A stretch of 64,000 nt of DNA from a virus. Positions within the stretch are counted from its first letter, which is position 1. Each line of letters opens with the position of its first letter. Of the stretch, positions 1-64,000 are shown piece by piece. The stretch is from IMG/VR virus record IMGVR_UViG_3300005936_000001, positions 1 to 64,000 of that record; one strand, 5' to 3'. The notes beneath the pieces were generated by a model. It was not told the DNA's origin. It did no database searches and saw nothing but the letters and a program-made list of their open reading frames with translations. Made by a program: the position numbers and the translations under genes.

Positions 1-93
1 TATTGGGGTGGTCCTGAACAATGGTGGAGACCACATAATGCACAAACCGATGGAATCTTTCTTAATTCATATCAACCATACAGATTAAAATAA
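1..93 (+). CDS. C-terminal end of an unidentified protein (partial)
   Basis: Frame 1 is open from the first base to a TAA at 91-93, giving the last 30 residues of a protein that begins outside the window. The visible tail is aromatic and polar (it contains WWRPHNAQ and ends YRLK) and matches nothing I recognise. It is followed after 14 bases by the next start codon with a clear Shine-Dalgarno site, so it probably belongs to the same transcription unit. No function can be assigned from this fragment. Confidence 0.5.
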   Translation, partial: YWGGPEQWWRPHNAQTDGIFLNSYQPYRLK

Positions 94-107
94 AAAGGAG
101 AGGAAGC

Positions 108-407
108 ATGGGAGTTCAAATTCCAATGAAGGTCGGTCATTCGATAAGCTTTTGTATCGGAGATATCTGTAAAGAAGAAGTTCTCATTAACGAAGTGAAT
201 CACATAGAGGGAAACACCTCTGTGGTAGATCCACAGGTACGTGAGAACTGGCAGAAAGTTATCGACCAGTACAAGAAGGTGTACTGGAAAGACTTTCCAG
301 AGAAGGCGGAAGAAGTATTTAACCGTCTTTTCCAGGAAGGAAGAATATTACAACGTTTTCCGGGTAAAGAACATCTTTCCGGAGAGGATTGGAAGAAGTG
401 GGATTAA
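108..407 (+). CDS. Hypothetical 99-aa protein
   Basis: Small soluble protein with a good Shine-Dalgarno site (AGGAGAGG) just before the ATG. The N-terminal third is mixed beta-like with two Cys (SFCIGDICKEE). The rest is charged and probably helical (REN...VIDQYKKVYWKDFPEKAEEVFNRL). No signal peptide, membrane segment or family motif is visible, and I do not recognise it. Its TAA stop lies inside the loop of a strong terminator hairpin, so it appears to be the last gene of its operon. Confidence 0.7.
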   Translation: MGVQIPMKVGHSISFCIGDICKEEVLINEVNHIEGNTSVVDPQVRENWQKVIDQYKKVYWKDFPEKAEEVFNRLFQEGRILQRFPGKEHLSGEDWKKWD

Positions 408-419
408 TCCCACTTTTTT
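396..419 (+). terminator. Rho-independent terminator overlapping the stop codon
   Basis: A perfect 20-bp inverted repeat AAGTGGGA-TTAA-TCCCACTT (396-415) is followed by TTTT. The 8-bp stem with its U-tract is a textbook intrinsic terminator. The stop codon of the preceding 99-aa gene (405-407) falls in and next to the loop, so the hairpin is partly coding. Confidence 0.85.
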
Positions 420-460
420 AGCTATAACACAATTCAGATGTAAATATATAGAATAACAAC

Positions 461-488
461 TTGAATAATAAACCTTCCATACTATATT
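461..488 (+). promoter_or_regulatory. Putative sigma70-like promoter, possibly leaderless
   Basis: TTGAAT (461-466), 16 bases, then TATATT (483-488) lies in the gap behind the terminator, the expected place for a new promoter. The predicted start of transcription is at or within a few bases of the ATG at 495, and no Shine-Dalgarno site is visible, so the transcript may be leaderless. The CTATATTAA core also occurs before the genes at 1346 and 6991. Confidence 0.4.
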
Positions 489-494
489 AAATAT

Positions 495-767
495 ATGTAC
501 TTATCTAACGCATTACTCGGTTATTATCATTCTTTAAGACATAAGGATGAATATAACGGACGACCTATTCAGGAGGTAAAAGACGAACTCCTGGGAATAG
601 TGAAGAAAGATTATCCGGAAATAACACACGAGATATTAAAAGAAGTTCTATATGCTAATGTCTGGTGTGGAGATTACTGCTGCTGGGATGGAACCTTTAC
701 GGATGGTAAAGGCGAAGTAGGAGTAGTGATAGATGCTCTGGGTAAAGAATTTAATATGGCGCAGTAG
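495..767 (+). CDS. Hypothetical 90-aa protein, 3' end overlaps tRNA-Glu
   Basis: The protein begins MYLSNALLGYYHS and has a helical middle rich in charged residues. A Cys/Trp cluster (NVWCGDYCCWDGTF, about residues 56-69) could bind metal or form a disulfide. No family is recognised. No Shine-Dalgarno site precedes the ATG, and the nearest promoter-like -10 ends six bases upstream, consistent with leaderless translation. The last three codons and the TAG stop (765-767) lie inside the tRNA gene starting at 758, so coding and tRNA sequence are read from the same bases. Confidence 0.6.
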   Translation: MYLSNALLGYYHSLRHKDEYNGRPIQEVKDELLGIVKKDYPEITHEILKEVLYANVWCGDYCCWDGTFTDGKGEVGVVIDALGKEFNMAQ

Positions 768-834
768 ACGAATTGGTAGAGTCACCAGGTTTTCATCCTG
801 GAGTTTGCGGGTTCAAGTCCCGTCTGCGCTTCCA
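758..834 (+). tRNA. tRNA-Glu (anticodon UUC)
   Basis: A full cloverleaf can be folded. The acceptor is GGCGCAG with CUGCGCU (one G-U pair). The D-arm is GAC/GUC around a GGU-containing loop. The anticodon stem CCAGG/CCUGG (785-789, 797-801) carries the loop UUUUCAU with anticodon UUC at 792-794. The variable loop is five bases. The T-arm is GCGGG-UUCAAGU-CCCGU. The terminal CCA is encoded (832-834). The 5' end overlaps the last codons of the upstream CDS. Phage-borne tRNAs usually supplement host decoding, and GAA codons are common in this window. Confidence 0.93.
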
Positions 835-868
835 ATTTTTAATTCGCAATATATTACAGGAGGTTTAT

Positions 869-1270
869 ATGAACGTTACAACAGAGGAATCTTTTAAGAA
901 GTTTATCGGTTATTGTGAACACTGGGTGAATTATTTTAGTCTATCGGACATAGAATTTTTTTATTTTCACGAAGTGATGTCCGGTGAAGAGGCTGATGAT
1001 ATGGCTACATGTGTTTATGGATATTTAGATGCTGTGGCTAATGTTACTCTTAATAAAAACTGGGGGAACTCTAAGGTCACAGATGCTATGCTTAAGAACG
1101 CGGCTTTTGAGGAGATAGCACATGCTTTACTAGGCCCTATAGATGTACTTGCCAGAGATCGTACTTTTAATGAATCTATGCTGGAGTCCGAGATACATCG
1201 TGTTATACGCAGACTGTATAAGATCATACTCAAAGATAGAGCCCTCAAGAAGACTGCAACTTCTTCTTAG
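869..1270 (+). CDS. Phage metallopeptidase-like protein with altered HExxH site
   Basis: 133 aa starting at the ATG with a strong AGGAGG at 859-864. An upstream extension of the frame would run through the tRNA and is rejected. The C-terminal half resembles a family of small phage proteins with a zincin-like helix followed by an ExEHxIIRRL-type helix. Here AAFEEIAHALLGPI is followed by ESEIHRVIRRLYKI. In the expected HExxH the first histidine is Glu (EEIAH), so zinc binding and catalysis may be lost. The family link is from memory of the pattern. Catalytic activity is doubtful, and a structural role is as likely. Confidence 0.5.
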   Translation: MNVTTEESFKKFIGYCEHWVNYFSLSDIEFFYFHEVMSGEEADDMATCVYGYLDAVANVTLNKNWGNSKVTDAMLKNAAFEEIAHALLGPIDVLARDRTFNESMLESEIHRVIRRLYKIILKDRALKKTATSS

Positions 1271-1277
1271 ACAATAG

Positions 1278-1306
1278 TTGTAAACACTTGATAAAATAGC
1301 TATATT
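1278..1306 (+). promoter_or_regulatory. Putative promoter TTGTAA-N17-TATATT
   Basis: TTGTAA (1278-1283), a 17-base spacer and TATATT (1301-1306) lie in the 75-base gap before the gene at 1346. Spacing is ideal for a sigma70-type promoter. The -10 and its flank (CTATATTAA) match the candidates before 495 and 6991. Confidence 0.45.
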
Positions 1307-1345
1307 AATTAGATAAACCAAATTTAAATCAGGAGCAGGAAAAAC

Positions 1346-2152
1346 ATGATTGTGCAGACGAAAATTATTAATCCAACGGATAGTAAACAGCATTACAGCT
1401 GGGTTCCTAAGTACGGGCTGTATATCGCGGCTAAAGACGAAGTCATTATCGACGGAGATATTTACACCTTATCAGCCAGTGTTGTTAAGGATAGGAAATG
1501 TATCGACGAAGATATCAGGACGAAGAGGGTCGAGATTATTATGCTCACAGACCTCCAGGTCGAGAGCATCGAGGAGGCTGTCAAACCAGCCCCAAAAGTA
1601 GTGAAACCTAAACCAGCCCCGAAACCCCCTGTACCTATGTCGAGGAATATCAAAGAAGACGAAGAGCTTCCTCCCGACGAAGAGCCTACCAGAGTTACGG
1701 CACCTAAGGGTACTTTCTCAGAGATTCAGAACGAAGAACTTCCTCGTATACCTGCAGAGCCTATTAGAGATGCGGATCTATCTATCGCTCCGACTCCTAT
1801 GCCGAAAGAAAAAAAATCTGATAGAAGTATTGTCGACGAAGTATTCGACATTGCTAATATCCAAAGCGACGATATTCCGAAAGACATACCCATCGAAGTA
1901 GAAGTATACAAAGAACCTGACTTTATCGACCGGGACGAGGAAATCAATATCCTCGGAAAAGGGCTGGTAGACGGAAGTATCGAAGACAACAAGTCACAAG
2001 CTCTCGATCCTTTTACAGGGGAAGTTTTAAAGAACGATCTTCCTAAAGCGGAGAGTGTCAGCGACTTTTTATGGGGCGGAGACGACGAAGATGTTGTCGA
2101 CGAAAGTACATCCTCAAGTACCGAAGAAGAATCTTCTCCGTGTGCCGAATAA
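1346..2152 (+). CDS. Acidic proline-rich protein, probably virion-associated
   Basis: 268 aa with AGGAGCAGG upstream of the ATG. Residues 1-60 look like a small beta domain (KIINPTDSKQHYSWVPKYG). Residues about 85-110 form a Pro/Lys linker (KPAPKVVKPKPAPKPP). The remainder is very acidic and low in complexity, ending with a short Ser/Glu tail (DESTSSSTEEESSPCAE). Such disordered acidic proteins in phage structural clusters can be scaffold-like or adaptor proteins, but nothing in the sequence proves this. It heads a tightly packed run with the small structural protein at 2184 and the first Ser-rich protein at 2500. Confidence 0.7.
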   Translation: MIVQTKIINPTDSKQHYSWVPKYGLYIAAKDEVIIDGDIYTLSASVVKDRKCIDEDIRTKRVEIIMLTDLQVESIEEAVKPAPKVVKPKPAPKPPVPMSRNIKEDEELPPDEEPTRVTAPKGTFSEIQNEELPRIPAEPIRDADLSIAPTPMPKEKKSDRSIVDEVFDIANIQSDDIPKDIPIEVEVYKEPDFIDRDEEINILGKGLVDGSIEDNKSQALDPFTGEVLKNDLPKAESVSDFLWGGDDEDVVDESTSSSTEEESSPCAE

Positions 2153-2183
2153 AATATAACCAGTATTATAAGGAATATAGAAA

Positions 2184-2480
2184 ATGGCTTTAACTTTAGA
2201 AAGACATACAGGCGGGACTCCTTCACACGCGGCTGTCACTATTGTCAGTACGGAGATAGTTGCTAATAATCTCAACAGGGGTTATTGCCTTATTCAGAAC
2301 GACAGTGCTGTTACAATGTATATTGCTCTGAATGCTCCGGCTGTTCTTAACAGCGGGATACGTCTGAACGCGGGCGGAGGCTCTTACGAGATAAACTATA
2401 CGAATCTCTTTACAGGGCCTATATATGCTATTCACGGCGGAGCGGGTAATGCTAACGCCTGTATACAGGAAGGCCGTTAA
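2184..2480 (+). CDS. Small phage structural protein (98 aa)
   Basis: All-beta looking protein with a pattern I associate with small virion proteins of tailed phages: NNLNRGYCLIQNDSAVTMYIAL, then SGIRLNAGGGSYEINYTN and TGPIYAI. The order is residues in rank, a polar turn, a hydrophobic strand, then a glycine-rich loop. There is no signal peptide or membrane segment. It has a Shine-Dalgarno AAGGAA and sits between the acidic protein and the Ser-rich protein, so a decoration or fibre-accessory role is plausible. Function is inferred from family resemblance only. Confidence 0.6.
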   Translation: MALTLERHTGGTPSHAAVTIVSTEIVANNLNRGYCLIQNDSAVTMYIALNAPAVLNSGIRLNAGGGSYEINYTNLFTGPIYAIHGGAGNANACIQEGR

Positions 2481-2499
2481 TCTTCTACGGAGTTACTAA

Positions 2500-3222
2500 A
2501 TGCCTATTCTCAATCCGAATGTGGATATTTATCAGGGAGGACGGGGCTGGGGAATCTACAATTTTGTAGAGTTTATCCCACCCCCTGCGACTCAGTCTTC
2601 AAGTTCTTCCAGCAGTACGGAAGTTCTGACGACTTCTTCCAGTAACTCCAGTAGCTCAAGCTCAAGTAATTCCAGCAGCTCAAACACAAGCAGTTCCAGC
2701 AATTCAAGCTCCAGCAGCTCCAGTTCCAGCAGTTCCAGCAGCTCCAGCAGTACAGAAGCCATGACGACAAGCTCCAGCAGCTCCAGCAGTACAGAAGTAA
2801 TGACGACAAGTTCTTCAAGCAGTACAGTAAACAAGTCATCAAGTTCAAGCTCTTCAAGCAGTACGGAAGAGTTAACCACCAGTTCAAGTTCAAACAGTTC
2901 AAGCAGTACGGAAGTATTAACTACAAGTTCTTCAAGTAATTCCAGTAGTTCCAGCAGTACAGAAGTATTAACCACCAGTTCGAGTTCAAGCAGTAGTTCT
3001 AACTCGTCAAGCAGTTCTTCAAGCAGTCAGAGTTCTTCAAGCAGTACAGAAGCAAGGACTACCAGTTCCAGCGACTCAAGCAGCTCCAGCGAATTCGATG
3101 CTGTTTTAGGTTTGAATGCCGGAGGATCTTTACTGATTAATGCCGGAGGTTTTCTTAAACTCAACAACGAGGATACACTAAGTACTTCCTCGGAAGATAT
3201 AACCAGTTCGAGTACATCTTAA
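2500..3222 (+). CDS. Serine-rich virion-surface protein (240 aa)
   Basis: An N-terminal stretch of about 30 residues (NPNVDIYQGGRGWGIYNFVEF) is followed by about 170 residues that are mostly Ser. The tract is broken by recurrent TEVLTTSS, TEAMTTSS and TEELTTSS motifs. A short C-terminal block (LGLNAGGSLLINAGGFLKLNN) and an EDITSSS tail close the protein. The same interruption pattern recurs in the adhesins at 8299, 14043 and 55277. The short ends suggest an anchor and a small head separated by a flexible, possibly glycosylated stalk. Antisense open frames here are artefacts of the Ser codons. Confidence 0.75.
   Translation: MPILNPNVDIYQGGRGWGIYNFVEFIPPPATQSSSSSSSTEVLTTSSSNSSSSSSSNSSSSNTSSSSNSSSSSSSSSSSSSSSSTEAMTTSSSSSSSTEVMTTSSSSSTVNKSSSSSSSSSTEELTTSSSSNSSSSTEVLTTSSSSNSSSSSSTEVLTTSSSSSSSSNSSSSSSSSQSSSSSTEARTTSSSDSSSSSEFDAVLGLNAGGSLLINAGGFLKLNNEDTLSTSSEDITSSSTS
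2596..3095 (+). repeat. Poly-Ser coding tract (first of several)
   Basis: Low-complexity coding repeat built from AGC/AGT/TCA/TCC/TCT serine codons in short degenerate blocks with periodic TEVLTT-type interruptions. Mixed codon choice means it is not a simple microsatellite, although short runs such as TCCAGCAGC recur. Confidence 0.85.
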
Positions 3223-3237
3223 TAAAAGGATATAGAA

Positions 3238-5415
3238 ATGAGTAATACATTAGTAAAAGATATGGATTCCGAATCAACCCTCGGAAATACAGATCTGGTA
3301 TATGTCTCCACAGACGAAGGGGGAGGTACCTTTCTGGATGCAAAAATGTCAGCAACCGACCTCAGGGCTAACGTTTCCCCACAACTCGGGAATGTTGTCT
3401 GGGTAACTACAGCGGGTAGCGATTCTACAGGAGACGGCACTTCGGAAAAATCATATGCGAGTATTAAATATGCATTAAGCCAGATCACGGATAACGATAC
3501 AACTCATAGATATACTATTTTAGTTGGTCCCGGAGTATTTACCGAGGACAATCCTATTACATGTAAAAGTTATGTCGATATACGTGGAATAGGTGGGGCA
3601 TATACTGTTAAAGTTGTTGCTCAGAATGTTAATAGTAATATTTTGAATCTGGCAGTATTAGCAAGTGTTGATGATATTACCTTCTCCGGTTGTACCGGTG
3701 CAACTGCTTTATATATGGCTGGAGCAGTAGGAGCGGCTAATATAAATAGATGTACAATTCAGGATTGCCAGACAGGTGTTGGATTAAATAGTATAACAGG
3801 TGGTATTACTTCACACGATCTTACATTTTTCACTACTCCGGTAGTTGGCTCTATTACAACAGGAGTGCATGTTCAGGCAGGAACTATTTCATTGTTCAAT
3901 ACGGAAGGTGTGAACACTCCGTCAATAACAACAGTTTTTAAGATAGAGGGTGCTAATTCCAGTGGTAATATCGACGGAGCATATTTAATAGCTACAGGTA
4001 CAAACGGGCTGTATTGTGATAATGGATGTACATTCGGTTGCTCAAGTATGACAATCAGTGGCTTTACAAATTCAATAAGAATTGGAAGTACCGGAGCTAC
4101 AGACCTTACAATATATAATTCAAAAACAGCTAACTCCGGAACGTACGATTTACTGATTGAATCCGCTACAGCTATTTTTGATGGGTGTTCTATTGAAGTG
4201 ACTAGAGATAAAACATCTATAGCTAGTGGTGCAGATGTTCATACATTTGGACACGATCATTCACTGGATGCACTTAGTGTTTTACAGGATTTAAAAGTAG
4301 GACAGGACGGCATTGGAAACAAAAGTGCCTTTGGTGAAGGTGGTTCTTATAATTTTAATACAAAGGTTATTACATATAACCCTACAGGGGCTGTATACGC
4401 TGATGAAACAGACAGTGCCAACATAAACTTCCCGAGTACTCTTCAGAATGCAGCTATTTATTTCGGAGATATAGATTCCTTTCAGTTTCACGGGCTGGGA
4501 TATATAATGGGTAATACGGATCTTCTGGGGGGGACACTTGTCTGGGAGTATTATGACGGGGGTCCTAACGATTGGTTGGAATTTGACATAATGCATACTA
4601 TAAGTGATTATAGTGATAGAGTAGACCAGTTCACAGGTATAGATGGTACTAAATATACTTTTAGATTGGATTGTTCTTTAACTGCAGGTGTTACAGAAAG
4701 TGATGCCTCGGCTACAGGATGGGTACCAAATATTATAGATGGAGATTCAGGCTATTGGGTAAGATGTCGTGTAGCTACAGCTATTACGACTTCTATGAAT
4801 TTTTCAACTGTTCGGTTTAAAGGTAACTATACAGAGATAAGAGATAACGGAACTATCTCTCATCACGGAGATGCCCGTACTTCTAAGGATAATCAAATAT
4901 TACTTTTTGAGGTGGAAGGTACAGCTGCAGATACTAAAAATCTTAATATCTCAACTAATATATTACTCGTAAAGATAAAAAAGAGTTTGTTTAAAAATGG
5001 TGATCTGGATAAAATATATTTCCGTACAGCAATATTAGACGGCATGGATGTAAGTTGCGGTCTTGATTGGACTGCGAAGGTGTTTACAGATGTAGCACCT
5101 TCCGGAGCTGATCAGACAGCGAAACTACATCTAACATATGCTAAAATAAAAAATGGTGATGCATATGTTAATACTAACCCTGATTCTACCCAATTAATAA
5201 CTGTTACAATACCCGACGGAAATACGTCTAATGAAATACAGACAGTAGTTGCTACAGACAGGTTGGATATCTCCGATCTAGAAGCGGGGGATGAAGTATG
5301 GGGCATGGTGTATAGAGAAGCTAATGAAGCAGGGGATGATCTGGCCGGAGATTTATCTATATCTAATGAATGGATTACTTATTCAAAATGGCAAACAGGA
5401 TCAACCTACGCATAA
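3238..5415 (+). CDS. Tail spike/fibre-like protein with predicted beta-helix
   Basis: 725 aa. After a short N-terminal segment (about 1-55) the sequence carries the signature of phage right-handed beta-helix spikes. It reads WVTTAGSDSTGDGTSEKSYASIKYAL (a GxDxxGDGT start followed by the 'tiling' helix), then VGPGVFTEDNPI and repeated short strands with N/G turns to about residue 340. The remaining half is a mixed beta region with VHTFGHDHSLDAL, a possible intramolecular-trimerisation or receptor-binding part. Such proteins bind or degrade host polysaccharide. No catalytic residues can be named. It sits in the run of surface proteins. Confidence 0.7.
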   Translation: MSNTLVKDMDSESTLGNTDLVYVSTDEGGGTFLDAKMSATDLRANVSPQLGNVVWVTTAGSDSTGDGTSEKSYASIKYALSQITDNDTTHRYTILVGPGVFTEDNPITCKSYVDIRGIGGAYTVKVVAQNVNSNILNLAVLASVDDITFSGCTGATALYMAGAVGAANINRCTIQDCQTGVGLNSITGGITSHDLTFFTTPVVGSITTGVHVQAGTISLFNTEGVNTPSITTVFKIEGANSSGNIDGAYLIATGTNGLYCDNGCTFGCSSMTISGFTNSIRIGSTGATDLTIYNSKTANSGTYDLLIESATAIFDGCSIEVTRDKTSIASGADVHTFGHDHSLDALSVLQDLKVGQDGIGNKSAFGEGGSYNFNTKVITYNPTGAVYADETDSANINFPSTLQNAAIYFGDIDSFQFHGLGYIMGNTDLLGGTLVWEYYDGGPNDWLEFDIMHTISDYSDRVDQFTGIDGTKYTFRLDCSLTAGVTESDASATGWVPNIIDGDSGYWVRCRVATAITTSMNFSTVRFKGNYTEIRDNGTISHHGDARTSKDNQILLFEVEGTAADTKNLNISTNILLVKIKKSLFKNGDLDKIYFRTAILDGMDVSCGLDWTAKVFTDVAPSGADQTAKLHLTYAKIKNGDAYVNTNPDSTQLITVTIPDGNTSNEIQTVVATDRLDISDLEAGDEVWGMVYREANEAGDDLAGDLSISNEWITYSKWQTGSTYA

Positions 5416-5436
5416 TACCCGGAGAAAGGGAATACA

Positions 5437-6162
5437 ATGAATCCAGCCCATACCTTACCAGAAATGTATCAGAAATTCGGCTTATCAGGTGTAGTTATTC
5501 TGATAGGTATATCTCTTATACTCTTCATGGGATACGAAGTAAGTAAATATTTAATAATCCGGCTTATCGAGAGATACTGGCCCGGACTTAGACCTCGTAA
5601 GAATCCCTTGAAAGCGATATTCTTCGATAAGATGAGTGTGCTTCTGTATTACAAGATTCCCCGGTTTTCAGTTAACTGCCCCCTACGAAGAAAGATATTC
5701 ACGAAGATGCTTCGGATATGTTTCGAGGTATGGCGGTCTGAGGCTCAGGAAAAGGCTGTTGTACAGGAAGTGGATAAGCTGGATTCAGAAAAGTATCTTA
5801 ACTTCTGGAAAAACTTTGTATTCAACACCACAGCTAAGTGGGAAGACGAGGCTGTAAAGCAGGGAATACCTGAAATAGCTGTTTTTAAATACAGGGATAT
5901 TCATCAGAAAAATCTTATAATTATAGAAAATGTAGTCGAACAGATATGTAGTTCAGTAGATGTTTATCGATCAAATGCAGAAAGAACGATTGCTATTCTT
6001 GATTTCATGGCTATATTATTAGACATGGCACTGATGGACGCTGAAAAGACAGTGATGCAGCTTAACGGTGAACTCAGTGAAATAGAATTCGAAGGAGTCA
6101 AGTGTGAAGATTGTGATAACGGCAATTGTGAACACAGGGCTGAAGTAGACTCTAATAAATAG
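5437..6162 (+). CDS. Single-pass membrane protein, unknown function
   Basis: 241 aa with one clear N-terminal transmembrane segment (about residues 17-40, GVVILIGISLILFMGYEV) flanked by a basic stretch (ERYWPGLRPRKNPLK), so the remaining helical domain is likely cytoplasmic. The C-terminus has two Cys pairs (CEDCDNGNC, about residues 225-233), a possible small metal site. A holin-like role is conceivable because a lipoprotein lies nearby, but the long soluble domain is atypical for a holin and no endolysin is recognised in the window. Confidence 0.6.
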   Translation: MNPAHTLPEMYQKFGLSGVVILIGISLILFMGYEVSKYLIIRLIERYWPGLRPRKNPLKAIFFDKMSVLLYYKIPRFSVNCPLRRKIFTKMLRICFEVWRSEAQEKAVVQEVDKLDSEKYLNFWKNFVFNTTAKWEDEAVKQGIPEIAVFKYRDIHQKNLIIIENVVEQICSSVDVYRSNAERTIAILDFMAILLDMALMDAEKTVMQLNGELSEIEFEGVKCEDCDNGNCEHRAEVDSNK

Positions 6163-6172
6163 GAGAAGCAGA

Positions 6173-6949
6173 ATGAAGACAGTTGTACTACTCGGTGATT
6201 TACACGCGGCACATCTTGCGGGATTAACTCCCCCGGGATGGATGGTACGGGCTGAAAGATTCCCTCAAGTCAATCAGATGCAAAATGAGATGTGGAAGTA
6301 CTATAAAGGGTGGGTGAAGAAATATAAGAAGCCTGATCTCCTTATATGTAATGGAGACGCATGCGACGGAAAAGGAAATAAAAGTGGAGGTAACGAATTA
6401 ATAACATCAGATTTACACGAGCAGGCCGATATAGCTGTCTCTGCCCTCGAGATGTGGGACGCGGAAAAGATCGTCATGACTACAGGAACCCGGTACCACA
6501 CAGCGACAGGGTCCGGCGAGGATGTGGAACAGATAATCGCAGACAAACTCGGAGCACAGATATTCGATCATGCGTTTGTTAGGATGGAAGGGCTGTTACT
6601 GGACATCAAACATTTTATAGGAAGTTCCAGTATCCCATGGGGAAGACATTCAGCAGTAGCTAGAGACCGTGTCCAGAATCTACTTTGGCAGGAACAGGAC
6701 GGTCAGCCCAAGTCGGATATCTTCGTCAGATCACATTGTCACTACCATCAATACGCAGGCGGCCCGGGTTGGTTGTCAATGACTCTCCCAGCCCTACAGG
6801 CCCCCGCTACGCGCTTTGGGGCAATGATATGCTCAGGAACCGTAGACTTCGGTATTGTTGTAATGACACTGGATAATGGGAAGATTCTGGAATGGCATCC
6901 GGAGATTATAAGACTTAAAAGTTGTTTCCCGGAAGTCGTAACAGTTTAA
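6173..6949 (+). CDS. Calcineurin-like metallophosphoesterase
   Basis: 258 aa with the metallophosphoesterase blocks in order. These are GDLHAAH near the N-terminus (D-x-H), CNGDACDGKG around residue 60 (GDxxD), TGTRYHTATGSGED around 105 (in the position of GNH[ED]), and a late VRSHCHYHQ (H-x-H) near residue 185. These would supply the two-metal centre. Phages often carry such enzymes. The substrate could be a nucleic-acid end, a cyclic nucleotide or a phosphosugar and cannot be told from sequence. AGGAG precedes the ATG. Confidence 0.75.
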   Translation: MKTVVLLGDLHAAHLAGLTPPGWMVRAERFPQVNQMQNEMWKYYKGWVKKYKKPDLLICNGDACDGKGNKSGGNELITSDLHEQADIAVSALEMWDAEKIVMTTGTRYHTATGSGEDVEQIIADKLGAQIFDHAFVRMEGLLLDIKHFIGSSSIPWGRHSAVARDRVQNLLWQEQDGQPKSDIFVRSHCHYHQYAGGPGWLSMTLPALQAPATRFGAMICSGTVDFGIVVMTLDNGKILEWHPEIIRLKSCFPEVVTV

Positions 6950-6990
6950 AAAAGCATATAATCAGACTATATTAAATACAGGAGCGAAAC

Positions 6991-7272
6991 ATGAATGTCT
7001 CTGGAGGAACGTTGGATAAAAAAGTAACAACGCTGAGAATGAGTGAAGATCTCTGGAAAGAGTTCGATCAGATAGCAAAGGAAAACCCTACCGAGTCGAC
7101 AGTCGTCTGGGATCCGGAAGCGGAAAAGATACTTACTAAGTATTATCCGATAACATCCACAAGGGTGGTATCGGAAATGCTGGCTAAGGTGTTTCCGGAA
7201 CAGGAGTGGACAGAGTCTAAGGTCAGGGCTAAAGCCAGAAGAATGTTTCTGGAAAAGGAAGGTAAGGCATGA
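6991..7272 (+). CDS. Small helical DNA-binding-like protein (GcrA/SANT-like pattern)
   Basis: 93 aa. The first 30 residues (VTTLRMSEDLWKEFDQIAKE) resemble a ribbon-helix-helix opening. Residues about 40-90 follow the pattern W-x2-E-x3-I-L-x2-Y-x5-S-x4-V-x2-M-L...W-T-x2-K-V-x2-K-A-R-R, as in GcrA- or SANT-type helix-turn-helix domains. This is a pattern call without a search. The preceding gap has a TATATT -10-like box (968-973 of kb 6), and the gene overlaps the next by ATGA, implying co-translation with the lipoprotein. A regulatory role is plausible. Confidence 0.45.
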   Translation: MNVSGGTLDKKVTTLRMSEDLWKEFDQIAKENPTESTVVWDPEAEKILTKYYPITSTRVVSEMLAKVFPEQEWTESKVRAKARRMFLEKEGKA

Positions 7273-7619
7273 AATATTTAATACTTATATTACTGTTAGT
7301 CTGTGCGGGCTGTGCTACTCCCAGTAAAATTATTAGAGAGTACACAATCATAGATGGTAAGTCTTATCTAATTAAAGAAACTATAGAATATGATAACAGT
7401 ACTTTTTACTCTATAAGGGTATATGGTCTTGATGTTGGTATTGACCCTACTACGAAAATACCGACAATTAGGTTTGGAGTAATTAAATATGAATCTGCCA
7501 GGATCAGTAAAGGTCAGATATATGATTCTGAATTTGGATTCAGTGATATTTCACTCATAAAAGGTGAGGGTGAAGGTTATCAATGTTTTCGTATAGAGGA
7601 TACCAAGGATGCAGATTAG
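7269..7619 (+). CDS. Predicted lipoprotein (116 aa)
   Basis: It begins MKYLILILLLVCAGCATPSK: a positive residue, a hydrophobic core and a lipobox-like VCAGC with Cys15 as the likely lipidated residue, so it should be exported and membrane anchored. The mature part is polar and beta-like. Its position after a membrane protein and before a phospholipase-like gene invites comparison with outer-membrane spanins or superinfection-exclusion lipoproteins, but no defining motif supports either. Start and stop overlap both neighbours. Confidence 0.65.
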   Translation: MKYLILILLLVCAGCATPSKIIREYTIIDGKSYLIKETIEYDNSTFYSIRVYGLDVGIDPTTKIPTIRFGVIKYESARISKGQIYDSEFGFSDISLIKGEGEGYQCFRIEDTKDAD

Positions 7620-7995
7620 GGAACAGGTAAAAGAAGCTATGCTTAAGGTGGACCCGCTATTCTGGGAAACATCCGATATAGATATAATCGGAGCTTGGAA
7701 TGGGATAGGTCCCGCATGGCTGTCTAATACTATACGAAAACGTATAACCTATGCTCTACAATTCTACAGACTCGTATACATTATACATGACTTTGACTTT
7801 AAATTTTGTATAGACAGATCAAGAAAATCATTTAACAAATCTAACGACAGAGCTAAAATCAATATGGCTATACTCAGGGAAACGTTGCCTTGGTATAGAT
7901 TCATTAAAAGATTTATGCTTAGAAAAGCGGCGCATGTCCTTTACTACTTCTGTGATGAACACGGTTGGTCCGCATGGCAGGTCGCTAATAGATAG
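7609..7995 (+). CDS. Phospholipase A2-like phage protein (tentative)
   Basis: 128 aa. The order GAWNGIGPAWLSNTIRKR, then a helix ending IIHDFDFKF, then SNDRAKINMAILRETL recalls phage proteins with an NGCGP turn, an H-D-x-x-[YF] helix and a later D-x2-[FL]-x-N helix, as in secreted phospholipase A2-like folds. The His-Asp pair is present. The usual Cys residues are not. The assignment is by pattern and uncertain. Its start lies 11 bases inside the upstream lipoprotein gene, so the two are probably translationally coupled. Confidence 0.4.
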   Translation: MQIREQVKEAMLKVDPLFWETSDIDIIGAWNGIGPAWLSNTIRKRITYALQFYRLVYIIHDFDFKFCIDRSRKSFNKSNDRAKINMAILRETLPWYRFIKRFMLRKAAHVLYYFCDEHGWSAWQVANR

Positions 7996-8001
7996 GTAAA
8001 T

Positions 8002-8286
8002 ATGCCTGATTACACAATTAATCCGATAGAACATAATCTCGGGGGAGTAGATACTCCTTACGAGAAATATCATTTAATGGCGTCGGAACATACTGTTGCT
8101 ACCCGACTGGCTACAGCTTCCAGAGAAGGGCTTATGCCTTACGGGCTGTTTGGAACTCTGGAGCTTGTGGGTGTTCCAACACATATGACAGATCCCGGGA
8201 GCATAGGGCAACGGGCGCAGGACGAATATTATATATATTTTTATACAACCGACGGGTGGCGTAGAGCCGAAGCGGAAACTTTTTAA
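8002..8286 (+). CDS. Stand-alone copy of the adhesin attachment domain
   Basis: 94 aa that align end to end with the first 95 residues of the giant adhesin starting at 8299. Both have DY.INP.EH..GG...PYEKYH, a Thr/Arg stretch, GLM, a GQRA..DYY/LYFY block and a final GWRR.E...F. The gene lacks the Ser-rich and lectin parts. It looks like a single attachment (virion docking) domain, possibly a tail-tip ring or stub, or a competitor of the larger protein. A weaker version of the same domain opens the protein at 14043. Confidence 0.7.
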   Translation: MPDYTINPIEHNLGGVDTPYEKYHLMASEHTVATRLATASREGLMPYGLFGTLELVGVPTHMTDPGSIGQRAQDEYYIYFYTTDGWRRAEAETF

Positions 8287-8298
8287 GGAATACCGGCA

Positions 8299-11200
8299 AT
8301 GGCTGATTACGTTATAAATCCTAAGGAACACGATCAGGGGGGCATAAACGTCCCCTACGAGAAATATCACCAGACCCTTGCCCAGACTACTGTTTCTACA
8401 CGAAGAACCACAGCGTTGCTTAACGGGCTTATGTCGCCTACTCTGGCAAAAGCTGTAGAATATACAGATGTTCCGGCATCTATGTCTACAACAGGAGAAT
8501 CCGGACAACGTGCGATAAACGACGATTATCTTTATTTTTACACAGGTGCGGGCTGGCGTAGATCAGAATTAGATATATTCAGACCTTCCAGTTCTTCAAC
8601 CACTTCTGTCTCAAGTTCCAGCAGTTCTACTTCATCTAATTCCAGTTCGTCTACATCCAGTAATTCAAGCAGTTCTAACAGTTCCAGCTCCAGTAGCAGC
8701 AGCCTAAGCTCTTCAAGTAGTAGTACATTAGTTATGACTACTTCCTCGAGTAGTTCAAGTTCATTTAGTTCGAGTTCATCAAGCTCAAGCTCGTCTAATT
8801 CCAGTAGTACTATGAGTGAATCATCAAGTAGCTCCAGTAGTTCAAGTTCAAGTAGCTCCAGTAGTTCGTCTTCTTTGGGAATAACATCATCATCCAGTAC
8901 ATTGGCCTTAACCACATCGTCTAGTTCTTCCAGTCAGTCTTCAGGACAAAGCGAATCAGAAACAAGTCTGTCTGAAAGCAGTAAATCAGAGAGTAGTGTA
9001 AACAGCACTACCAGTACTAGCAGTAGAAGCACAGCTTCCGAGAGCAGCCGTTCGGAAAGTAGTGCTTCGGAAAGCAGTAAGGGGAATAGAAGTACAAGCA
9101 GTCATTCACAGACTTCACCTTCCAGTATCAGCTCAGAGGGAATTATTACAAGTAGTAGCAGTACAAGCAGTGAAGGTGTTATTACCAGTTCCAGTTCTTC
9201 GAGTTTAAGCTCAGAACGTATTACCAGCAGTACCTCAAATATTTTTACAAGTTCAACATCCAGTTCCCAATCTTTTACATCTATTTCCAGTTCCAGTTCA
9301 CGGGGAATTATAACAAGTTCAAGCTCTCAAAGTTCAACATCAGGACAAAGCGAATCAGAAACAAGTCTGTCTGAAAGCAGTAAATCAGAGAGTAGTGTAA
9401 ACAGTTCAAATAGTAGTAGCAGTATAAGTACAGCATCAGAAACAAGCTTATCTGAAAGTAGTAAATCGGAGAGTAGTAAGGGGAATAGAAGTACAAGCAG
9501 TGTTAACAGTACAACCAGTGAGTCTTCATTCAGTTCATCAAGCACTCAATCCCTTACTTCTACATCCAGTTCCAGTTCACGGGGAATTATAACAAGCTCC
9601 AGCAGTTCCAGCACAGAAGTAATGACAACAAGTTCCAGTAGTTCAAGTTCCAGCAGTTCGAGTACAGAAGCTTTAACTACCAGTTCCAGCAACTCAAGTA
9701 GCTCCAGTAGTTCAAACTCTAGTAGCTCAAACAGTTCAAGTTCCAGTAGCTCCAGCAGCTCAAGCTCAAACAGCTCGAGTTCTTCTTCTCCCAGTAGCTC
9801 AAGCAGTTCAGAACGTATAACTAGTAGTACTTCTTCTCCAAGTTCCAGCAGCCCTGTCAGTCATTCTTGGGATGTAGACTATGATTTTAATGATTATGTA
9901 CGTACTATTGTTATTGATGATGCAGGAAATAAGTATATTGGGGGGGTATTTACAACAGTAGATGGACTTACAAGAAATGGAGCTTGTAAGATTAATGTAG
10001 ATGGTAGTATTAGTACCTGGGATCCTAACTGTAATGGCACTGTTTATGCAATAGCTATTGACGGAGGCGATATTTATCTAGGAGGTAATTTTACAACAGT
10101 AGGAGGTACTACTAGAAATAATGTTGCTAAAGTTAATAGTACGGATGGTACTCTCAACGCCTCATGGAACCCTAATTGTAACTCATCAGTTTTAACAATT
10201 ATAACAAATGGAAGTTATATATACATGGGGGGTTCCTTCACTACAGTAGGGGGACTTTCTAAGCCGTATGCAATTAGTGTAAATAATACAAATGCTACTC
10301 ACAATAATAGTTGGCTTCCTGAATGTAATGGTAATGTTTGGGATATGGTTATTGATGGAAGTTATATATACATGGGAGGTGTCTTCACTACAGTAAAAAG
10401 TACCACTAGAAATAGAATTGCTAAAGTTAGCATTACAGATGCTACTCTTGATGCTTCCTGGGATCCTGATTGTAGTAGTACTGTTTATGCAATAGCTATT
10501 GATGGATCAGATTTTTATCTAGGGGGTCAGTTCACTTCAGTAGGAGGAACAACTAGAAATTATGCGGCTAAAGTTAATAATACAGACGGAGCAGTTGATG
10601 CTACGTGGGATCCTGATTGTAATAGTTATGTCTCTTCAGCAGGGGTTGATGGAGATAGCATATACTTAGGAGGTTATTTCACTACAGTAGGAGGTACTAC
10701 TAGAAATTATATTGCTAAAGTAAATAATACGGATGGGACTGCTGAGGGCTCATGGAATCCTAATTGTAATAATTATGTGTATACACTAGCCCTGGATAGT
10801 ATATATGTTTATTTGGGAGGTGCCTTCACTACAGTAGGGGGAGAGAATAAATCTTATTATGTGGCTGTTACTAAGGATAATGCAAGCTCTAGTAGTACAG
10901 AAGTCTTAACAACAAGTAGTAGCTCCAGCTCAGTAGCTCTTACAACAAGCTCAAGTAGTAGTTCCAGTACGGAAGTATTAACGACAAGCTCCAGCTCCAG
11001 CTCCAGTACAGAGGCATTACCGACAAGCTCAAGCTCCAGCCCCAGTACAGAAGTATTAACAACAAGCTCCAGCTCCTCAGAACGTATAACAAGTAGTACT
11101 TCAGAACGTATAACAAGTAGTACTTCAGAACGTATAACAAGTAGTACTTCAAGTGATCACTGGATGGGGGATTATAATTTTAATGGGTCTGTATATACTA

Positions 11201-13932
11201 TTGTTGTTGACGCAGACGGTGGAAAATATGTTGGAGGTGCATTTACATCAGTAGAGGGAATTACAAGAAATAAAGCATGTTATATCGAGCCTGATGGGAG
11301 TATAGGCTCCTGGAATCCTAATATTGGTAGTACTGTTTATGCTATGATAATAGCTAGTGGGAATATATATATAGGAGGTGCTTTTTCCAGCGCTGGGGGG
11401 GTTTCACACTCCAAGGTTTGTAAAGTTAATACAACAGGGTCAGTTTCTTTATGGAATCCAGGCAGTGTTAATAGCACTGTCTATACCTTAGCATATGATG
11501 GTTACTTGCAAATTGGAGGTAGTTTTACCTATATTGACGGCACTTACAGAGCAAGAGCAGCTGAACTAAATATTTCTACAGCGACTCTGGGTAGTTGGGA
11601 CCCTGAATGTAATGGTACTGTTAAATCTATTGTGCGCGATGGGTCTGATTTTTATATAGGGGGTGAGTTCACTACAGTAGGAGTAACTGCTAGAAATAAT
11701 GTTGCTAAAGTTAATAATACGGATGGTACTGCAGATGGTTCATGGGATCCTGATTGTAATGATGAGGTGCGTGACATTGAAGTAGATGGGTCTGATATTT
11801 ATCTAGGGGGTGATTTTACTACAGTAGGAGTAACTGCTAGAAATAGAGGGGCTAAAGTTAATAATACAGACGGAGCAGTTGATGCTACGTGGGATCCTGA
11901 TTGTAATAGTGTTGTTTATGATATTGAAATAGACGGAAGTGATATTTATCTAGGAGGTAGTTTTACAACAGTAGGAGGTACTACTAGAAACAGAGTATCC
12001 AGGGTTAACAATACAGATGCTACTCTTAGTAGTTGGAATCCTAATTGTAATAGTGTTGTCTTTTCAATAGCATCAGATGAAGGACATGTTTATTTAGGAG
12101 GTGCTTTTACTGAAGTAGGAGGAGAACCTAGAAAACGATATGCAGTTATAGATAATGAACATTCAAGCTCCGGCACAGAAGTTATGACAACAAGTTCCAG
12201 TTCAGAAGAGTTAACTACAAGCTCTAGCTCTTTAAGTAGTTCAGAAGCTTTAACTACAAGCTCTAGCTCTTCAAGTAGTTCAGAAGAGTTAACTACAAGC
12301 TCTAGCTCTTTAAGTAGTTCAGAAGAGTTAACTACAAGCTCTAGCTCTTTAAGTAGTTCAAGTTCCCTAAGTTCAAGTAGTACAAGTTCCCCAAGCTCAA
12401 GTAGTACCTCAGACACAATATCCAGCAGTACTACCTCGGCGGGTATAACAAGCAGTAGTACACTAGAGGAACTACCTTTCTGGGATGACTTCCAGGACGG
12501 AACATTAGATAAATGGGATATCATCGGTAGTGGAACAGAACCGTCTGTAGTTAATTTAAGTGGAGATTATGTTGCCTATTTACAATCACAGGATAAAGAC
12601 ATCTTAGCAACTTTTGAGACAGTTAGTTCTAGTGTTATTATTGATCTTAAGATGTATATGAGTAATGACGATCCTAGTAGTGCGAGAGCAATTATACTCG
12701 GTCCGGGTAGCGACATAATAGCAAGTATTTATTTAAATTATGTCGCAGGTGTGAAAAAAATGTTTATTTTAGCTACTGAGGTAATGGATATTTCAGTTAC
12801 AACATGGTATTCTATAAAACTTTATGATTTTGATTTTAGCGCATATACTTTTAAATTAAAAGTTAATGGAGACTATAAAGACACCTATTCTTTTGAAAAT
12901 AATGTTATTGGAGTAAATGCAATACAGTTATATGATAGCTCAATAAATAATGACACATACGGATATTATAATGATATTTATGTTCAGGGAATTCAAGATA
13001 GCAGTTCTTCCAGTAGCTCTTCCTCAGAACGTATAACAAGTAGTACTTCGGAACGTATAACAAGCAGTAGTACTTCCTCGGAAGGTATAACAAGTAGCAG
13101 TACCTCAGAAGGTATAACAAGTAGTACCTCAGACACAATATCCAGTTCTTCGGAAGGTATAACAAGCAGTAGTACTTCTTCGGAAGGTATAACAAGCAGT
13201 ACAAGCTCGGAACGTATAACAAGTAGTAGCTCGGAACGTATAACAAGCAGTACTTCAGAACGTATAACAAGCAGTAGTACTTCAGAAGGTATAACAAGTA
13301 GCTCAAGCACACTAGAAGATTTACCTTTTTATGATGATTTTCAGGATGGTACATTTGATAAATGGGATATTACCGGAGCTGGTGACACCCCCATCATAGT
13401 TAATTTGGATGGGGATTATGTTGCTCGTTTAATGCCTGATGATAACGAGGCTAATGTATTTTTTGATACATTGGATACCAATGTTATTATTGATTTTAAA
13501 ATGTATATGAGTAATACTGATCCGAATAGTGCACAAGCATATCTGTTAGGTCCAGATGCCGAAATAATTGCAGTTATTCATTTAAATTATATTGATGGTG
13601 TTAAAAAAATGGTTGCAAATTTTGATGACGTAATGACTATTTCCGTAATAACATGGTATTCTATAAGACTTTATGATTTTGATTTCGAGGCATATACTTT
13701 TAAAGTAAAAGTTGACGGGGTTTATAAGAATACTGTTTCTTTCCAGCATAATGTTGGTGGAATAAATTCATTGCATATAGCTAATGGTTCATCTGATAAC
13801 ACTGCATACGGATATTATGATGATATTTATATTCAGGGAACCGGAGTCAGAAGCAGCACCTCAGAACGTATAACAAGCAGCACCTCAGAACGTATAACAA
13901 GCAGTAGTACTTCTTCAGAAGATATAACTTAA
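8299..13932 (+). CDS. Giant modular adhesin: Ser-rich linkers, two propeller-like and two lectin-like domains
   Basis: 1877 aa. Attachment domain about 1-95. Poly-Ser linker about 96-520. Propeller-like repeat domain about 522-860, with units such as YLGGNFTTVGGTTRN followed by AKVN..DGT..SWNPNCN. Ser linker 863-950. Second propeller 953-1288. Ser linker 1289-1391. A concanavalin-like domain 1392-1567 opening LPFWDDFQDGTLDKWDI. An ERITSST/EGITSS linker 1568-1672. A second copy 1675-1850 opening LPFYDDFQDGTFDKWDI, then a Ser tail. The domains fit sugar or surface binding and the linkers act as a long flexible stalk. The domain duplications and exact DNA repeats show recent internal copying. 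It is the largest gene in the window. Confidence 0.8.
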   Translation: MADYVINPKEHDQGGINVPYEKYHQTLAQTTVSTRRTTALLNGLMSPTLAKAVEYTDVPASMSTTGESGQRAINDDYLYFYTGAGWRRSELDIFRPSSSSTTSVSSSSSSTSSNSSSSTSSNSSSSNSSSSSSSSLSSSSSSTLVMTTSSSSSSSFSSSSSSSSSSNSSSTMSESSSSSSSSSSSSSSSSSSLGITSSSSTLALTTSSSSSSQSSGQSESETSLSESSKSESSVNSTTSTSSRSTASESSRSESSASESSKGNRSTSSHSQTSPSSISSEGIITSSSSTSSEGVITSSSSSSLSSERITSSTSNIFTSSTSSSQSFTSISSSSSRGIITSSSSQSSTSGQSESETSLSESSKSESSVNSSNSSSSISTASETSLSESSKSESSKGNRSTSSVNSTTSESSFSSSSTQSLTSTSSSSSRGIITSSSSSSTEVMTTSSSSSSSSSSSTEALTTSSSNSSSSSSSNSSSSNSSSSSSSSSSSSNSSSSSSPSSSSSSERITSSTSSPSSSSPVSHSWDVDYDFNDYVRTIVIDDAGNKYIGGVFTTVDGLTRNGACKINVDGSISTWDPNCNGTVYAIAIDGGDIYLGGNFTTVGGTTRNNVAKVNSTDGTLNASWNPNCNSSVLTIITNGSYIYMGGSFTTVGGLSKPYAISVNNTNATHNNSWLPECNGNVWDMVIDGSYIYMGGVFTTVKSTTRNRIAKVSITDATLDASWDPDCSSTVYAIAIDGSDFYLGGQFTSVGGTTRNYAAKVNNTDGAVDATWDPDCNSYVSSAGVDGDSIYLGGYFTTVGGTTRNYIAKVNNTDGTAEGSWNPNCNNYVYTLALDSIYVYLGGAFTTVGGENKSYYVAVTKDNASSSSTEVLTTSSSSSSVALTTSSSSSSSTEVLTTSSSSSSSTEALPTSSSSSPSTEVLTTSSSSSERITSSTSERITSSTSERITSSTSSDHWMGDYNFNGSVYTIVVDADGGKYVGGAFTSVEGITRNKACYIEPDGSIGSWNPNIGSTVYAMIIASGNIYIGGAFSSAGGVSHSKVCKVNTTGSVSLWNPGSVNSTVYTLAYDGYLQIGGSFTYIDGTYRARAAELNISTATLGSWDPECNGTVKSIVRDGSDFYIGGEFTTVGVTARNNVAKVNNTDGTADGSWDPDCNDEVRDIEVDGSDIYLGGDFTTVGVTARNRGAKVNNTDGAVDATWDPDCNSVVYDIEIDGSDIYLGGSFTTVGGTTRNRVSRVNNTDATLSSWNPNCNSVVFSIASDEGHVYLGGAFTEVGGEPRKRYAVIDNEHSSSGTEVMTTSSSSEELTTSSSSLSSSEALTTSSSSSSSSEELTTSSSSLSSSEELTTSSSSLSSSSSLSSSSTSSPSSSSTSDTISSSTTSAGITSSSTLEELPFWDDFQDGTLDKWDIIGSGTEPSVVNLSGDYVAYLQSQDKDILATFETVSSSVIIDLKMYMSNDDPSSARAIILGPGSDIIASIYLNYVAGVKKMFILATEVMDISVTTWYSIKLYDFDFSAYTFKLKVNGDYKDTYSFENNVIGVNAIQLYDSSINNDTYGYYNDIYVQGIQDSSSSSSSSSERITSSTSERITSSSTSSEGITSSSTSEGITSSTSDTISSSSEGITSSSTSSEGITSSTSSERITSSSSERITSSTSERITSSSTSEGITSSSSTLEDLPFYDDFQDGTFDKWDITGAGDTPIIVNLDGDYVARLMPDDNEANVFFDTLDTNVIIDFKMYMSNTDPNSAQAYLLGPDAEIIAVIHLNYIDGVKKMVANFDDVMTISVITWYSIRLYDFDFEAYTFKVKVDGVYKNTVSFQHNVGGINSLHIANGSSDNTAYGYYDDIYIQGTGVRSSTSERITSSTSERITSSSTSSEDIT
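8590..9860 (+). repeat. Long poly-Ser coding tract of the giant adhesin
   Basis: About 1.27 kb encoding mostly Ser with SESxxSESS, RGIITSSS, TEVMTTSS and ERITSST variations. It includes an exact 65-bp direct repeat (8941-9005 and 9340-9404), which indicates recent duplication within the linker. Confidence 0.85.
10566..10626 (+). repeat. Exact 61-bp direct repeat, copy 1 (propeller 1)
   Basis: Identical base for base to 11850-11910, 1284 bp downstream in the second propeller. It encodes part of a propeller unit ending WDPDCNS. Identity including third positions, amid otherwise diverged repeats, suggests recent gene conversion or duplication. Confidence 0.85.
11850..11910 (+). repeat. Exact 61-bp direct repeat, copy 2 (propeller 2)
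   Basis: Second copy of the 61-bp segment at 10566-10626. Flanking bases differ on both sides, so the shared tract is sharply bounded. Confidence 0.85.
13021..13310 (+). repeat. Tandem ERITSS/EGITSS coding repeats
   Basis: About a dozen near-identical units of the type TCGGAACGTATAACAAGCAG or TCGGAAGGTATAACAAG with one to three extra Ser codons between them. They resemble a coding minisatellite and could change in number by slippage. Similar units lie at 11083-11150, 13858-13926 and 14915-14990. Confidence 0.85.
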
Positions 13933-14020
13933 ATAACATAATCAGAAACAATTTAATGCGATTCTTGAAAGAAGAGGACTTACAGCCAATATTAATAGAA
14001 GGCTGTTAATAACATAAAAG

Positions 14021-14034
14021 TCTACCATGGTAGA
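14021..14034. promoter_or_regulatory. Perfect palindrome TCTACCATGGTAGA, copy 1
   Basis: A 14-bp perfect palindrome lying 8 bases before the ATG at 14043, in place of a Shine-Dalgarno site. It recurs at 25689-25702 and 40577-40590, always between genes. Copies 1 and 3 also share about four bases of A/G-rich flank on each side. An operator, an RNA hairpin or a processing site are possible. Confidence 0.6.
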
Positions 14035-14042
14035 AAATTAAA

Positions 14043-17000
14043 ATGGCTATAAACTTTAAATTACATAAACAAGGCGGATTAAAAGCCGAAAGAGGACATC
14101 TCTCTAAGAACAACTGGGAGAGAGTTCGCAGACGGGCTACTTCCAGTTTAGACGGGTATATGGATGCGGAACAATACCGTAGATGTACTCAGGTGGACCC
14201 CCCTGCCTATTTCGATTCAACAGGTCTGCCGGGACAATGGGCTTTAACAACTGGATATTATTACGAGTGTGTAAACACTGATTCATGGAGAAAGCTTAAA
14301 CTTAATAAATTTTATGAGATGAGTAGTTCCAGCAGTACAGAAGTATTAACAACAAGTTCGAGTAACTCAAGCTCTTCTTCAAGTAGTTCTTCAAGTTCCA
14401 GCAATTCAAGTTCCAGCAGTTCAAGCTCCAGCAGTTCCAATAGTTCAAGTTCAAGCTCTAACAGCTCCAGCTCTAGCTCCAGCAGCTCTAGCTCCAGCAG
14501 TTCTAGTAGTAGTTCCAATCCTTTAAGTACTAGCTCCAGTAGCTCGAATAGTTCTTCAAGTTCAAGCAGTTCAAGTAGTTCAAGCAGTTCAAGCAGTTCA
14601 TTAGGAATAACAAGTTCAAGCAGTTCAAGCAGTTCAAGTAGTTCAAGCAGTTCATTAGGAATAACAAGTTCAAGCAGTTCAAGCAGTTCATTAGGAATAA
14701 CAAGTTCAAGCAGTTCAAGCAGTTCATTAGGAATAACAAGTTCAAGCAGTTCATTAGGAATAACAAGTTCAAGCAGTTCATTAGGAATAACAAGTTCAAG
14801 TTCCAGTAGCTCCAGCACCAGTTCTGAAAGAATCACAAGTAGTACAAGCAGTTCAAGTTCCAGTACCAGTTCAGAAGGATTCTCAGCCAGTGAAAGTAGC
14901 TCAAGCACTCCTTCCTCGGAACGTATAACAAGTAGTACTTCCTCGGAAGGTATAACAAGCAGTACTTCCTCGGAAGGTTTAACAAGTAGTAGTTCTCCTG
15001 CTGATGATACATGGACTGCTAATAATCTAACACTTCAACCATTTGATTCAAGTTTAGTGACATATTGGAATCTTGAAGATGTAGAGGATTCTTTTGCTTC
15101 TCATACATTAACAAATAATAGTTCTGTATCTTTTGCAAATGCTGGGATTCATGATAATTGTGCTACAACCTCCGGGGCAAATTGGTTATCAGTAGCTAAT
15201 CATGCAGATTTTCAATTTGGAACTGGTGATTTTGCTATTAGTATATGGATTCACCCAGAATCAACAGCAAATGGTAATTTCTTTTTAGGAATAACTAATA
15301 CCAATGAGCTTGGTTTGCTTTGTTTTGTTGAAAATACCACTTTAAAATGCTTTCTTGGTAATGGAACTTGGGCCCAGGGAAGCGCAGTAAGTGCAGTTAC
15401 TCAAAATGTATGGAATCACTTAATGTTGTACAGAGAATCTGGAACCTATAAAGTAAGGGTTAACGATGTTGAAAAAATATCGTTTGTTTTTGGTGGAGCA
15501 TTTGACGACACAGATGCTCCTTTAACTTTAGGTAAGTGGGATTTTACATCTGAATATTTTACAGGTAAAATAGACGAAGTGTCGATATGGAAAGGAAGCC
15601 CGCTTGATACTAATTCACATACAGCCCTATATAACTCAGGAACAGGTTCCTACTATAAAGGTCCTGCTTACAGTTCTAGCTCTTCTTCGGAAGGTATAAC
15701 AAGTAGTAGTAGTTCTTCGGAAGGTATAACAAGTAGTAGTAGTTCTTCGGAAGGTATAACAAGTAGTAGTTCTCCTGCTGATGATACATGGACGGCTAAC
15801 GATGCTATACTTAGACCGCTGGATAGTGATATGGTAGCGTATTGGAAAGCTGAAGATTTAACTGATTCTGTTAATAGTCATACGCTTACGAATGTCAATT
15901 CAACTACATTTACCGCAGGGAAACATAATAATGCATTCACACTAAACGGCTCAACACAATATCTATACACCGCAGATGCCGCAGACCTACGATTCGGAAC
16001 TGGGGATTTTACCATTTCAACATGGTTCTATATGGATGAATTGCCTACAGCAGACCCTTACAGCGCATATATCTCTGGAATTTATAACAAATGGTATAAT
16101 GATGCAACTAATGAAAATGGATATGCTTTATTAATTATCAATGGTAATACTACGCCAGTCATGTCATTTTCTTATTATAATGCTGGATTTGTCGGTGTTT
16201 CATCATCAACTGAAATATTAGTTGATACGTGGTATCATACTGTAGTGACGAGGGTCTCAGGGACAATTACTATTTATGTCAATGCGGTAGCAGGCAGTAG
16301 TCCACTAAGTTTTTCAGGTAATTTGGGGGATAGTGGCAGAGCTTTTGAATTGGGAACACAGTATGTATCAAACACTAGAAGCAGATTGTTAAATGGGCAA
16401 ATAGACCAGCTCTCTATTCACAAGGGGCATGGAATGTCCTTAACAGAAGTACAAGCATTATATAATTCTAATACAGGTTCCTACTATAAAGGTCCTGCTT
16501 ACAGTTCTAGCTCTTCCTCAGAAGAAATAACAAGTAGCACTTCTAGCAGTTCAGAAGGTATAACAAGCAGTACTTCAAGTACCTCGGAAGGTATAACAAG
16601 CAGTTCCATCTCAAGCGACAATCCAGAGTCGCAACATTGGACAGCTAATGGAAATATTCTAGGTAGATTAAATGATGACATGGTAGCATACTGGAAAGCT
16701 GAGGATATAGAGGATTCGATTAATAGCCATACACTTACAAATGTTGGGTCTGCAACATACACATCAGGAAAACATAATAATGCATTTACATTGAATGGCA
16801 GCAGTCAATATTTGAATGTTGCGTCAAGCGGCTTATTACCAGGAACCGGTGATTTCACTTACTCGTTTTGGGTATATCCAACAGTAAATGCTACAGTAAT
16901 CATGTTTGCAACTGATTCAGCTTCTTACGGTGGGTTTTATATAGCAATGGTGGCTTTAAAAATTGAAGTTGCCACATCTGCCGCCGCATCAGCACCTTGG

Positions 17001-17360
17001 CACACTGTTACAAGTACAGGATCAGTAACGCTAAGTGCATGGAACCATGTTGTATTGACCAGAATAGGGTCAACTCTTTACTTATATTTAAATAATTCTA
17101 GCGATTCTATTTCCGACTCTGATAATATTACAACTGCAAAAGACCTTTATATTGGAGCCAACCCCGGTGGTAATAATGTGACTGGTCAAATGGACGAAGT
17201 AGGCGCATGGATAGGACACGGCATGTCACAAGCAGAAGTTCAAGCACTTTATAATTCCGCAACCGGTGCATACTGGATAGACCATGCTATAAGTAGCTCT
17301 TCTTCAGAAGAAATAACAAGCAGTACTTCAGACACAATATCCAGTTCCACTATAACTTAA
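14043..17360 (+). CDS. Modular adhesin with three LamG/concanavalin-like domains
   Basis: 1105 aa. Residues 1-93 are a diverged attachment domain (LHKQGGLKAERGHL... SWRKLKLNKF). A Ser linker with LGITSSS and EGITSS repeats follows to about 318. Then come three homologous lectin-like domains at about 321-543, 580-820 and 862-1083. Each begins W-T-A-N-x4-L-x-x-L/F-D, then VAYWKAED.xDS..SHTLTN, with an internal GTGDF.IS.W..P strand, WNH/WYH, and an ending EV.ALYNS.TG.YY. This is the standard LamG layout for glycan binding. No Shine-Dalgarno site is visible; a palindrome takes its place. It is the last adhesin before the glycosyltransferase island. Confidence 0.8.
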   Translation: MAINFKLHKQGGLKAERGHLSKNNWERVRRRATSSLDGYMDAEQYRRCTQVDPPAYFDSTGLPGQWALTTGYYYECVNTDSWRKLKLNKFYEMSSSSSTEVLTTSSSNSSSSSSSSSSSSNSSSSSSSSSSSNSSSSSSNSSSSSSSSSSSSSSSSSSNPLSTSSSSSNSSSSSSSSSSSSSSSSSLGITSSSSSSSSSSSSSSLGITSSSSSSSSLGITSSSSSSSSLGITSSSSSLGITSSSSSLGITSSSSSSSSTSSERITSSTSSSSSSTSSEGFSASESSSSTPSSERITSSTSSEGITSSTSSEGLTSSSSPADDTWTANNLTLQPFDSSLVTYWNLEDVEDSFASHTLTNNSSVSFANAGIHDNCATTSGANWLSVANHADFQFGTGDFAISIWIHPESTANGNFFLGITNTNELGLLCFVENTTLKCFLGNGTWAQGSAVSAVTQNVWNHLMLYRESGTYKVRVNDVEKISFVFGGAFDDTDAPLTLGKWDFTSEYFTGKIDEVSIWKGSPLDTNSHTALYNSGTGSYYKGPAYSSSSSSEGITSSSSSSEGITSSSSSSEGITSSSSPADDTWTANDAILRPLDSDMVAYWKAEDLTDSVNSHTLTNVNSTTFTAGKHNNAFTLNGSTQYLYTADAADLRFGTGDFTISTWFYMDELPTADPYSAYISGIYNKWYNDATNENGYALLIINGNTTPVMSFSYYNAGFVGVSSSTEILVDTWYHTVVTRVSGTITIYVNAVAGSSPLSFSGNLGDSGRAFELGTQYVSNTRSRLLNGQIDQLSIHKGHGMSLTEVQALYNSNTGSYYKGPAYSSSSSSEEITSSTSSSSEGITSSTSSTSEGITSSSISSDNPESQHWTANGNILGRLNDDMVAYWKAEDIEDSINSHTLTNVGSATYTSGKHNNAFTLNGSSQYLNVASSGLLPGTGDFTYSFWVYPTVNATVIMFATDSASYGGFYIAMVALKIEVATSAAASAPWHTVTSTGSVTLSAWNHVVLTRIGSTLYLYLNNSSDSISDSDNITTAKDLYIGANPGGNNVTGQMDEVGAWIGHGMSQAEVQALYNSATGAYWIDHAISSSSSEEITSSTSDTISSSTIT
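14330..15000 (+). repeat. Poly-Ser tract with near-perfect LGITSS repeats
   Basis: Between about 14590 and 14800 the unit TTCATTAGGAATAACAAG plus varying numbers of TTCAAGCAG recurs six times almost without change, so this expansion is recent. It encodes SSSLGITSSSS modules. Confidence 0.85.
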
Positions 17361-17400
17361 CTAACTTAATTGGAGAACTTCAGGAGGCTCGTAGACTGTA

Positions 17401-18393
17401 ATGGAAAGAGGAATTGTTTTTTATATAGCGGGATTTGGAATCAACTATCTTATTCCAACAGCCCTTCTAACCTTAAGAAGGCACTACAAGGGCCCCATCT
17501 GTTTTATAACAGACCCTGGCTTCTCACCTATTATCACAGCCCGGATAAACGAGCTCCCCGATACATTCTGTATAGAGGACGAGCTAAGGCACGGGCTGGG
17601 TCTTAAACGTATAGACCTGTGGTGCAGGAAAGCTTACCACCACATAGACCAGTATCCTTTCGATGTAAACCTGTATTACGATCTCGACCATATCTGGATG
17701 TCTGAATTCGATTATTCTATATTTGACCTTATAGAGAAGCACGGGCTGGTATGCACTTCCGCTAACAATACTCCGGGACAATGCAGTAGAAAGAAAAGAG
17801 AGGCTGAGAAATGTATAGGGGAGAAACTGCCTTTCTTCCACGCTATCAACGGAGGGTGCGCGGGGGCTGTAAAGAAATCCGATCAGGCGTATATGTGGAC
17901 GGATATGATAAGTAAGACCTATAAGAACAACTACCTGCACAGAAACCCCGAAGAGTTCGCGATGTGTATCCTTAAAGCACAGGGGCATGCAGGGACAGCC
18001 TCCTATCATTGGAGCATGCCTATTAACTCTAAATTCATAAAAGATGGAATAAATACAAAAAATCTCAATTCACCTCTTGCAATTCACTGTGTACGTGGTA
18101 CATTTAATAAGCTGAAAATGTGGCGTGATATATGTCAGGAAGCTTTAGAGAATGATTTCATGGGTTTTCATACATATTACACTGAATATAACAAGGCCGG
18201 TAATAAAACGGTACAAAAACTTTACAGGGGAATTGAGAATGTCAGAAACAAAAGGTGTGATATATCTAAGTCAGGGAACGAAGTGTGTGACAAGGGCGCT
18301 TGTATCGATCTACTCCCTCCGACAGCATTATCAGGGTCCGATAACTGTACTCACAGTAGCGACTCAACCGGAGTGGTTACCGGGTCTTCTTAA
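17401..18393 (+). CDS. Glycosyltransferase-like protein (GT-A/GT8-like)
   Basis: 330 aa. The N-terminus (IVFYIAGFGINYLIPTALLTLRRHYKGP) matches the start of the next protein (VIYLSQGTKCVTRALVSIYSLRQHYQGP), so the two are tandem paralogues. FDVNLYYDLDHIWM supplies a D-x-D at the expected place, and HAINGGCAGAVKKSD resembles the N-T/G-G-x-x-G loop of GT8-like enzymes. A nucleotide-sugar transferase is likely. The donor is unknown. The last 155 bases overlap the next gene in another frame, and that tail looks like unselected sequence, so the stop may have been lost or a frameshift may have occurred. AGGAGG lies 13 bases before the ATG. Confidence 0.6.
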   Translation: MERGIVFYIAGFGINYLIPTALLTLRRHYKGPICFITDPGFSPIITARINELPDTFCIEDELRHGLGLKRIDLWCRKAYHHIDQYPFDVNLYYDLDHIWMSEFDYSIFDLIEKHGLVCTSANNTPGQCSRKKREAEKCIGEKLPFFHAINGGCAGAVKKSDQAYMWTDMISKTYKNNYLHRNPEEFAMCILKAQGHAGTASYHWSMPINSKFIKDGINTKNLNSPLAIHCVRGTFNKLKMWRDICQEALENDFMGFHTYYTEYNKAGNKTVQKLYRGIENVRNKRCDISKSGNEVCDKGACIDLLPPTALSGSDNCTHSSDSTGVVTGSS

Positions 18394-19738
18394 AGAATTT
18401 AACTGCGATATGCTGGAACTTGAAAACAACGGAACCAGACCTCTGGTCCGTAAAGCTCAGCTCTGGCGTAATACTCCCTACGACCTTACCTTATTTTTAG
18501 ATGCCGACACACTTGTTGTCGCTCCTATAGACGAATACTTCGATAAAATCAAAGAGTACACTTTCTGCACAGGGGAATTTGCGGGCTGGAAGACTAAGGG
18601 CGGTACTATGAGTAAGCGTATCCGGAGTTTCGGAAAGCTTGTACCGGATTATGTTAAACCGGCTCTCGAATACGGTAAAGCCACTAACACAGGAATATTC
18701 GGATTTACAAGAGATGCCGCTATCCTGGAAGAGTGGGAATGGATAACCCGCGAGGGGGCTCAGTATAACCGTATCCCCGACGAGGTAGGCTGTCAGATGC
18801 TTCTTCCTCGATATAAACATTGGCTTGCTCCTGTACAGTGGGGTGTCAGTGTTAAGATGTCTACAGAGAAACATTACGAAGATATGAAGATAGTTCACTA
18901 CCACGGCAGGAAACATGCCGGAGAGTGGGAGCTGTGCGCTCTGTGGAAACAGGCTTACTGGGGTCTTCGTAATAACCATCCGGACTATGCAGGTCCTCTG
19001 GGACAGGGGCTGGGGGACAGGAGATTTACCAGATATATTAAAGCTATCAACAAAAAAGATGTTACTGTCGTATCTGCAGTCAATCAGAAGTATCTCCCTA
19101 AACTCAAACATAATTATCCTATGTGGATGAAGACAGAAGGTATTATGGAACATCCTATGATACTTTTCGTAAATGGAGTAACCGAAGAAGACCTTTCCTT
19201 CCTTAATAGAAACGTAAAAATAATTCAATGGGATATGCCCGAGGCTGCTAATACAAGAGAACTTATGTTGAGTGCTTTTGTATTCGGAACAGCAGAACAT
19301 GTCACTTCGAAGTATTGGTTGAAAGTGGATTGTGATACAACCCCTAAACCTCTTCCGGGATATGCATTCGGATATAAATTAATCCTTCCCGAAAAGGCCT
19401 GGTCGAAATCTATTGTCGGACATAGATGCGGATACACTAAAAGTAAGAAGGGATATGTTAAAAAACATTTCTTAAATATACTCGATGAATGGTGGAAAGA
19501 TAAGATGGGAGAAGAACCTATATTTCCACTGGATATACCTTATAAAAGTAGACACGGTCATAAGAGGCTTGCTTCTTATATATGTCTTCATAAGTCGGAG
19601 TTTGTCCGTAAATGCGCTTCTTTATTCGGAGACAGACTCCCGGTACCCAGCCATGATACAACCCTATGGTATATGGCTGAAAGAATGTCGGACGAATCAT
19701 GGGGCAGAATGAACTTTAAAAAACATTTTCAACCATAA
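18239..19738 (+). CDS. Two-domain glycosyltransferase-like protein
   Basis: 499 aa from the ATG at 18239. An earlier start at 18152 has no ribosome site and lies deep in the previous gene. Domain 1 (about 1-270) has LWRNTPYDLTLFLDADTLVV, with the D-x-D metal/nucleotide-sugar motif, followed by ATNTGIFGFTRD and a late HYHGRKHAGEW. Domain 2 (about 280-499) opens VTVVSAVNQKYLPKLKHNY and contains KYWLKVDCDTTPK, a second D-x-D-like motif. Two GT-A-like modules in one chain would allow sequential sugar transfer. It is part of a run of carbohydrate genes inside the structural region. Confidence 0.65.
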   Translation: MSETKGVIYLSQGTKCVTRALVSIYSLRQHYQGPITVLTVATQPEWLPGLLKEFNCDMLELENNGTRPLVRKAQLWRNTPYDLTLFLDADTLVVAPIDEYFDKIKEYTFCTGEFAGWKTKGGTMSKRIRSFGKLVPDYVKPALEYGKATNTGIFGFTRDAAILEEWEWITREGAQYNRIPDEVGCQMLLPRYKHWLAPVQWGVSVKMSTEKHYEDMKIVHYHGRKHAGEWELCALWKQAYWGLRNNHPDYAGPLGQGLGDRRFTRYIKAINKKDVTVVSAVNQKYLPKLKHNYPMWMKTEGIMEHPMILFVNGVTEEDLSFLNRNVKIIQWDMPEAANTRELMLSAFVFGTAEHVTSKYWLKVDCDTTPKPLPGYAFGYKLILPEKAWSKSIVGHRCGYTKSKKGYVKKHFLNILDEWWKDKMGEEPIFPLDIPYKSRHGHKRLASYICLHKSEFVRKCASLFGDRLPVPSHDTTLWYMAERMSDESWGRMNFKKHFQP

Positions 19739-19748
19739 AGGAAAAGTA

Positions 19749-20963
19749 ATGGATAAGAATCTATCAAAACAAGGAAACAAGATGCAGACTCGCTATTCTA
19801 TGATTACGAGAATAAGCGATCTGGAGGTCTGTAAGGAGATTGTCAAGGGAGTTGGTAAATACTCCCCCGAGATACTGGAGTCTAATGAATACGACGCCCT
19901 ACAGCGCTTAAACGGCTTAAAAGGGCTGCAACAGCTTTGGCTCCCCTACTCTACCAGAATATATACAGCATATGCAGGAGAACCTATCACTAAGGGCTGT
20001 CTATCACACAGCGATGCTAAGAAACAATTGGAAAATATTTTCAAATCTTTACAGAAAGTAAAGATGATACATAGAGATATAATTCCTAGAAATATAGTGG
20101 TACTGAATGGGAAACTTACTCTACTTGATTTTACATGGGCTTATTTTAAGGGCTGTATATTCAAGAGTATCGAGGACTTTCCTAAACATCTGGGCAGAGG
20201 ATATAAAGCTAAGGGTAAATTTGATGATGAATATTCTCTGAATAAGATTCTGGAAAACTTCTTTCCTAAAGATAAGGAACTGGATAAAATACGTAATAAG
20301 ATTAAAAAGATAGGAGTAGGGGAGTATAAGGATGGAAACTCTACGAAAGTCGGATACACCTGTCAACCTATACCTTTCGCTCCGCTGGATAGAGAGATTC
20401 CTTATCATAAAAAACAGTGTATCTCTGAGTATCAGCTTATCAAAGACGATCTGATAAAGACAGAGGTCGATCCAGCATGGGTTCTGGATATAGGTTCTAA
20501 TATCGGATACATCTGTTTTAAATTCGCAGAGGATTTTAAAACAGGAGTTATAGGTATCGAAAAGGATGAGCCCAGCTGGTCTGTAGCAAAGAGTCTTGTA
20601 GATTACTATGAGGTTCCCGATGTCAGTTTCCTTAACGGGGATTCATTGGAATACGTCCATAATATGGACCACAAGGTTGATGTCGCTATCATGCTGAATG
20701 TACATATGTGGATATGGAAACAGCACGGAGAAGAAAAGGTTAAAGAGATGATGCGGGAGTTGTCGGAGAAAGTGGGAGTTCTGTATTTTCAGACAGCCCA
20801 TAAAGAATCCGGGGGAATGTTCATTCTTAAACATCTTAAGAACGCTCGGGATATCGAAGGGTATTTAAAAGAGTGTGGATTCGGTAATGTTAAAAAGATC
20901 AATGTCACCAAAGGACATAGAGGAAAACGGATCATGTACAGATGTAGTAAGGAGGCTGTATGA
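19749..20963 (+). CDS. Kinase-like / SAM methyltransferase fusion
   Basis: 404 aa. Residues 1-190 look like a compact protein-kinase-fold domain: KMIHRDIIPRNIVVLNGKLTLLDFTWA gives the catalytic H-R-D-x4-N loop and a D-F metal motif (DFT in place of DFG), as in small lipopolysaccharide-kinase-like proteins. Residues about 230-404 form a Rossmann methyltransferase: WVLDIGSNIGYICF (SAM motif I), GIEKDEPS (motif II acidic residue), FLNGDSLEY, then AIMLNVHMW. The E. coli chain-length regulator WbdD also joins a methyltransferase to a kinase, in the opposite order. Capping of a glycan by methyl and phosphate is a reasonable guess. It overlaps the next gene by ATGA. Confidence 0.65.
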   Translation: MDKNLSKQGNKMQTRYSMITRISDLEVCKEIVKGVGKYSPEILESNEYDALQRLNGLKGLQQLWLPYSTRIYTAYAGEPITKGCLSHSDAKKQLENIFKSLQKVKMIHRDIIPRNIVVLNGKLTLLDFTWAYFKGCIFKSIEDFPKHLGRGYKAKGKFDDEYSLNKILENFFPKDKELDKIRNKIKKIGVGEYKDGNSTKVGYTCQPIPFAPLDREIPYHKKQCISEYQLIKDDLIKTEVDPAWVLDIGSNIGYICFKFAEDFKTGVIGIEKDEPSWSVAKSLVDYYEVPDVSFLNGDSLEYVHNMDHKVDVAIMLNVHMWIWKQHGEEKVKEMMRELSEKVGVLYFQTAHKESGGMFILKHLKNARDIEGYLKECGFGNVKKINVTKGHRGKRIMYRCSKEAV

Positions 20964-21652
20964 ACATATCAGTAGTCATACCTACAATAAATAGAGTGGA
21001 TCTTCTTAAGGAATGTCTGGAACCTCTGGTCAGGAACAGAGAAGTATTCCAGCACATTCTAATAGTGGATAACGGCAAACAGGATATATCTGATCTGCCT
21101 AATATACATACTAATAGTATACTCCTCACAACAACATCCAGAAATCTCGGAGCGGGCGGAAGCTTCAATCTGGGATTTAATGTTATGAAGAGGGAAGCGG
21201 ACTGGGTTCTTTTACTGAACGACGATATTGTGTTATCCGACGAAACAGTAGTAGCCCTCCCAGCCCTGTTAGAAAAGTATGCTGATAAATGGTTACTGGT
21301 AGGGACATGTTCCTACTGTTCGTTTGCAGTGAACGTGGAGTGTCTGGAGCATATGGAGTACGACGAGGGGCTGTACTTTGATGAAGCATTCTATCCGGCA
21401 TACTGTGAAGATGTGGATTTTGAATGGCGGATGAAGCTTATTGATAAATCTAAGATTGTAAAAAATCTGAAAGGGCTGGACCCTGCTGTATATCGCAGGA
21501 AGGGAAGCTCTTCTAAAGATCCGTCTTTAAGGAAATACGGTAAAGTACGGAAGTATTTTGTAGAGAAGTGGGGCGGAGGACCCCGACATCCTAAATACAA
21601 AATACCTTTCAACGGTAAACGGGAATGGCCAGAGAAAATAACAAAGGAGTAA
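20960..21652 (+). CDS. Family 2 glycosyltransferase
   Basis: 230 aa with the classical GT2 opening MNISVVIPTINRVDLLKECL, a strand ILIVDNGK, then NLGAGGSFNLGF and DWVLLLNDDIVLSDE carrying the acidic nucleotide-sugar motif (N-D-D). AYCEDVDFEWRMKL follows, where GT2 enzymes place their catalytic base (E-D-x-D). This is most like rhamnosyl- or galactofuranosyl-type enzymes. It is shorter than many GT2 proteins and has no membrane segment, so it is probably a soluble cytoplasmic transferase acting with its neighbours. Confidence 0.8.
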   Translation: MNISVVIPTINRVDLLKECLEPLVRNREVFQHILIVDNGKQDISDLPNIHTNSILLTTTSRNLGAGGSFNLGFNVMKREADWVLLLNDDIVLSDETVVALPALLEKYADKWLLVGTCSYCSFAVNVECLEHMEYDEGLYFDEAFYPAYCEDVDFEWRMKLIDKSKIVKNLKGLDPAVYRRKGSSSKDPSLRKYGKVRKYFVEKWGGGPRHPKYKIPFNGKREWPEKITKE

Positions 21653-21656
21653 TAAA

Positions 21657-22046
21657 ATGAATGTGATATATCAACTGTATAATAGAATGAATCAACCTAT
21701 AAAGTATAAAGGACAGTTAAATAAAGGGGATATTGTTTTTACTACTAATACAGATAGATCACACCCTTTTTCAGTTATGAGTCTTAAAGTAAATACAGGA
21801 ATCATTAAGGGGGAGAATGAAAGTTATAACATAATGTTTAAAGAAGGAACGGGCTGGCGTTTAGAAAACTATTGGATTGATACATCTGGTTGGAATAATA
21901 TAGTTACTCCACCGACATTTAACTATGACTTTAATAATACCACTATTACTTATAGCACCTCTGTTATGGCTACCACCCAATATACTAATCCGAATTATAC
22001 AACGGCGCACGTAGCCCCGACATACGTCGCCACCACTGCAAGCTAA
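21657..22046 (+). CDS. Hypothetical 129-aa protein, possible fibre accessory
   Basis: Beta-like N-terminal part (YQLYNRMNQPIKYKGQLNKGDIVF) ending in FKEGTGWRLENYWI, faintly like the G-x-GWRR-x-E end of the adhesin attachment domain. The last 40 residues are Thr/Asn/Tyr rich. It lies between two glycosyltransferase genes and could be an acceptor or a small virion protein. I cannot assign it. Confidence 0.55.
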   Translation: MNVIYQLYNRMNQPIKYKGQLNKGDIVFTTNTDRSHPFSVMSLKVNTGIIKGENESYNIMFKEGTGWRLENYWIDTSGWNNIVTPPTFNYDFNNTTITYSTSVMATTQYTNPNYTTAHVAPTYVATTAS

Positions 22047-22057
22047 AGGAATTTGAG

Positions 22058-22804
22058 ATGAATAAACACATAATGGTCTGTGTACAATGCCATTTCTACC
22101 AGAGGCGTCTGTGCTGGATGCTTTCGTCGATGATGCAGCAGGATCTTCCGGAAGATATGCATATATCTATGTCGGTAGCCTATGTATCCGGAACAGGGAA
22201 TCCTGAAACAGAGGCTGTTATCGATACATTCCGAAAAGAAGGAATGGATGTAAGGGGAGTACCTTATCCGAATATAGACGAATTTCAATACAGGGGCTGG
22301 ACACGTAATAAACAGCTGGATGAATGTGATGCAGATTGGATTCTATTCGCTGACTGTGATATGGTGTATCCGCCTAACTTCTTTAAAGTAATGTACGAAC
22401 AGCTTAATCTGGATAAGTATAAGGATAACCCGCATTGCTTACATAGTCGGAGATTCTCAACAACTCTCGATGAAACAGAGGCCTTGGTAAATAAATATAA
22501 ATACCCCTGCGTTATTCCAGATACGTGTGGGCAGATAAAGGTATTACCGGGGAAGAAGAAATCTAATATAGGGGCTGGGTTCTGTCAGCTTGCTAATGTA
22601 GAAATATTAAAGAATAGTAAACATCCCTGGTATTGTGTTCCGGGGAAGAAGATCGATTACTCTTATTCTAAATATCATAAGACAAAATCAGATATGCATT
22701 TTCGACGCAGATTGAAATCGGAGAAAATTCCATTACCCTTGCAATATCATGCACAGCACGTTCGATCAAATACAAACAAAAAACAGATATATACACAAAG
22801 GTAA
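22058..22804 (+). CDS. Glycosyltransferase (GT-A type)
   Basis: 248 aa. The beginning HIMVCVQCHFYQRRLCWMLSSMM resembles GT2-like enzymes that start V-x-x-x-F-x-R-x-x-x-x-x-L-x-S-x-x. RGWTRNKQLDECDADWILFADCDMVYPPNFF contains a substrate loop (RNxxLD) and the D-x-D motif (DCD). GAGFCQLANVEILK fits the acceptor loop. A clear Shine-Dalgarno AAAGGAA precedes it. This is another member of the island, probably transferring one sugar to the same or a sequential acceptor. Confidence 0.7.
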   Translation: MNKHIMVCVQCHFYQRRLCWMLSSMMQQDLPEDMHISMSVAYVSGTGNPETEAVIDTFRKEGMDVRGVPYPNIDEFQYRGWTRNKQLDECDADWILFADCDMVYPPNFFKVMYEQLNLDKYKDNPHCLHSRRFSTTLDETEALVNKYKYPCVIPDTCGQIKVLPGKKKSNIGAGFCQLANVEILKNSKHPWYCVPGKKIDYSYSKYHKTKSDMHFRRRLKSEKIPLPLQYHAQHVRSNTNKKQIYTQR

Positions 22805-22808
22805 ATAA

Positions 22809-23381
22809 ATGAAGATACCGATAGGAATAACAGGAGGACTAGGGGCCGGTAAAGATACACTGGCTGATTTCTTAATTAAACAGGTTCCGGAGATGTTTCA
22901 TAAATATTCGTTCGCCAAACCTATTAAGGATATAGCGAGAACATTCGGATTTACAGAAAATCAACTATATGTTCTGGAAGATAAACAGAGAGTGGATGAT
23001 TTCTGGGAAATTACTCCTAGAGAGTTTCTGCAGAAAGTGGGGACGGAATTATTTCGGGATAATTTCAGGCAGGATGTATGGATTAAATTCGCGGAAAAAG
23101 AATTAAGAGAACATTCTGATAAACATCTTCTGATACCGGACACACGCTTCCCTAACGAAGCTGAATTTATACATAAACACGGAGGGATGATTATAAAGAT
23201 AGTTCGTAATACAGGAGACTATATGGAAAGTAGAAAACATGTTAGTGAGGATGGGCTGGATGAAGACTTGATCGATCTGACAGTTGATAATAATGGATTG
23301 ATGAATCTTTTATCAGGGGTAGCTTTTGAAATAAGTGGTTTTATTAAACAAAAGGAAATGAAAGATGGCACGGATGCTTAG
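22809..23381 (+). CDS. Deoxynucleoside monophosphate kinase-like protein
   Basis: 190 aa with a P-loop at the N-terminus (ITGGLGAGKDTLADFL, G-x4-GKD/T). YSFAKPIKDIARTFGF and TPREFLQKVGTELFRDNFRQDVW follow, as in T4 gp1-type dNMP kinases, then IPDTRFPNEAEFI with the D-x-R-F-x-N-E block. It would phosphorylate dNMPs for phage DNA synthesis. Its location among glycosyltransferases is notable because T4 uses the same enzyme to feed a hypermodified base that is later glucosylated. Its end overlaps the next gene by 17 bases. Confidence 0.8.
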   Translation: MKIPIGITGGLGAGKDTLADFLIKQVPEMFHKYSFAKPIKDIARTFGFTENQLYVLEDKQRVDDFWEITPREFLQKVGTELFRDNFRQDVWIKFAEKELREHSDKHLLIPDTRFPNEAEFIHKHGGMIIKIVRNTGDYMESRKHVSEDGLDEDLIDLTVDNNGLMNLLSGVAFEISGFIKQKEMKDGTDA

Positions 23382-24360
23382 TTTACAAAAAGACAAAAAC
23401 GATGATACTCAACTACGACACGGGTACGAAAGACACGAGGGTACAGATGTGGGTGATATAACAGCTAATGGAACGTATATGTTCGGACAGGTTTGTCCTT
23501 ACTTCTTTACTAGAGAAGGTAACACTATGTTCCTTGATGGGATGTATAGAGGGTCGACCTGCTTTCTTATAGGTGGAGGACCCAGCCTGCTTAAAGAGGA
23601 TTATCTTAAATTACATAATCCCGGAATACTTACGTTCGGGATGAATAACAGTTCTAAACTTATAAGACCTAATATGTGGTCGAGTGTTGATGACCCTTCC
23701 AGGTTTATCTATTCAACATGGATAGATCCTAAGATAATGAAGTTCATACCTCAGGCGGCTTTTACTAAACCTCTGTGGAAATCTACATTCGTTGATGGAA
23801 AACAAATGTGGGAAGAAGCTTCTATTAAAGTAGGGGATTGTCCTAATGTAGTAGGTTTCCGGCGTAACGAAAAGTTTCAACCGCATCGCTTCCTGACAGA
23901 AGATACAATCAACTGGGGCTGTCATAAGAAGTACGGAGGGTGTCGTTCAGTAATGCTGTCCTCTCTGAGAATCATGTTTATTCTGGGAATACGCAGAGTA
24001 TTTCTGGTGGGAGTAGATCTTAAAATGGATACAGAGCATAAATATTCATTTAACGAAGGTCGTACTAAGGGAGCTATTAAAAATAATAACAGTACATACA
24101 AGCGGATGCTTACAGAATATTTTCCGGCACTTAAACCTGAGTTCGATAAATGGGGCTTCGAAGTATACTGCTGTAATAAAGAAAGCGATGTCTGTAAAAC
24201 ATTTCCACATGTTTCTTTCGAAGATGCTATTAAGACAGCGTCCGGAGAACTGGGTGATGTCGATAAAGAAAAGACGGAGGGTATGTATCTTAAGCTGGAA
24301 GAAAAGCGTAAGAGAGGTGATTGGGAGAACTGTGCCAAGGCTACGGAAGCTATCAAGTAG
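23365..24360 (+). CDS. GGGPSL-motif protein (DUF115 / sialyltransferase-like)
   Basis: 331 aa. STCFLIGGGPSLLKEDYLKL matches the G-x-G-P-S-L nucleotide-binding signature shared by Cst-type sialyltransferases and the DUF115/MAF group. GILTFGMNNSSKLIRPNMWSSVDD continues the Rossmann-like fold. GCRSVMLSSLRIMFILGIRRVFLVGVDL is the second half, ending in a G-x-D-L strand. A CMP-sugar or other nucleotide-sugar transferase acting on glycans or protein is likely, in line with the neighbours. The last 50 residues are a charged helix. The specific activity is unknown. Confidence 0.6.
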   Translation: MARMLSLQKDKNDDTQLRHGYERHEGTDVGDITANGTYMFGQVCPYFFTREGNTMFLDGMYRGSTCFLIGGGPSLLKEDYLKLHNPGILTFGMNNSSKLIRPNMWSSVDDPSRFIYSTWIDPKIMKFIPQAAFTKPLWKSTFVDGKQMWEEASIKVGDCPNVVGFRRNEKFQPHRFLTEDTINWGCHKKYGGCRSVMLSSLRIMFILGIRRVFLVGVDLKMDTEHKYSFNEGRTKGAIKNNNSTYKRMLTEYFPALKPEFDKWGFEVYCCNKESDVCKTFPHVSFEDAIKTASGELGDVDKEKTEGMYLKLEEKRKRGDWENCAKATEAIK

Positions 24361-24391
24361 TTGTATTATTCCAAACTTAGTGTTATTGTAA

Positions 24392-24407
24392 AGTCTATGA
24401 TTAGACT
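24392..24407. promoter_or_regulatory. Inverted repeat AGTCTA-TGAT-TAGACT
   Basis: Six-base perfect arms with a 4-base spacer, 17 bases before the ATG of the B12/radical SAM gene. The arms equal the outer arms of the 18-bp palindrome after the same gene (25687-25704). A weak promoter-like TTGTAT-N17-TATTGT lies at 24361-24389. Confidence 0.45.
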
Positions 24408-24424
24408 GTAAAGGATTGACAAAA

Positions 24425-25684
24425 ATGACTATTAATTTAATCCATCCACCGCATTATGATTGTACAGATGATAGGCTCGATCCGCCACTTGGGTTGTTAC
24501 ACCTTGCGCGGGCGTTAAAGATATATAGTAAGGCCGATGTATATATCTCTGACTTATCAGGAGTAAGAGACAATCAGGAGATAGATATTAAGTATGCTAA
24601 TATCTATGGTATAACGGTCTACTGTGCTACTCTGGACACTACGAGATATATTATCGACGAGTGTAAGGAAATTAATCCAGATTCCAAGATTGTCGTAGGT
24701 GGTGCACATGTAACAGGGCTGGACATGGATATCCCCGACGTGGATCATTACGTCAAGGGATACGGGGAAATGCCTTTAGCGGCAATTGCTAATAAGCACA
24801 AAGTTAATGACATTATACTAGGCGATAAGATAATAGATCTGCAAACACCGCTTGATTGGTCTATGGTGGACGTTAACAGCTATTCGAGAGTTATCGCGGG
24901 TAGGAAGTCGTTACCTCTATTAACAAGTCGGGGATGCCCTTATAAGTGTGCATTCTGCGGGTTGAATAGCATGCACAAGATATGTAATAAGGTTAGATTT
25001 CTGGATATCGATAACATTAAGATGGAAATCAGAGCTATTAAGAGCGCAGGAATAAATGCCCTTAATATACAGGATGATATATTTACGCTTAAACTCGATA
25101 GAATGAAACAGATCTGTGAATACATCAAGGAACTCGGCATGGTGTTCAGATGTATGGGACGGGCTGGTAATGATACAGAAGAAACATATAAGGTATTAGC
25201 TGATTCAGGATGTCAGGGAGTAGCCTGGGGTATCGAGTCCGGAAGTCAGATGATATTGGATAGAATGAATAAAGAGGTTACAGTAGAGCAGAATAAAGAA
25301 GTGATTTCATGGTGTAAGAAGTATGGTATGGATTCCAGAGGATTCTTTATTTTGGGATTTCCCGGGGAGACCCGAGAGACGATTGAAGAAACAAAGCAAT
25401 TTATCATTGATGCAGACCCAGATCAATATTTTGTCAGCAACTTCATTCCGTATCCGGGAACAGATGTATATGAAAACCCATACAAATATGGTATAACTCA
25501 AATGAGTTATGATTTCAGTCAGTATTATCAAGTCGATAAAGACGGATATGGAGGGGCTGTTATTGATACTAAGTGGATGAATAAAGAAGAGTTTTCCGCT
25601 AATGAATGCGGACTAAGAGAGTGGTTAAAGGAAAATAAAGAAATGTCGGGAAAGAATATACAGCGATATGAGGAAGATAAATAA
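24425..25684 (+). CDS. B12-binding-domain radical SAM protein
   Basis: 419 aa from the ATG with AAAGGA ten bases upstream. A TTG nine bases earlier is too close to that site. The N-terminal about 150 residues have the cobalamin-binding Rossmann pattern (PPLGLLHLARALK, IYGITVYCATLD, KIVVGGAHVTG, YVKGYGEMPL). The radical SAM core follows with TSRGCPYKCAFCGL (CxxxCxxC for the 4Fe-4S cluster), then GVAWGIESGSQ and GFFILGFPGET. Class B enzymes of this type methylate unactivated carbons of sugars, peptides or phosphinates. In this neighbourhood a glycan or peptide-modifying role is plausible. It is flanked on both sides by related inverted repeats. Confidence 0.8.
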   Translation: MTINLIHPPHYDCTDDRLDPPLGLLHLARALKIYSKADVYISDLSGVRDNQEIDIKYANIYGITVYCATLDTTRYIIDECKEINPDSKIVVGGAHVTGLDMDIPDVDHYVKGYGEMPLAAIANKHKVNDIILGDKIIDLQTPLDWSMVDVNSYSRVIAGRKSLPLLTSRGCPYKCAFCGLNSMHKICNKVRFLDIDNIKMEIRAIKSAGINALNIQDDIFTLKLDRMKQICEYIKELGMVFRCMGRAGNDTEETYKVLADSGCQGVAWGIESGSQMILDRMNKEVTVEQNKEVISWCKKYGMDSRGFFILGFPGETRETIEETKQFIIDADPDQYFVSNFIPYPGTDVYENPYKYGITQMSYDFSQYYQVDKDGYGGAVIDTKWMNKEEFSANECGLREWLKENKEMSGKNIQRYEEDK

Positions 25685-25686
25685 AT

Positions 25687-25704
25687 AGTCTACCATGGTA
25701 GACT
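25687..25704. promoter_or_regulatory. Perfect palindrome AGTCTACCATGGTAGACT, copy 2
   Basis: The longest copy, 18 bp perfect, directly behind the B12/radical SAM stop codon and 18 bases before the next ATG. As RNA it could form a 7-bp stem with a CAUG loop followed by UUUCU, so weak termination or processing is possible. The 14-bp core equals copies 1 and 3. Confidence 0.6.
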
Positions 25705-25722
25705 TTCTAAATAAGGATATTT

Positions 25723-25995
25723 ATGGAAAAGAAGCCTAAATACGAATACGATCATTTTGTACTGGGACCAGATGTACATTATGGAAAACATAGTGTATTT
25801 GGAAGACATCTAGCTGTAGGTTCCGGAGCTAACACAGTACATCTATATCCTACTAAGATGTACGTGGGGGGTAAGCAGGGATCTTCTATCCCTCTATCGC
25901 CTGACCAGATGCTTATTGTAGGACGGATTTTATCAAAAATTGAACAACGTGCACAGCAGAAACAATTGCTGGAGCATGTCACTGGAGATATATAG
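25723..25995 (+). CDS. Hypothetical 90-aa protein heading the neck genes
   Basis: Small beta-rich N-terminus (FVLGPDVHYGKHSVFGRHLAVGSGANTVHLYPTKMYVGG) and a helical end (IVGRILSKIEQRAQQKQLLEHV). It is unrecognised. It starts behind palindrome copy 2 with AAGGAT as ribosome site and ends one base before the start of the next gene, so it appears to lead the neck/tail operon. Confidence 0.6.
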   Translation: MEKKPKYEYDHFVLGPDVHYGKHSVFGRHLAVGSGANTVHLYPTKMYVGGKQGSSIPLSPDQMLIVGRILSKIEQRAQQKQLLEHVTGDI

Positions 25996-25996
25996 G

Positions 25997-26920
25997 ATGT
26001 TACCAGATATTTGCTTGATAGGCGGAGACGCCGACGCAGGGGCTGGAATAGGTCAGCCCCCTGGAGTAGGGGGCGGAATAGGCCCTGGAATTCCCACCAG
26101 CCCTTCGGATGGATTAGTGTATCCCGGAGATATAGGAGGCACTCCCTGTAACAGACCTGTAATAGCAGCAGTCACGGGGACTAAACGTAAATACAATATT
26201 CAGATACAGCATACTAACGGAACTCCCGTAGTACTCACTGATATAAGTAGAGTTAAATTCCTTGCTAAGGAAACATCTGACGCTGCGAATTTTTATCTGA
26301 ATAAGACTTGTACAATAACTGATTCCGCTACAGGAATGATATCGCTGTCTCTGAAGGCTGTGGATATCCCGTACGCGGGGGTATGGCTCGGAGCTTTTCA
26401 TCTACAGGACGCTTCTCTGGAAGTGATAGCACAGTATGATATTTATCTGTATATAGAAAAGAGTCTGACGTCCGCGGAACGGACTAATAATACTATAACT
26501 ATTCCCGAAGTGCGAATACTTCTGCTGGACAGATGTCCCGCGGATAATCCTCTTCTGGATGATCTTGAATTTTCTGACTCCGAGATAGCGTTCGCTATAC
26601 GCAGACCTGTCGACGAGTGGAACGAAAGACCGCCCCATTTAATGAATGCACAGTATACACCGGCTACTTTCCCATATAGATACTACTGGATGGAAGCTAC
26701 TGCCGGAGAACTGCTCAAGATGGCCTCCCGTAATCTATTGAGGAATAAACTGGATTATCAGGCTGCAGGACTTTCAATCAACGATAAGTCCCGAGCGGAA
26801 GTATATGTACAACTAGCGGAACAGATACACATACAGTATCTGGAATGGATGCAACACGAAAAATTTCGTATTAACGCCGAGGGTGTCTACGGCGGAGTAC
26901 GTACAGTTATATACTATTAA
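25997..26920 (+). CDS. Phage neck/head-tail connector-like structural protein
   Basis: 307 aa from the ATG at 25997 with GGAGATATATAGG upstream. A start at 25940 would lie inside the previous gene. The glycine-rich opening (residues 8-35) is followed by a beta domain (about 50-160: RVKFLAKETSDAANFYLNKT..., YAGVWLGAFHLQD). The C-terminal helical part, DRCPADNPLLDDLEFSDSEIAFAIRRPVDEWNE with YTPATFPYRYYWMEATAGELL, is a pattern I recognise from neck proteins of large tailed phages. It stands first in the neck-sheath-tube order. Confidence 0.65.
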   Translation: MLPDICLIGGDADAGAGIGQPPGVGGGIGPGIPTSPSDGLVYPGDIGGTPCNRPVIAAVTGTKRKYNIQIQHTNGTPVVLTDISRVKFLAKETSDAANFYLNKTCTITDSATGMISLSLKAVDIPYAGVWLGAFHLQDASLEVIAQYDIYLYIEKSLTSAERTNNTITIPEVRILLLDRCPADNPLLDDLEFSDSEIAFAIRRPVDEWNERPPHLMNAQYTPATFPYRYYWMEATAGELLKMASRNLLRNKLDYQAAGLSINDKSRAEVYVQLAEQIHIQYLEWMQHEKFRINAEGVYGGVRTVIYY

Positions 26921-26922
26921 TA

Positions 26923-27933
26923 ATGGCTAATTTTCATCACATAGATGTATTGACAACTCCTGATAATCATAAGATTATCCATTGGCTGATGGCTAGAAAC
27001 TTCTCAGTAGACACAGGCTATACAGCTTATTTCTATGTGGATATGGCTAGATCAGGGGGACCGTGGACTTGTATTAATCCAGACAGCCCTGTTACCGACG
27101 ATTGTTTTCTGGTGGATACTGTTAAGTATAACTACAACATGGAGAAGAATCTCTACTACCATGTGCGGGCTGTTATCAGGCCCGATCCTGCTACAGGGAG
27201 TTCAAGCTCTTCCACAAACAGTGAGACCAGCGAGGATAGCGGGGACTGGGAAACTCTTACATCATTACCGGAACAGGCTCTGGGAGTATTACAGAGAGAT
27301 AATTATCTGGTGATGAAAGAAATAGTCCGTAAAGAATATCTGCGCCTCAAGAAAAAGGGCGGTAGACAGGGGTTCCTTCTTAAACGTAAGGAATGGGGGA
27401 CTAAATGCCCTGACTGCACAGATTACGATATCGAGGAAGTTGTTAACGGATCTTGTGAAGAATGCTTCGGTACAGGCATTATAGGGGGATATTATCCCGG
27501 AATAGAATATTGGCTGGATGTAGGACTGACAGCCCGAGACCGCAAGTTAAACGAAGGTGGTATCGGTATGCTGAATATGCAGGACAGAACAGCCCGTGCA
27601 GTAGCATATCCATGGATCGACTCAGGAGATATATGGGTGGATGCACAGAGTAACGAAAGATTTGTTATCCGTAAGGTAGAACACGCTGCGGAAATAGAAG
27701 GTAAACCTATTATATTTAAATTAAGTCTGCGGAGACTTCCGGAAACAGATATATCTATGGATATCCCTGTAGAGGACGAAGACGAAGGATTCGAAATAGA
27801 GACCTCTGAATGTCCTTCGGAGACAGTGGCTGTTACAGAAAAAGCCCCTGATGAATCCACAGATATAATTAAATCAACAGATACGACAGACAATAAGGGC
27901 TGGCGTAGAGGATTGGAAGATGAAAACTGGTAG
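26923..27933 (+). CDS. Neck/tail structural protein with zinc-ribbon-like pair
   Basis: 336 aa. Residues 1-90 are a beta-sandwich-like domain (fibronectin type III flavour), then a short acidic Ser linker (SSSSSTNSETSEDSG, about 97-111). A helical basic stretch leads to GTKCPDCTDYDIEEVVNGSCEECFGTG, two CxxC knuckles 15 residues apart that could hold zinc. The following beta domain (LTARDRKLNEGGIGML, SGDIWVDAQSNERFVIRKV) resembles a phage head-closure fold. The Ser linker is a small echo of the poly-Ser theme. No ribosome site is visible, so coupling to the upstream gene is likely. Confidence 0.55.
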   Translation: MANFHHIDVLTTPDNHKIIHWLMARNFSVDTGYTAYFYVDMARSGGPWTCINPDSPVTDDCFLVDTVKYNYNMEKNLYYHVRAVIRPDPATGSSSSSTNSETSEDSGDWETLTSLPEQALGVLQRDNYLVMKEIVRKEYLRLKKKGGRQGFLLKRKEWGTKCPDCTDYDIEEVVNGSCEECFGTGIIGGYYPGIEYWLDVGLTARDRKLNEGGIGMLNMQDRTARAVAYPWIDSGDIWVDAQSNERFVIRKVEHAAEIEGKPIIFKLSLRRLPETDISMDIPVEDEDEGFEIETSECPSETVAVTEKAPDESTDIIKSTDTTDNKGWRRGLEDENW

Positions 27934-27953
27934 CTTAAAGAAAGGATGTATTA

Positions 27954-28616
27954 GTGGCTGAACATACAGAACCTACATGGGATCCTAACGGACAGGTAAT
28001 AAACACAGAAAAAACTTCTCTGTGTTTGAAAAGAGACCCTTATATTTTAACAGGGCTGTTCACACAGTTTACCCGCAATCATTTTTTTAATGCAGCTAAT
28101 ATTATTAACGAGCAGCTGAAGGAATATCTGTGGACGGTTGATGAAACTACCCGTATTCAGATTGAACCTTCTTATAAATGGAATCCAACGGTTGTTCAGA
28201 GGAGACCTGCGGTATATATAAAAAGAGAAGCTATACAGGTTATTTCGAATTATAGTCTGGGACATGGTAGACATCTTTCGCATTTCGAAAAAAATGAAAC
28301 ACATAAAGGAGTAGATTATACCGTTTTTGTAACCGGCGGACATACTCTTATATGCGTAGGACAGTCGGGGGCCGAAGCAGATAGAATCGGCCTGGAAGTT
28401 TTTTTTAAGTATCTGGCATACAAAGAACCTCTGCAGAAGGAAGCTAAACTTGGAGCATTCAGTGTTCAGGAAGTATCCCCAGTGCAGAAAGTTGACGAAA
28501 ATAAAGAAAATTGGATGGTTTCTATAAAACTTTCCTGGAATTATTCATATGACTGGACTTTGTATCAAGATGCACCTATCTTAAAGAGAGTAGCTATTAA
28601 CTCAGATATATCTTAA
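27954..28616 (+). CDS. Tail completion/terminator-like structural protein
   Basis: 220 aa. GTG start with AAAGAAAGG eight bases upstream; the nearby ATG at 27946 runs into a stop at once. The pattern WDPNGQVINTEKTSLCLKRDPYILTGLFTQFTRNHF, and later VGQSGAEADRIGLEVFFKYL, is one I associate with neck or tail-completion proteins in myoviruses. The position immediately before the sheath gene agrees. The assignment rests on pattern and synteny. Confidence 0.55.
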   Translation: MAEHTEPTWDPNGQVINTEKTSLCLKRDPYILTGLFTQFTRNHFFNAANIINEQLKEYLWTVDETTRIQIEPSYKWNPTVVQRRPAVYIKREAIQVISNYSLGHGRHLSHFEKNETHKGVDYTVFVTGGHTLICVGQSGAEADRIGLEVFFKYLAYKEPLQKEAKLGAFSVQEVSPVQKVDENKENWMVSIKLSWNYSYDWTLYQDAPILKRVAINSDIS

Positions 28617-28638
28617 TTTTTTAAAAAAGGAAGAAAAA

Positions 28639-31377
28639 ATGGCATATATTCAGCCCCAATTAAAAATCTTCCAGGAATTCGAAGCCGCTCTGACTACGGG
28701 CATCACTCCTCTGTACGCTTGTATTATCGGGCCACAGTACGGGGTGCATACCGGAACTACAGGTTGCGAATCTCTTGGTGCGTACGACAGAACAACGTCG
28801 ACGACTTATTCCTGGCCGGATAAAAGTGCCGGAAGTACTGTTGAACAAGACACGGTAGTAGTAAATTTCACAGATGCTATTCTGAGATACTACTCCGGGA
28901 CTGGTTTTTCGGTACCCGCCGGGGAAGCTGCAGGCAGTAATAAAATACGTGCCGCAAGTTTAATTTTAAAAACAGCTAACGGGTATTCCCGTACTGCAGG
29001 AACATTCGGAACAAGGGATGTAGCTGTAGGGGATAGAGTCAGTGTCACATGGGACGCTAATGTATTAAGCACCCGTGTAGCGGGCTTTGATGCTGAAACA
29101 GTAGCTACAGTAGGTACAGCTACAGCATCCACATCCAATCAGGATGCTGCCATAGCTGTAGCACCTGCTGTAGATTCACAAACTATCGCGGATATTGCTT
29201 TAACTGTATCAGCGGGCGGAACATACGACGGACTGGATGAAGGAGAAATAAGTGATACATACACCGTCACTGTCACAAAGGCCGGAACTTCCGGAATAGC
29301 TGAAGCATCCGTTGTTTCCACATCGGGAACAGATGATGTATCTTTGGTAACTGTTAATTATACATCAACAGCCATTGGAACCAGAGGAATTACCTGCTCC
29401 CTTGTTAACGCGGAAAGCAGTTCTTCTTCGGGACACAGCAGTTCTTCTCAAAGCGAGAGTAATTCTTCTATTACAGAAAGTTCTTCTTCTGTTACAGAAA
29501 GTGTTAGTTCCAGTTCTGATAACGATTATAATGATCTTCAGATCGGGGACACTTGGGTAATGTCAGCAACTCAGTTATATGTTAAACCAACTCCTGTAGC
29601 TGGTGGAACTTTCTCAGGTGCTACAGATACTACTTATATCTACCGAATTGTACAGGGTGGAGTTGTCGGAACAGATAATATTATATACGATATTATCACC
29701 AACAACGGATATGACGTTCAAAGTAATACAGTAGTTTCCACAGCTGGAGCAACTCTGGTAGGTAACTACGGAGTAACAATGACTCTCGCTAGTGCTGCAC
29801 AATATTGTGGTGGAGATTCATGGTCAGTAAGTGCTCTGGCATCTGCTGACGGAGCTGTCAGAACAATTCTTCTGGCGGATAAATTAGTAGTAGGTTCGGA
29901 AGAAGCTGCTGTAGGAGATGCTTTATCAGTCACTATCAGTCTTGTAGATGATGTTGTCTGTCCAAGTATTTATTACACAACTGCAGCCTCCAGTATAGTT
30001 ATGCTGGGATCAGCTGAAATTACCGGAACTTACTTAGGAACATCAGCTCAATTTCCTGTTTTAAATTCAGGTATGTGTGTTGAGTACAGAGAATTATTAA
30101 CTACCAATACTACCTCCATAAATACTTTGTCAGATCCAACAGAAGTAGCCGCTACATTAGGGACTGTTTCAACGGATAATCCACTGGCTAAAGGTGTTTA
30201 TTCAGCCCTTCTAAACTCAAATGGAACCCCTGTATATTATATAGGTACGGCTTCTGATGATTTAGCTGGGTATACTACGGCTCTGGATACTCTATCCTCA
30301 AATCAGGATGTTTATTCACTGGTGCCGATGACTAAACTGGCATCTGTCATAACTCTTCTGGATGGGCACGTTGATGCTCAATCGGCAGCTACTAAAAATA
30401 ACTGGCGAATCGGATGGGTTAACTCAAACGAGGAACAATCTGCTTCTGTATATATAGCGGATGCTTCGGGAGAAGATCTGGAAGCAACTGTTACAGATCC
30501 TTCAAGCGGTACTAACTATACTAAAGTAACACTGGAGGACGGGCTGTTTATTACAAACGGCGTTGTCGCCGGAGATGTTCTACGTATAAATTACCGTCCA
30601 TACGCCGGAGAAACTATCTACGATACAGCTGTCATCGACAGTGTGGATACAGAAGAAGAGCTTACTCTGGTAACAGCGTTGAGTTCTGAGTATCCTATCG
30701 CAGTTAAGATAGAGGTATACAGTACTTTAACTCTGACGCAATATGCAACAGCTATCGGACAGGCTGCCGGAACTATCAGTAACAGACGTATGTATTACGT
30801 ATGGCCTGATACAGTATCCGACGGTACTGCGAGTGTAAGTGGTATTTATCTATGTGCTGCTTTAGCCGGATTACGTTCCGGAGTAGCTCCACATGCACCT
30901 CTTACTAATGTATCAGTAACGGGATTTGCTACACTTACCAGGTCTCTGATGTTTAATGCAACTCAGTTGAATATCATGGCAGGTAATGGAGTATGGATTG
31001 TTACTAAAGATCTATCAGGAACGGTATATACCAGACATCAGGTATCTACTGATAATACAGATATTAATATGCGTGAACAGACCATCACGACTAATCTGGA
31101 CAGTATTTCCAGAATTTTCAGAGATGGGTTCAGCGATATTATAGGTAGGGGCAACGTATCCGCAGATATGATTGATATCATACGGACACGTACGCATTCA
31201 ACAGCAGAGTATATTGAGGGTTTACCTTATTCTCTGACATTGGGTCCACAGTTACAGGATTACGAAATCACCAGATTGGAAGTCGATGCAGTACTTCGCG
31301 ACCATATCTGGCTGACTATTGAGCCTACACTGCCGTATCCATTGAATAATCTAAGCATCACAATGTTAATATCATAG
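28639..31377 (+). CDS. Tail sheath protein with Ser-rich insertion
   Basis: 912 aa. The start AYIQPQLKIFQEFEAALTTGITPLYACIIGP and the end (YIEGLPYSLTLGPQLQDYEITRLEVDAVLRDHIWLTIEPTLPYPLNNL) fit phage contractile sheath proteins, and the tube gene follows directly. The contractile core should be the C-terminal half (VYSLVPMTK..., YYVWPDTV...). Residues about 256-295 hold a Ser/Glu-rich insertion (ESSSSSGHSSSSQSESNSS...) between beta-sandwich-like repeats, which are surface decoration domains. A Ser linker in a sheath protein is unusual and would lie on the outside of the tail. The protein is longer than typical sheaths because of these inserts. Confidence 0.8.
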   Translation: MAYIQPQLKIFQEFEAALTTGITPLYACIIGPQYGVHTGTTGCESLGAYDRTTSTTYSWPDKSAGSTVEQDTVVVNFTDAILRYYSGTGFSVPAGEAAGSNKIRAASLILKTANGYSRTAGTFGTRDVAVGDRVSVTWDANVLSTRVAGFDAETVATVGTATASTSNQDAAIAVAPAVDSQTIADIALTVSAGGTYDGLDEGEISDTYTVTVTKAGTSGIAEASVVSTSGTDDVSLVTVNYTSTAIGTRGITCSLVNAESSSSSGHSSSSQSESNSSITESSSSVTESVSSSSDNDYNDLQIGDTWVMSATQLYVKPTPVAGGTFSGATDTTYIYRIVQGGVVGTDNIIYDIITNNGYDVQSNTVVSTAGATLVGNYGVTMTLASAAQYCGGDSWSVSALASADGAVRTILLADKLVVGSEEAAVGDALSVTISLVDDVVCPSIYYTTAASSIVMLGSAEITGTYLGTSAQFPVLNSGMCVEYRELLTTNTTSINTLSDPTEVAATLGTVSTDNPLAKGVYSALLNSNGTPVYYIGTASDDLAGYTTALDTLSSNQDVYSLVPMTKLASVITLLDGHVDAQSAATKNNWRIGWVNSNEEQSASVYIADASGEDLEATVTDPSSGTNYTKVTLEDGLFITNGVVAGDVLRINYRPYAGETIYDTAVIDSVDTEEELTLVTALSSEYPIAVKIEVYSTLTLTQYATAIGQAAGTISNRRMYYVWPDTVSDGTASVSGIYLCAALAGLRSGVAPHAPLTNVSVTGFATLTRSLMFNATQLNIMAGNGVWIVTKDLSGTVYTRHQVSTDNTDINMREQTITTNLDSISRIFRDGFSDIIGRGNVSADMIDIIRTRTHSTAEYIEGLPYSLTLGPQLQDYEITRLEVDAVLRDHIWLTIEPTLPYPLNNLSITMLIS

Positions 31378-31390
31378 AGGAGATAAGGCA

Positions 31391-31852
31391 ATGGCTAACG
31401 ATATTTTCGGTCAGGATGTACAACATGGCGGTGCATGGAAACTCGACGGAGCTATTATATCTCTGGCAGGCGGGCTCGACGATCTAATCGTCAACACGTG
31501 CGCTATCCAGTACAACCGACCTATTAACAAAATAAATCCATTGAATAACAATAAGCAATATCTTATAGCAGGACGGGGTAATGGAACCGTCCAGCTGGGA
31601 ATAATCGTCGGACCTTCCGGCGGTATTAAAGACTTCCTGGAACGCTATACAGATCCCTGTCAAATCGCGGGTAATGTGTTGACTATTAAAGCGGCCAACG
31701 TAACCTGTGACGATGATACTACAGGGGGCGGTCTTCAGTTCGTTTGTAAGTACTGTTTACTGCAGGGACTCTCCGCGTCTGTCCAGGCCGGGGATCTAGC
31801 TATATTGAGTGCCGGAACGACACTCGTTATAGGCGGTTTATCTCTCAAGTAA
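31391..31852 (+). CDS. Tail tube protein
   Basis: 153 aa, beta-rich, directly behind the sheath with GAGGAGATAAGG as ribosome site. MANDIFGQDVQHGGAWKLDGAII, CAIQYNRPINKINPLNNNKQYLIAGRGNGTVQLGIIVGPSGG and a closing SAGTTLVIGGL fit a tube-type barrel with an N-terminal arm. Two Cys pairs are present (VTCDDD, FVCKYC). Assignment rests on size, fold appearance and position. A strong terminator follows. Confidence 0.6.
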   Translation: MANDIFGQDVQHGGAWKLDGAIISLAGGLDDLIVNTCAIQYNRPINKINPLNNNKQYLIAGRGNGTVQLGIIVGPSGGIKDFLERYTDPCQIAGNVLTIKAANVTCDDDTTGGGLQFVCKYCLLQGLSASVQAGDLAILSAGTTLVIGGLSLK

Positions 31853-31875
31853 AATCACCAAGCTGTAATTAAAGG

Positions 31876-31908
31876 AATAAGGCCGCTAGAAATAGTGGCC
31901 TTATTTTT
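31876..31908 (+). terminator. Strong Rho-independent terminator after the tube gene
   Basis: A 13-bp stem AATAAGGCCGCTA / TAGTGGCCTTATT (one G-U pair) closes a GAAA tetraloop (889-892 of kb 31), followed by TTT. It separates sheath and tube, needed in many copies, from the low-copy spike and baseplate genes downstream. Confidence 0.93.
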
Positions 31909-31914
31909 ACACAT

Positions 31915-40604: not shown

Positions 40605-41363
40605 ATGACAGATACTAAAAGTACATATACTCATAATCCTTTTCCAAGGAGTATAACGTCCAGAAATAAGACAGCGGATCTTCCACAGGAATATGTGGAT
40701 TGGAAAGCAGACCCTACCCCTAAAACATTATCCCCTCTATTAAAAAAGATGGATCCTGTTATAGATAAAGCACTTAAGTCATACGGTGGGACTTCTTCGG
40801 ACGCTTTGAGAACTAAAGCAAGACTTATGTCTGTTGATTATTTTAATATGTATGACCCAAAAAAAGGTATGGCTTTACCTTCATATATCTATCAGAATCT
40901 AAAAGGTTTGAATAGAGAAAAGGCCAAACGTACATACACAGTACATGTACCTGAGAACGTACTTCTTAATAAGAATAGATTATATCAGGCAACTAAAACC
41001 TTTGAAAGTGAATACGGGCGTGAACCTAATTTGACTGAGTTGGCGGATATAACAAGTATTCCCCGTAAAGCTATTGAACATTCCAGACAGTACAAAGGAA
41101 CAATATCCGCATCATCCGCTCTTACCGAAAAAGGAGATACTCTTTTTTCAAAAGGGGCAGATTACGAAAAGGTCTGGACTGATTACGTATACTTTGATAT
41201 GGACCCTCTGGATAAGAAAATATTTGAATGGACTACGGGATATGGGGGAGCTAGAAAAATTTCCAAAGGTGAAACAGCTCGAAAGTTAAATATTACTCCA
41301 GCTGCGGTAAGCCTTCGTATAAATAAGATTGTTAAAAAACTGGAAGAAGCATATGGCGCTTAA
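40605..41363 (+). CDS. Sigma-70 family RNA polymerase sigma factor
   Basis: 252 aa. Region 2-like helices run at about 55-110 (ALRTKARLMSVDYFNMYDPKKGMALPSYIYQNLKG followed by KAKRTYTVHVPENV). A region 3-like block follows (ATKTFESEYGREPNLTELADITSIP). At the end is a region 4-like helix-turn-helix (KIFEWTTGYGGARKISKGETARKLNITPAAVSLRINKIVKKLEEAYG). Region 1 is absent. This fits a phage-encoded sigma that redirects host polymerase, probably to late genes. The location within the tail operon is unusual. A palindrome and a promoter-like element sit upstream, so autoregulation is possible. Confidence 0.75.
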   Translation: MTDTKSTYTHNPFPRSITSRNKTADLPQEYVDWKADPTPKTLSPLLKKMDPVIDKALKSYGGTSSDALRTKARLMSVDYFNMYDPKKGMALPSYIYQNLKGLNREKAKRTYTVHVPENVLLNKNRLYQATKTFESEYGREPNLTELADITSIPRKAIEHSRQYKGTISASSALTEKGDTLFSKGADYEKVWTDYVYFDMDPLDKKIFEWTTGYGGARKISKGETARKLNITPAAVSLRINKIVKKLEEAYGA

Positions 41364-41751
41364 GTCTACATTAGCTGCTATTAATTCATTTATAGACTTT
41401 TTTGATAAAACTGTAGAAAGTACTGTAGATCAGGAAAGACCATATCCTAGATGGACTGCCCCTTCTAACACAGACGAAACTACTTTTGAGAAAGAGGCGG
41501 TAGATTTATACAAAAAGGAAATAAGTGAAGAAAAAAGTAAGCAGGATGCGGAGAAGTTAGTCACTAGTTCTAACTCCTATTATTTTTTGTTGGGATTTAA
41601 AAAAGCGAATCGATTATATTCCAGAAGCAGAATAGAAGCGGTAGCTGTTAACAAATCACTGGAAGCTGGACTGGCAGATCAGAAAGACGGCTTTATGGAA
41701 AATAAATATAAAAAACTCGGAGATCAGGTGGGACCTCATGCTGGATCTTAA
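41353..41751 (+). CDS. Hypothetical 132-aa protein
   Basis: I take the ATG at 41353 (MALKSTLAAINSFIDFF), which overlaps the sigma factor stop by 11 bases. The longer frame from 41329 has no ribosome site. Mostly helical and charged, with an amphipathic opening. No family is recognised. Between the sigma factor and gp25 it might be a small baseplate or regulatory protein. Confidence 0.55.
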   Translation: MALKSTLAAINSFIDFFDKTVESTVDQERPYPRWTAPSNTDETTFEKEAVDLYKKEISEEKSKQDAEKLVTSSNSYYFLLGFKKANRLYSRSRIEAVAVNKSLEAGLADQKDGFMENKYKKLGDQVGPHAGS

Positions 41752-42160
41752 TTACACAGAGCCGACAATTCTTCCGGCAGAGATAGACTTAGCATTCGAT
41801 AATACTGTTAATACAGGATCATTCCTTTTACTACAGAGAGTTATAACTTTGTTATTCAAAGACAAAGAAACTGCTCTTATACCTGAAATGGGAACAGATA
41901 TCATACAGCTTATCACAGGTAATGTTACACAAGCCAGTGATCTTCAGAATCAATTTATAATAGCCGCTGATGTAGTTCGGGAAAATATTCAATCGTCTGT
42001 GACTTCCACGACTCCCGAGAATGAACAGCTGGACAGTATTGACGTCACAGCATCTGTCAGCAGTGTGGATCCTTCGGCGGTCTCAGTTGATGTAACAATA
42101 ACTACTGTTTCCGGAGATGCTGTAAGCAGTACAATACCCTATAATTTACGTGGAGCTTAA
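41738..42160 (+). CDS. Baseplate wedge protein, gp25-like
   Basis: 140 aa. FDNTVNTGSFLLLQRVITLLFKDKETALIPEMGTDIIQLIT has the core of gp25/gpW proteins: a helix with a Q-x-x-x-x-L-L pattern, then P-x-x-G-x-x-L, followed by a helix ending in VVRENIQSS and a beta end. It is followed directly by a gpJ-like gene, the conserved gp25-gp6 order in contractile systems. Confidence 0.6.
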   Translation: MLDLNYTEPTILPAEIDLAFDNTVNTGSFLLLQRVITLLFKDKETALIPEMGTDIIQLITGNVTQASDLQNQFIIAADVVRENIQSSVTSTTPENEQLDSIDVTASVSSVDPSAVSVDVTITTVSGDAVSSTIPYNLRGA

Positions 42161-42162
42161 TA

Positions 42163-43767
42163 ATGAGTTTAGAAAATTTAGATAGTGCGACAGTTTTTGA
42201 AAATGAAGAGATTCTGTCAGGTTGGTTGACCTCCTATAACAGCAGTCTGGATACATCTGTCGGTACAGCCCTAAGGGAGCTGATGATAAAGCCCGCTGCC
42301 CGATACTACACGTCTCAGGAAGAAGATATAAATACGGTTATAACAAACTTGTCTCTATCTGAAAGTACGAATGAAACAATGGTAGAAGCTCTTCTGTCCA
42401 ATTATAATGTGACAAGAAAAGAGGGTTCTACATCCAGTGGTTATTTAGCCGTATACACCTCTAGTAATACAGATTTATATATTCCCTCGACAACTTTATT
42501 CACAGTAGGTACAGATGTATTGGAGATTGACAACACTTATATAGGGGTAGCTAATGTGACCGATGTTCTGGATGCTTCCAGATATAGAGTTCTACAACAA
42601 TATGATACAACTACCTGGTATATGATTATACCGGCGAACACAGTTGATCCCACCAATAATGTATTGTCCATAGGGCAGACGGCTACAACAAATATAACTT
42701 TAGAAGATGTCGTACGTACTGAAATATCATCCACATTCTCAGGGGGAACTTCTCAGGAAACTTTGACTGAAATGAAAGCCAGGGCTACAGAAGGCGTAAC
42801 AGCTAAAGTACCTTCCGGAAAAGCCCATGTAGAGGCTTTATTTGCTGACTATACCTCTGTCAATGTTCAGGACGTATCAGTTATAGGAATGGGAGATTCT
42901 GAAATGCTTCGTGGACGAGCAAATGTTTATGGAGTAAATCCCGGAGGAAGAGTAGATATATACAGTAGAACTGCCAGTTATCCAACCAGTACAACATTAT
43001 CTTTGACAGGAACACTGGTGGATGTTGCTTTAAGTAAATGGAAAGTCCTTATAAGTAAAACGGACGCTCCCGGTTTCTATATGGTAAACAGTGTATCCCA
43101 TGCGGATGTCAGCGGAGTTATGACATATACAGGAGATGTGGATTACACCTTCTCCTGCGATACATCTAATGAAGTATATGTTCCTGACTGTACTACAGGG
43201 GAAGATGCCCGATATACTAAGTATCAGACAGCCGAAGCGACTTTTATATTCGAAGGGCTGAGTGGAACAACTGTCGGGGAGACTACCACTTTCAGTGTAT
43301 CTGTACTGCTTCTCCCCAGTATAGGCGTACTGCAGGATGCTATATCAGATCCAGAGTTCCGTAACCCGGCTGGAGATTATCTTGTTAGAGCTCCTATCCC
43401 TATGTTTGTAGGTGTAGAAGCTCTCATTAAATATCCGGATTACAGAGATACTCCGGATGCAAACACTCTTAAAGCGGCGGTTGCCGCGGCTGTTAACAGC
43501 ACTCCCCTTAAACGAGGATATGTTACTACAACCGAACTGTCGCATGCTATTCTGGAAGCAGACTCTAATCTTGTGGTTGTCGCCCCCATGATTCTTACAG
43601 GGTTTTTGTATGATCCTTCGGGAGAACAGCACTATTATAGAAGTGTAGATACCTTAACAGTGGAAGCAGATCTGACTCAGGCTGTCAGCGCTAATACAGT
43701 TTCTTTTTTCTGCACCTCATCTTCAGTATCTATTTCATTAAATCGAACTAACGATTATCTGGTATAA
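42163..43767 (+). CDS. Baseplate J-like protein (gp6/gpJ type)
   Basis: 534 aa. Opens with a helical segment (ILSGWLTSYNSSLDTSVGTALRELMIKPAARYY), typical of gpJ-like wedge proteins. RKEGSTSSGYLAVYTSSNTDLYIPSTTLFTVG follows as the characteristic entry strand with a T-x-F-x-V-G end. Then GGTSQETLTEMKARATEGV and the long C-terminal segment VEALIKYPDYRDTPDANTLKAAVAAAVNSTPLKRGYVTTTELSHAILEAD, also a gpJ hallmark. It forms the wedge ring around the hub. A strong call by pattern and by the gp25 neighbour. Confidence 0.75.
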   Translation: MSLENLDSATVFENEEILSGWLTSYNSSLDTSVGTALRELMIKPAARYYTSQEEDINTVITNLSLSESTNETMVEALLSNYNVTRKEGSTSSGYLAVYTSSNTDLYIPSTTLFTVGTDVLEIDNTYIGVANVTDVLDASRYRVLQQYDTTTWYMIIPANTVDPTNNVLSIGQTATTNITLEDVVRTEISSTFSGGTSQETLTEMKARATEGVTAKVPSGKAHVEALFADYTSVNVQDVSVIGMGDSEMLRGRANVYGVNPGGRVDIYSRTASYPTSTTLSLTGTLVDVALSKWKVLISKTDAPGFYMVNSVSHADVSGVMTYTGDVDYTFSCDTSNEVYVPDCTTGEDARYTKYQTAEATFIFEGLSGTTVGETTTFSVSVLLLPSIGVLQDAISDPEFRNPAGDYLVRAPIPMFVGVEALIKYPDYRDTPDANTLKAAVAAAVNSTPLKRGYVTTTELSHAILEADSNLVVVAPMILTGFLYDPSGEQHYYRSVDTLTVEADLTQAVSANTVSFFCTSSSVSISLNRTNDYLV

Positions 43768-43769
43768 AA

Positions 43770-45323
43770 ATGCTCGAACAATATATATCTAAATTCTGGA
43801 CTCAGATCTTTACGGACTCTCTATTTATAAATGCTCTGCTATCAGGCACAGAGGATATGTATGATCAGCAGACTCTGGATACAGCTACTTTATATAATGC
43901 TCTATCCAGACATACAATAGATGTCTATCGAAAACAGAAGTGGATTTATGTCACGTACGATGAAGATGATATGAATCAGGATGCTATGCAGTTCAATCAG
44001 GAAGCTGTATATTTTAATGGACTCTATAATTTCGGAGATCGACTGCATAATTATTTTACCTTCCCGATAGATTCAAATATAGAAAAGATTCCTTTTATAA
44101 TGTCCGGTCCTAAAAACCCTGAAATAGTCCTCGAAAGTAATGTGGACTATTATGTGGATAATGACCGTAATTTAATATTTTTTAGAGACAATCCTTTTAA
44201 TATGGGATTCGATAAACGGTTTATAGATACATCAGGAGAACCTATTTTGGGTATAAGTATGTGGTTCTTCGGCGCTAATAAAGATTTTAAGGATGTTGAA
44301 GATATCTATGGAGAGGTTGTTAGAATAGGTGGAGACTCTTCCGAATATTTTAAAAAGATAGTTAATGATATATGGGATTTACGGGTAGAAGGCGGAACTA
44401 TAAATAATGTCAATAAACTTTTATGCCATTCCGTGGATACAGATTTTATTACTACCGGAGGTACATACACAAGAACCTTTACAGAAGGAGGGCGTATATG
44501 GGCTGAGATAGGTAGTAACCTTTATTCAGCCCCAACAGGGGTATCAATAACCAAGGATATATTAGATACAATAACTGACGGGGAAATGATATTTGATTCT
44601 GTACAGGTATTCACGGGACGGGACGATATACCTTATTCCTCGTTTCCTGCGTTACATCTCAGTAATAACTTTCTGGATGATAGTTTTACAGACGGGGTAA
44701 TGGTTGAGAATATAGATTATCCTTTCCCCTCTGCCGAAGATAATATTCTGGTCAGTGACGGTACAGGGTATTTTTATGTCGAAGATATATCAGCCACTGC
44801 ATATACATATCTGGCTGATAATGTCAGTGGGTTTATTATAGATTTGCTGGTAAGCGATGCAACTCTTACATATACATTTGTCACCTCCAGAGGAGGTTCT
44901 CTTCCTTTTAAGGGGCGGGATTCAACAGTCCTTGCTTTCAATAATCATTTACTAGGGCTGTCAGCCTCTCTAGGGAGAGACCTGACAGATATTATTATAG
45001 AGGATAATAACAATAAAGTTCCTGATACTATCAACCTATTTACAGAGTATCAGCAGAGGGCGTTTCTAAACAACGCTTTCTTTGTTACCCTCAGTACGGA
45101 ATATGTTCCAGATAATATTGATCCGGCTGTTTTTCTGACATATATCAAATTTACTATTCCCGCGTACACAACAATGTTGACTTTTATGGAAGCTGGGAGT
45201 ACATTAACGTATAATGCTTCCAACATATCGGAAACTGTGGAAGCGTTTCACACGCAGGGCGTTTCAGACAGTTATTCCAGCACTAATATTACAGATAACG
45301 TAACTAGAAAGACTTCAATTTAA
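43770..45323 (+). CDS. Baseplate/tail structural protein (517 aa)
   Basis: Begins MLEQYISKFWTQIFTDSLFINALLSGTEDMYDQQTLD. This helical arm is followed by a mixed domain (FNGLYNFGDRLHNYFTFPID, NVDYYVDNDRNLIFFRDNPF) and a helical/beta end. Position after gpJ suggests the gpI-like tail-tip wedge. There is no motif beyond length and order. It abuts the next gene by one base. Confidence 0.5.
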   Translation: MLEQYISKFWTQIFTDSLFINALLSGTEDMYDQQTLDTATLYNALSRHTIDVYRKQKWIYVTYDEDDMNQDAMQFNQEAVYFNGLYNFGDRLHNYFTFPIDSNIEKIPFIMSGPKNPEIVLESNVDYYVDNDRNLIFFRDNPFNMGFDKRFIDTSGEPILGISMWFFGANKDFKDVEDIYGEVVRIGGDSSEYFKKIVNDIWDLRVEGGTINNVNKLLCHSVDTDFITTGGTYTRTFTEGGRIWAEIGSNLYSAPTGVSITKDILDTITDGEMIFDSVQVFTGRDDIPYSSFPALHLSNNFLDDSFTDGVMVENIDYPFPSAEDNILVSDGTGYFYVEDISATAYTYLADNVSGFIIDLLVSDATLTYTFVTSRGGSLPFKGRDSTVLAFNNHLLGLSASLGRDLTDIIIEDNNNKVPDTINLFTEYQQRAFLNNAFFVTLSTEYVPDNIDPAVFLTYIKFTIPAYTTMLTFMEAGSTLTYNASNISETVEAFHTQGVSDSYSSTNITDNVTRKTSI

Positions 45324-45324
45324 A

Positions 45325-45876
45325 ATGAATGATACTTTTAAACACACTCATATGAAGGGCGAGATAGAACTGTATAGTGTTCAGGACGATGTCTGGACTT
45401 TTAATTACAAACAGCATAATCTTATAGCCTATGATGGTTCGGATGTTTTAGCTAAAGCACTCGCAGGAGACTTAAATATTAATCTGATGTATCTGGTTTT
45501 TGAGAATGACCCGGCAGCTGTCCGGATATCAGAAGGTCTTGCAAATGATGCAGCAACTTATGCCGCTACTTCTCCTAACAGAAGTTTTGTAAGAGTTTCA
45601 ACTATAGGGGAACCTGTTTATTCAGCCTCTACATCTAATTATGTTAATAATAAAGTTGTATTCCTGGGTATAACAGATGGAACAACTCAAGTTCCCTCTG
45701 TACCTGTCACAGATGGTACCTCAGTATTTTACCATTCAGCCCTTGTAGCCTCAGTAGAAGGAGCGGCTCAGGACGAAGATAAAATATTCAGCTGTTCAGA
45801 TCTGACTACGGAAATCACTAAGATAGCGGGAGCTCAGATAGGTATCCGCTGGACTATAACATTCGTATCCGCGTAA
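45325..45876 (+). CDS. Tail fibre-associated structural protein (183 aa)
   Basis: Beta-rich protein with MKGEIELYSVQDDVWTFNYKQHNLIAYDGSDVLAKALAGD, a pattern often seen at the start of phage baseplate-to-fibre adaptor proteins, then YLVFENDPAAVRI and a Ser/Thr-rich closing region. Its place between the baseplate and the long run of fibre-like genes suggests an adaptor. Confidence 0.5.
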   Translation: MNDTFKHTHMKGEIELYSVQDDVWTFNYKQHNLIAYDGSDVLAKALAGDLNINLMYLVFENDPAAVRISEGLANDAATYAATSPNRSFVRVSTIGEPVYSASTSNYVNNKVVFLGITDGTTQVPSVPVTDGTSVFYHSALVASVEGAAQDEDKIFSCSDLTTEITKIAGAQIGIRWTITFVSA

Positions 45877-45886
45877 GGAGATTAAA

Positions 45887-47467
45887 ATGGTAGCATCTTG
45901 GAAACAGACAATTACTCAGATAGCTGAGACAGATCAGGTTAAAGCTTCCGTAGTTAATAAACCTATAAACGATTTAGCGGAAAGAACAGACTATCTCCGT
46001 TCTATACAGAACGATGATTATTCTTCCGAATTTACATATGTAAAAACAGTTGCGGTATCTACAGCTACAGTAGCTGGAACTCTGGTGTATTGGAATTCTA
46101 CCACTAATATGTTTACTCCGGCACTGGCTCAATGGAACGATACTCTGCTTAATTCAGACGGCACTTTAAAACCTGCCGAATCAGCAGCTGTGATAGGTAT
46201 TCTAGTAACAAAATTAACCAGTAATACAGGGTCTCTTGTATTAAACGGATATCTTAGAGATTTCGCTAATTTAGCTAATCTATTCGGTACAGCGACTCCT
46301 ACCGCAGGAACCTACTATCTTTCAGGCTCCGTCGCGGGGCAGGTAACTCAAACTACTCCGGCACTGGCTATACAGACTGTAACGTACGACGGTAATGGTA
46401 ATGTATGGTTGCCGACAGTACGTTACGAGCATTCAACACATGATCATAAAAAATATACTTTAGATGATTCTCTGTGGATCGCAGCGTCAGTGGGTAACTT
46501 TCCGGATATGGATATTCCTGCAGGAGCTGACTTCGGGTATGATCTTACAAATGCTTCCACAGCAGTTAAAGAAATTTTTACACTTTACCCGGGAATAGCT
46601 GCATACACCTATGTATTAACAGCGGCTAATATCCCTGAAACACTTATTGTTATAAACGAAGATAACGTGTGGTGGTTGGATACAACAGCCCCCGCAGACG
46701 ATGTTTATATGTGGCTAACAGCCCCTAACTCACACGGACCTAATATTGTGAGGGCTATTCAGTCTACCACTACAGATGTTCTGGATGTTACTCTGGTGAA
46801 CGGGCTGGCTACCGTGGATAAGAAAGACTTTGTAGCTACCGGAGCAGTTGCCGGATATAATGTAGTTAAAGATATTACAAATGCCAATGCTAAAAGCAGG
46901 GGGTTTGTTGTAGAACAGGTAATTGCCGGAGAAGGGCTGTCATTAGTAAGCTCCTCTGCTACTGTAGCAGGGCAGGGTATTATTGAACTGGCTCTTACTG
47001 ATTTCTCCTCTAAGTATATGGATGCTCAGTTATTGAATCTTAATAACGCTCTTGAATATACAGTGGACGGAGCTATATACACAGCCTTCCCGGCAAGTAG
47101 AGAGTCCTCTATGATGGGAGTAGCTACCGCTTCTAAATGGACAGCGACCGCTGCTAAAAAGGTAGCTGTATGGTTATGGATGCGGGGCCCTGACGGTGGA
47201 ACAGCCCTTCCAACTATCTCGGTAGAGGTATTAATTTATCCATCACCTACAACCACTCCGCAGACAGTTCCTACTGTTCCAACTACATATACTATGACTT
47301 ACGTAGGAGCAACTGTCCATACTAAATATTATCTTATGGAAGCTGCTGTTTCCGATCGGATCAGTATTACATCTGAAGATCAGGTACAGTATAAAATATC
47401 CCTTGATAACGCAACTGCCTACGATTATCTTGTAGTAAGACAGGGCATTATAATCTACGATGCATAA
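45887..47467 (+). CDS. Tail fibre/baseplate-spike protein (526 aa)
   Basis: Clear AAGGAG before the ATG. N-terminal helix (ITQIAETDQVKASVVNKPINDLAERTDYLRS) typical of fibre proteins that trimerise, then beta repeats, with a small hydrophobic stretch and HSTHDHKKYTLDD in the middle (residues about 185-200), a His-rich collar-like turn. The C-terminal part resembles a receptor-binding tip (SMMGVATASKWTAT..., PTVPTTYTMTYVGATVHTKYYLMEAAV). Role by analogy only. Confidence 0.5.
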   Translation: MVASWKQTITQIAETDQVKASVVNKPINDLAERTDYLRSIQNDDYSSEFTYVKTVAVSTATVAGTLVYWNSTTNMFTPALAQWNDTLLNSDGTLKPAESAAVIGILVTKLTSNTGSLVLNGYLRDFANLANLFGTATPTAGTYYLSGSVAGQVTQTTPALAIQTVTYDGNGNVWLPTVRYEHSTHDHKKYTLDDSLWIAASVGNFPDMDIPAGADFGYDLTNASTAVKEIFTLYPGIAAYTYVLTAANIPETLIVINEDNVWWLDTTAPADDVYMWLTAPNSHGPNIVRAIQSTTTDVLDVTLVNGLATVDKKDFVATGAVAGYNVVKDITNANAKSRGFVVEQVIAGEGLSLVSSSATVAGQGIIELALTDFSSKYMDAQLLNLNNALEYTVDGAIYTAFPASRESSMMGVATASKWTATAAKKVAVWLWMRGPDGGTALPTISVEVLIYPSPTTTPQTVPTVPTTYTMTYVGATVHTKYYLMEAAVSDRISITSEDQVQYKISLDNATAYDYLVVRQGIIIYDA

Positions 47468-47478
47468 CAGGAGCCTAC

Positions 47479-48438
47479 ATGCCTACACTTACAGAATTTT
47501 TAAACGAAAACTCCCATCGCAATTATCCTATACAGGACGCTCTTAACGCCCGTGATCTGACGGACTCTATGAATGTCCCCACCTCTTTGATGGTGGATAT
47601 GCAATTAGCTGTTCCTTCGGGAAGCTTAAGCGCAGGTACATTCTTTGTAGCGTCTCTGGTTATACGCAGATATACTGTGGATATAGGGATATCTTATAAA
47701 CCTACCGCGGAACTTGCGTATGCTCTGGGATCTTTCTTCAATATAGATACAGGAGCTAATGTAAATACAGACTACACCTTTGTAGCTCTCCCTCAGGATC
47801 AGTTAAGCGATCAGTTCTTTACAGATATGTCAGGTTCCGTGACTATAGGAACTAATGTAGCAGCTGTTACAGAGCCGGGGTCCTGGGAATTTGATGAAAC
47901 AGCTACAGCTCTCTCGGCGACAACTATTGATGAGGGGCTGTCACAGGTCAGGTCTATACAGGTAGGTACCGAAAGATTTATAAACAATGTTGTTTTCAAA
48001 GAAGGAACCAACGTTATTTTCACTCCCACCTACGATGCTGTTACAGATACAACAACTATTGTAGTATCCGCCCGACTTTCTTCAACATCTTCCGATATAA
48101 AACTGGAAACCGATGCCGATATTATAGATGCTATTACTGATATATACGGGGCCCCTATTGTTACAGTTAACGGTATAGACCCGGACAGTTCCGGTAATTT
48201 TATTATCGAAGGAGAGGATTGTGTAGTAGTAGGTAATATTACCAATGGAGTAAATATAAGCAACCCATGCAGTACACCCTGCTGTGATACGGATTATCTG
48301 GATGCCGCATATGAAGCGTTAAATCAGATAAACGTCAGATACGCCCGACTTGTTGATTTCTACACCGCTACAGATACCAACATCAGTCAGATACAAGCTA
48401 GACTGGCGTTACTGGAAGCACAGACAGGATATTTCTAA
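47479..48438 (+). CDS. YPF-family structural protein 1
   Basis: 319 aa, CAGGAG upstream. N-terminus NSHRNYPIQDALNARDLTDSMNVPTSLMVDMQLAVP shares its pattern (Y-P-[FI]-x-D..., later [VI]-x-[LM]-D) with the genes at 49413, 50366 and 51072. A later PIVTVNGIDPDSSGNFIIEGEDC resembles the 'V-N-G-x-x-P-x-x-G' phage-fibre repeat. A C-terminal helix follows a CC pair. Probably one of a set of baseplate or fibre adaptor proteins. Confidence 0.55.
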   Translation: MPTLTEFLNENSHRNYPIQDALNARDLTDSMNVPTSLMVDMQLAVPSGSLSAGTFFVASLVIRRYTVDIGISYKPTAELAYALGSFFNIDTGANVNTDYTFVALPQDQLSDQFFTDMSGSVTIGTNVAAVTEPGSWEFDETATALSATTIDEGLSQVRSIQVGTERFINNVVFKEGTNVIFTPTYDAVTDTTTIVVSARLSSTSSDIKLETDADIIDAITDIYGAPIVTVNGIDPDSSGNFIIEGEDCVVVGNITNGVNISNPCSTPCCDTDYLDAAYEALNQINVRYARLVDFYTATDTNISQIQARLALLEAQTGYF

Positions 48439-49422
48439 ATGTCTCATAATTACATAACATCCATAAAATTTGTCGATGCCGACGGAATCGAAAAAAAAGA
48501 TGACTTAGGCAATATTGTCACAATAGGCTCTAATATTGTAATGGAGGCCGGTATCAATATGGAGATGGAGGTTGAAGAGGACGAAATAGTCCTTACTGCA
48601 GGATCAGGGCTGGGAACAGATAATGCTGTTACAAAAGCTAAATTCGATCAGATTATCAGTGGGGGAGGGTTATTTACAGGAGCTCCGTACTGGATGTCTA
48701 AGATTAATCAGGCTGGTACTGTTGATGGAGCTTTTTTTCTTACCGTGGACTACTGCTATCATTTCGGGCAGTTCGGGAATAATATAGTTCCGGAAGGAGT
48801 TAGACATACCTTATCTGTATATGATACTTGTCCGGCATGTGTAGACTGTGCAGACTATGATGAATTACAGACCAATGTAGAAACAGTTCAGACTGCTATA
48901 GACAGTCAACTTACCTCGGTGGAAAATCCAGAGGGAATGCTTGATAAATATATGGAACTTCTGGAAACCTGGAATTACATAGTTCATCTTAAGAGCTGGA
49001 GATATAACGCTGAAGCCAAGGGGCAGGAAATACATTCTTCCTGTAAGTTTATAAATCATACCTTGGATACTATTGCGGCAGGTTTAGAGATGTCTATGAA
49101 TTTTTCAGGAGCCCCTGCTAATACAAAAGCATTTGTTATAGATACTGCTATACAGGGCTCAGTTACCGTTACAACGACCGCTGACGGCGGTGGAGGCGGG
49201 GGGCCCGCTAACACTGCTAAACTGACAACAACGTCCACAATGGCTCCTGGGGCTGGTATACGCTTTTATGCAGGAAGTCTAAGCCCTTATTACACTGATA
49301 CAGATACACGGGTAACAGTTAATTTTTCCCTGACCATGCCTGACGGCACAGGAATAGGAACTCATAATACAACATTTAATACGAACAAAATGGTGGTTAT
49401 AAATAGATCGATATGGGATTAG
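48439..49422 (+). CDS. Structural protein with Cys-rich centre (327 aa)
   Basis: Directly follows the previous gene with no gap. N-terminus MSHNYITSIKFVDADGIEKKDDLGNIVTIGSNIVMEAGINMEMEVEEDEIVL is beta-rich. The centre has a short Cys cluster (YDTCPACVDCADYDELQ, about 134-150), then a helix. The C-terminal part has a Gly-rich loop (DGGGGGGPANT) and beta strands. It is part of the fibre-adaptor run, unrecognised otherwise. Confidence 0.5.
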   Translation: MSHNYITSIKFVDADGIEKKDDLGNIVTIGSNIVMEAGINMEMEVEEDEIVLTAGSGLGTDNAVTKAKFDQIISGGGLFTGAPYWMSKINQAGTVDGAFFLTVDYCYHFGQFGNNIVPEGVRHTLSVYDTCPACVDCADYDELQTNVETVQTAIDSQLTSVENPEGMLDKYMELLETWNYIVHLKSWRYNAEAKGQEIHSSCKFINHTLDTIAAGLEMSMNFSGAPANTKAFVIDTAIQGSVTVTTTADGGGGGGPANTAKLTTTSTMAPGAGIRFYAGSLSPYYTDTDTRVTVNFSLTMPDGTGIGTHNTTFNTNKMVVINRSIWD

Positions 49423-50366
49423 ATAAACAACAACTATATTCTTCGAATTCGAATATTAAATATCCTTTCGACGACACACATGAATATGATGTGCCGGATA
49501 ATATTGTACTGGATATGTCATTGTCGGTGCCTGATACCGTAAACCCGATAATAACTGCGATATCTGTGACTCCGACTATGTTCTTTATGGCGATTGAGGA
49601 TTCTGTCTCCGGACTAGCTGTAGGGCATGTAGCAGTATCCAGACCCTATATATTCAGGATATATGAAATGACAGCCACAATGGATGGTTCTTTCGGATGG
49701 GTAGTATTAGGGCCCGGTAAAAGTGTCCCTTATGAAAATAGAAAACTGGATTTAGAACCTGATCAGACAATTGTACTGAAAAAACCGACATCGACTAGTT
49801 TTTTTGATACTCTGGAAATAGATGGTTTCTCTTATGAGGATATAACAGGCAGTCTTAAGATATCAGTTAACAATCCATATATACGTATAACAGAAGAGGA
49901 TCGTGTTCTGACAGGTATTCCGGGAGGTACAGCAACTAAAAAATGTCTAGTACTAAGTCGGGACGATGGGAACGTACCTCTGAATACTATATATGGCGGG
50001 TTTACTGAAAGTACTCAACAGACTCTTTCTCCAGCTACCAGTATTGGGGGAGTATCTCCTGACATAGCTTATAATGTTGATATAGAATCGCCTGATGTTA
50101 ATGTGGGTTCCACTTTAGATATTACTACCGGAGGAACTTTCATAGGGCTGTTACTGCATCCTGAAGCTGAATCGACGAGTTCAGAGGATGGGGTGGGGAT
50201 GGGTGTCTGTAATGAAAGTAACCCTCTTACAAAAATTAAGCACGGTAGGTGTGATGAAGGTATAGATATTGAAGACGGACTTCCTCTGGACTCGGTCGTA
50301 GAGGGATTAAAACCACAATATCTGGAAGAAGATTGTGGCTGTGATGATGAAAGTACAAGTGAATAA
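49413..50366 (+). CDS. YPF-family structural protein 2
   Basis: 317 aa. Overlaps the previous gene by 10 bases. N-terminus LYSSNSNIKYPFDDTHEYDVPDNIVLDMSLSVP aligns with its paralogues. The rest is beta-rich with an acidic end containing GVGMGVCNESNPLTKIKHGRCDEGIDIEDG and a final CGCDDES. No enzyme motif. Probably assembles on the baseplate with its paralogues. Confidence 0.5.
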   Translation: MGLDKQQLYSSNSNIKYPFDDTHEYDVPDNIVLDMSLSVPDTVNPIITAISVTPTMFFMAIEDSVSGLAVGHVAVSRPYIFRIYEMTATMDGSFGWVVLGPGKSVPYENRKLDLEPDQTIVLKKPTSTSFFDTLEIDGFSYEDITGSLKISVNNPYIRITEEDRVLTGIPGGTATKKCLVLSRDDGNVPLNTIYGGFTESTQQTLSPATSIGGVSPDIAYNVDIESPDVNVGSTLDITTGGTFIGLLLHPEAESTSSEDGVGMGVCNESNPLTKIKHGRCDEGIDIEDGLPLDSVVEGLKPQYLEEDCGCDDESTSE

Positions 50367-51079
50367 TGCATAATACAATATTAGATAGAGAATTCAGAGA
50401 CTGGTCCGAAGAGTGTATGTACCCTTTTCAGGATACTTCCCTTCTGGTAAATTCACAGGGTATTGTTATTAATACAGATGTGTTTCTGGATGCTGTTATA
50501 TATTCTGTACTGGATGTGACTCTTCCCTTTTTTATAGCCGAACTGGATGGCTCGATAGGTACTGACACACAGATGCAGATGACTGTGAAAGATAATAACA
50601 ATAAAGTAGTGTGTACAGGTCTTGTTGATTACGGAACAGATGCAGCCCCTATAGACACATCTTATCTGTATGACACATATAACAGACTGAGCGGTACTCT
50701 GGTATATCAGCCCGCACCGATGTCGCAGTTAGTACAGCGAGTGAATTCTTTAAAATACCAGTTTATTAAAAACCAGACCTCCTTCTTAGCAGAAAGATGC
50801 TATGTTACAAGATCGACGGGTTTATCTGTTATCGAATCCGGGAACAGCAGCTATTCTGATAAAGTATATATAGTGGGAGCGAACGGAGTACATTTTACTG
50901 AGGAGAGCGGAGAGATATTCATACATCTACTGGGAGAGGAAGAAGTGATTCGCAGGCCTATAAAAACGGTAAACGGAATACCTTTTAAGCATGTATGGTT
51001 GGCGGCACACCCCAACTCTCCTCTGAAAGTAGAGACAACAGGAAGCGCTATAAAAATATGGAAAATAAGCGATGCCTAA
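50366..51079 (+). CDS. YPF-family structural protein 3
   Basis: 237 aa, TAATG overlap with the previous gene. Starts with a charged segment, then EECMYPFQDTSLLVNSQGIVINTDVFLDAVIYS, the shared YPF-x-D pattern. A later strand KVYIVGANGVHFTEESGEIFIHLLGEEE and TVNGIPFKHVWLAAHP follow. Fibre-adaptor like. Confidence 0.5.
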   Translation: MHNTILDREFRDWSEECMYPFQDTSLLVNSQGIVINTDVFLDAVIYSVLDVTLPFFIAELDGSIGTDTQMQMTVKDNNNKVVCTGLVDYGTDAAPIDTSYLYDTYNRLSGTLVYQPAPMSQLVQRVNSLKYQFIKNQTSFLAERCYVTRSTGLSVIESGNSSYSDKVYIVGANGVHFTEESGEIFIHLLGEEEVIRRPIKTVNGIPFKHVWLAAHPNSPLKVETTGSAIKIWKISDA

Positions 51080-51890
51080 TAGACTGACAACATCTGACAT
51101 ATCCTATCCTTTTGTACCGGAAGTTCCGGACAGAAAATATATAGCAGGTATACTGGACGCCAGATTTCAGGTACAGGGAGTTCCTTCATCCACAAGAGCA
51201 ACAGGTACTTCGTATAAAAAAGCGTATACAATATTAAAATCGATAACTCAAATAGTCGTGCCGGGATTTCCTCCTGTTCCTAAAACAGTGTATGTATTTG
51301 AATCTATATACGAAAAAGACGACGGGGACGAAGATGTTTATTTATCTACTTTTACTATTCTTAAAGATACAGAGGGGGTGGTGGGATATAATAATTCGAA
51401 TACGGAAGAAACTGAAAGCTATATAGTTTTTAACGATAAATTAACCTATCAGACAGGCGATCTTACTATAGCTACAGAAGCATACGAAATAGAGCCTGCG
51501 AGGAATTTCTGGTTCAACAGGACAATTAAGTCTGTATCGTTTGTAAATGAATATAGAAATTATAATACTCAGGACAGGATAGATTTGGCTAATACCCATC
51601 TTAAAACATTTGATGCTCCCGCTGCTATAAAAATTAATTCGGGGTATAACGTGACTTTGAGGTACGGTAAAGCAAGTAATATACTGGATATAGATGGAAA
51701 CGTCAGTAACGGGCTGGGGCTGGCTCCGGACAATATGTGGGATGTGGGACCGGTATGGGAGGCGGATGCTACAGGGATTATATCTATAAACGGAATACTC
51801 CCTAACGAAGATGGAGATATACCTTTTGAACACAGCCCTTCTGTATTCTTTGTACCGGGAGACGGAGAACTTAAGATAGAGATGATTTAA
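51072..51890 (+). CDS. YPF-family structural protein 4
   Basis: 272 aa, overlapping its neighbour by 8 bases. N-terminus RLTTSDISYPFVPEVPDRKYIAGILDARF carries the YPF element in a shortened form. The C-terminus ISINGILPNEDGDIPFEHSPSVFFVPGDGELKIEMI resembles the V-N-G-x-x-P-x-x-G repeat of protein 1. A beta-rich virion protein by context. Confidence 0.5.
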   Translation: MPNRLTTSDISYPFVPEVPDRKYIAGILDARFQVQGVPSSTRATGTSYKKAYTILKSITQIVVPGFPPVPKTVYVFESIYEKDDGDEDVYLSTFTILKDTEGVVGYNNSNTEETESYIVFNDKLTYQTGDLTIATEAYEIEPARNFWFNRTIKSVSFVNEYRNYNTQDRIDLANTHLKTFDAPAAIKINSGYNVTLRYGKASNILDIDGNVSNGLGLAPDNMWDVGPVWEADATGIISINGILPNEDGDIPFEHSPSVFFVPGDGELKIEMI

Positions 51891-51891
51891 C

Positions 51892-52788
51892 ATGAGTGGA
51901 AGAATTGCAGAATATAGAACAGGCTATGGGGATGTAGTAGGATATCCTGATGGATATGGATGTCTGGGCATTACGCAGGTACATATATACTGTATGGATT
52001 GTTCAGGAAACAAGTATCTTAAAGTCCCTGTCGAATGCGAGAGTGTTATAGATCAGATAATATGGACTGATTATCGGGAAACTCCTATACCTACAGCATA
52101 TACACATCTTTGTCAGAATAAACTAGATACAGGATACCTGGAAGTCGAATACCCGGATGTACCTCCTGTATCTACCCGTGGAATAACATTACGCCCTTCC
52201 GCAGCGAAGCCGACAGATACCTGTAGCACCTGCTGGGAATACGAAGATGAAGATCCCCCGGGGGAAAGAAGAGCCTGGTATAAAGATGTTGATGATAATA
52301 AAGTATATGCCGGGGATGAATTTATAGAGCCCGCACCTCCTAAAACTTATGATAAAGCTATTCTATCTCCGAGTTATTACGACTTCAATGAGTTATGTAG
52401 CGATCTATATCCCAATGAATCGTCTAAAGCGCAGGTTTTAACATTTGAGCATTGCTTAGAAGAAGTTGGTGATCTCTATAATGGTTATTTTTCATTGTCG
52501 TATGTAGGTAATGAAATTACAATAGCTATTGGGTATTTAAAAGCTGGTAACTATTTTATCGCGGTCGCACAGGATACTGTCACAGCAACAGGGGCAGGAG
52601 TTGTAATATGTACAGTGACTTATGACTCAGGGTATTTAGGGGAATTAAGTTTTGAAAATTCAATAACAGGTTTAGAAGACGGCAATGATGTGATTATTAT
52701 AGCAACGGTTGAGTGGGCATATGGGGCTATAACAGCTGTAAATCGACAGATTGCGGGACCGGCACTGGTAACAGGAAAGAGTGTATAA
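51892..52788 (+). CDS. Cys-rich virion protein (298 aa)
   Basis: Starts one base after the previous stop, with a poor ribosome site. N-terminal half: YGCLGITQVHIYCMDCSGNKYLKVPVECE and later TCSTCWEYEDED, giving several Cys pairs. The C-terminal 130 residues look like a distinct beta domain (YFSLSYVGNEITIAIGYLKAGNYFIAVA...), consistent with a tip domain. Stop and next start share a base (TAATG). Confidence 0.45.
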   Translation: MSGRIAEYRTGYGDVVGYPDGYGCLGITQVHIYCMDCSGNKYLKVPVECESVIDQIIWTDYRETPIPTAYTHLCQNKLDTGYLEVEYPDVPPVSTRGITLRPSAAKPTDTCSTCWEYEDEDPPGERRAWYKDVDDNKVYAGDEFIEPAPPKTYDKAILSPSYYDFNELCSDLYPNESSKAQVLTFEHCLEEVGDLYNGYFSLSYVGNEITIAIGYLKAGNYFIAVAQDTVTATGAGVVICTVTYDSGYLGELSFENSITGLEDGNDVIIIATVEWAYGAITAVNRQIAGPALVTGKSV

Positions 52789-53669
52789 TGCCTTGGGATT
52801 CTAATATATTTGTAACAAATGAATGTCGATTATGCTCTGAGTTTTCAGTTCTTGATAATATTATTACTGGCGCGAATGAGCGTTGTACTGCTACCGGAAC
52901 CGCGTTATTATCAACGACACACAGATTATATACGTTATATGCTATTCAAGCCGCCATTCAGGCAAAGATTACAGCGCTTATACCATTGTTTGTAAATCAT
53001 ACTTTACCAGTTGGAAGTCCGGGTAATTATGATAATGAAGCAACTATACCAATGTGGTCTGAGGCAACTATGTTGATAGCGATAGGAGCTGTTTCAAGGT
53101 TAATTCCCGGTAGATTGTTTGTTGATGCTGATTGGGCTGTTCAGCAATATAAGATTATAAATCTTTTAAGAAGTACCAATGAAACTCAAGACTGCTTATT
53201 AGACCCTAATGCACTGGTAAAGGGTAGAACTTCAGGCGCAACACCGGCACAAGCAATTATAAAATGGTTCGCCGCTCCATGGGGGAATCAGAGCGTTTTG
53301 GTTGGACATTATTTTGTAAAAAGAAGTAGCGGTTGGGTAATCGCACGACACAGTAATACATACCAAGTTCAAAATACTCGTAGTGAAATAGCAACAATCG
53401 ATGCATATTGTCAATTTAGTGGAATCGGCGCACCAACTCCAGCAGTATATGAGAATAATGATTATGTTGGTTATGGTGAGGGCGATTATTTGAAAATTGC
53501 ATCGGGCGTTGATATAGCGGCAAGTGCTTATATAACCTCAGTGTTAATGGGAAAAATTGAGACAGTCACATGCACGGCCCCTGTAACTGGTGGTAATGGT
53601 TGGTATTTAGGAACAACCGCACAGGCTGTATATAAGTTTGAGGATTATTTCGATTTCAAGGACTGGTAA
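52788..53669 (+). CDS. Virion-associated protein (293 aa)
   Basis: I use the ATG at 52788, coupled to the previous TAA. The longer frame from 52713 lies inside the upstream gene. The N-terminus NECRLCSEFSVLDN has a Cys pair and the next 100 residues are helical. The C-terminal part is beta-like (VLVGHYFVKRSSGWVIARHSNTYQ...). Base composition of this gene and the end of the previous one looks less biased than the neighbours, which may mark a more recent module. No function assigned. Confidence 0.45.
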   Translation: MPWDSNIFVTNECRLCSEFSVLDNIITGANERCTATGTALLSTTHRLYTLYAIQAAIQAKITALIPLFVNHTLPVGSPGNYDNEATIPMWSEATMLIAIGAVSRLIPGRLFVDADWAVQQYKIINLLRSTNETQDCLLDPNALVKGRTSGATPAQAIIKWFAAPWGNQSVLVGHYFVKRSSGWVIARHSNTYQVQNTRSEIATIDAYCQFSGIGAPTPAVYENNDYVGYGEGDYLKIASGVDIAASAYITSVLMGKIETVTCTAPVTGGNGWYLGTTAQAVYKFEDYFDFKDW

Positions 53670-53706
53670 CATACTTAAACAAAGGAATATAACCGAGGCA
53701 GCTAAT

Positions 53707-54690
53707 ATGAAAGTATTAAAAAGAATAACAGATATTCCAATATTATTAGCTGATTTGGAAGCTAAAAAATTTATTACTGATGAGCATTCTAACATGCCTA
53801 GGTTTTCGGGGGAAAAAGAAATACCTATAGATGTTATAAAAAAAGTAGCACACATCCGTATATTTTCTATATATGAGACTGATGAAGAAAATACATATGT
53901 TATCAGGAGAGGAGAAGCACCTCCACAGCCCTTTAAAACGATATGGGATTTTAAAGATAAAATAATAGAATTATTTCCAGATATGGCAGAAGCCTTTAGA
54001 GAAGCTTTAAAAATTACAGAAAAACCGAACTGTTCTAATTGTAAAAGAAATAGTCAGAAACGATTATTGATAGAGGCTTTATCAGGGTATATTTTAGAAA
54101 ACCCGAATATAGATATAACACCTCTTGCTGAGATTCACGGTCAATTAGCCCCGTACGTTACATCTCTTAAACAGGAAACAAATAGAATCAACGATAAGAC
54201 AGGAATTCCCAGAGAAGATTGTATAGAATGTACCGGAAAGCATTTAGCTCAGGCATATGTTTTACTTAAGGAAAGCCTTCAGACATATCCGGAACACGTA
54301 GAATATGCTCTGACACATATAGAAGAGGCTGTCGAGGTATGTCCTGCAGATAGGAAGCCTGATCTTGAAAGGATACATAAAGATCTTACAGCTATTATAG
54401 ACATAAAAGATTTAGAACATAAATCTGTACAGCACCTTAGAAAGGTAATGATGGATTTAAAGAGTAATCTAACTCTTCTGGACAGGGAAATAGGGATATC
54501 TATCTGGATCGCCATAGGACACCTTGCAGAGGCCTCTGACGAGTGCATAGACTCATATCCGGAACTGGCTATGGAAATAAGGGAAGAGCGCCTGAAGCTC
54601 ATGGAAAGCGCTAAATACGACATTCCTATAAAATACCTCTTAAATAAAGCGAAAGCCATACTTAATGTCCAAGATAAATCCCCAGAATAA
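53707..54690 (+). CDS. Helical protein with phage CxxC-KHLAQA domain
   Basis: 327 aa from the ATG at 53707 (GAGGCAG upstream) rather than 53638, which overlaps the previous gene. Residues 1-95 are mixed, then PNCSNCKRNSQKRLLIEAL. The centre DCIECTGKHLAQAYVLLKESLQTYPEHVEYALTHIEEA and the later WIAIGHLAEASDECIDSYPEL look like repeats of a helical domain with C-x-x-C-x-K-H-L-x-x-A that I have seen in many phages. It may bind metal and act as a virion or assembly factor. Its end overlaps the next gene. Confidence 0.5.
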   Translation: MKVLKRITDIPILLADLEAKKFITDEHSNMPRFSGEKEIPIDVIKKVAHIRIFSIYETDEENTYVIRRGEAPPQPFKTIWDFKDKIIELFPDMAEAFREALKITEKPNCSNCKRNSQKRLLIEALSGYILENPNIDITPLAEIHGQLAPYVTSLKQETNRINDKTGIPREDCIECTGKHLAQAYVLLKESLQTYPEHVEYALTHIEEAVEVCPADRKPDLERIHKDLTAIIDIKDLEHKSVQHLRKVMMDLKSNLTLLDREIGISIWIAIGHLAEASDECIDSYPELAMEIREERLKLMESAKYDIPIKYLLNKAKAILNVQDKSPE

Positions 54691-54943
54691 ATACTCCTAT
54701 ATTAATAGGATAACCTACGAGCAACTCTGGAGTAATAGAGGGGCTCTGGTTCTGGTATACCCTGAAATTTCAGATCAGTTAAAAAAGAATAAAGGGGGCG
54801 GATGTAGAAAATGCAGGAAAAGTAGACTTAGACGGGCTATATTAACTAAGATATTCGAATTACCTGTAGAAGGTAGAAACAAGGAAATGCTCGTAGGGGT
54901 ATTCCCAACAGCCTTATTGGAACTATTGTGGAACACAAAATAA
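54665..54943 (+). CDS. Small CxxC protein (92 aa)
   Basis: Overlaps the previous gene by 26 bases. The core NKGGGCRKCRKSRLRRAILTKIFELP matches the PNCSNCKRNSQKRLLIEAL element of the upstream protein, so the two share a small motif (C-x-x-C-x-x-x-x-x-x-R/K-x-x-[IL]). A helical basic tail follows. No other similarity is seen. Tight coupling suggests they work together. Confidence 0.45.
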   Translation: MSKINPQNKYSYINRITYEQLWSNRGALVLVYPEISDQLKKNKGGGCRKCRKSRLRRAILTKIFELPVEGRNKEMLVGVFPTALLELLWNTK

Positions 54944-55275
54944 CAGTAAAATATAATTTAACACTTCAGATAGATGGACAATGGAGACTTCAAGCCTGGA
55001 CATCTGAGACTGACCATATGACAGCTAAGATATTTGTATATCAGCATAAACTACCTGTACCTTATAACACAAGTCTGAGAAATGTATTTGTAAATATAGC
55101 ACAGCCCTCAGATATATCAGAATATCCGGAAGATACCGTGGGAACAGATTTCTCTTTCTTCCGGAAAGAATATATAGATATCGTTATAAAGGATTCTAAA
55201 TTAGTATATAATACTTTACTGCAGATGGCACAGGACATAGAAAACCTTTGTGATGCTCTGGACAGGACGGTGTAG
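54928..55275 (+). CDS. Hypothetical 115-aa structural protein
   Basis: GTG start overlapping the previous gene. Beta-rich first half (KITVKYNLTLQIDGQWRLQAWTSETD) and helical end (KLVYNTLLQMAQDIENLCDALDR). It ends one base before the adhesin start. It may be an adaptor of the following adhesin. Only position supports a role. Confidence 0.45.
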   Translation: MEHKITVKYNLTLQIDGQWRLQAWTSETDHMTAKIFVYQHKLPVPYNTSLRNVFVNIAQPSDISEYPEDTVGTDFSFFRKEYIDIVIKDSKLVYNTLLQMAQDIENLCDALDRTV

Positions 55276-55276
55276 T

Positions 55277-57892
55277 ATGTGGACTATCACCTCCAGTATA
55301 GTAACTGCCGCTCCGGACCTGTATACATCCAGACTTAGAATAAGTGTAGCGGAAGTTAATCCTTTTACTTATGTAGACGGAGTATATGCTCAAGTCTCTT
55401 CTCTTCCCGATATGTTATTGGTACCGGAAGATACAGGAGATGTATATCGCTCAGATAGCATCGATCTCTATTACAGAAGAAATGATTTCGCTACGGAAAT
55501 GCTTGCGTCTATAACTGTAGACCTTAATAAACTATATGTTATTTATAATCAGATAGAAGAAGTATCTGACGAGATTTTATTTACCAATTATCCATGCAGT
55601 TCCAGCAGTTCTCAATCTTCGGGAGAGACTCCTTCGAGCGCCTCCGAAACCAGTAAGTCCGAGAGTAGTAACTCAGAAAGTACACATGACAGCAGTTCTT
55701 CCAGTTCTATTAATTCAACAACAAGTACAAGCAGTAGTTCTTCTACCAGTTCCAGCGAGACTACTTTATCAGGAACCAGTTTATCCGAGAGCAGTGCATC
55801 TGAAAGCAGTCTGAACAGCTCAAGCTCTTCAAGCAGCTCAAGCTCACAGTCTTCCAGCAGTTCAAGCTCCAGTTCCAGTACAGAAGAATTAACTACAAGC
55901 TCTTCCAGCAGTACAGAAGAGTTGACCTCCAGTTCCAGCAGTACTTCTTCAGAAGGTATTGCTACAAGCTCCAGTACCAATTCAAGCTCCAGCGAGAGCA
56001 GTTCCTCTTTCCCTAATAGTTATTGTATAAGTGGGGCTGGGGATGAAGATTATGATGGAGATTATGGGCTGGCGGGTATTTATAATACACATGAATACTT
56101 TACTAATTCAGAAGGCAAGGAACTTTACTTTACATCTACAAGTCAATGGGCTTTGGGACAGAGGGGGATAACTCAGGATTATCATACACCTGTTACACAT
56201 CCCTATGTGTCTCCTGATGAATTACCATGGGCTGTTTATACAGGTACGGCTCCTGCACCTGATGTTGCGTCCGGGGATTGCGCCAGTTCTTCCAGTACAG
56301 AGATAAAAACAACTAGTTCGAGTAGTAGTACTAGCAGTAGCAGCTCAAGCAGTTCTTCAAGTTCCAGTACAGAAGCTTTAACAACAAGTTCCAGCAGTAC
56401 CAGTTCTTCCAGTAGCTCTTCAAGCTCCAGCAGTTCTAGCAGTTCCAGCAGCTCAAGTAGTTCAGAAGGTATAACAAGTAGTTCTAGCAGTTCTAGTTCA
56501 TCCAGCTCTAGTTCAAGTAGTTCCAGTAGTTCAGAAGGTATAACAAGTAGCTCCAGTTCATCTAGTTCATCCAGTTCACCTAGCTCTAGCAGTTCCTTAG
56601 GTATAACAAGCACCAGCAGCTCCAGTACTCCTGGAGTATTACCTACCAGCTCCAGCAGTTCCAGTTCATTCGATGAACGTAGTAATTTTGAGATAACAAC
56701 TACGGGCGCAGATTTGGTTGGTATTTCATATTCTAATGCAGTTGATTTAGTAATTGATTGGGGAGAAGGTGCTCCTGTTACTGTTAATGGAGCAGGCACC
56801 GCACAACATACTTATTCTGGAACTAATGTTTATACTCTAACAATGCGGGGGGAGTGTACTGTATTTAGATTTTTAACGAATCCGTCTAAGCTGACTGCAA
56901 TCCTGAGTCCAATAAGAGGTATAACAGGTATAACTTCATTTAATTCAACATTCTTTGGCTGTACTAGTTTAACTTCATTGCCTGTTGATTTGTTCAGATA
57001 TAATGTGGGGGTTACATCAAATGCTTTTGCCTATACATTTAATAATTGTGCTAACCTAACATCATTACCAACTGATTTGTTTAGATATAATACCCTGAGT
57101 TCAATATACAGTTTTACACAGACATTTAAAAATTGTGGTTTAACATCAATACCAATAGATTTGTTTAAATATAATACGTTAGCTTCAACAAATTGCTTTT
57201 CTGGAACATTCTATACTTGTACTAGTTTAACTTCATTACCTGTTGATTTGTTCCGATATAATACGTTAGTCTCAGGGGCGGGTTTTAATGTAACATTCTT
57301 TGGATGCACTGGTTTAACAACATTACCTGTTGATTTATTTAGGTATAATACAGAAGTTTCATCAGGTGGTTTTTATCGAACATTCTATAATTGTATTGGT
57401 TTAACAACATTGCCTGCTGATTTATTCCGTTATAATACATTAGTTACAAATAATGGTTTTACTGATACATTCTATACTTGTAATGGTTTAACGAGTGTCC
57501 CCGATGGATTGTTTAAATACAATACTACTGCCCCATCATTTATAAATACATTCCAAAATTGTTCTAAATTAGTTATGTCTCCGTGGTTATTCTATGATGA
57601 ATCGGGGGCCGTAACAAAAACTACAAGGTTTAGTGGACAAACGGTTAGTTTTACTAATTTCTTTAGGGTTAGCGCAAGTACAGCGGCATCTGCCGGAACT
57701 GCACCTGACTTATGGAACGCACATGGAACTTTAACTGGAACGAACGCCTTTACCGGACATAACGATAGTAGTCTAACTAACTGGGACGGAATACCTGAGG
57801 GATGGGGAGGACCTACTGTTAGTTCTAGTAGTTCGGAAGTAATGACTTCAAGCAGTACAGAAGCCATGCCTTCCAGTAGTTCTACTACTTAA
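55277..57892 (+). CDS. Ser-rich adhesin with PKD-like and BspA-type leucine-rich repeats
   Basis: 871 aa from the ATG at 55277; 55250 is an upstream frame inside the previous gene. N-terminal beta domain about 1-105. Ser linker to about 245. A compact domain about 248-337 (YDGDYGLAGIYNTHEYF... W..YTGTAPAP). Second Ser linker to about 470 with SSEGITSSS units. A PKD-like domain at about 471-530 (DLVIDWGEGAPVTVNG). Then about eight repeats of [LT]TSLPVDLFRYNT with C-N-F/Y spacing, as in BspA-like leucine-rich surface proteins. Tail EVMTSSSTEAMPSSS. It should bind host surface. The last gene before the minus-strand pair, overlapping it by 4 bases. Confidence 0.75.
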   Translation: MWTITSSIVTAAPDLYTSRLRISVAEVNPFTYVDGVYAQVSSLPDMLLVPEDTGDVYRSDSIDLYYRRNDFATEMLASITVDLNKLYVIYNQIEEVSDEILFTNYPCSSSSSQSSGETPSSASETSKSESSNSESTHDSSSSSSINSTTSTSSSSSTSSSETTLSGTSLSESSASESSLNSSSSSSSSSSQSSSSSSSSSSTEELTTSSSSSTEELTSSSSSTSSEGIATSSSTNSSSSESSSSFPNSYCISGAGDEDYDGDYGLAGIYNTHEYFTNSEGKELYFTSTSQWALGQRGITQDYHTPVTHPYVSPDELPWAVYTGTAPAPDVASGDCASSSSTEIKTTSSSSSTSSSSSSSSSSSSTEALTTSSSSTSSSSSSSSSSSSSSSSSSSSSEGITSSSSSSSSSSSSSSSSSSSEGITSSSSSSSSSSSPSSSSSLGITSTSSSSTPGVLPTSSSSSSSFDERSNFEITTTGADLVGISYSNAVDLVIDWGEGAPVTVNGAGTAQHTYSGTNVYTLTMRGECTVFRFLTNPSKLTAILSPIRGITGITSFNSTFFGCTSLTSLPVDLFRYNVGVTSNAFAYTFNNCANLTSLPTDLFRYNTLSSIYSFTQTFKNCGLTSIPIDLFKYNTLASTNCFSGTFYTCTSLTSLPVDLFRYNTLVSGAGFNVTFFGCTGLTTLPVDLFRYNTEVSSGGFYRTFYNCIGLTTLPADLFRYNTLVTNNGFTDTFYTCNGLTSVPDGLFKYNTTAPSFINTFQNCSKLVMSPWLFYDESGAVTKTTRFSGQTVSFTNFFRVSASTAASAGTAPDLWNAHGTLTGTNAFTGHNDSSLTNWDGIPEGWGGPTVSSSSSEVMTSSSTEAMPSSSSTT
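55600..56010 (+). repeat. Poly-Ser coding tract of the LRR adhesin, first linker
   Basis: SESS/SNSES and STEELTSSS blocks coded by mixed Ser codons, then an EGIATSSS unit. Matches the linker composition of the adhesins at 8299 and 14043. Confidence 0.8.
56288..56670 (+). repeat. Poly-Ser coding tract of the LRR adhesin, second linker
   Basis: Contains two near-identical SSEGITSSSSSS units (about 56460-56560) with long serine stretches between. Same interruption grammar as the other linkers. Confidence 0.8.
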
Positions 57893-58368
57893 TGTTTATT
57901 AGCCAACTCGATTATTCTCATTTCTTTATCAAGCTCGGGATCAAGTTCACGCTCAGCCTTAATATCCGCTTTGAGTTGTTCTGTAAGATCGTCTATGTCC
58001 AGGTTCTGTTTATACAGTTCGTTTTCCCCTTCTAATGTCTGACGCTTAGCAGCAATAACAGCCTTTATAACAGCTTCTCTAAATCCATCCGGAACATACT
58101 GCGGGGGGAATCCCTGTAGAATAGCATTGAGTCTCTGAACAGCATCAGAAGGATCCAGCATTTTCTTCTGCATTTTATTTGTAGTGTAGTTCAATATCTG
58201 AACTATAACAAAACCTCCCTGAGCATACATACGGTCTATAAACATACTTCCTGTATCTCCGGGATTTATCGGCTTAGCCTTTTTTATAAAGATAGTTTCT
58301 CCGCTTATAGGGAGTTTAAGGGAGGGGTTTCGGGTACTCCGTTTGTCTCTTCTCTTTTTTCTGCTCAT
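57889..58368 (-). CDS. Hypothetical 159-aa protein, minus strand
   Basis: Clear AGGAGA seven bases before the ATG on the minus strand. Very basic first 25 residues (MSRKKRRDKRSTRN), a short mixed core (IFIKKAKPINPGDTGSMFIDRMYAQGGFVIVQIL), then long charged helices. It could be a nucleic-acid-binding or virion accessory protein; not recognised. Its 5' end overlaps the upstream primase-like gene by 53 bases, and its stop overlaps the LRR adhesin stop by 4 bases, so the two units converge tightly. Confidence 0.6.
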   Translation of the reverse strand: MSRKKRRDKRSTRNPSLKLPISGETIFIKKAKPINPGDTGSMFIDRMYAQGGFVIVQILNYTTNKMQKKMLDPSDAVQRLNAILQGFPPQYVPDGFREAVIKAVIAAKRQTLEGENELYKQNLDIDDLTEQLKADIKAERELDPELDKEMRIIELANKH

Positions 58369-59683
58369 GAATATATCTCCTGGTTATGGATTGTAGGCTT
58401 AGTAACACTAACAATATACTTTGCTTTTTTGGAAAATCAAGGAAGTATGCTTCTTTTTTTCCTGTTTTACATAAATTAAGTAAACTATTAAGACATTCGA
58501 TATCTTCAAATACCCTTACATTAATATATCGGTGAATCTGTATTTCCTTATCTGTACTTATATATAAGGAAAATAGTTGAGGATCCTTTTCATGTTCTAT
58601 ATGAATAACATATTTTGTTACTTTATAAAGTCCTTTTTTACTATTCTGAAAAATACTATTCTCATGAATAAAATATTTTGGTACATCTTTAGGAGTCTTT
58701 GAGTAATCTGTTATTAATCTGTCTTCCATATCCAATTTTTTAAAGTGGTCTCCTATAGGTTCAAAATATTTCTCAGGCTCCCGTATCACATACAGCATAG
58801 GAAAATCAGGTTCTAGTGGAATTGTATTTTTATAAAAATAAACAGAACAATGTCGGCTGAGTCGACAACCTTGTTGAATAGCCCATGGCTTATTGTAGGT
58901 CATAAAATAAGCTTTCTGAGGATCAGTGTGTCTTAGATGAGTAGTGGAACTGGTTTTACCTGTTTTTTTATTTATATAATTGAATGGATAAAAAGGAACT
59001 ATTAAATTAGCCGGGCTTTTATTCAGGTCTGCACGTATAGCTTGAAGATGAAGCATACTTTTTAAATTCTCAGGTATAAAAAGCTCTCTTGCATTATATT
59101 GATTTCCTTGTTGATAATATATATTGTATCTATACTCTTCAGGATAAAAACTATGAAAACATTTTCCATCGTATATGGTGAATCCGACTATTTGATGTTT
59201 ACTATAATATAAAGGAATAATAACACTGGGCTTATCCTCGATAGTATAATACCCTCTTTTTTTGAGGATTATATCTGAATTAATTAAAGCATCTTTTAAA
59301 TCAGCATAAAATTCTGTAATTGAAGTCAGACCTACCGGACTCTCTGCTGAAGATGCAAATAAACCGTAGCCTAGATTTCTTAATAGCTGAACCTGTTGGG
59401 GGTTAGCTATATTTTTATCTACCCGAGCTGCATACTTACGAAACATCTTATCTGCTTTGTAATAAAAATTATCGAAAGGTTTCCCGTGTACACAGCAGTC
59501 CTCCCAATCCTTTACTGCTCCCGCGCTCAAACATCCTGTACAGTAGCCCCAGGTTAATTTGGGTGTATGCAGCAGGAACAGAGTATTTATTCCTGTACAG
59601 ACTGGACAATTGACGTAACATGGTTTATTGTAAGATATACGCGTATTAGTAAGTTCCATTAAAAAATTATTTGAATTTAACAA
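58316..59683 (-). CDS. Primase-like protein (zinc-ribbon start, no TOPRIM seen)
   Basis: 455 aa with a TTG start placed seven bases behind GAGG; the ATG eight codons later has no ribosome site. The N-terminus CYVNCPVCTGINTLFLLHTPKLTWGYCTGCLSAGAVKDW is a C-x-x-C...C-x-x-C zinc ribbon like that opening DnaG-type primases. DKPSVIIPLYYSKHQIVGFTIYDGKCF recalls the first strand pair of the primase core ('F-P-x-x-d-x-x-G-x-x-x-G-F-x-x-R'). I do not see the TOPRIM acidic motifs, so a catalytic primase is unproven. It may be a diverged primase or a virion protein derived from one. Confidence 0.5.
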   Translation of the reverse strand: MLNSNNFLMELTNTRISYNKPCYVNCPVCTGINTLFLLHTPKLTWGYCTGCLSAGAVKDWEDCCVHGKPFDNFYYKADKMFRKYAARVDKNIANPQQVQLLRNLGYGLFASSAESPVGLTSITEFYADLKDALINSDIILKKRGYYTIEDKPSVIIPLYYSKHQIVGFTIYDGKCFHSFYPEEYRYNIYYQQGNQYNARELFIPENLKSMLHLQAIRADLNKSPANLIVPFYPFNYINKKTGKTSSTTHLRHTDPQKAYFMTYNKPWAIQQGCRLSRHCSVYFYKNTIPLEPDFPMLYVIREPEKYFEPIGDHFKKLDMEDRLITDYSKTPKDVPKYFIHENSIFQNSKKGLYKVTKYVIHIEHEKDPQLFSLYISTDKEIQIHRYINVRVFEDIECLNSLLNLCKTGKKEAYFLDFPKKQSILLVLLSLQSITRRYIHEQKKEKRQTEYPKPLP

Positions 59684-59696
59684 AAGGTACCTCGTT

Positions 59697-60716
59697 ATGT
59701 ATGATCAATTTGATGACCGAAGTCGAAAACAACTTTATGGCTTCTATAAGGTAATCGACCTTCCGGGGTTTGTCAAGACTGCGGAAGCAAGTAATCCGGA
59801 AGAAAAAGACCAGATACCCTCAAACTGCTTCGCAGATAAAACCAATGGTAAGTATCCTGTGCATACAAAAAAGGATACCTATCTGTCCCGATTATATTTT
59901 ACTAAGAATAAGGATATGTATAAAAACGCGGCTTTATTGGAAGAAGTAAGTGAGAATATTAATAAGGCCTCTGAATTCTGGGGGCTGGATAAAGACTATA
60001 CAGTAAAGGAAATGCTGACTAAAACAGCTTATCATTTACCTATTGTTGATTATCAAGGCGGTCAGATAGACGAGTGGATTCTTAATACTCCTAGAGATTT
60101 CGAAAAAGCAGCTATCCAGATATTTGAGAATAAAGAAAAATTTACCTATCCTCAACGTAGAAAACTAGCAAGAACAATGCTTAATATTCCTTTACAGAAA
60201 GAAGCTTCTTTAACAGAAGAAGTATCTGAATATCTGGAGAAGGCGGCAGGATACGGTATGTGTACCAGAAAGCAGGTTCTGACGGCACTTGCGGACAGAG
60301 CCGCTCTGTACAACAGAAAGAACCCCGAGTTGAGTGAGAAGCTTGCAGAAGCCGCTGACACTCTTACAGAGAGTAAAGTTACTCCGACTATACTACACAA
60401 GATAGCGTGTGTATTAGACATATGTGACGATACATCAAATTGTGCCAGATTTTATCATAAAGATATTCTGGATACTCCCGAAGAAACTCTTTTCCGTTTT
60501 ACAGAAAAAAGAGCTTCCGAAATCAAGAAGGATTATATCAATCTCCAGAACGGTAAATCAGTAGCCCTGATTAAACTAGCTGAAGATAAGGTGAATCAGT
60601 TCTTCACAGACTACCTCGGTGAAATGCCCGAAGGAGATATGTCTGAAAAACTAGCTGTTATAAGTTCATTACCATCTCCGGATGCAGATGCTCTTCTAAA
60701 TTTCATAGAGGACTAA
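59697..60716 (+). CDS. Phage structural-region protein (339 aa)
   Basis: Starts 14 bases from the divergent minus-strand gene; the 8-bp palindrome AGGTACCT between them supplies ribosome-site sequence to both. DQIPSNCFADKTNGKYPVHTKKDTYLSRLYFTKN matches a pattern common in phage proteins near the head genes (FADxxNxKYPxxT...YF). The rest is helical with a Cys cluster (CVLDICDDTSNCARF). Probably virion associated. Confidence 0.5.
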   Translation: MYDQFDDRSRKQLYGFYKVIDLPGFVKTAEASNPEEKDQIPSNCFADKTNGKYPVHTKKDTYLSRLYFTKNKDMYKNAALLEEVSENINKASEFWGLDKDYTVKEMLTKTAYHLPIVDYQGGQIDEWILNTPRDFEKAAIQIFENKEKFTYPQRRKLARTMLNIPLQKEASLTEEVSEYLEKAAGYGMCTRKQVLTALADRAALYNRKNPELSEKLAEAADTLTESKVTPTILHKIACVLDICDDTSNCARFYHKDILDTPEETLFRFTEKRASEIKKDYINLQNGKSVALIKLAEDKVNQFFTDYLGEMPEGDMSEKLAVISSLPSPDADALLNFIED

Positions 60717-60721
60717 TACCG

Positions 60722-61390
60722 ATGGAATACAGGACACAGCAAGACGCTTTTAACGACCCTGGATTATTCAGCACATGTGCCGCAGCACTGATGATGGATA
60801 ATTTTGATGCGGGCTGGGTGGACTGGGAACCGGAAACCGTTGAGATGGAGCTGCATGGACTACGCGTTGATGTCACTACCGGATTGATGGATAAGCTAAT
60901 GGCTGTATCCGTTCTAATGAGTACTAACCTATTCCATGTATCTTTTGAGACCTGGAATAATCTTGTTCAGATTTTTAACTTCAGTAGAATATCTTCCGAG
61001 ATGCTGGTACCTGCGTCGATAGAGGATATTTTATGGGGCTGTTCCGAAGCGCGTATTTTGGAAGGCCCTGATACATATGATGCTGAGGGATTTTCACACG
61101 ACATAGCTGTGTATACAGGAACTCTCCTCACTCAGCATGGTATGACGAAACCCCCTTCTATTCTTAATTTCGCAGAGATTAATGAAAGTGAAATTGATAA
61201 TAGAGATATTATGTTAGCATCAGATGAATTTACGTTTAAGTCTTATTGGGACAGCCACAAAACTTTGCTGGAAGACTCCGAAAAAGACGCTATAGATAAA
61301 ACCAAAGAACTTCTTGTTCAACTTAGACAACTCCCTATTAAAAATGGGGACCTCTCTTTCTTAGAAAATGTGGAGCTTCCGGCAGAATGA
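60722..61390 (+). CDS. Hypothetical phage protein (222 aa)
   Basis: Follows the previous gene by five bases. Helical/mixed soluble protein (FSTCAAALMMDNFDAGWVDWEPETVEMELHG..., DILWGCSEARILEGPDTYDAEGFSHDIAVYTGTLLT). No motif recognised. Its stop overlaps the start of the small zinc-ribbon gene (ATGA), indicating coupling. It is likely a late gene because of the company it keeps. Confidence 0.5.
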   Translation: MEYRTQQDAFNDPGLFSTCAAALMMDNFDAGWVDWEPETVEMELHGLRVDVTTGLMDKLMAVSVLMSTNLFHVSFETWNNLVQIFNFSRISSEMLVPASIEDILWGCSEARILEGPDTYDAEGFSHDIAVYTGTLLTQHGMTKPPSILNFAEINESEIDNRDIMLASDEFTFKSYWDSHKTLLEDSEKDAIDKTKELLVQLRQLPIKNGDLSFLENVELPAE

Positions 61391-61563
61391 AAACACTTTT
61401 AAAGAAACTGAAAATAGTATGTCTATGTCCCACCTGCGGAGATATGTATTTAATATCTGTCGAAGCTCCTTCAACAGATAATATGTTCCATAAACACGTG
61501 TGTGTTCCATGCACTGAGAAAATGGAACATCAACTAGACTCACCAAAAATGGAATACGCTTAA
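61387..61563 (+). CDS. Small zinc-ribbon-like protein (58 aa)
   Basis: ATG overlaps the previous stop (ATGA). The encoded 58 residues contain CLCPTCGDMYL and, 20 residues on, HVCVPCTEK: two C-x-x-C knuckles typical of a small zinc ribbon. Basic N-terminus (KTLLKKLKI). A regulatory or assembly co-factor role is possible. Confidence 0.65.
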   Translation: MKTLLKKLKIVCLCPTCGDMYLISVEAPSTDNMFHKHVCVPCTEKMEHQLDSPKMEYA

Positions 61564-61594
61564 AAGCTGTTCTACCTAAATTTTCCCCCTTTTT

Positions 61595-61623
61595 TTGGCA
61601 TAATATATTAATAGTGATATAAC
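61595..61623 (+). promoter_or_regulatory. Putative promoter TTGGCA-N17-TATAAC
   Basis: TTGGCA (61595-61600), 17 bases, TATAAC (61618-61623) in the 100-base gap before the gene at 61664. This is the best sigma70-like element in the window. An A/T hairpin-like TTTTTTAAAAA follows. Confidence 0.5.
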
Positions 61624-61663
61624 TATTTTTTAAAAATAACATATTATTAACAGGGGGATATAT

Positions 61664-61957
61664 ATGCAGGAAATTAATTTTAGATGTTTACCGCAGGAAT
61701 TAACTCTCGAAGTAATAAAGCAGTTGAAAAAACAGGGGATGATAGCTCTTGAGGATCTGGAAAAGGACGGGGTATATAAAGGCATTTGCAGGAATGCTGA
61801 AGTATCCAGATGGGATGGGAAGGAATTTATTTATTGGAGACATAAGTGGAAGCATGTATTCGAAGAGACTATTCAGCATCCGGAAAAAGATGATGGATAC
61901 GACGTATTTGTACCCGTGGAGAAAATGGGTAAGATAAACTATGAGGAGAGTAAATAG
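61664..61957 (+). CDS. Hypothetical 97-aa protein
   Basis: Strong ribosome site (CAGGGGGAT) behind a promoter-like element. The protein opens with RCLPQELTLEVIKQLKKQG, a helix, and ends with a small domain (YIYWRHKWKHVFEETIQHP). It is coupled to the next gene by TAGTG. First of a small accessory operon that runs to the end of the window. Not recognised. Confidence 0.6.
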   Translation: MQEINFRCLPQELTLEVIKQLKKQGMIALEDLEKDGVYKGICRNAEVSRWDGKEFIYWRHKWKHVFEETIQHPEKDDGYDVFVPVEKMGKINYEESK

Positions 61958-62214
61958 TGGGAACATTTCAAGATAAAGATATACATCCAGCATTACCTTC
62001 TTTTTTTATGGATAATCTAGATTTTTTTAATGATTTTTGTAATTGTAATTATAATACAAACCCTGCTTGGATTAGGGCAAAGAGAGATGTATTTTGCTGT
62101 CCCGGTGTTTGTACAAAATGTGAGTGCACCGACTGCCTGGTATCTTCAATAAATAGAAAGGCATTTTTAGTGTGGATAAAATGGCAGTTGAATAAGGTTA
62201 AGGCAGATGAGTAA
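61957..62214 (+). CDS. Cys-rich small protein A (85 aa)
   Basis: GTG start sharing a base with the previous TAG, GAGGAGAG upstream. C-terminal block CCPGVCTKCECTDCLVSSINRKAFLVWIKWQLNKVK contains six Cys in paired spacing and aligns with the next protein (CHNCSQGACSDCLV...PFVVWLNWQVNKK). The conserved D-C-L-V and F-x-V-W-x-x-W-Q-x-N-K-x-K make the two a tandem duplication. Probably a small zinc-binding domain. Confidence 0.65.
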   Translation: MGTFQDKDIHPALPSFFMDNLDFFNDFCNCNYNTNPAWIRAKRDVFCCPGVCTKCECTDCLVSSINRKAFLVWIKWQLNKVKADE

Positions 62215-62461
62215 AGAAGCATTCCAAGGGTTAACAATTCCTTCTGAAATGTATGATTTTGTAACTACATATTTTGACGAGCTAAATCGTCCGGATACAA
62301 AAAGAGATTGGACAGATCTGGACGATAAAATAAATGAAGTAATTTGTCATAATTGTAGTCAGGGTGCATGTTCGGATTGTCTGGTAAGTGAAGATAATCA
62401 ACAGCCTTTTGTTGTGTGGTTGAACTGGCAGGTAAATAAAAAGAAAGGAAAAATTACATAG
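62207..62461 (+). CDS. Cys-rich small protein B (84 aa), paralogue of A
   Basis: Overlaps protein A by 8 bases. It shares the C-terminal C-x-x-C...C-x-D-C-L-V...V-W-x-N-W-Q-V-N-K pattern, while the N-terminal 45 residues differ. Same likely zinc fold. It is directly followed by the radical SAM gene, suggesting a shared transcript. Confidence 0.65.
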   Translation: MSKEAFQGLTIPSEMYDFVTTYFDELNRPDTKRDWTDLDDKINEVICHNCSQGACSDCLVSEDNQQPFVVWLNWQVNKKKGKIT

Positions 62462-62463
62462 GT

Positions 62464-63579
62464 ATGAAATTTATAGAAACAGAGGATACAAAAGTTTTAT
62501 CCTCAAAAAAGTATAATTATGTTTTTAATAAGATAAGCGGTGATTTTATGCGCTGGGGCGAGACAGAGGAAGAGGATCCGGATATGTCTGTATACGGTCC
62601 GGAGATAGCTGATATTGAGATTACTGAAATATGTCATGGAGTGCGATGTGATCTTAACGATGAATCTTCCCGTAAGGTATGCCCCATGTGCTATAAGGGA
62701 AATAATCCGTCTAATACTTCTAATATGTCTTTCGAGGTATTTAAACAATTATTTGATAAGCTATGTTCCAGAGTTATAGACGGGGAGATAAAGCCCTGGA
62801 AGGTATTGACTCAGATAGCTTTCGGAGCAGATGCACAGGCTACAGCTAATCCCGACTTGTGGAGGATGATGTATTACTGCCGTAATAATCCCTATACAGA
62901 AGTAATTCCTAATATAACCGTGGCTGATATATCGGACGAGACCGCGGATAAGTTAGTGGAGTATGTAGGGGCTGTGAGTGTATCCTATTACCCGACACAG
63001 AATAAGAACTGCTGTTATGAATCAGTGAAGAAGCTGACTGACAGGGGTCTGAAGCAGACAAATATACATGTCTGTATCTATGAAGAAAGTTTTGAAGATA
63101 CATTGACTTTGTTTAAAGATATACAGAGTGATGAACGTCTGAGTAAGATGGGGGCTGTTGTGATGCTGTCTTTAAAGAAGAAGGGAAGAGGAGTTAATTT
63201 TACACCTCTATCTGCTGAAAAGTTTAAAGTATTAGTGGATATAGCTTTGAAAGCCAAAATAGATTTCGGCTTCGACAGTTGTTCCGCGCCTAAGTTTCTG
63301 GATGCTGTGCGGGATAGTGATATGTATCCGGAATATTTTAAGATGAGCGAGTCCTGCGAAAGCTTCGGGCTGTTCTCAAGTTATTTTAACTGGGAAGGAA
63401 AATATTTTCCATGTTCCTTCGCAGAAGGGGAAGGAGGATGGGATAAAGGTATTGATGTAATTAATTGTAATGACTTTCTGGACGATGTATGGTTTTCTCC
63501 TCTAGTAAATAAATGGAGGAAGATAAGTCTGGGAACAATTCGTGATGGTGTTCGACACTGTCCTTTATTTAACATTTAA
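62464..63579 (+). CDS. Radical SAM protein with SPASM-like C-terminus
   Basis: 371 aa. EITEICHGVRC...VCPMCYKGN supplies the radical SAM cysteines, with an insertion between the first Cys pair and the CxxC. LTQIAFGADAQATANPDLWRMMYYCR and NITVADISDE follow, a pattern I know from a phage radical SAM family. The C-terminal part has FDSCSAPKF and CESFGLFSSYFNWEGKYFPCSFAEG, then HCPLFNI, where SPASM/twitch domains hold extra iron-sulfur clusters. Such enzymes typically modify peptides or proteins. The next two genes start with an identical short motif and are candidate partners. Confidence 0.75.
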   Translation: MKFIETEDTKVLSSKKYNYVFNKISGDFMRWGETEEEDPDMSVYGPEIADIEITEICHGVRCDLNDESSRKVCPMCYKGNNPSNTSNMSFEVFKQLFDKLCSRVIDGEIKPWKVLTQIAFGADAQATANPDLWRMMYYCRNNPYTEVIPNITVADISDETADKLVEYVGAVSVSYYPTQNKNCCYESVKKLTDRGLKQTNIHVCIYEESFEDTLTLFKDIQSDERLSKMGAVVMLSLKKKGRGVNFTPLSAEKFKVLVDIALKAKIDFGFDSCSAPKFLDAVRDSDMYPEYFKMSESCESFGLFSSYFNWEGKYFPCSFAEGEGGWDKGIDVINCNDFLDDVWFSPLVNKWRKISLGTIRDGVRHCPLFNI

Positions 63580-63590
63580 CAGGGAATATT

Positions 63591-63890
63591 ATGAAATATA
63601 GAAGAGGATTTGTAAGTAACAGTTCCAGCAGCAGTTTCTGTATTATGGGAATTGTATTAGAAGAATCGGTCTGGGAGAATATATCTATACAGGATTCTGC
63701 CTTAACGTATTGTCATGGAATAGATGAGTTTTATGAACAGGTTGTTGTAGGGATGCATGTTGAAAACATGAAAGACGATGAAACAGTCAACCTTTTTAGA
63801 GAAAGAATTATGGAAGAACTCACACGTGCTGGAATTGCCGTAGAGTATAAAGATATAGGTTGGTGTGTCGACGGAGGACGTGATGGATGA
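63591..63890 (+). CDS. RRGFVSNSSSSSF-motif protein 1 (99 aa)
   Basis: Starts 11 bases after the radical SAM gene with CAGGGAAT. MKYRRGFVSNSSSSSFCIMG is almost identical to the opening of the next protein, after which the sequences diverge (here a helical charged domain). Motifs of the form GFVSNSSSSSF occur at the start of many unexplained phage proteins as I recall. The conserved leader next to a SPASM-like enzyme resembles a precursor-modifier arrangement. It may equally be a simple structural N-cap. Confidence 0.65.
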   Translation: MKYRRGFVSNSSSSSFCIMGIVLEESVWENISIQDSALTYCHGIDEFYEQVVVGMHVENMKDDETVNLFRERIMEELTRAGIAVEYKDIGWCVDGGRDG

Positions 63891-64000
63891 AGAATCGAAG
63901 AGGATTTGTAAGTAACAGCTCGAGCAGTTCATTTATAATACAGAAAAAATATTTGAATAATGAGCAGTTAAATATGATTTATGATCATATCAATGTCGCC
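63887..64000 (+). CDS. RRGFVSNSSSSSF-motif protein 2 (partial, runs off the window)
   Basis: ATG overlaps the previous stop (ATGA), with GGAGG ten bases upstream. The visible 38 residues open MKNRRGFVSNSSSSSFIIQ. Tandem copy of the N-terminal motif of the upstream protein. The 3' end is beyond 64000. Confidence 0.75.
   Translation, partial: MKNRRGFVSNSSSSSFIIQKKYLNNEQLNMIYDHINVA

Follow-up and report, generated by a model that had tools for sequence, protein, structure and literature searches.

The window analysed here covers positions 1-64,000 of an IMG/VR phage record (G000) of 185,256 bp. An independent 50-kb contig, 100% identical to the record, spans its two ends with an overlap of 110 bp, and the genome is therefore effectively complete. 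In the 185-kb record we counted 194 non-overlapping ORFs of at least 90 aa. Single-protein scans of viral contigs for near relatives returned only a 5-kb fragment (L015) and the same-phage 50-kb contig. All genes between 1346 and 31377 are encoded on the + strand, neighbours being separated by short gaps or overlapping, and an island of enzyme genes (17401-25684) sits between the adhesin genes and the tail sheath gene.

Four proteins, all encoded on the + strand, contain Ser runs of more than 6 residues, as does no further ORF of the record. gp2500 (2500-3222; 240 aa) has 117 Ser (49%), a longest run of 16, and Ser tracts at aa 26-202 followed by a C-terminal tail at 224-240. In gp8299 (8299-13932; 1877 aa; 514 Ser, 27%; longest run 18), an N-terminal domain, two blocks of DUF5122 beta-propeller and two similar C-terminal domains are separated by Ser tracts at aa 92-525, 860-955, 1287-1391 and 1562-1674, with a last tract (1848-1877) forming a Ser-rich C-terminal tail. 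gp14043 (14043-17360; 1105 aa; 290 Ser, 26%; longest run 18) combines an N-terminal domain and Ser tracts with three Laminin_G_3/ConA-like domains, and gp55250 (55250-57892, although the start may be 55277; 880 aa; 241 Ser, 27%; longest run 21) has a repeated leucine-rich-like C-terminal domain. The Ser tracts of the adhesins alternate with beta-propeller, LamG-type and other modules, some of them in tandem, and a Ser-rich tail terminates each of the four proteins. A domain of ~95 aa, probably a virion anchor, is common to the N-termini of gp8299 and gp14043 and to the free-standing gp8002 (8002-8286; 49% identity to the gp8299 N-terminus).

Ser-rich sequence is also found on other proteins. 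The paralogues gp179747 and gp180377, just outside the window, have Ser-rich C-terminal tails and adjoin the major head/capsid gene, a position from which they are presumably virion proteins. The tail sheath gp28639 (28639-31377; phrog_2839) has a Ser-rich insert inside, and a conserved structural-region protein, gp26923 (26923-27933), has a short Ser-rich stretch. Amongst homologues of the sheath, the insert is present in the distant relative G065 and absent in G070. The sheath relatives Arash and D181 have no annotated glycosyltransferase (GT) near the sheath, most of their genes being without annotation.

One alternative is that the Ser tracts act as flexible linkers that carry no modification, as in marine bacterial carbohydrases, and that any nearby GTs act on something else. 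In Saccharophagus and Teredinibacter, polyserine linkers are known to separate functional domains, and they average 39-44 residues with about 80% Ser (PMC2386152, PMC2699552); their functional significance is called unknown in PMC2699552. As in those enzymes, long, nearly pure Ser lies between folded modules here: the majority of the poly-Ser in gp8299, gp14043 and gp55250 joins two such modules. However, the tracts of this phage are far longer, a GT cassette is nearby, and the C-terminal tails and the sheath insert cannot be linkers as they join nothing. Since a search that starts from a GT alone also returns to Ser-rich proteins (below), we consider a pure linker role unlikely.

The tracts are interrupted by a recurrent motif. 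E-x-[ILM]-T-[ST]-[ST] occurs 52 times, compared with a mean of 0.6 and a maximum of 4 in 500 within-tract shuffles; gp2500 alone holds seven copies of E-x-[IL]-T, and a variant, S-LGIT-SS, contributes additional copies. This agrees with the first-pass annotation, which had recognized the Ser-rich proteins at 2500, 8299, 14043 and 55277 and their shared motif. It had also suggested that the motif may be a recognition site for glycosylation, and that suggestion we rejected as unsupported. Interruptions of another kind (L, E, R, CR and others) are seen in other poly-Ser phages, Ser tracts elsewhere in this genome lack the motif, and it is limited to this phage and one relative; the tracts of G065 carry SLGITSS and D/E-V-L-D-Y-S variants. 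At the DNA level, the Glu codon of the motif is GAA in 52/52 copies (background 66%, p = 7e-10), the remaining motif codons are likewise biased, and identical stretches of 24-29 bp are common to different genes, exceeding synonymous shuffles, whereas the modules share at most 13 bp. The copies are in part DNA-level duplications, and they are better explained by a repeat specific to this lineage, some of whose spread came from duplication, than by a general recognition site.

Taken further, the same codon bias and shared identities, along with the tandem copies of beta-propeller, LamG and C-terminal modules, could mean that both tracts and motif exist mainly at the DNA level, as short shared repeats for duplication and recombination of adhesin modules. 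Yet the Ser codons alternate between AGY and TCN above chance (z = 7), which would hinder exact repeats, and neither the link to GT genes nor the differently interrupted Ser tracts of other genes would be explained. As the main account of the tracts we find this scarcely credible; as a contribution to their spread, it is compatible with glycosylation.

The first-pass annotation had also described GT-like genes, a kinase-methyltransferase and a B12/radical SAM enzyme near the Ser-rich proteins, and these do form a co-directional island. gp17401 (17401-18393) is a putative GT with a DLD motif; it has no family match of its own and is tied to gp18239 solely via one shared relative. gp18239 (18239-19738), which overlaps the end of gp17401, is a two-domain GT8/glycogenin-like GT whose own family match is weak and whose homologues contain a GT. 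gp19749 (19749-20963) is a fusion of kinase-like and methyltransferase halves, the latter weakly similar to WbdD. gp20960 (20960-21652) is a GT2 enzyme (PF00535, 1e-10) without a membrane segment, and has other, distant matches in phage records. Downstream are a small Thr-rich protein, gp21657 (21657-22046), with paralogues elsewhere in the genome; a GT2-like enzyme, gp22058 (22058-22804; 2e-5); a T4-gp1-like deoxynucleoside monophosphate (dNMP) kinase, gp22809 (22809-23381); a Maf_flag10/Cst-II-like GT, gp23365 (23365-24360); and a B12-binding radical SAM enzyme, gp24416 (24416-25684), closest to the PhpK methyltransferase subfamily but under its cut-off. The kinase at 22809, like the shared N-terminal domain and the Ser tracts on gp179747, gp180377 and gp28639, was missing from the earlier annotation. 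gp18239, gp22058 and gp23365 are, in this order, the members of what we call the cassette. gp21657 and its small paralogues at 130549, 130840 and 165886 have in common a motif resembling QPI-x-x-KGQ-x-x-KGD. In the 5-kb relative L015, neither a gp19749-like kinase-methyltransferase nor a gp24416-like B12/radical-SAM enzyme is visible.

Rather than modifying the Ser tracts, island enzymes of these types could have as their late target the host surface or a different virion protein, and adjoin the adhesins simply because surface-interaction genes cluster. Phages often carry GT and methyltransferase genes as accessory genes, WbdD acts on O-antigen, and the Thr-rich gp21657 lies inside the island. 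Against this, no strongly hydrophobic segments were found in the island proteins, and the island has neither the membrane-bound GTs nor the flippase of Gtr-type serotype conversion. The lack of membrane segments in the GTs fits cytosolic acceptors. As the Ser-rich neighbours of the cassette also turn up again in phages, in prophage-like loci and in Rhs loci of bacteria, we regard action on the host surface or another virion protein as quite improbable.

The dNMP kinase, which sits among the GTs both here and in L015, raises the question of whether these enzymes modify phage DNA, one of the two alternatives offered by the first-pass annotation, the other being modification of host glycans. T4-type DNA glucosylation involves a dCMP/dUMP hydroxymethylase, and the thymidylate-synthase/hydroxymethylase family (PF00303) is absent from the genome in a search with working controls. 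Nor was there a dNMP-kinase homologue in the cassette regions read in the phages G005, G025, G056, G065 and G070. DNA modification is consequently a very unlikely role for the island.

By profile matches, gp23365 is MptE/Maf-like and sialyltransferase-like. Its own match to Maf_flag10 (PF01973) scores 16.3 bits, under the curated cut-off of 34.6, but Maf_flag10 is matched at E <= 0.05 by 7/8 members of the gp23365 family. CST-I is weakly matched by two of the eight, and the best PDB profile match of the family is Cst-II, again weak (E about 0.02). Structure models had no usable confidence (pLDDT 30 for gp23365 and 36 for gp17401). Flagellin receives O-glycans on Ser/Thr from Maf enzymes, whose Maf_flag10 domain is structurally similar to Cst-II (PMC11339370). 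gp23365 has weak but repeated matches to Maf_flag10 and Cst-II, and Ser/Thr would be its acceptor too; unlike Maf, it falls under the Pfam cut-off, is phage-encoded, and neighbours Ser-rich virion or Rhs proteins instead of flagellins.

The cassette was found in other phages, all of them contigs obtained solely through poly-Ser DNA patterns. All three genes are present in G005, G056, G065 and G070, and G025 has a partial cassette with homologues of gp18239 and gp23365 only. Through shared structural genes, G065 and G070 are distantly related to this phage; G005, G025 and G056 had no kinship to it in any test made. In G005, the three homologues are in the same order and directly follow two Ser-rich LamG-like adhesins. 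In G025, a tail operon contains the gp18239 halves and gp23365 together with a protein that has a poly-Ser C-terminal tail; by eye, the same cluster includes KdsB-like and sulfotransferase-like genes. In G056, the cassette is 4 kb away from a 26-kb run of Ser-rich genes. This 476-kb phage has more than 12 Ser-rich genes at 212003-237902; an N-terminal domain is common to many of them, and some are LamG-like. In G065, the gp23365 homologue is followed after 0.65 kb by a homologue of gp179747/gp180377 with a Ser tail. The gp23365-family profile gave strong matches in G056, G065 and G070, compared with no match in 28 control contigs. The cassette was present in 5/47 poly-Ser contigs and 0/28 controls (p = 0.09). 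Searches with gp17401, gp18239, gp22058 and gp23365, using several family members as query (tblastn for the latter three), gave no match in 50,697 records of isolated phages.

Poly-Ser ORFs are widespread in viral contigs. One viral ORF (L024, 3-6389) encodes 2129 aa of which 1751 are Ser (82%), with Glu interruptions at regular spacing. A pre-specified test with GT2 only showed no association with poly-Ser (presence, p about 0.6-1; proximity, P 0.12-0.20), and we therefore abandoned the idea that poly-Ser is simply accompanied by GT2. A Pfam scan of the neighbours of poly-Ser genes indicated GT9, GT4 and GT2. Any of these three families was present in 28/47 non-redundant poly-Ser contigs and in 6/28 controls (p = 0.001; p = 0.014 when restricted to contigs of 10-75 kb), and they were closer to poly-Ser genes than expected (P = 0.03; P = 0.008 for contigs of at least 40 kb). 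We take this as moderate evidence, because GT4 and GT9 were added only after the neighbour scan and several of the GT9 proteins are mutually related. All three families are missing from about 40% of the poly-Ser contigs, many of these being fragments, so poly-Ser alone does not require them, a point in favour of a linker role. Four poly-Ser contigs (L061, L063, L086 and L142) encode related GT4-matching proteins of ~800-900 aa; for three of these proteins, scanning the whole sequence also gave GT9 matches.

A cleaner comparison starts from the GT, since the cassette phages had been chosen for poly-Ser. Scanning GTDB genomes with the gp23365 family gave four close matches (L271-L274), and a Ser-rich ORF (at least 12 Ser in 20 aa) was near the GT in all four; comparison stretches from the same genomes had none among 525 ORFs. 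Two are Verrucomicrobia loci with Rhs-like proteins and two are prophage-like loci of Phycisphaerae with a tape-measure-like neighbour. Two weak matches (L275 and L276) had no Ser-rich ORF. Extending the search to 392 genomes from a single phylum yielded eight new loci, six of which have a Ser-rich ORF in the 20-kb stretch (directly adjacent in five), compared with 0/12 same-genome stretches (p = 7e-4). Combined, a Ser-rich ORF was found at 10/12 loci and at 0/44 same-genome comparison stretches. The loci represent few lineages and belong mostly to one Phycisphaerae type; collapsed to lineages, the figure is 3/4 (p = 2e-4). At one locus (L323), gp18239-like genes are also present, beside an Rhs protein. 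Overall, gp23365 is the cassette enzyme that most consistently adjoins Ser-rich proteins. In two of the bacterial family members (L271, 9707-11593; L272, 9701-11626), the C-terminal domain looks by eye like a 2OG-Fe(II) oxygenase.

Because the same enzymes adjoin unrelated Ser-rich proteins in other phages and in bacteria, this phage most likely sugar-coats its own particles. Comparative genomics gives good support to the idea that the neighbouring GTs modify the Ser-rich virion proteins. The specific mechanism that we favour, and consider probable on genomic grounds, is that the Ser tracts serve as O-glycosylation acceptor zones on exposed virion proteins and are modified in the cytosol by the gp18239-gp22058-gp23365 cassette. 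The virion O-glycosylation system proposed in the first-pass annotation is thereby strengthened by the GT/Ser-rich linkage in phages, bacteria and prophage loci and by the Maf/Cst-II likeness, and loses the role given to the motif. The acceptor zones would be the stalks and tails of the adhesins, the tails of the capsid-region proteins and the loop in the tail sheath, and the cassette, part of a late operon, would act before or during assembly. Of these enzymes, gp23365 is the strongest candidate for direct transfer onto Ser; gp18239, gp22058, gp20960 and perhaps gp17401 may start or extend the glycan, and gp19749 and gp24416 may cap or vary it. The Ser tracts, enzyme families, gene order and recurrent linkage are direct observations; a glycan on Ser as the product, the order of these steps, the donor sugars, and any role in shielding or adsorption are what we infer.

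This arrangement shares features with known glycosylation systems. In Gram-positive SRRP/GspB-type glycoproteins, Ser-rich adhesins with a signal peptide and wall anchor adjoin GT genes that include GtfA/GtfB-type GT4 enzymes. Here too, Ser-rich adhesins are beside GT genes, but they are virion proteins: no signal peptide or wall anchor is visible on inspection of the four Ser-rich sequences, and GT4 (PF13692) had no match in the genome with controls working. In mycobacteriophages, whose GTs are phage-encoded, capsid and tail tube subunits reportedly bear glycans at their C-termini (Freeman et al. 2023, cited via PMC12619734). The likeness lies in phage-encoded GTs and hydroxyl-rich extensions of virion proteins, here the Ser-rich C-terminal tails on capsid-region proteins and, in G025, the poly-Ser tail of the tail-operon protein. 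The differences are that the putative acceptors here are pure Ser tracts on adhesins, capsid-region proteins and sheath, and that the cassette is Maf/Cst-II-like.

More broadly, Ser tract and cassette may together be a transferable protein-modification module, in which a Ser tag of low complexity marks any protein for cytosolic glycosylation. Such a module would be common to unrelated phages, prophage-like loci and bacterial Rhs loci and would here coat adhesins, capsid-region proteins and sheath; we give this wider proposal about an even chance. Phage virion glycosylation is itself already known (cited in PMC12619734), and the present case may add a wider module common to bacteria. Environmental phages repeatedly carry very long Ser tracts, for which the literature searched states no role. 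If they are glycosylation tags, they would supply the acceptors and enzymes of phage coat glycosylation beyond the mycobacteriophages, with a cassette open to testing, a possible shield or adsorption modifier, a small system for cytosolic sugar-tagging of proteins, and a candidate function for the Ser-rich bacterial Rhs proteins that adjoin the same enzymes.

Several features outside the window are recorded here for completeness. Two adjacent proteins (64165-64984) open with MKNRxxFVSNSSSSSFI. At least 12 structural-region proteins encoded between 144898 and 172344 (for example at 144898, 145252, 146540, 151672, 165206 and 171296) start with M-[ND]-K-[LIT]-A-[FY]-Y-x-G-Y-M-x-K-x-A or a near variant, perhaps a targeting or propeptide signal. 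An adenylosuccinate synthetase-like gene (120668-121789) is nearer to the PurA than to the PurZ model, and NAD salvage-like genes (124468-127824) encode an NMN adenylyltransferase/Nudix protein and, by eye, a nicotinamide phosphoribosyltransferase. A terminase-like gene (69758-73060) has, by eye, an intein-like insert. Finally, stretches of an RNA polymerase beta-like protein (159210-165206) match other families and a LAGLIDADG model, and these extra stretches are possibly inteins.
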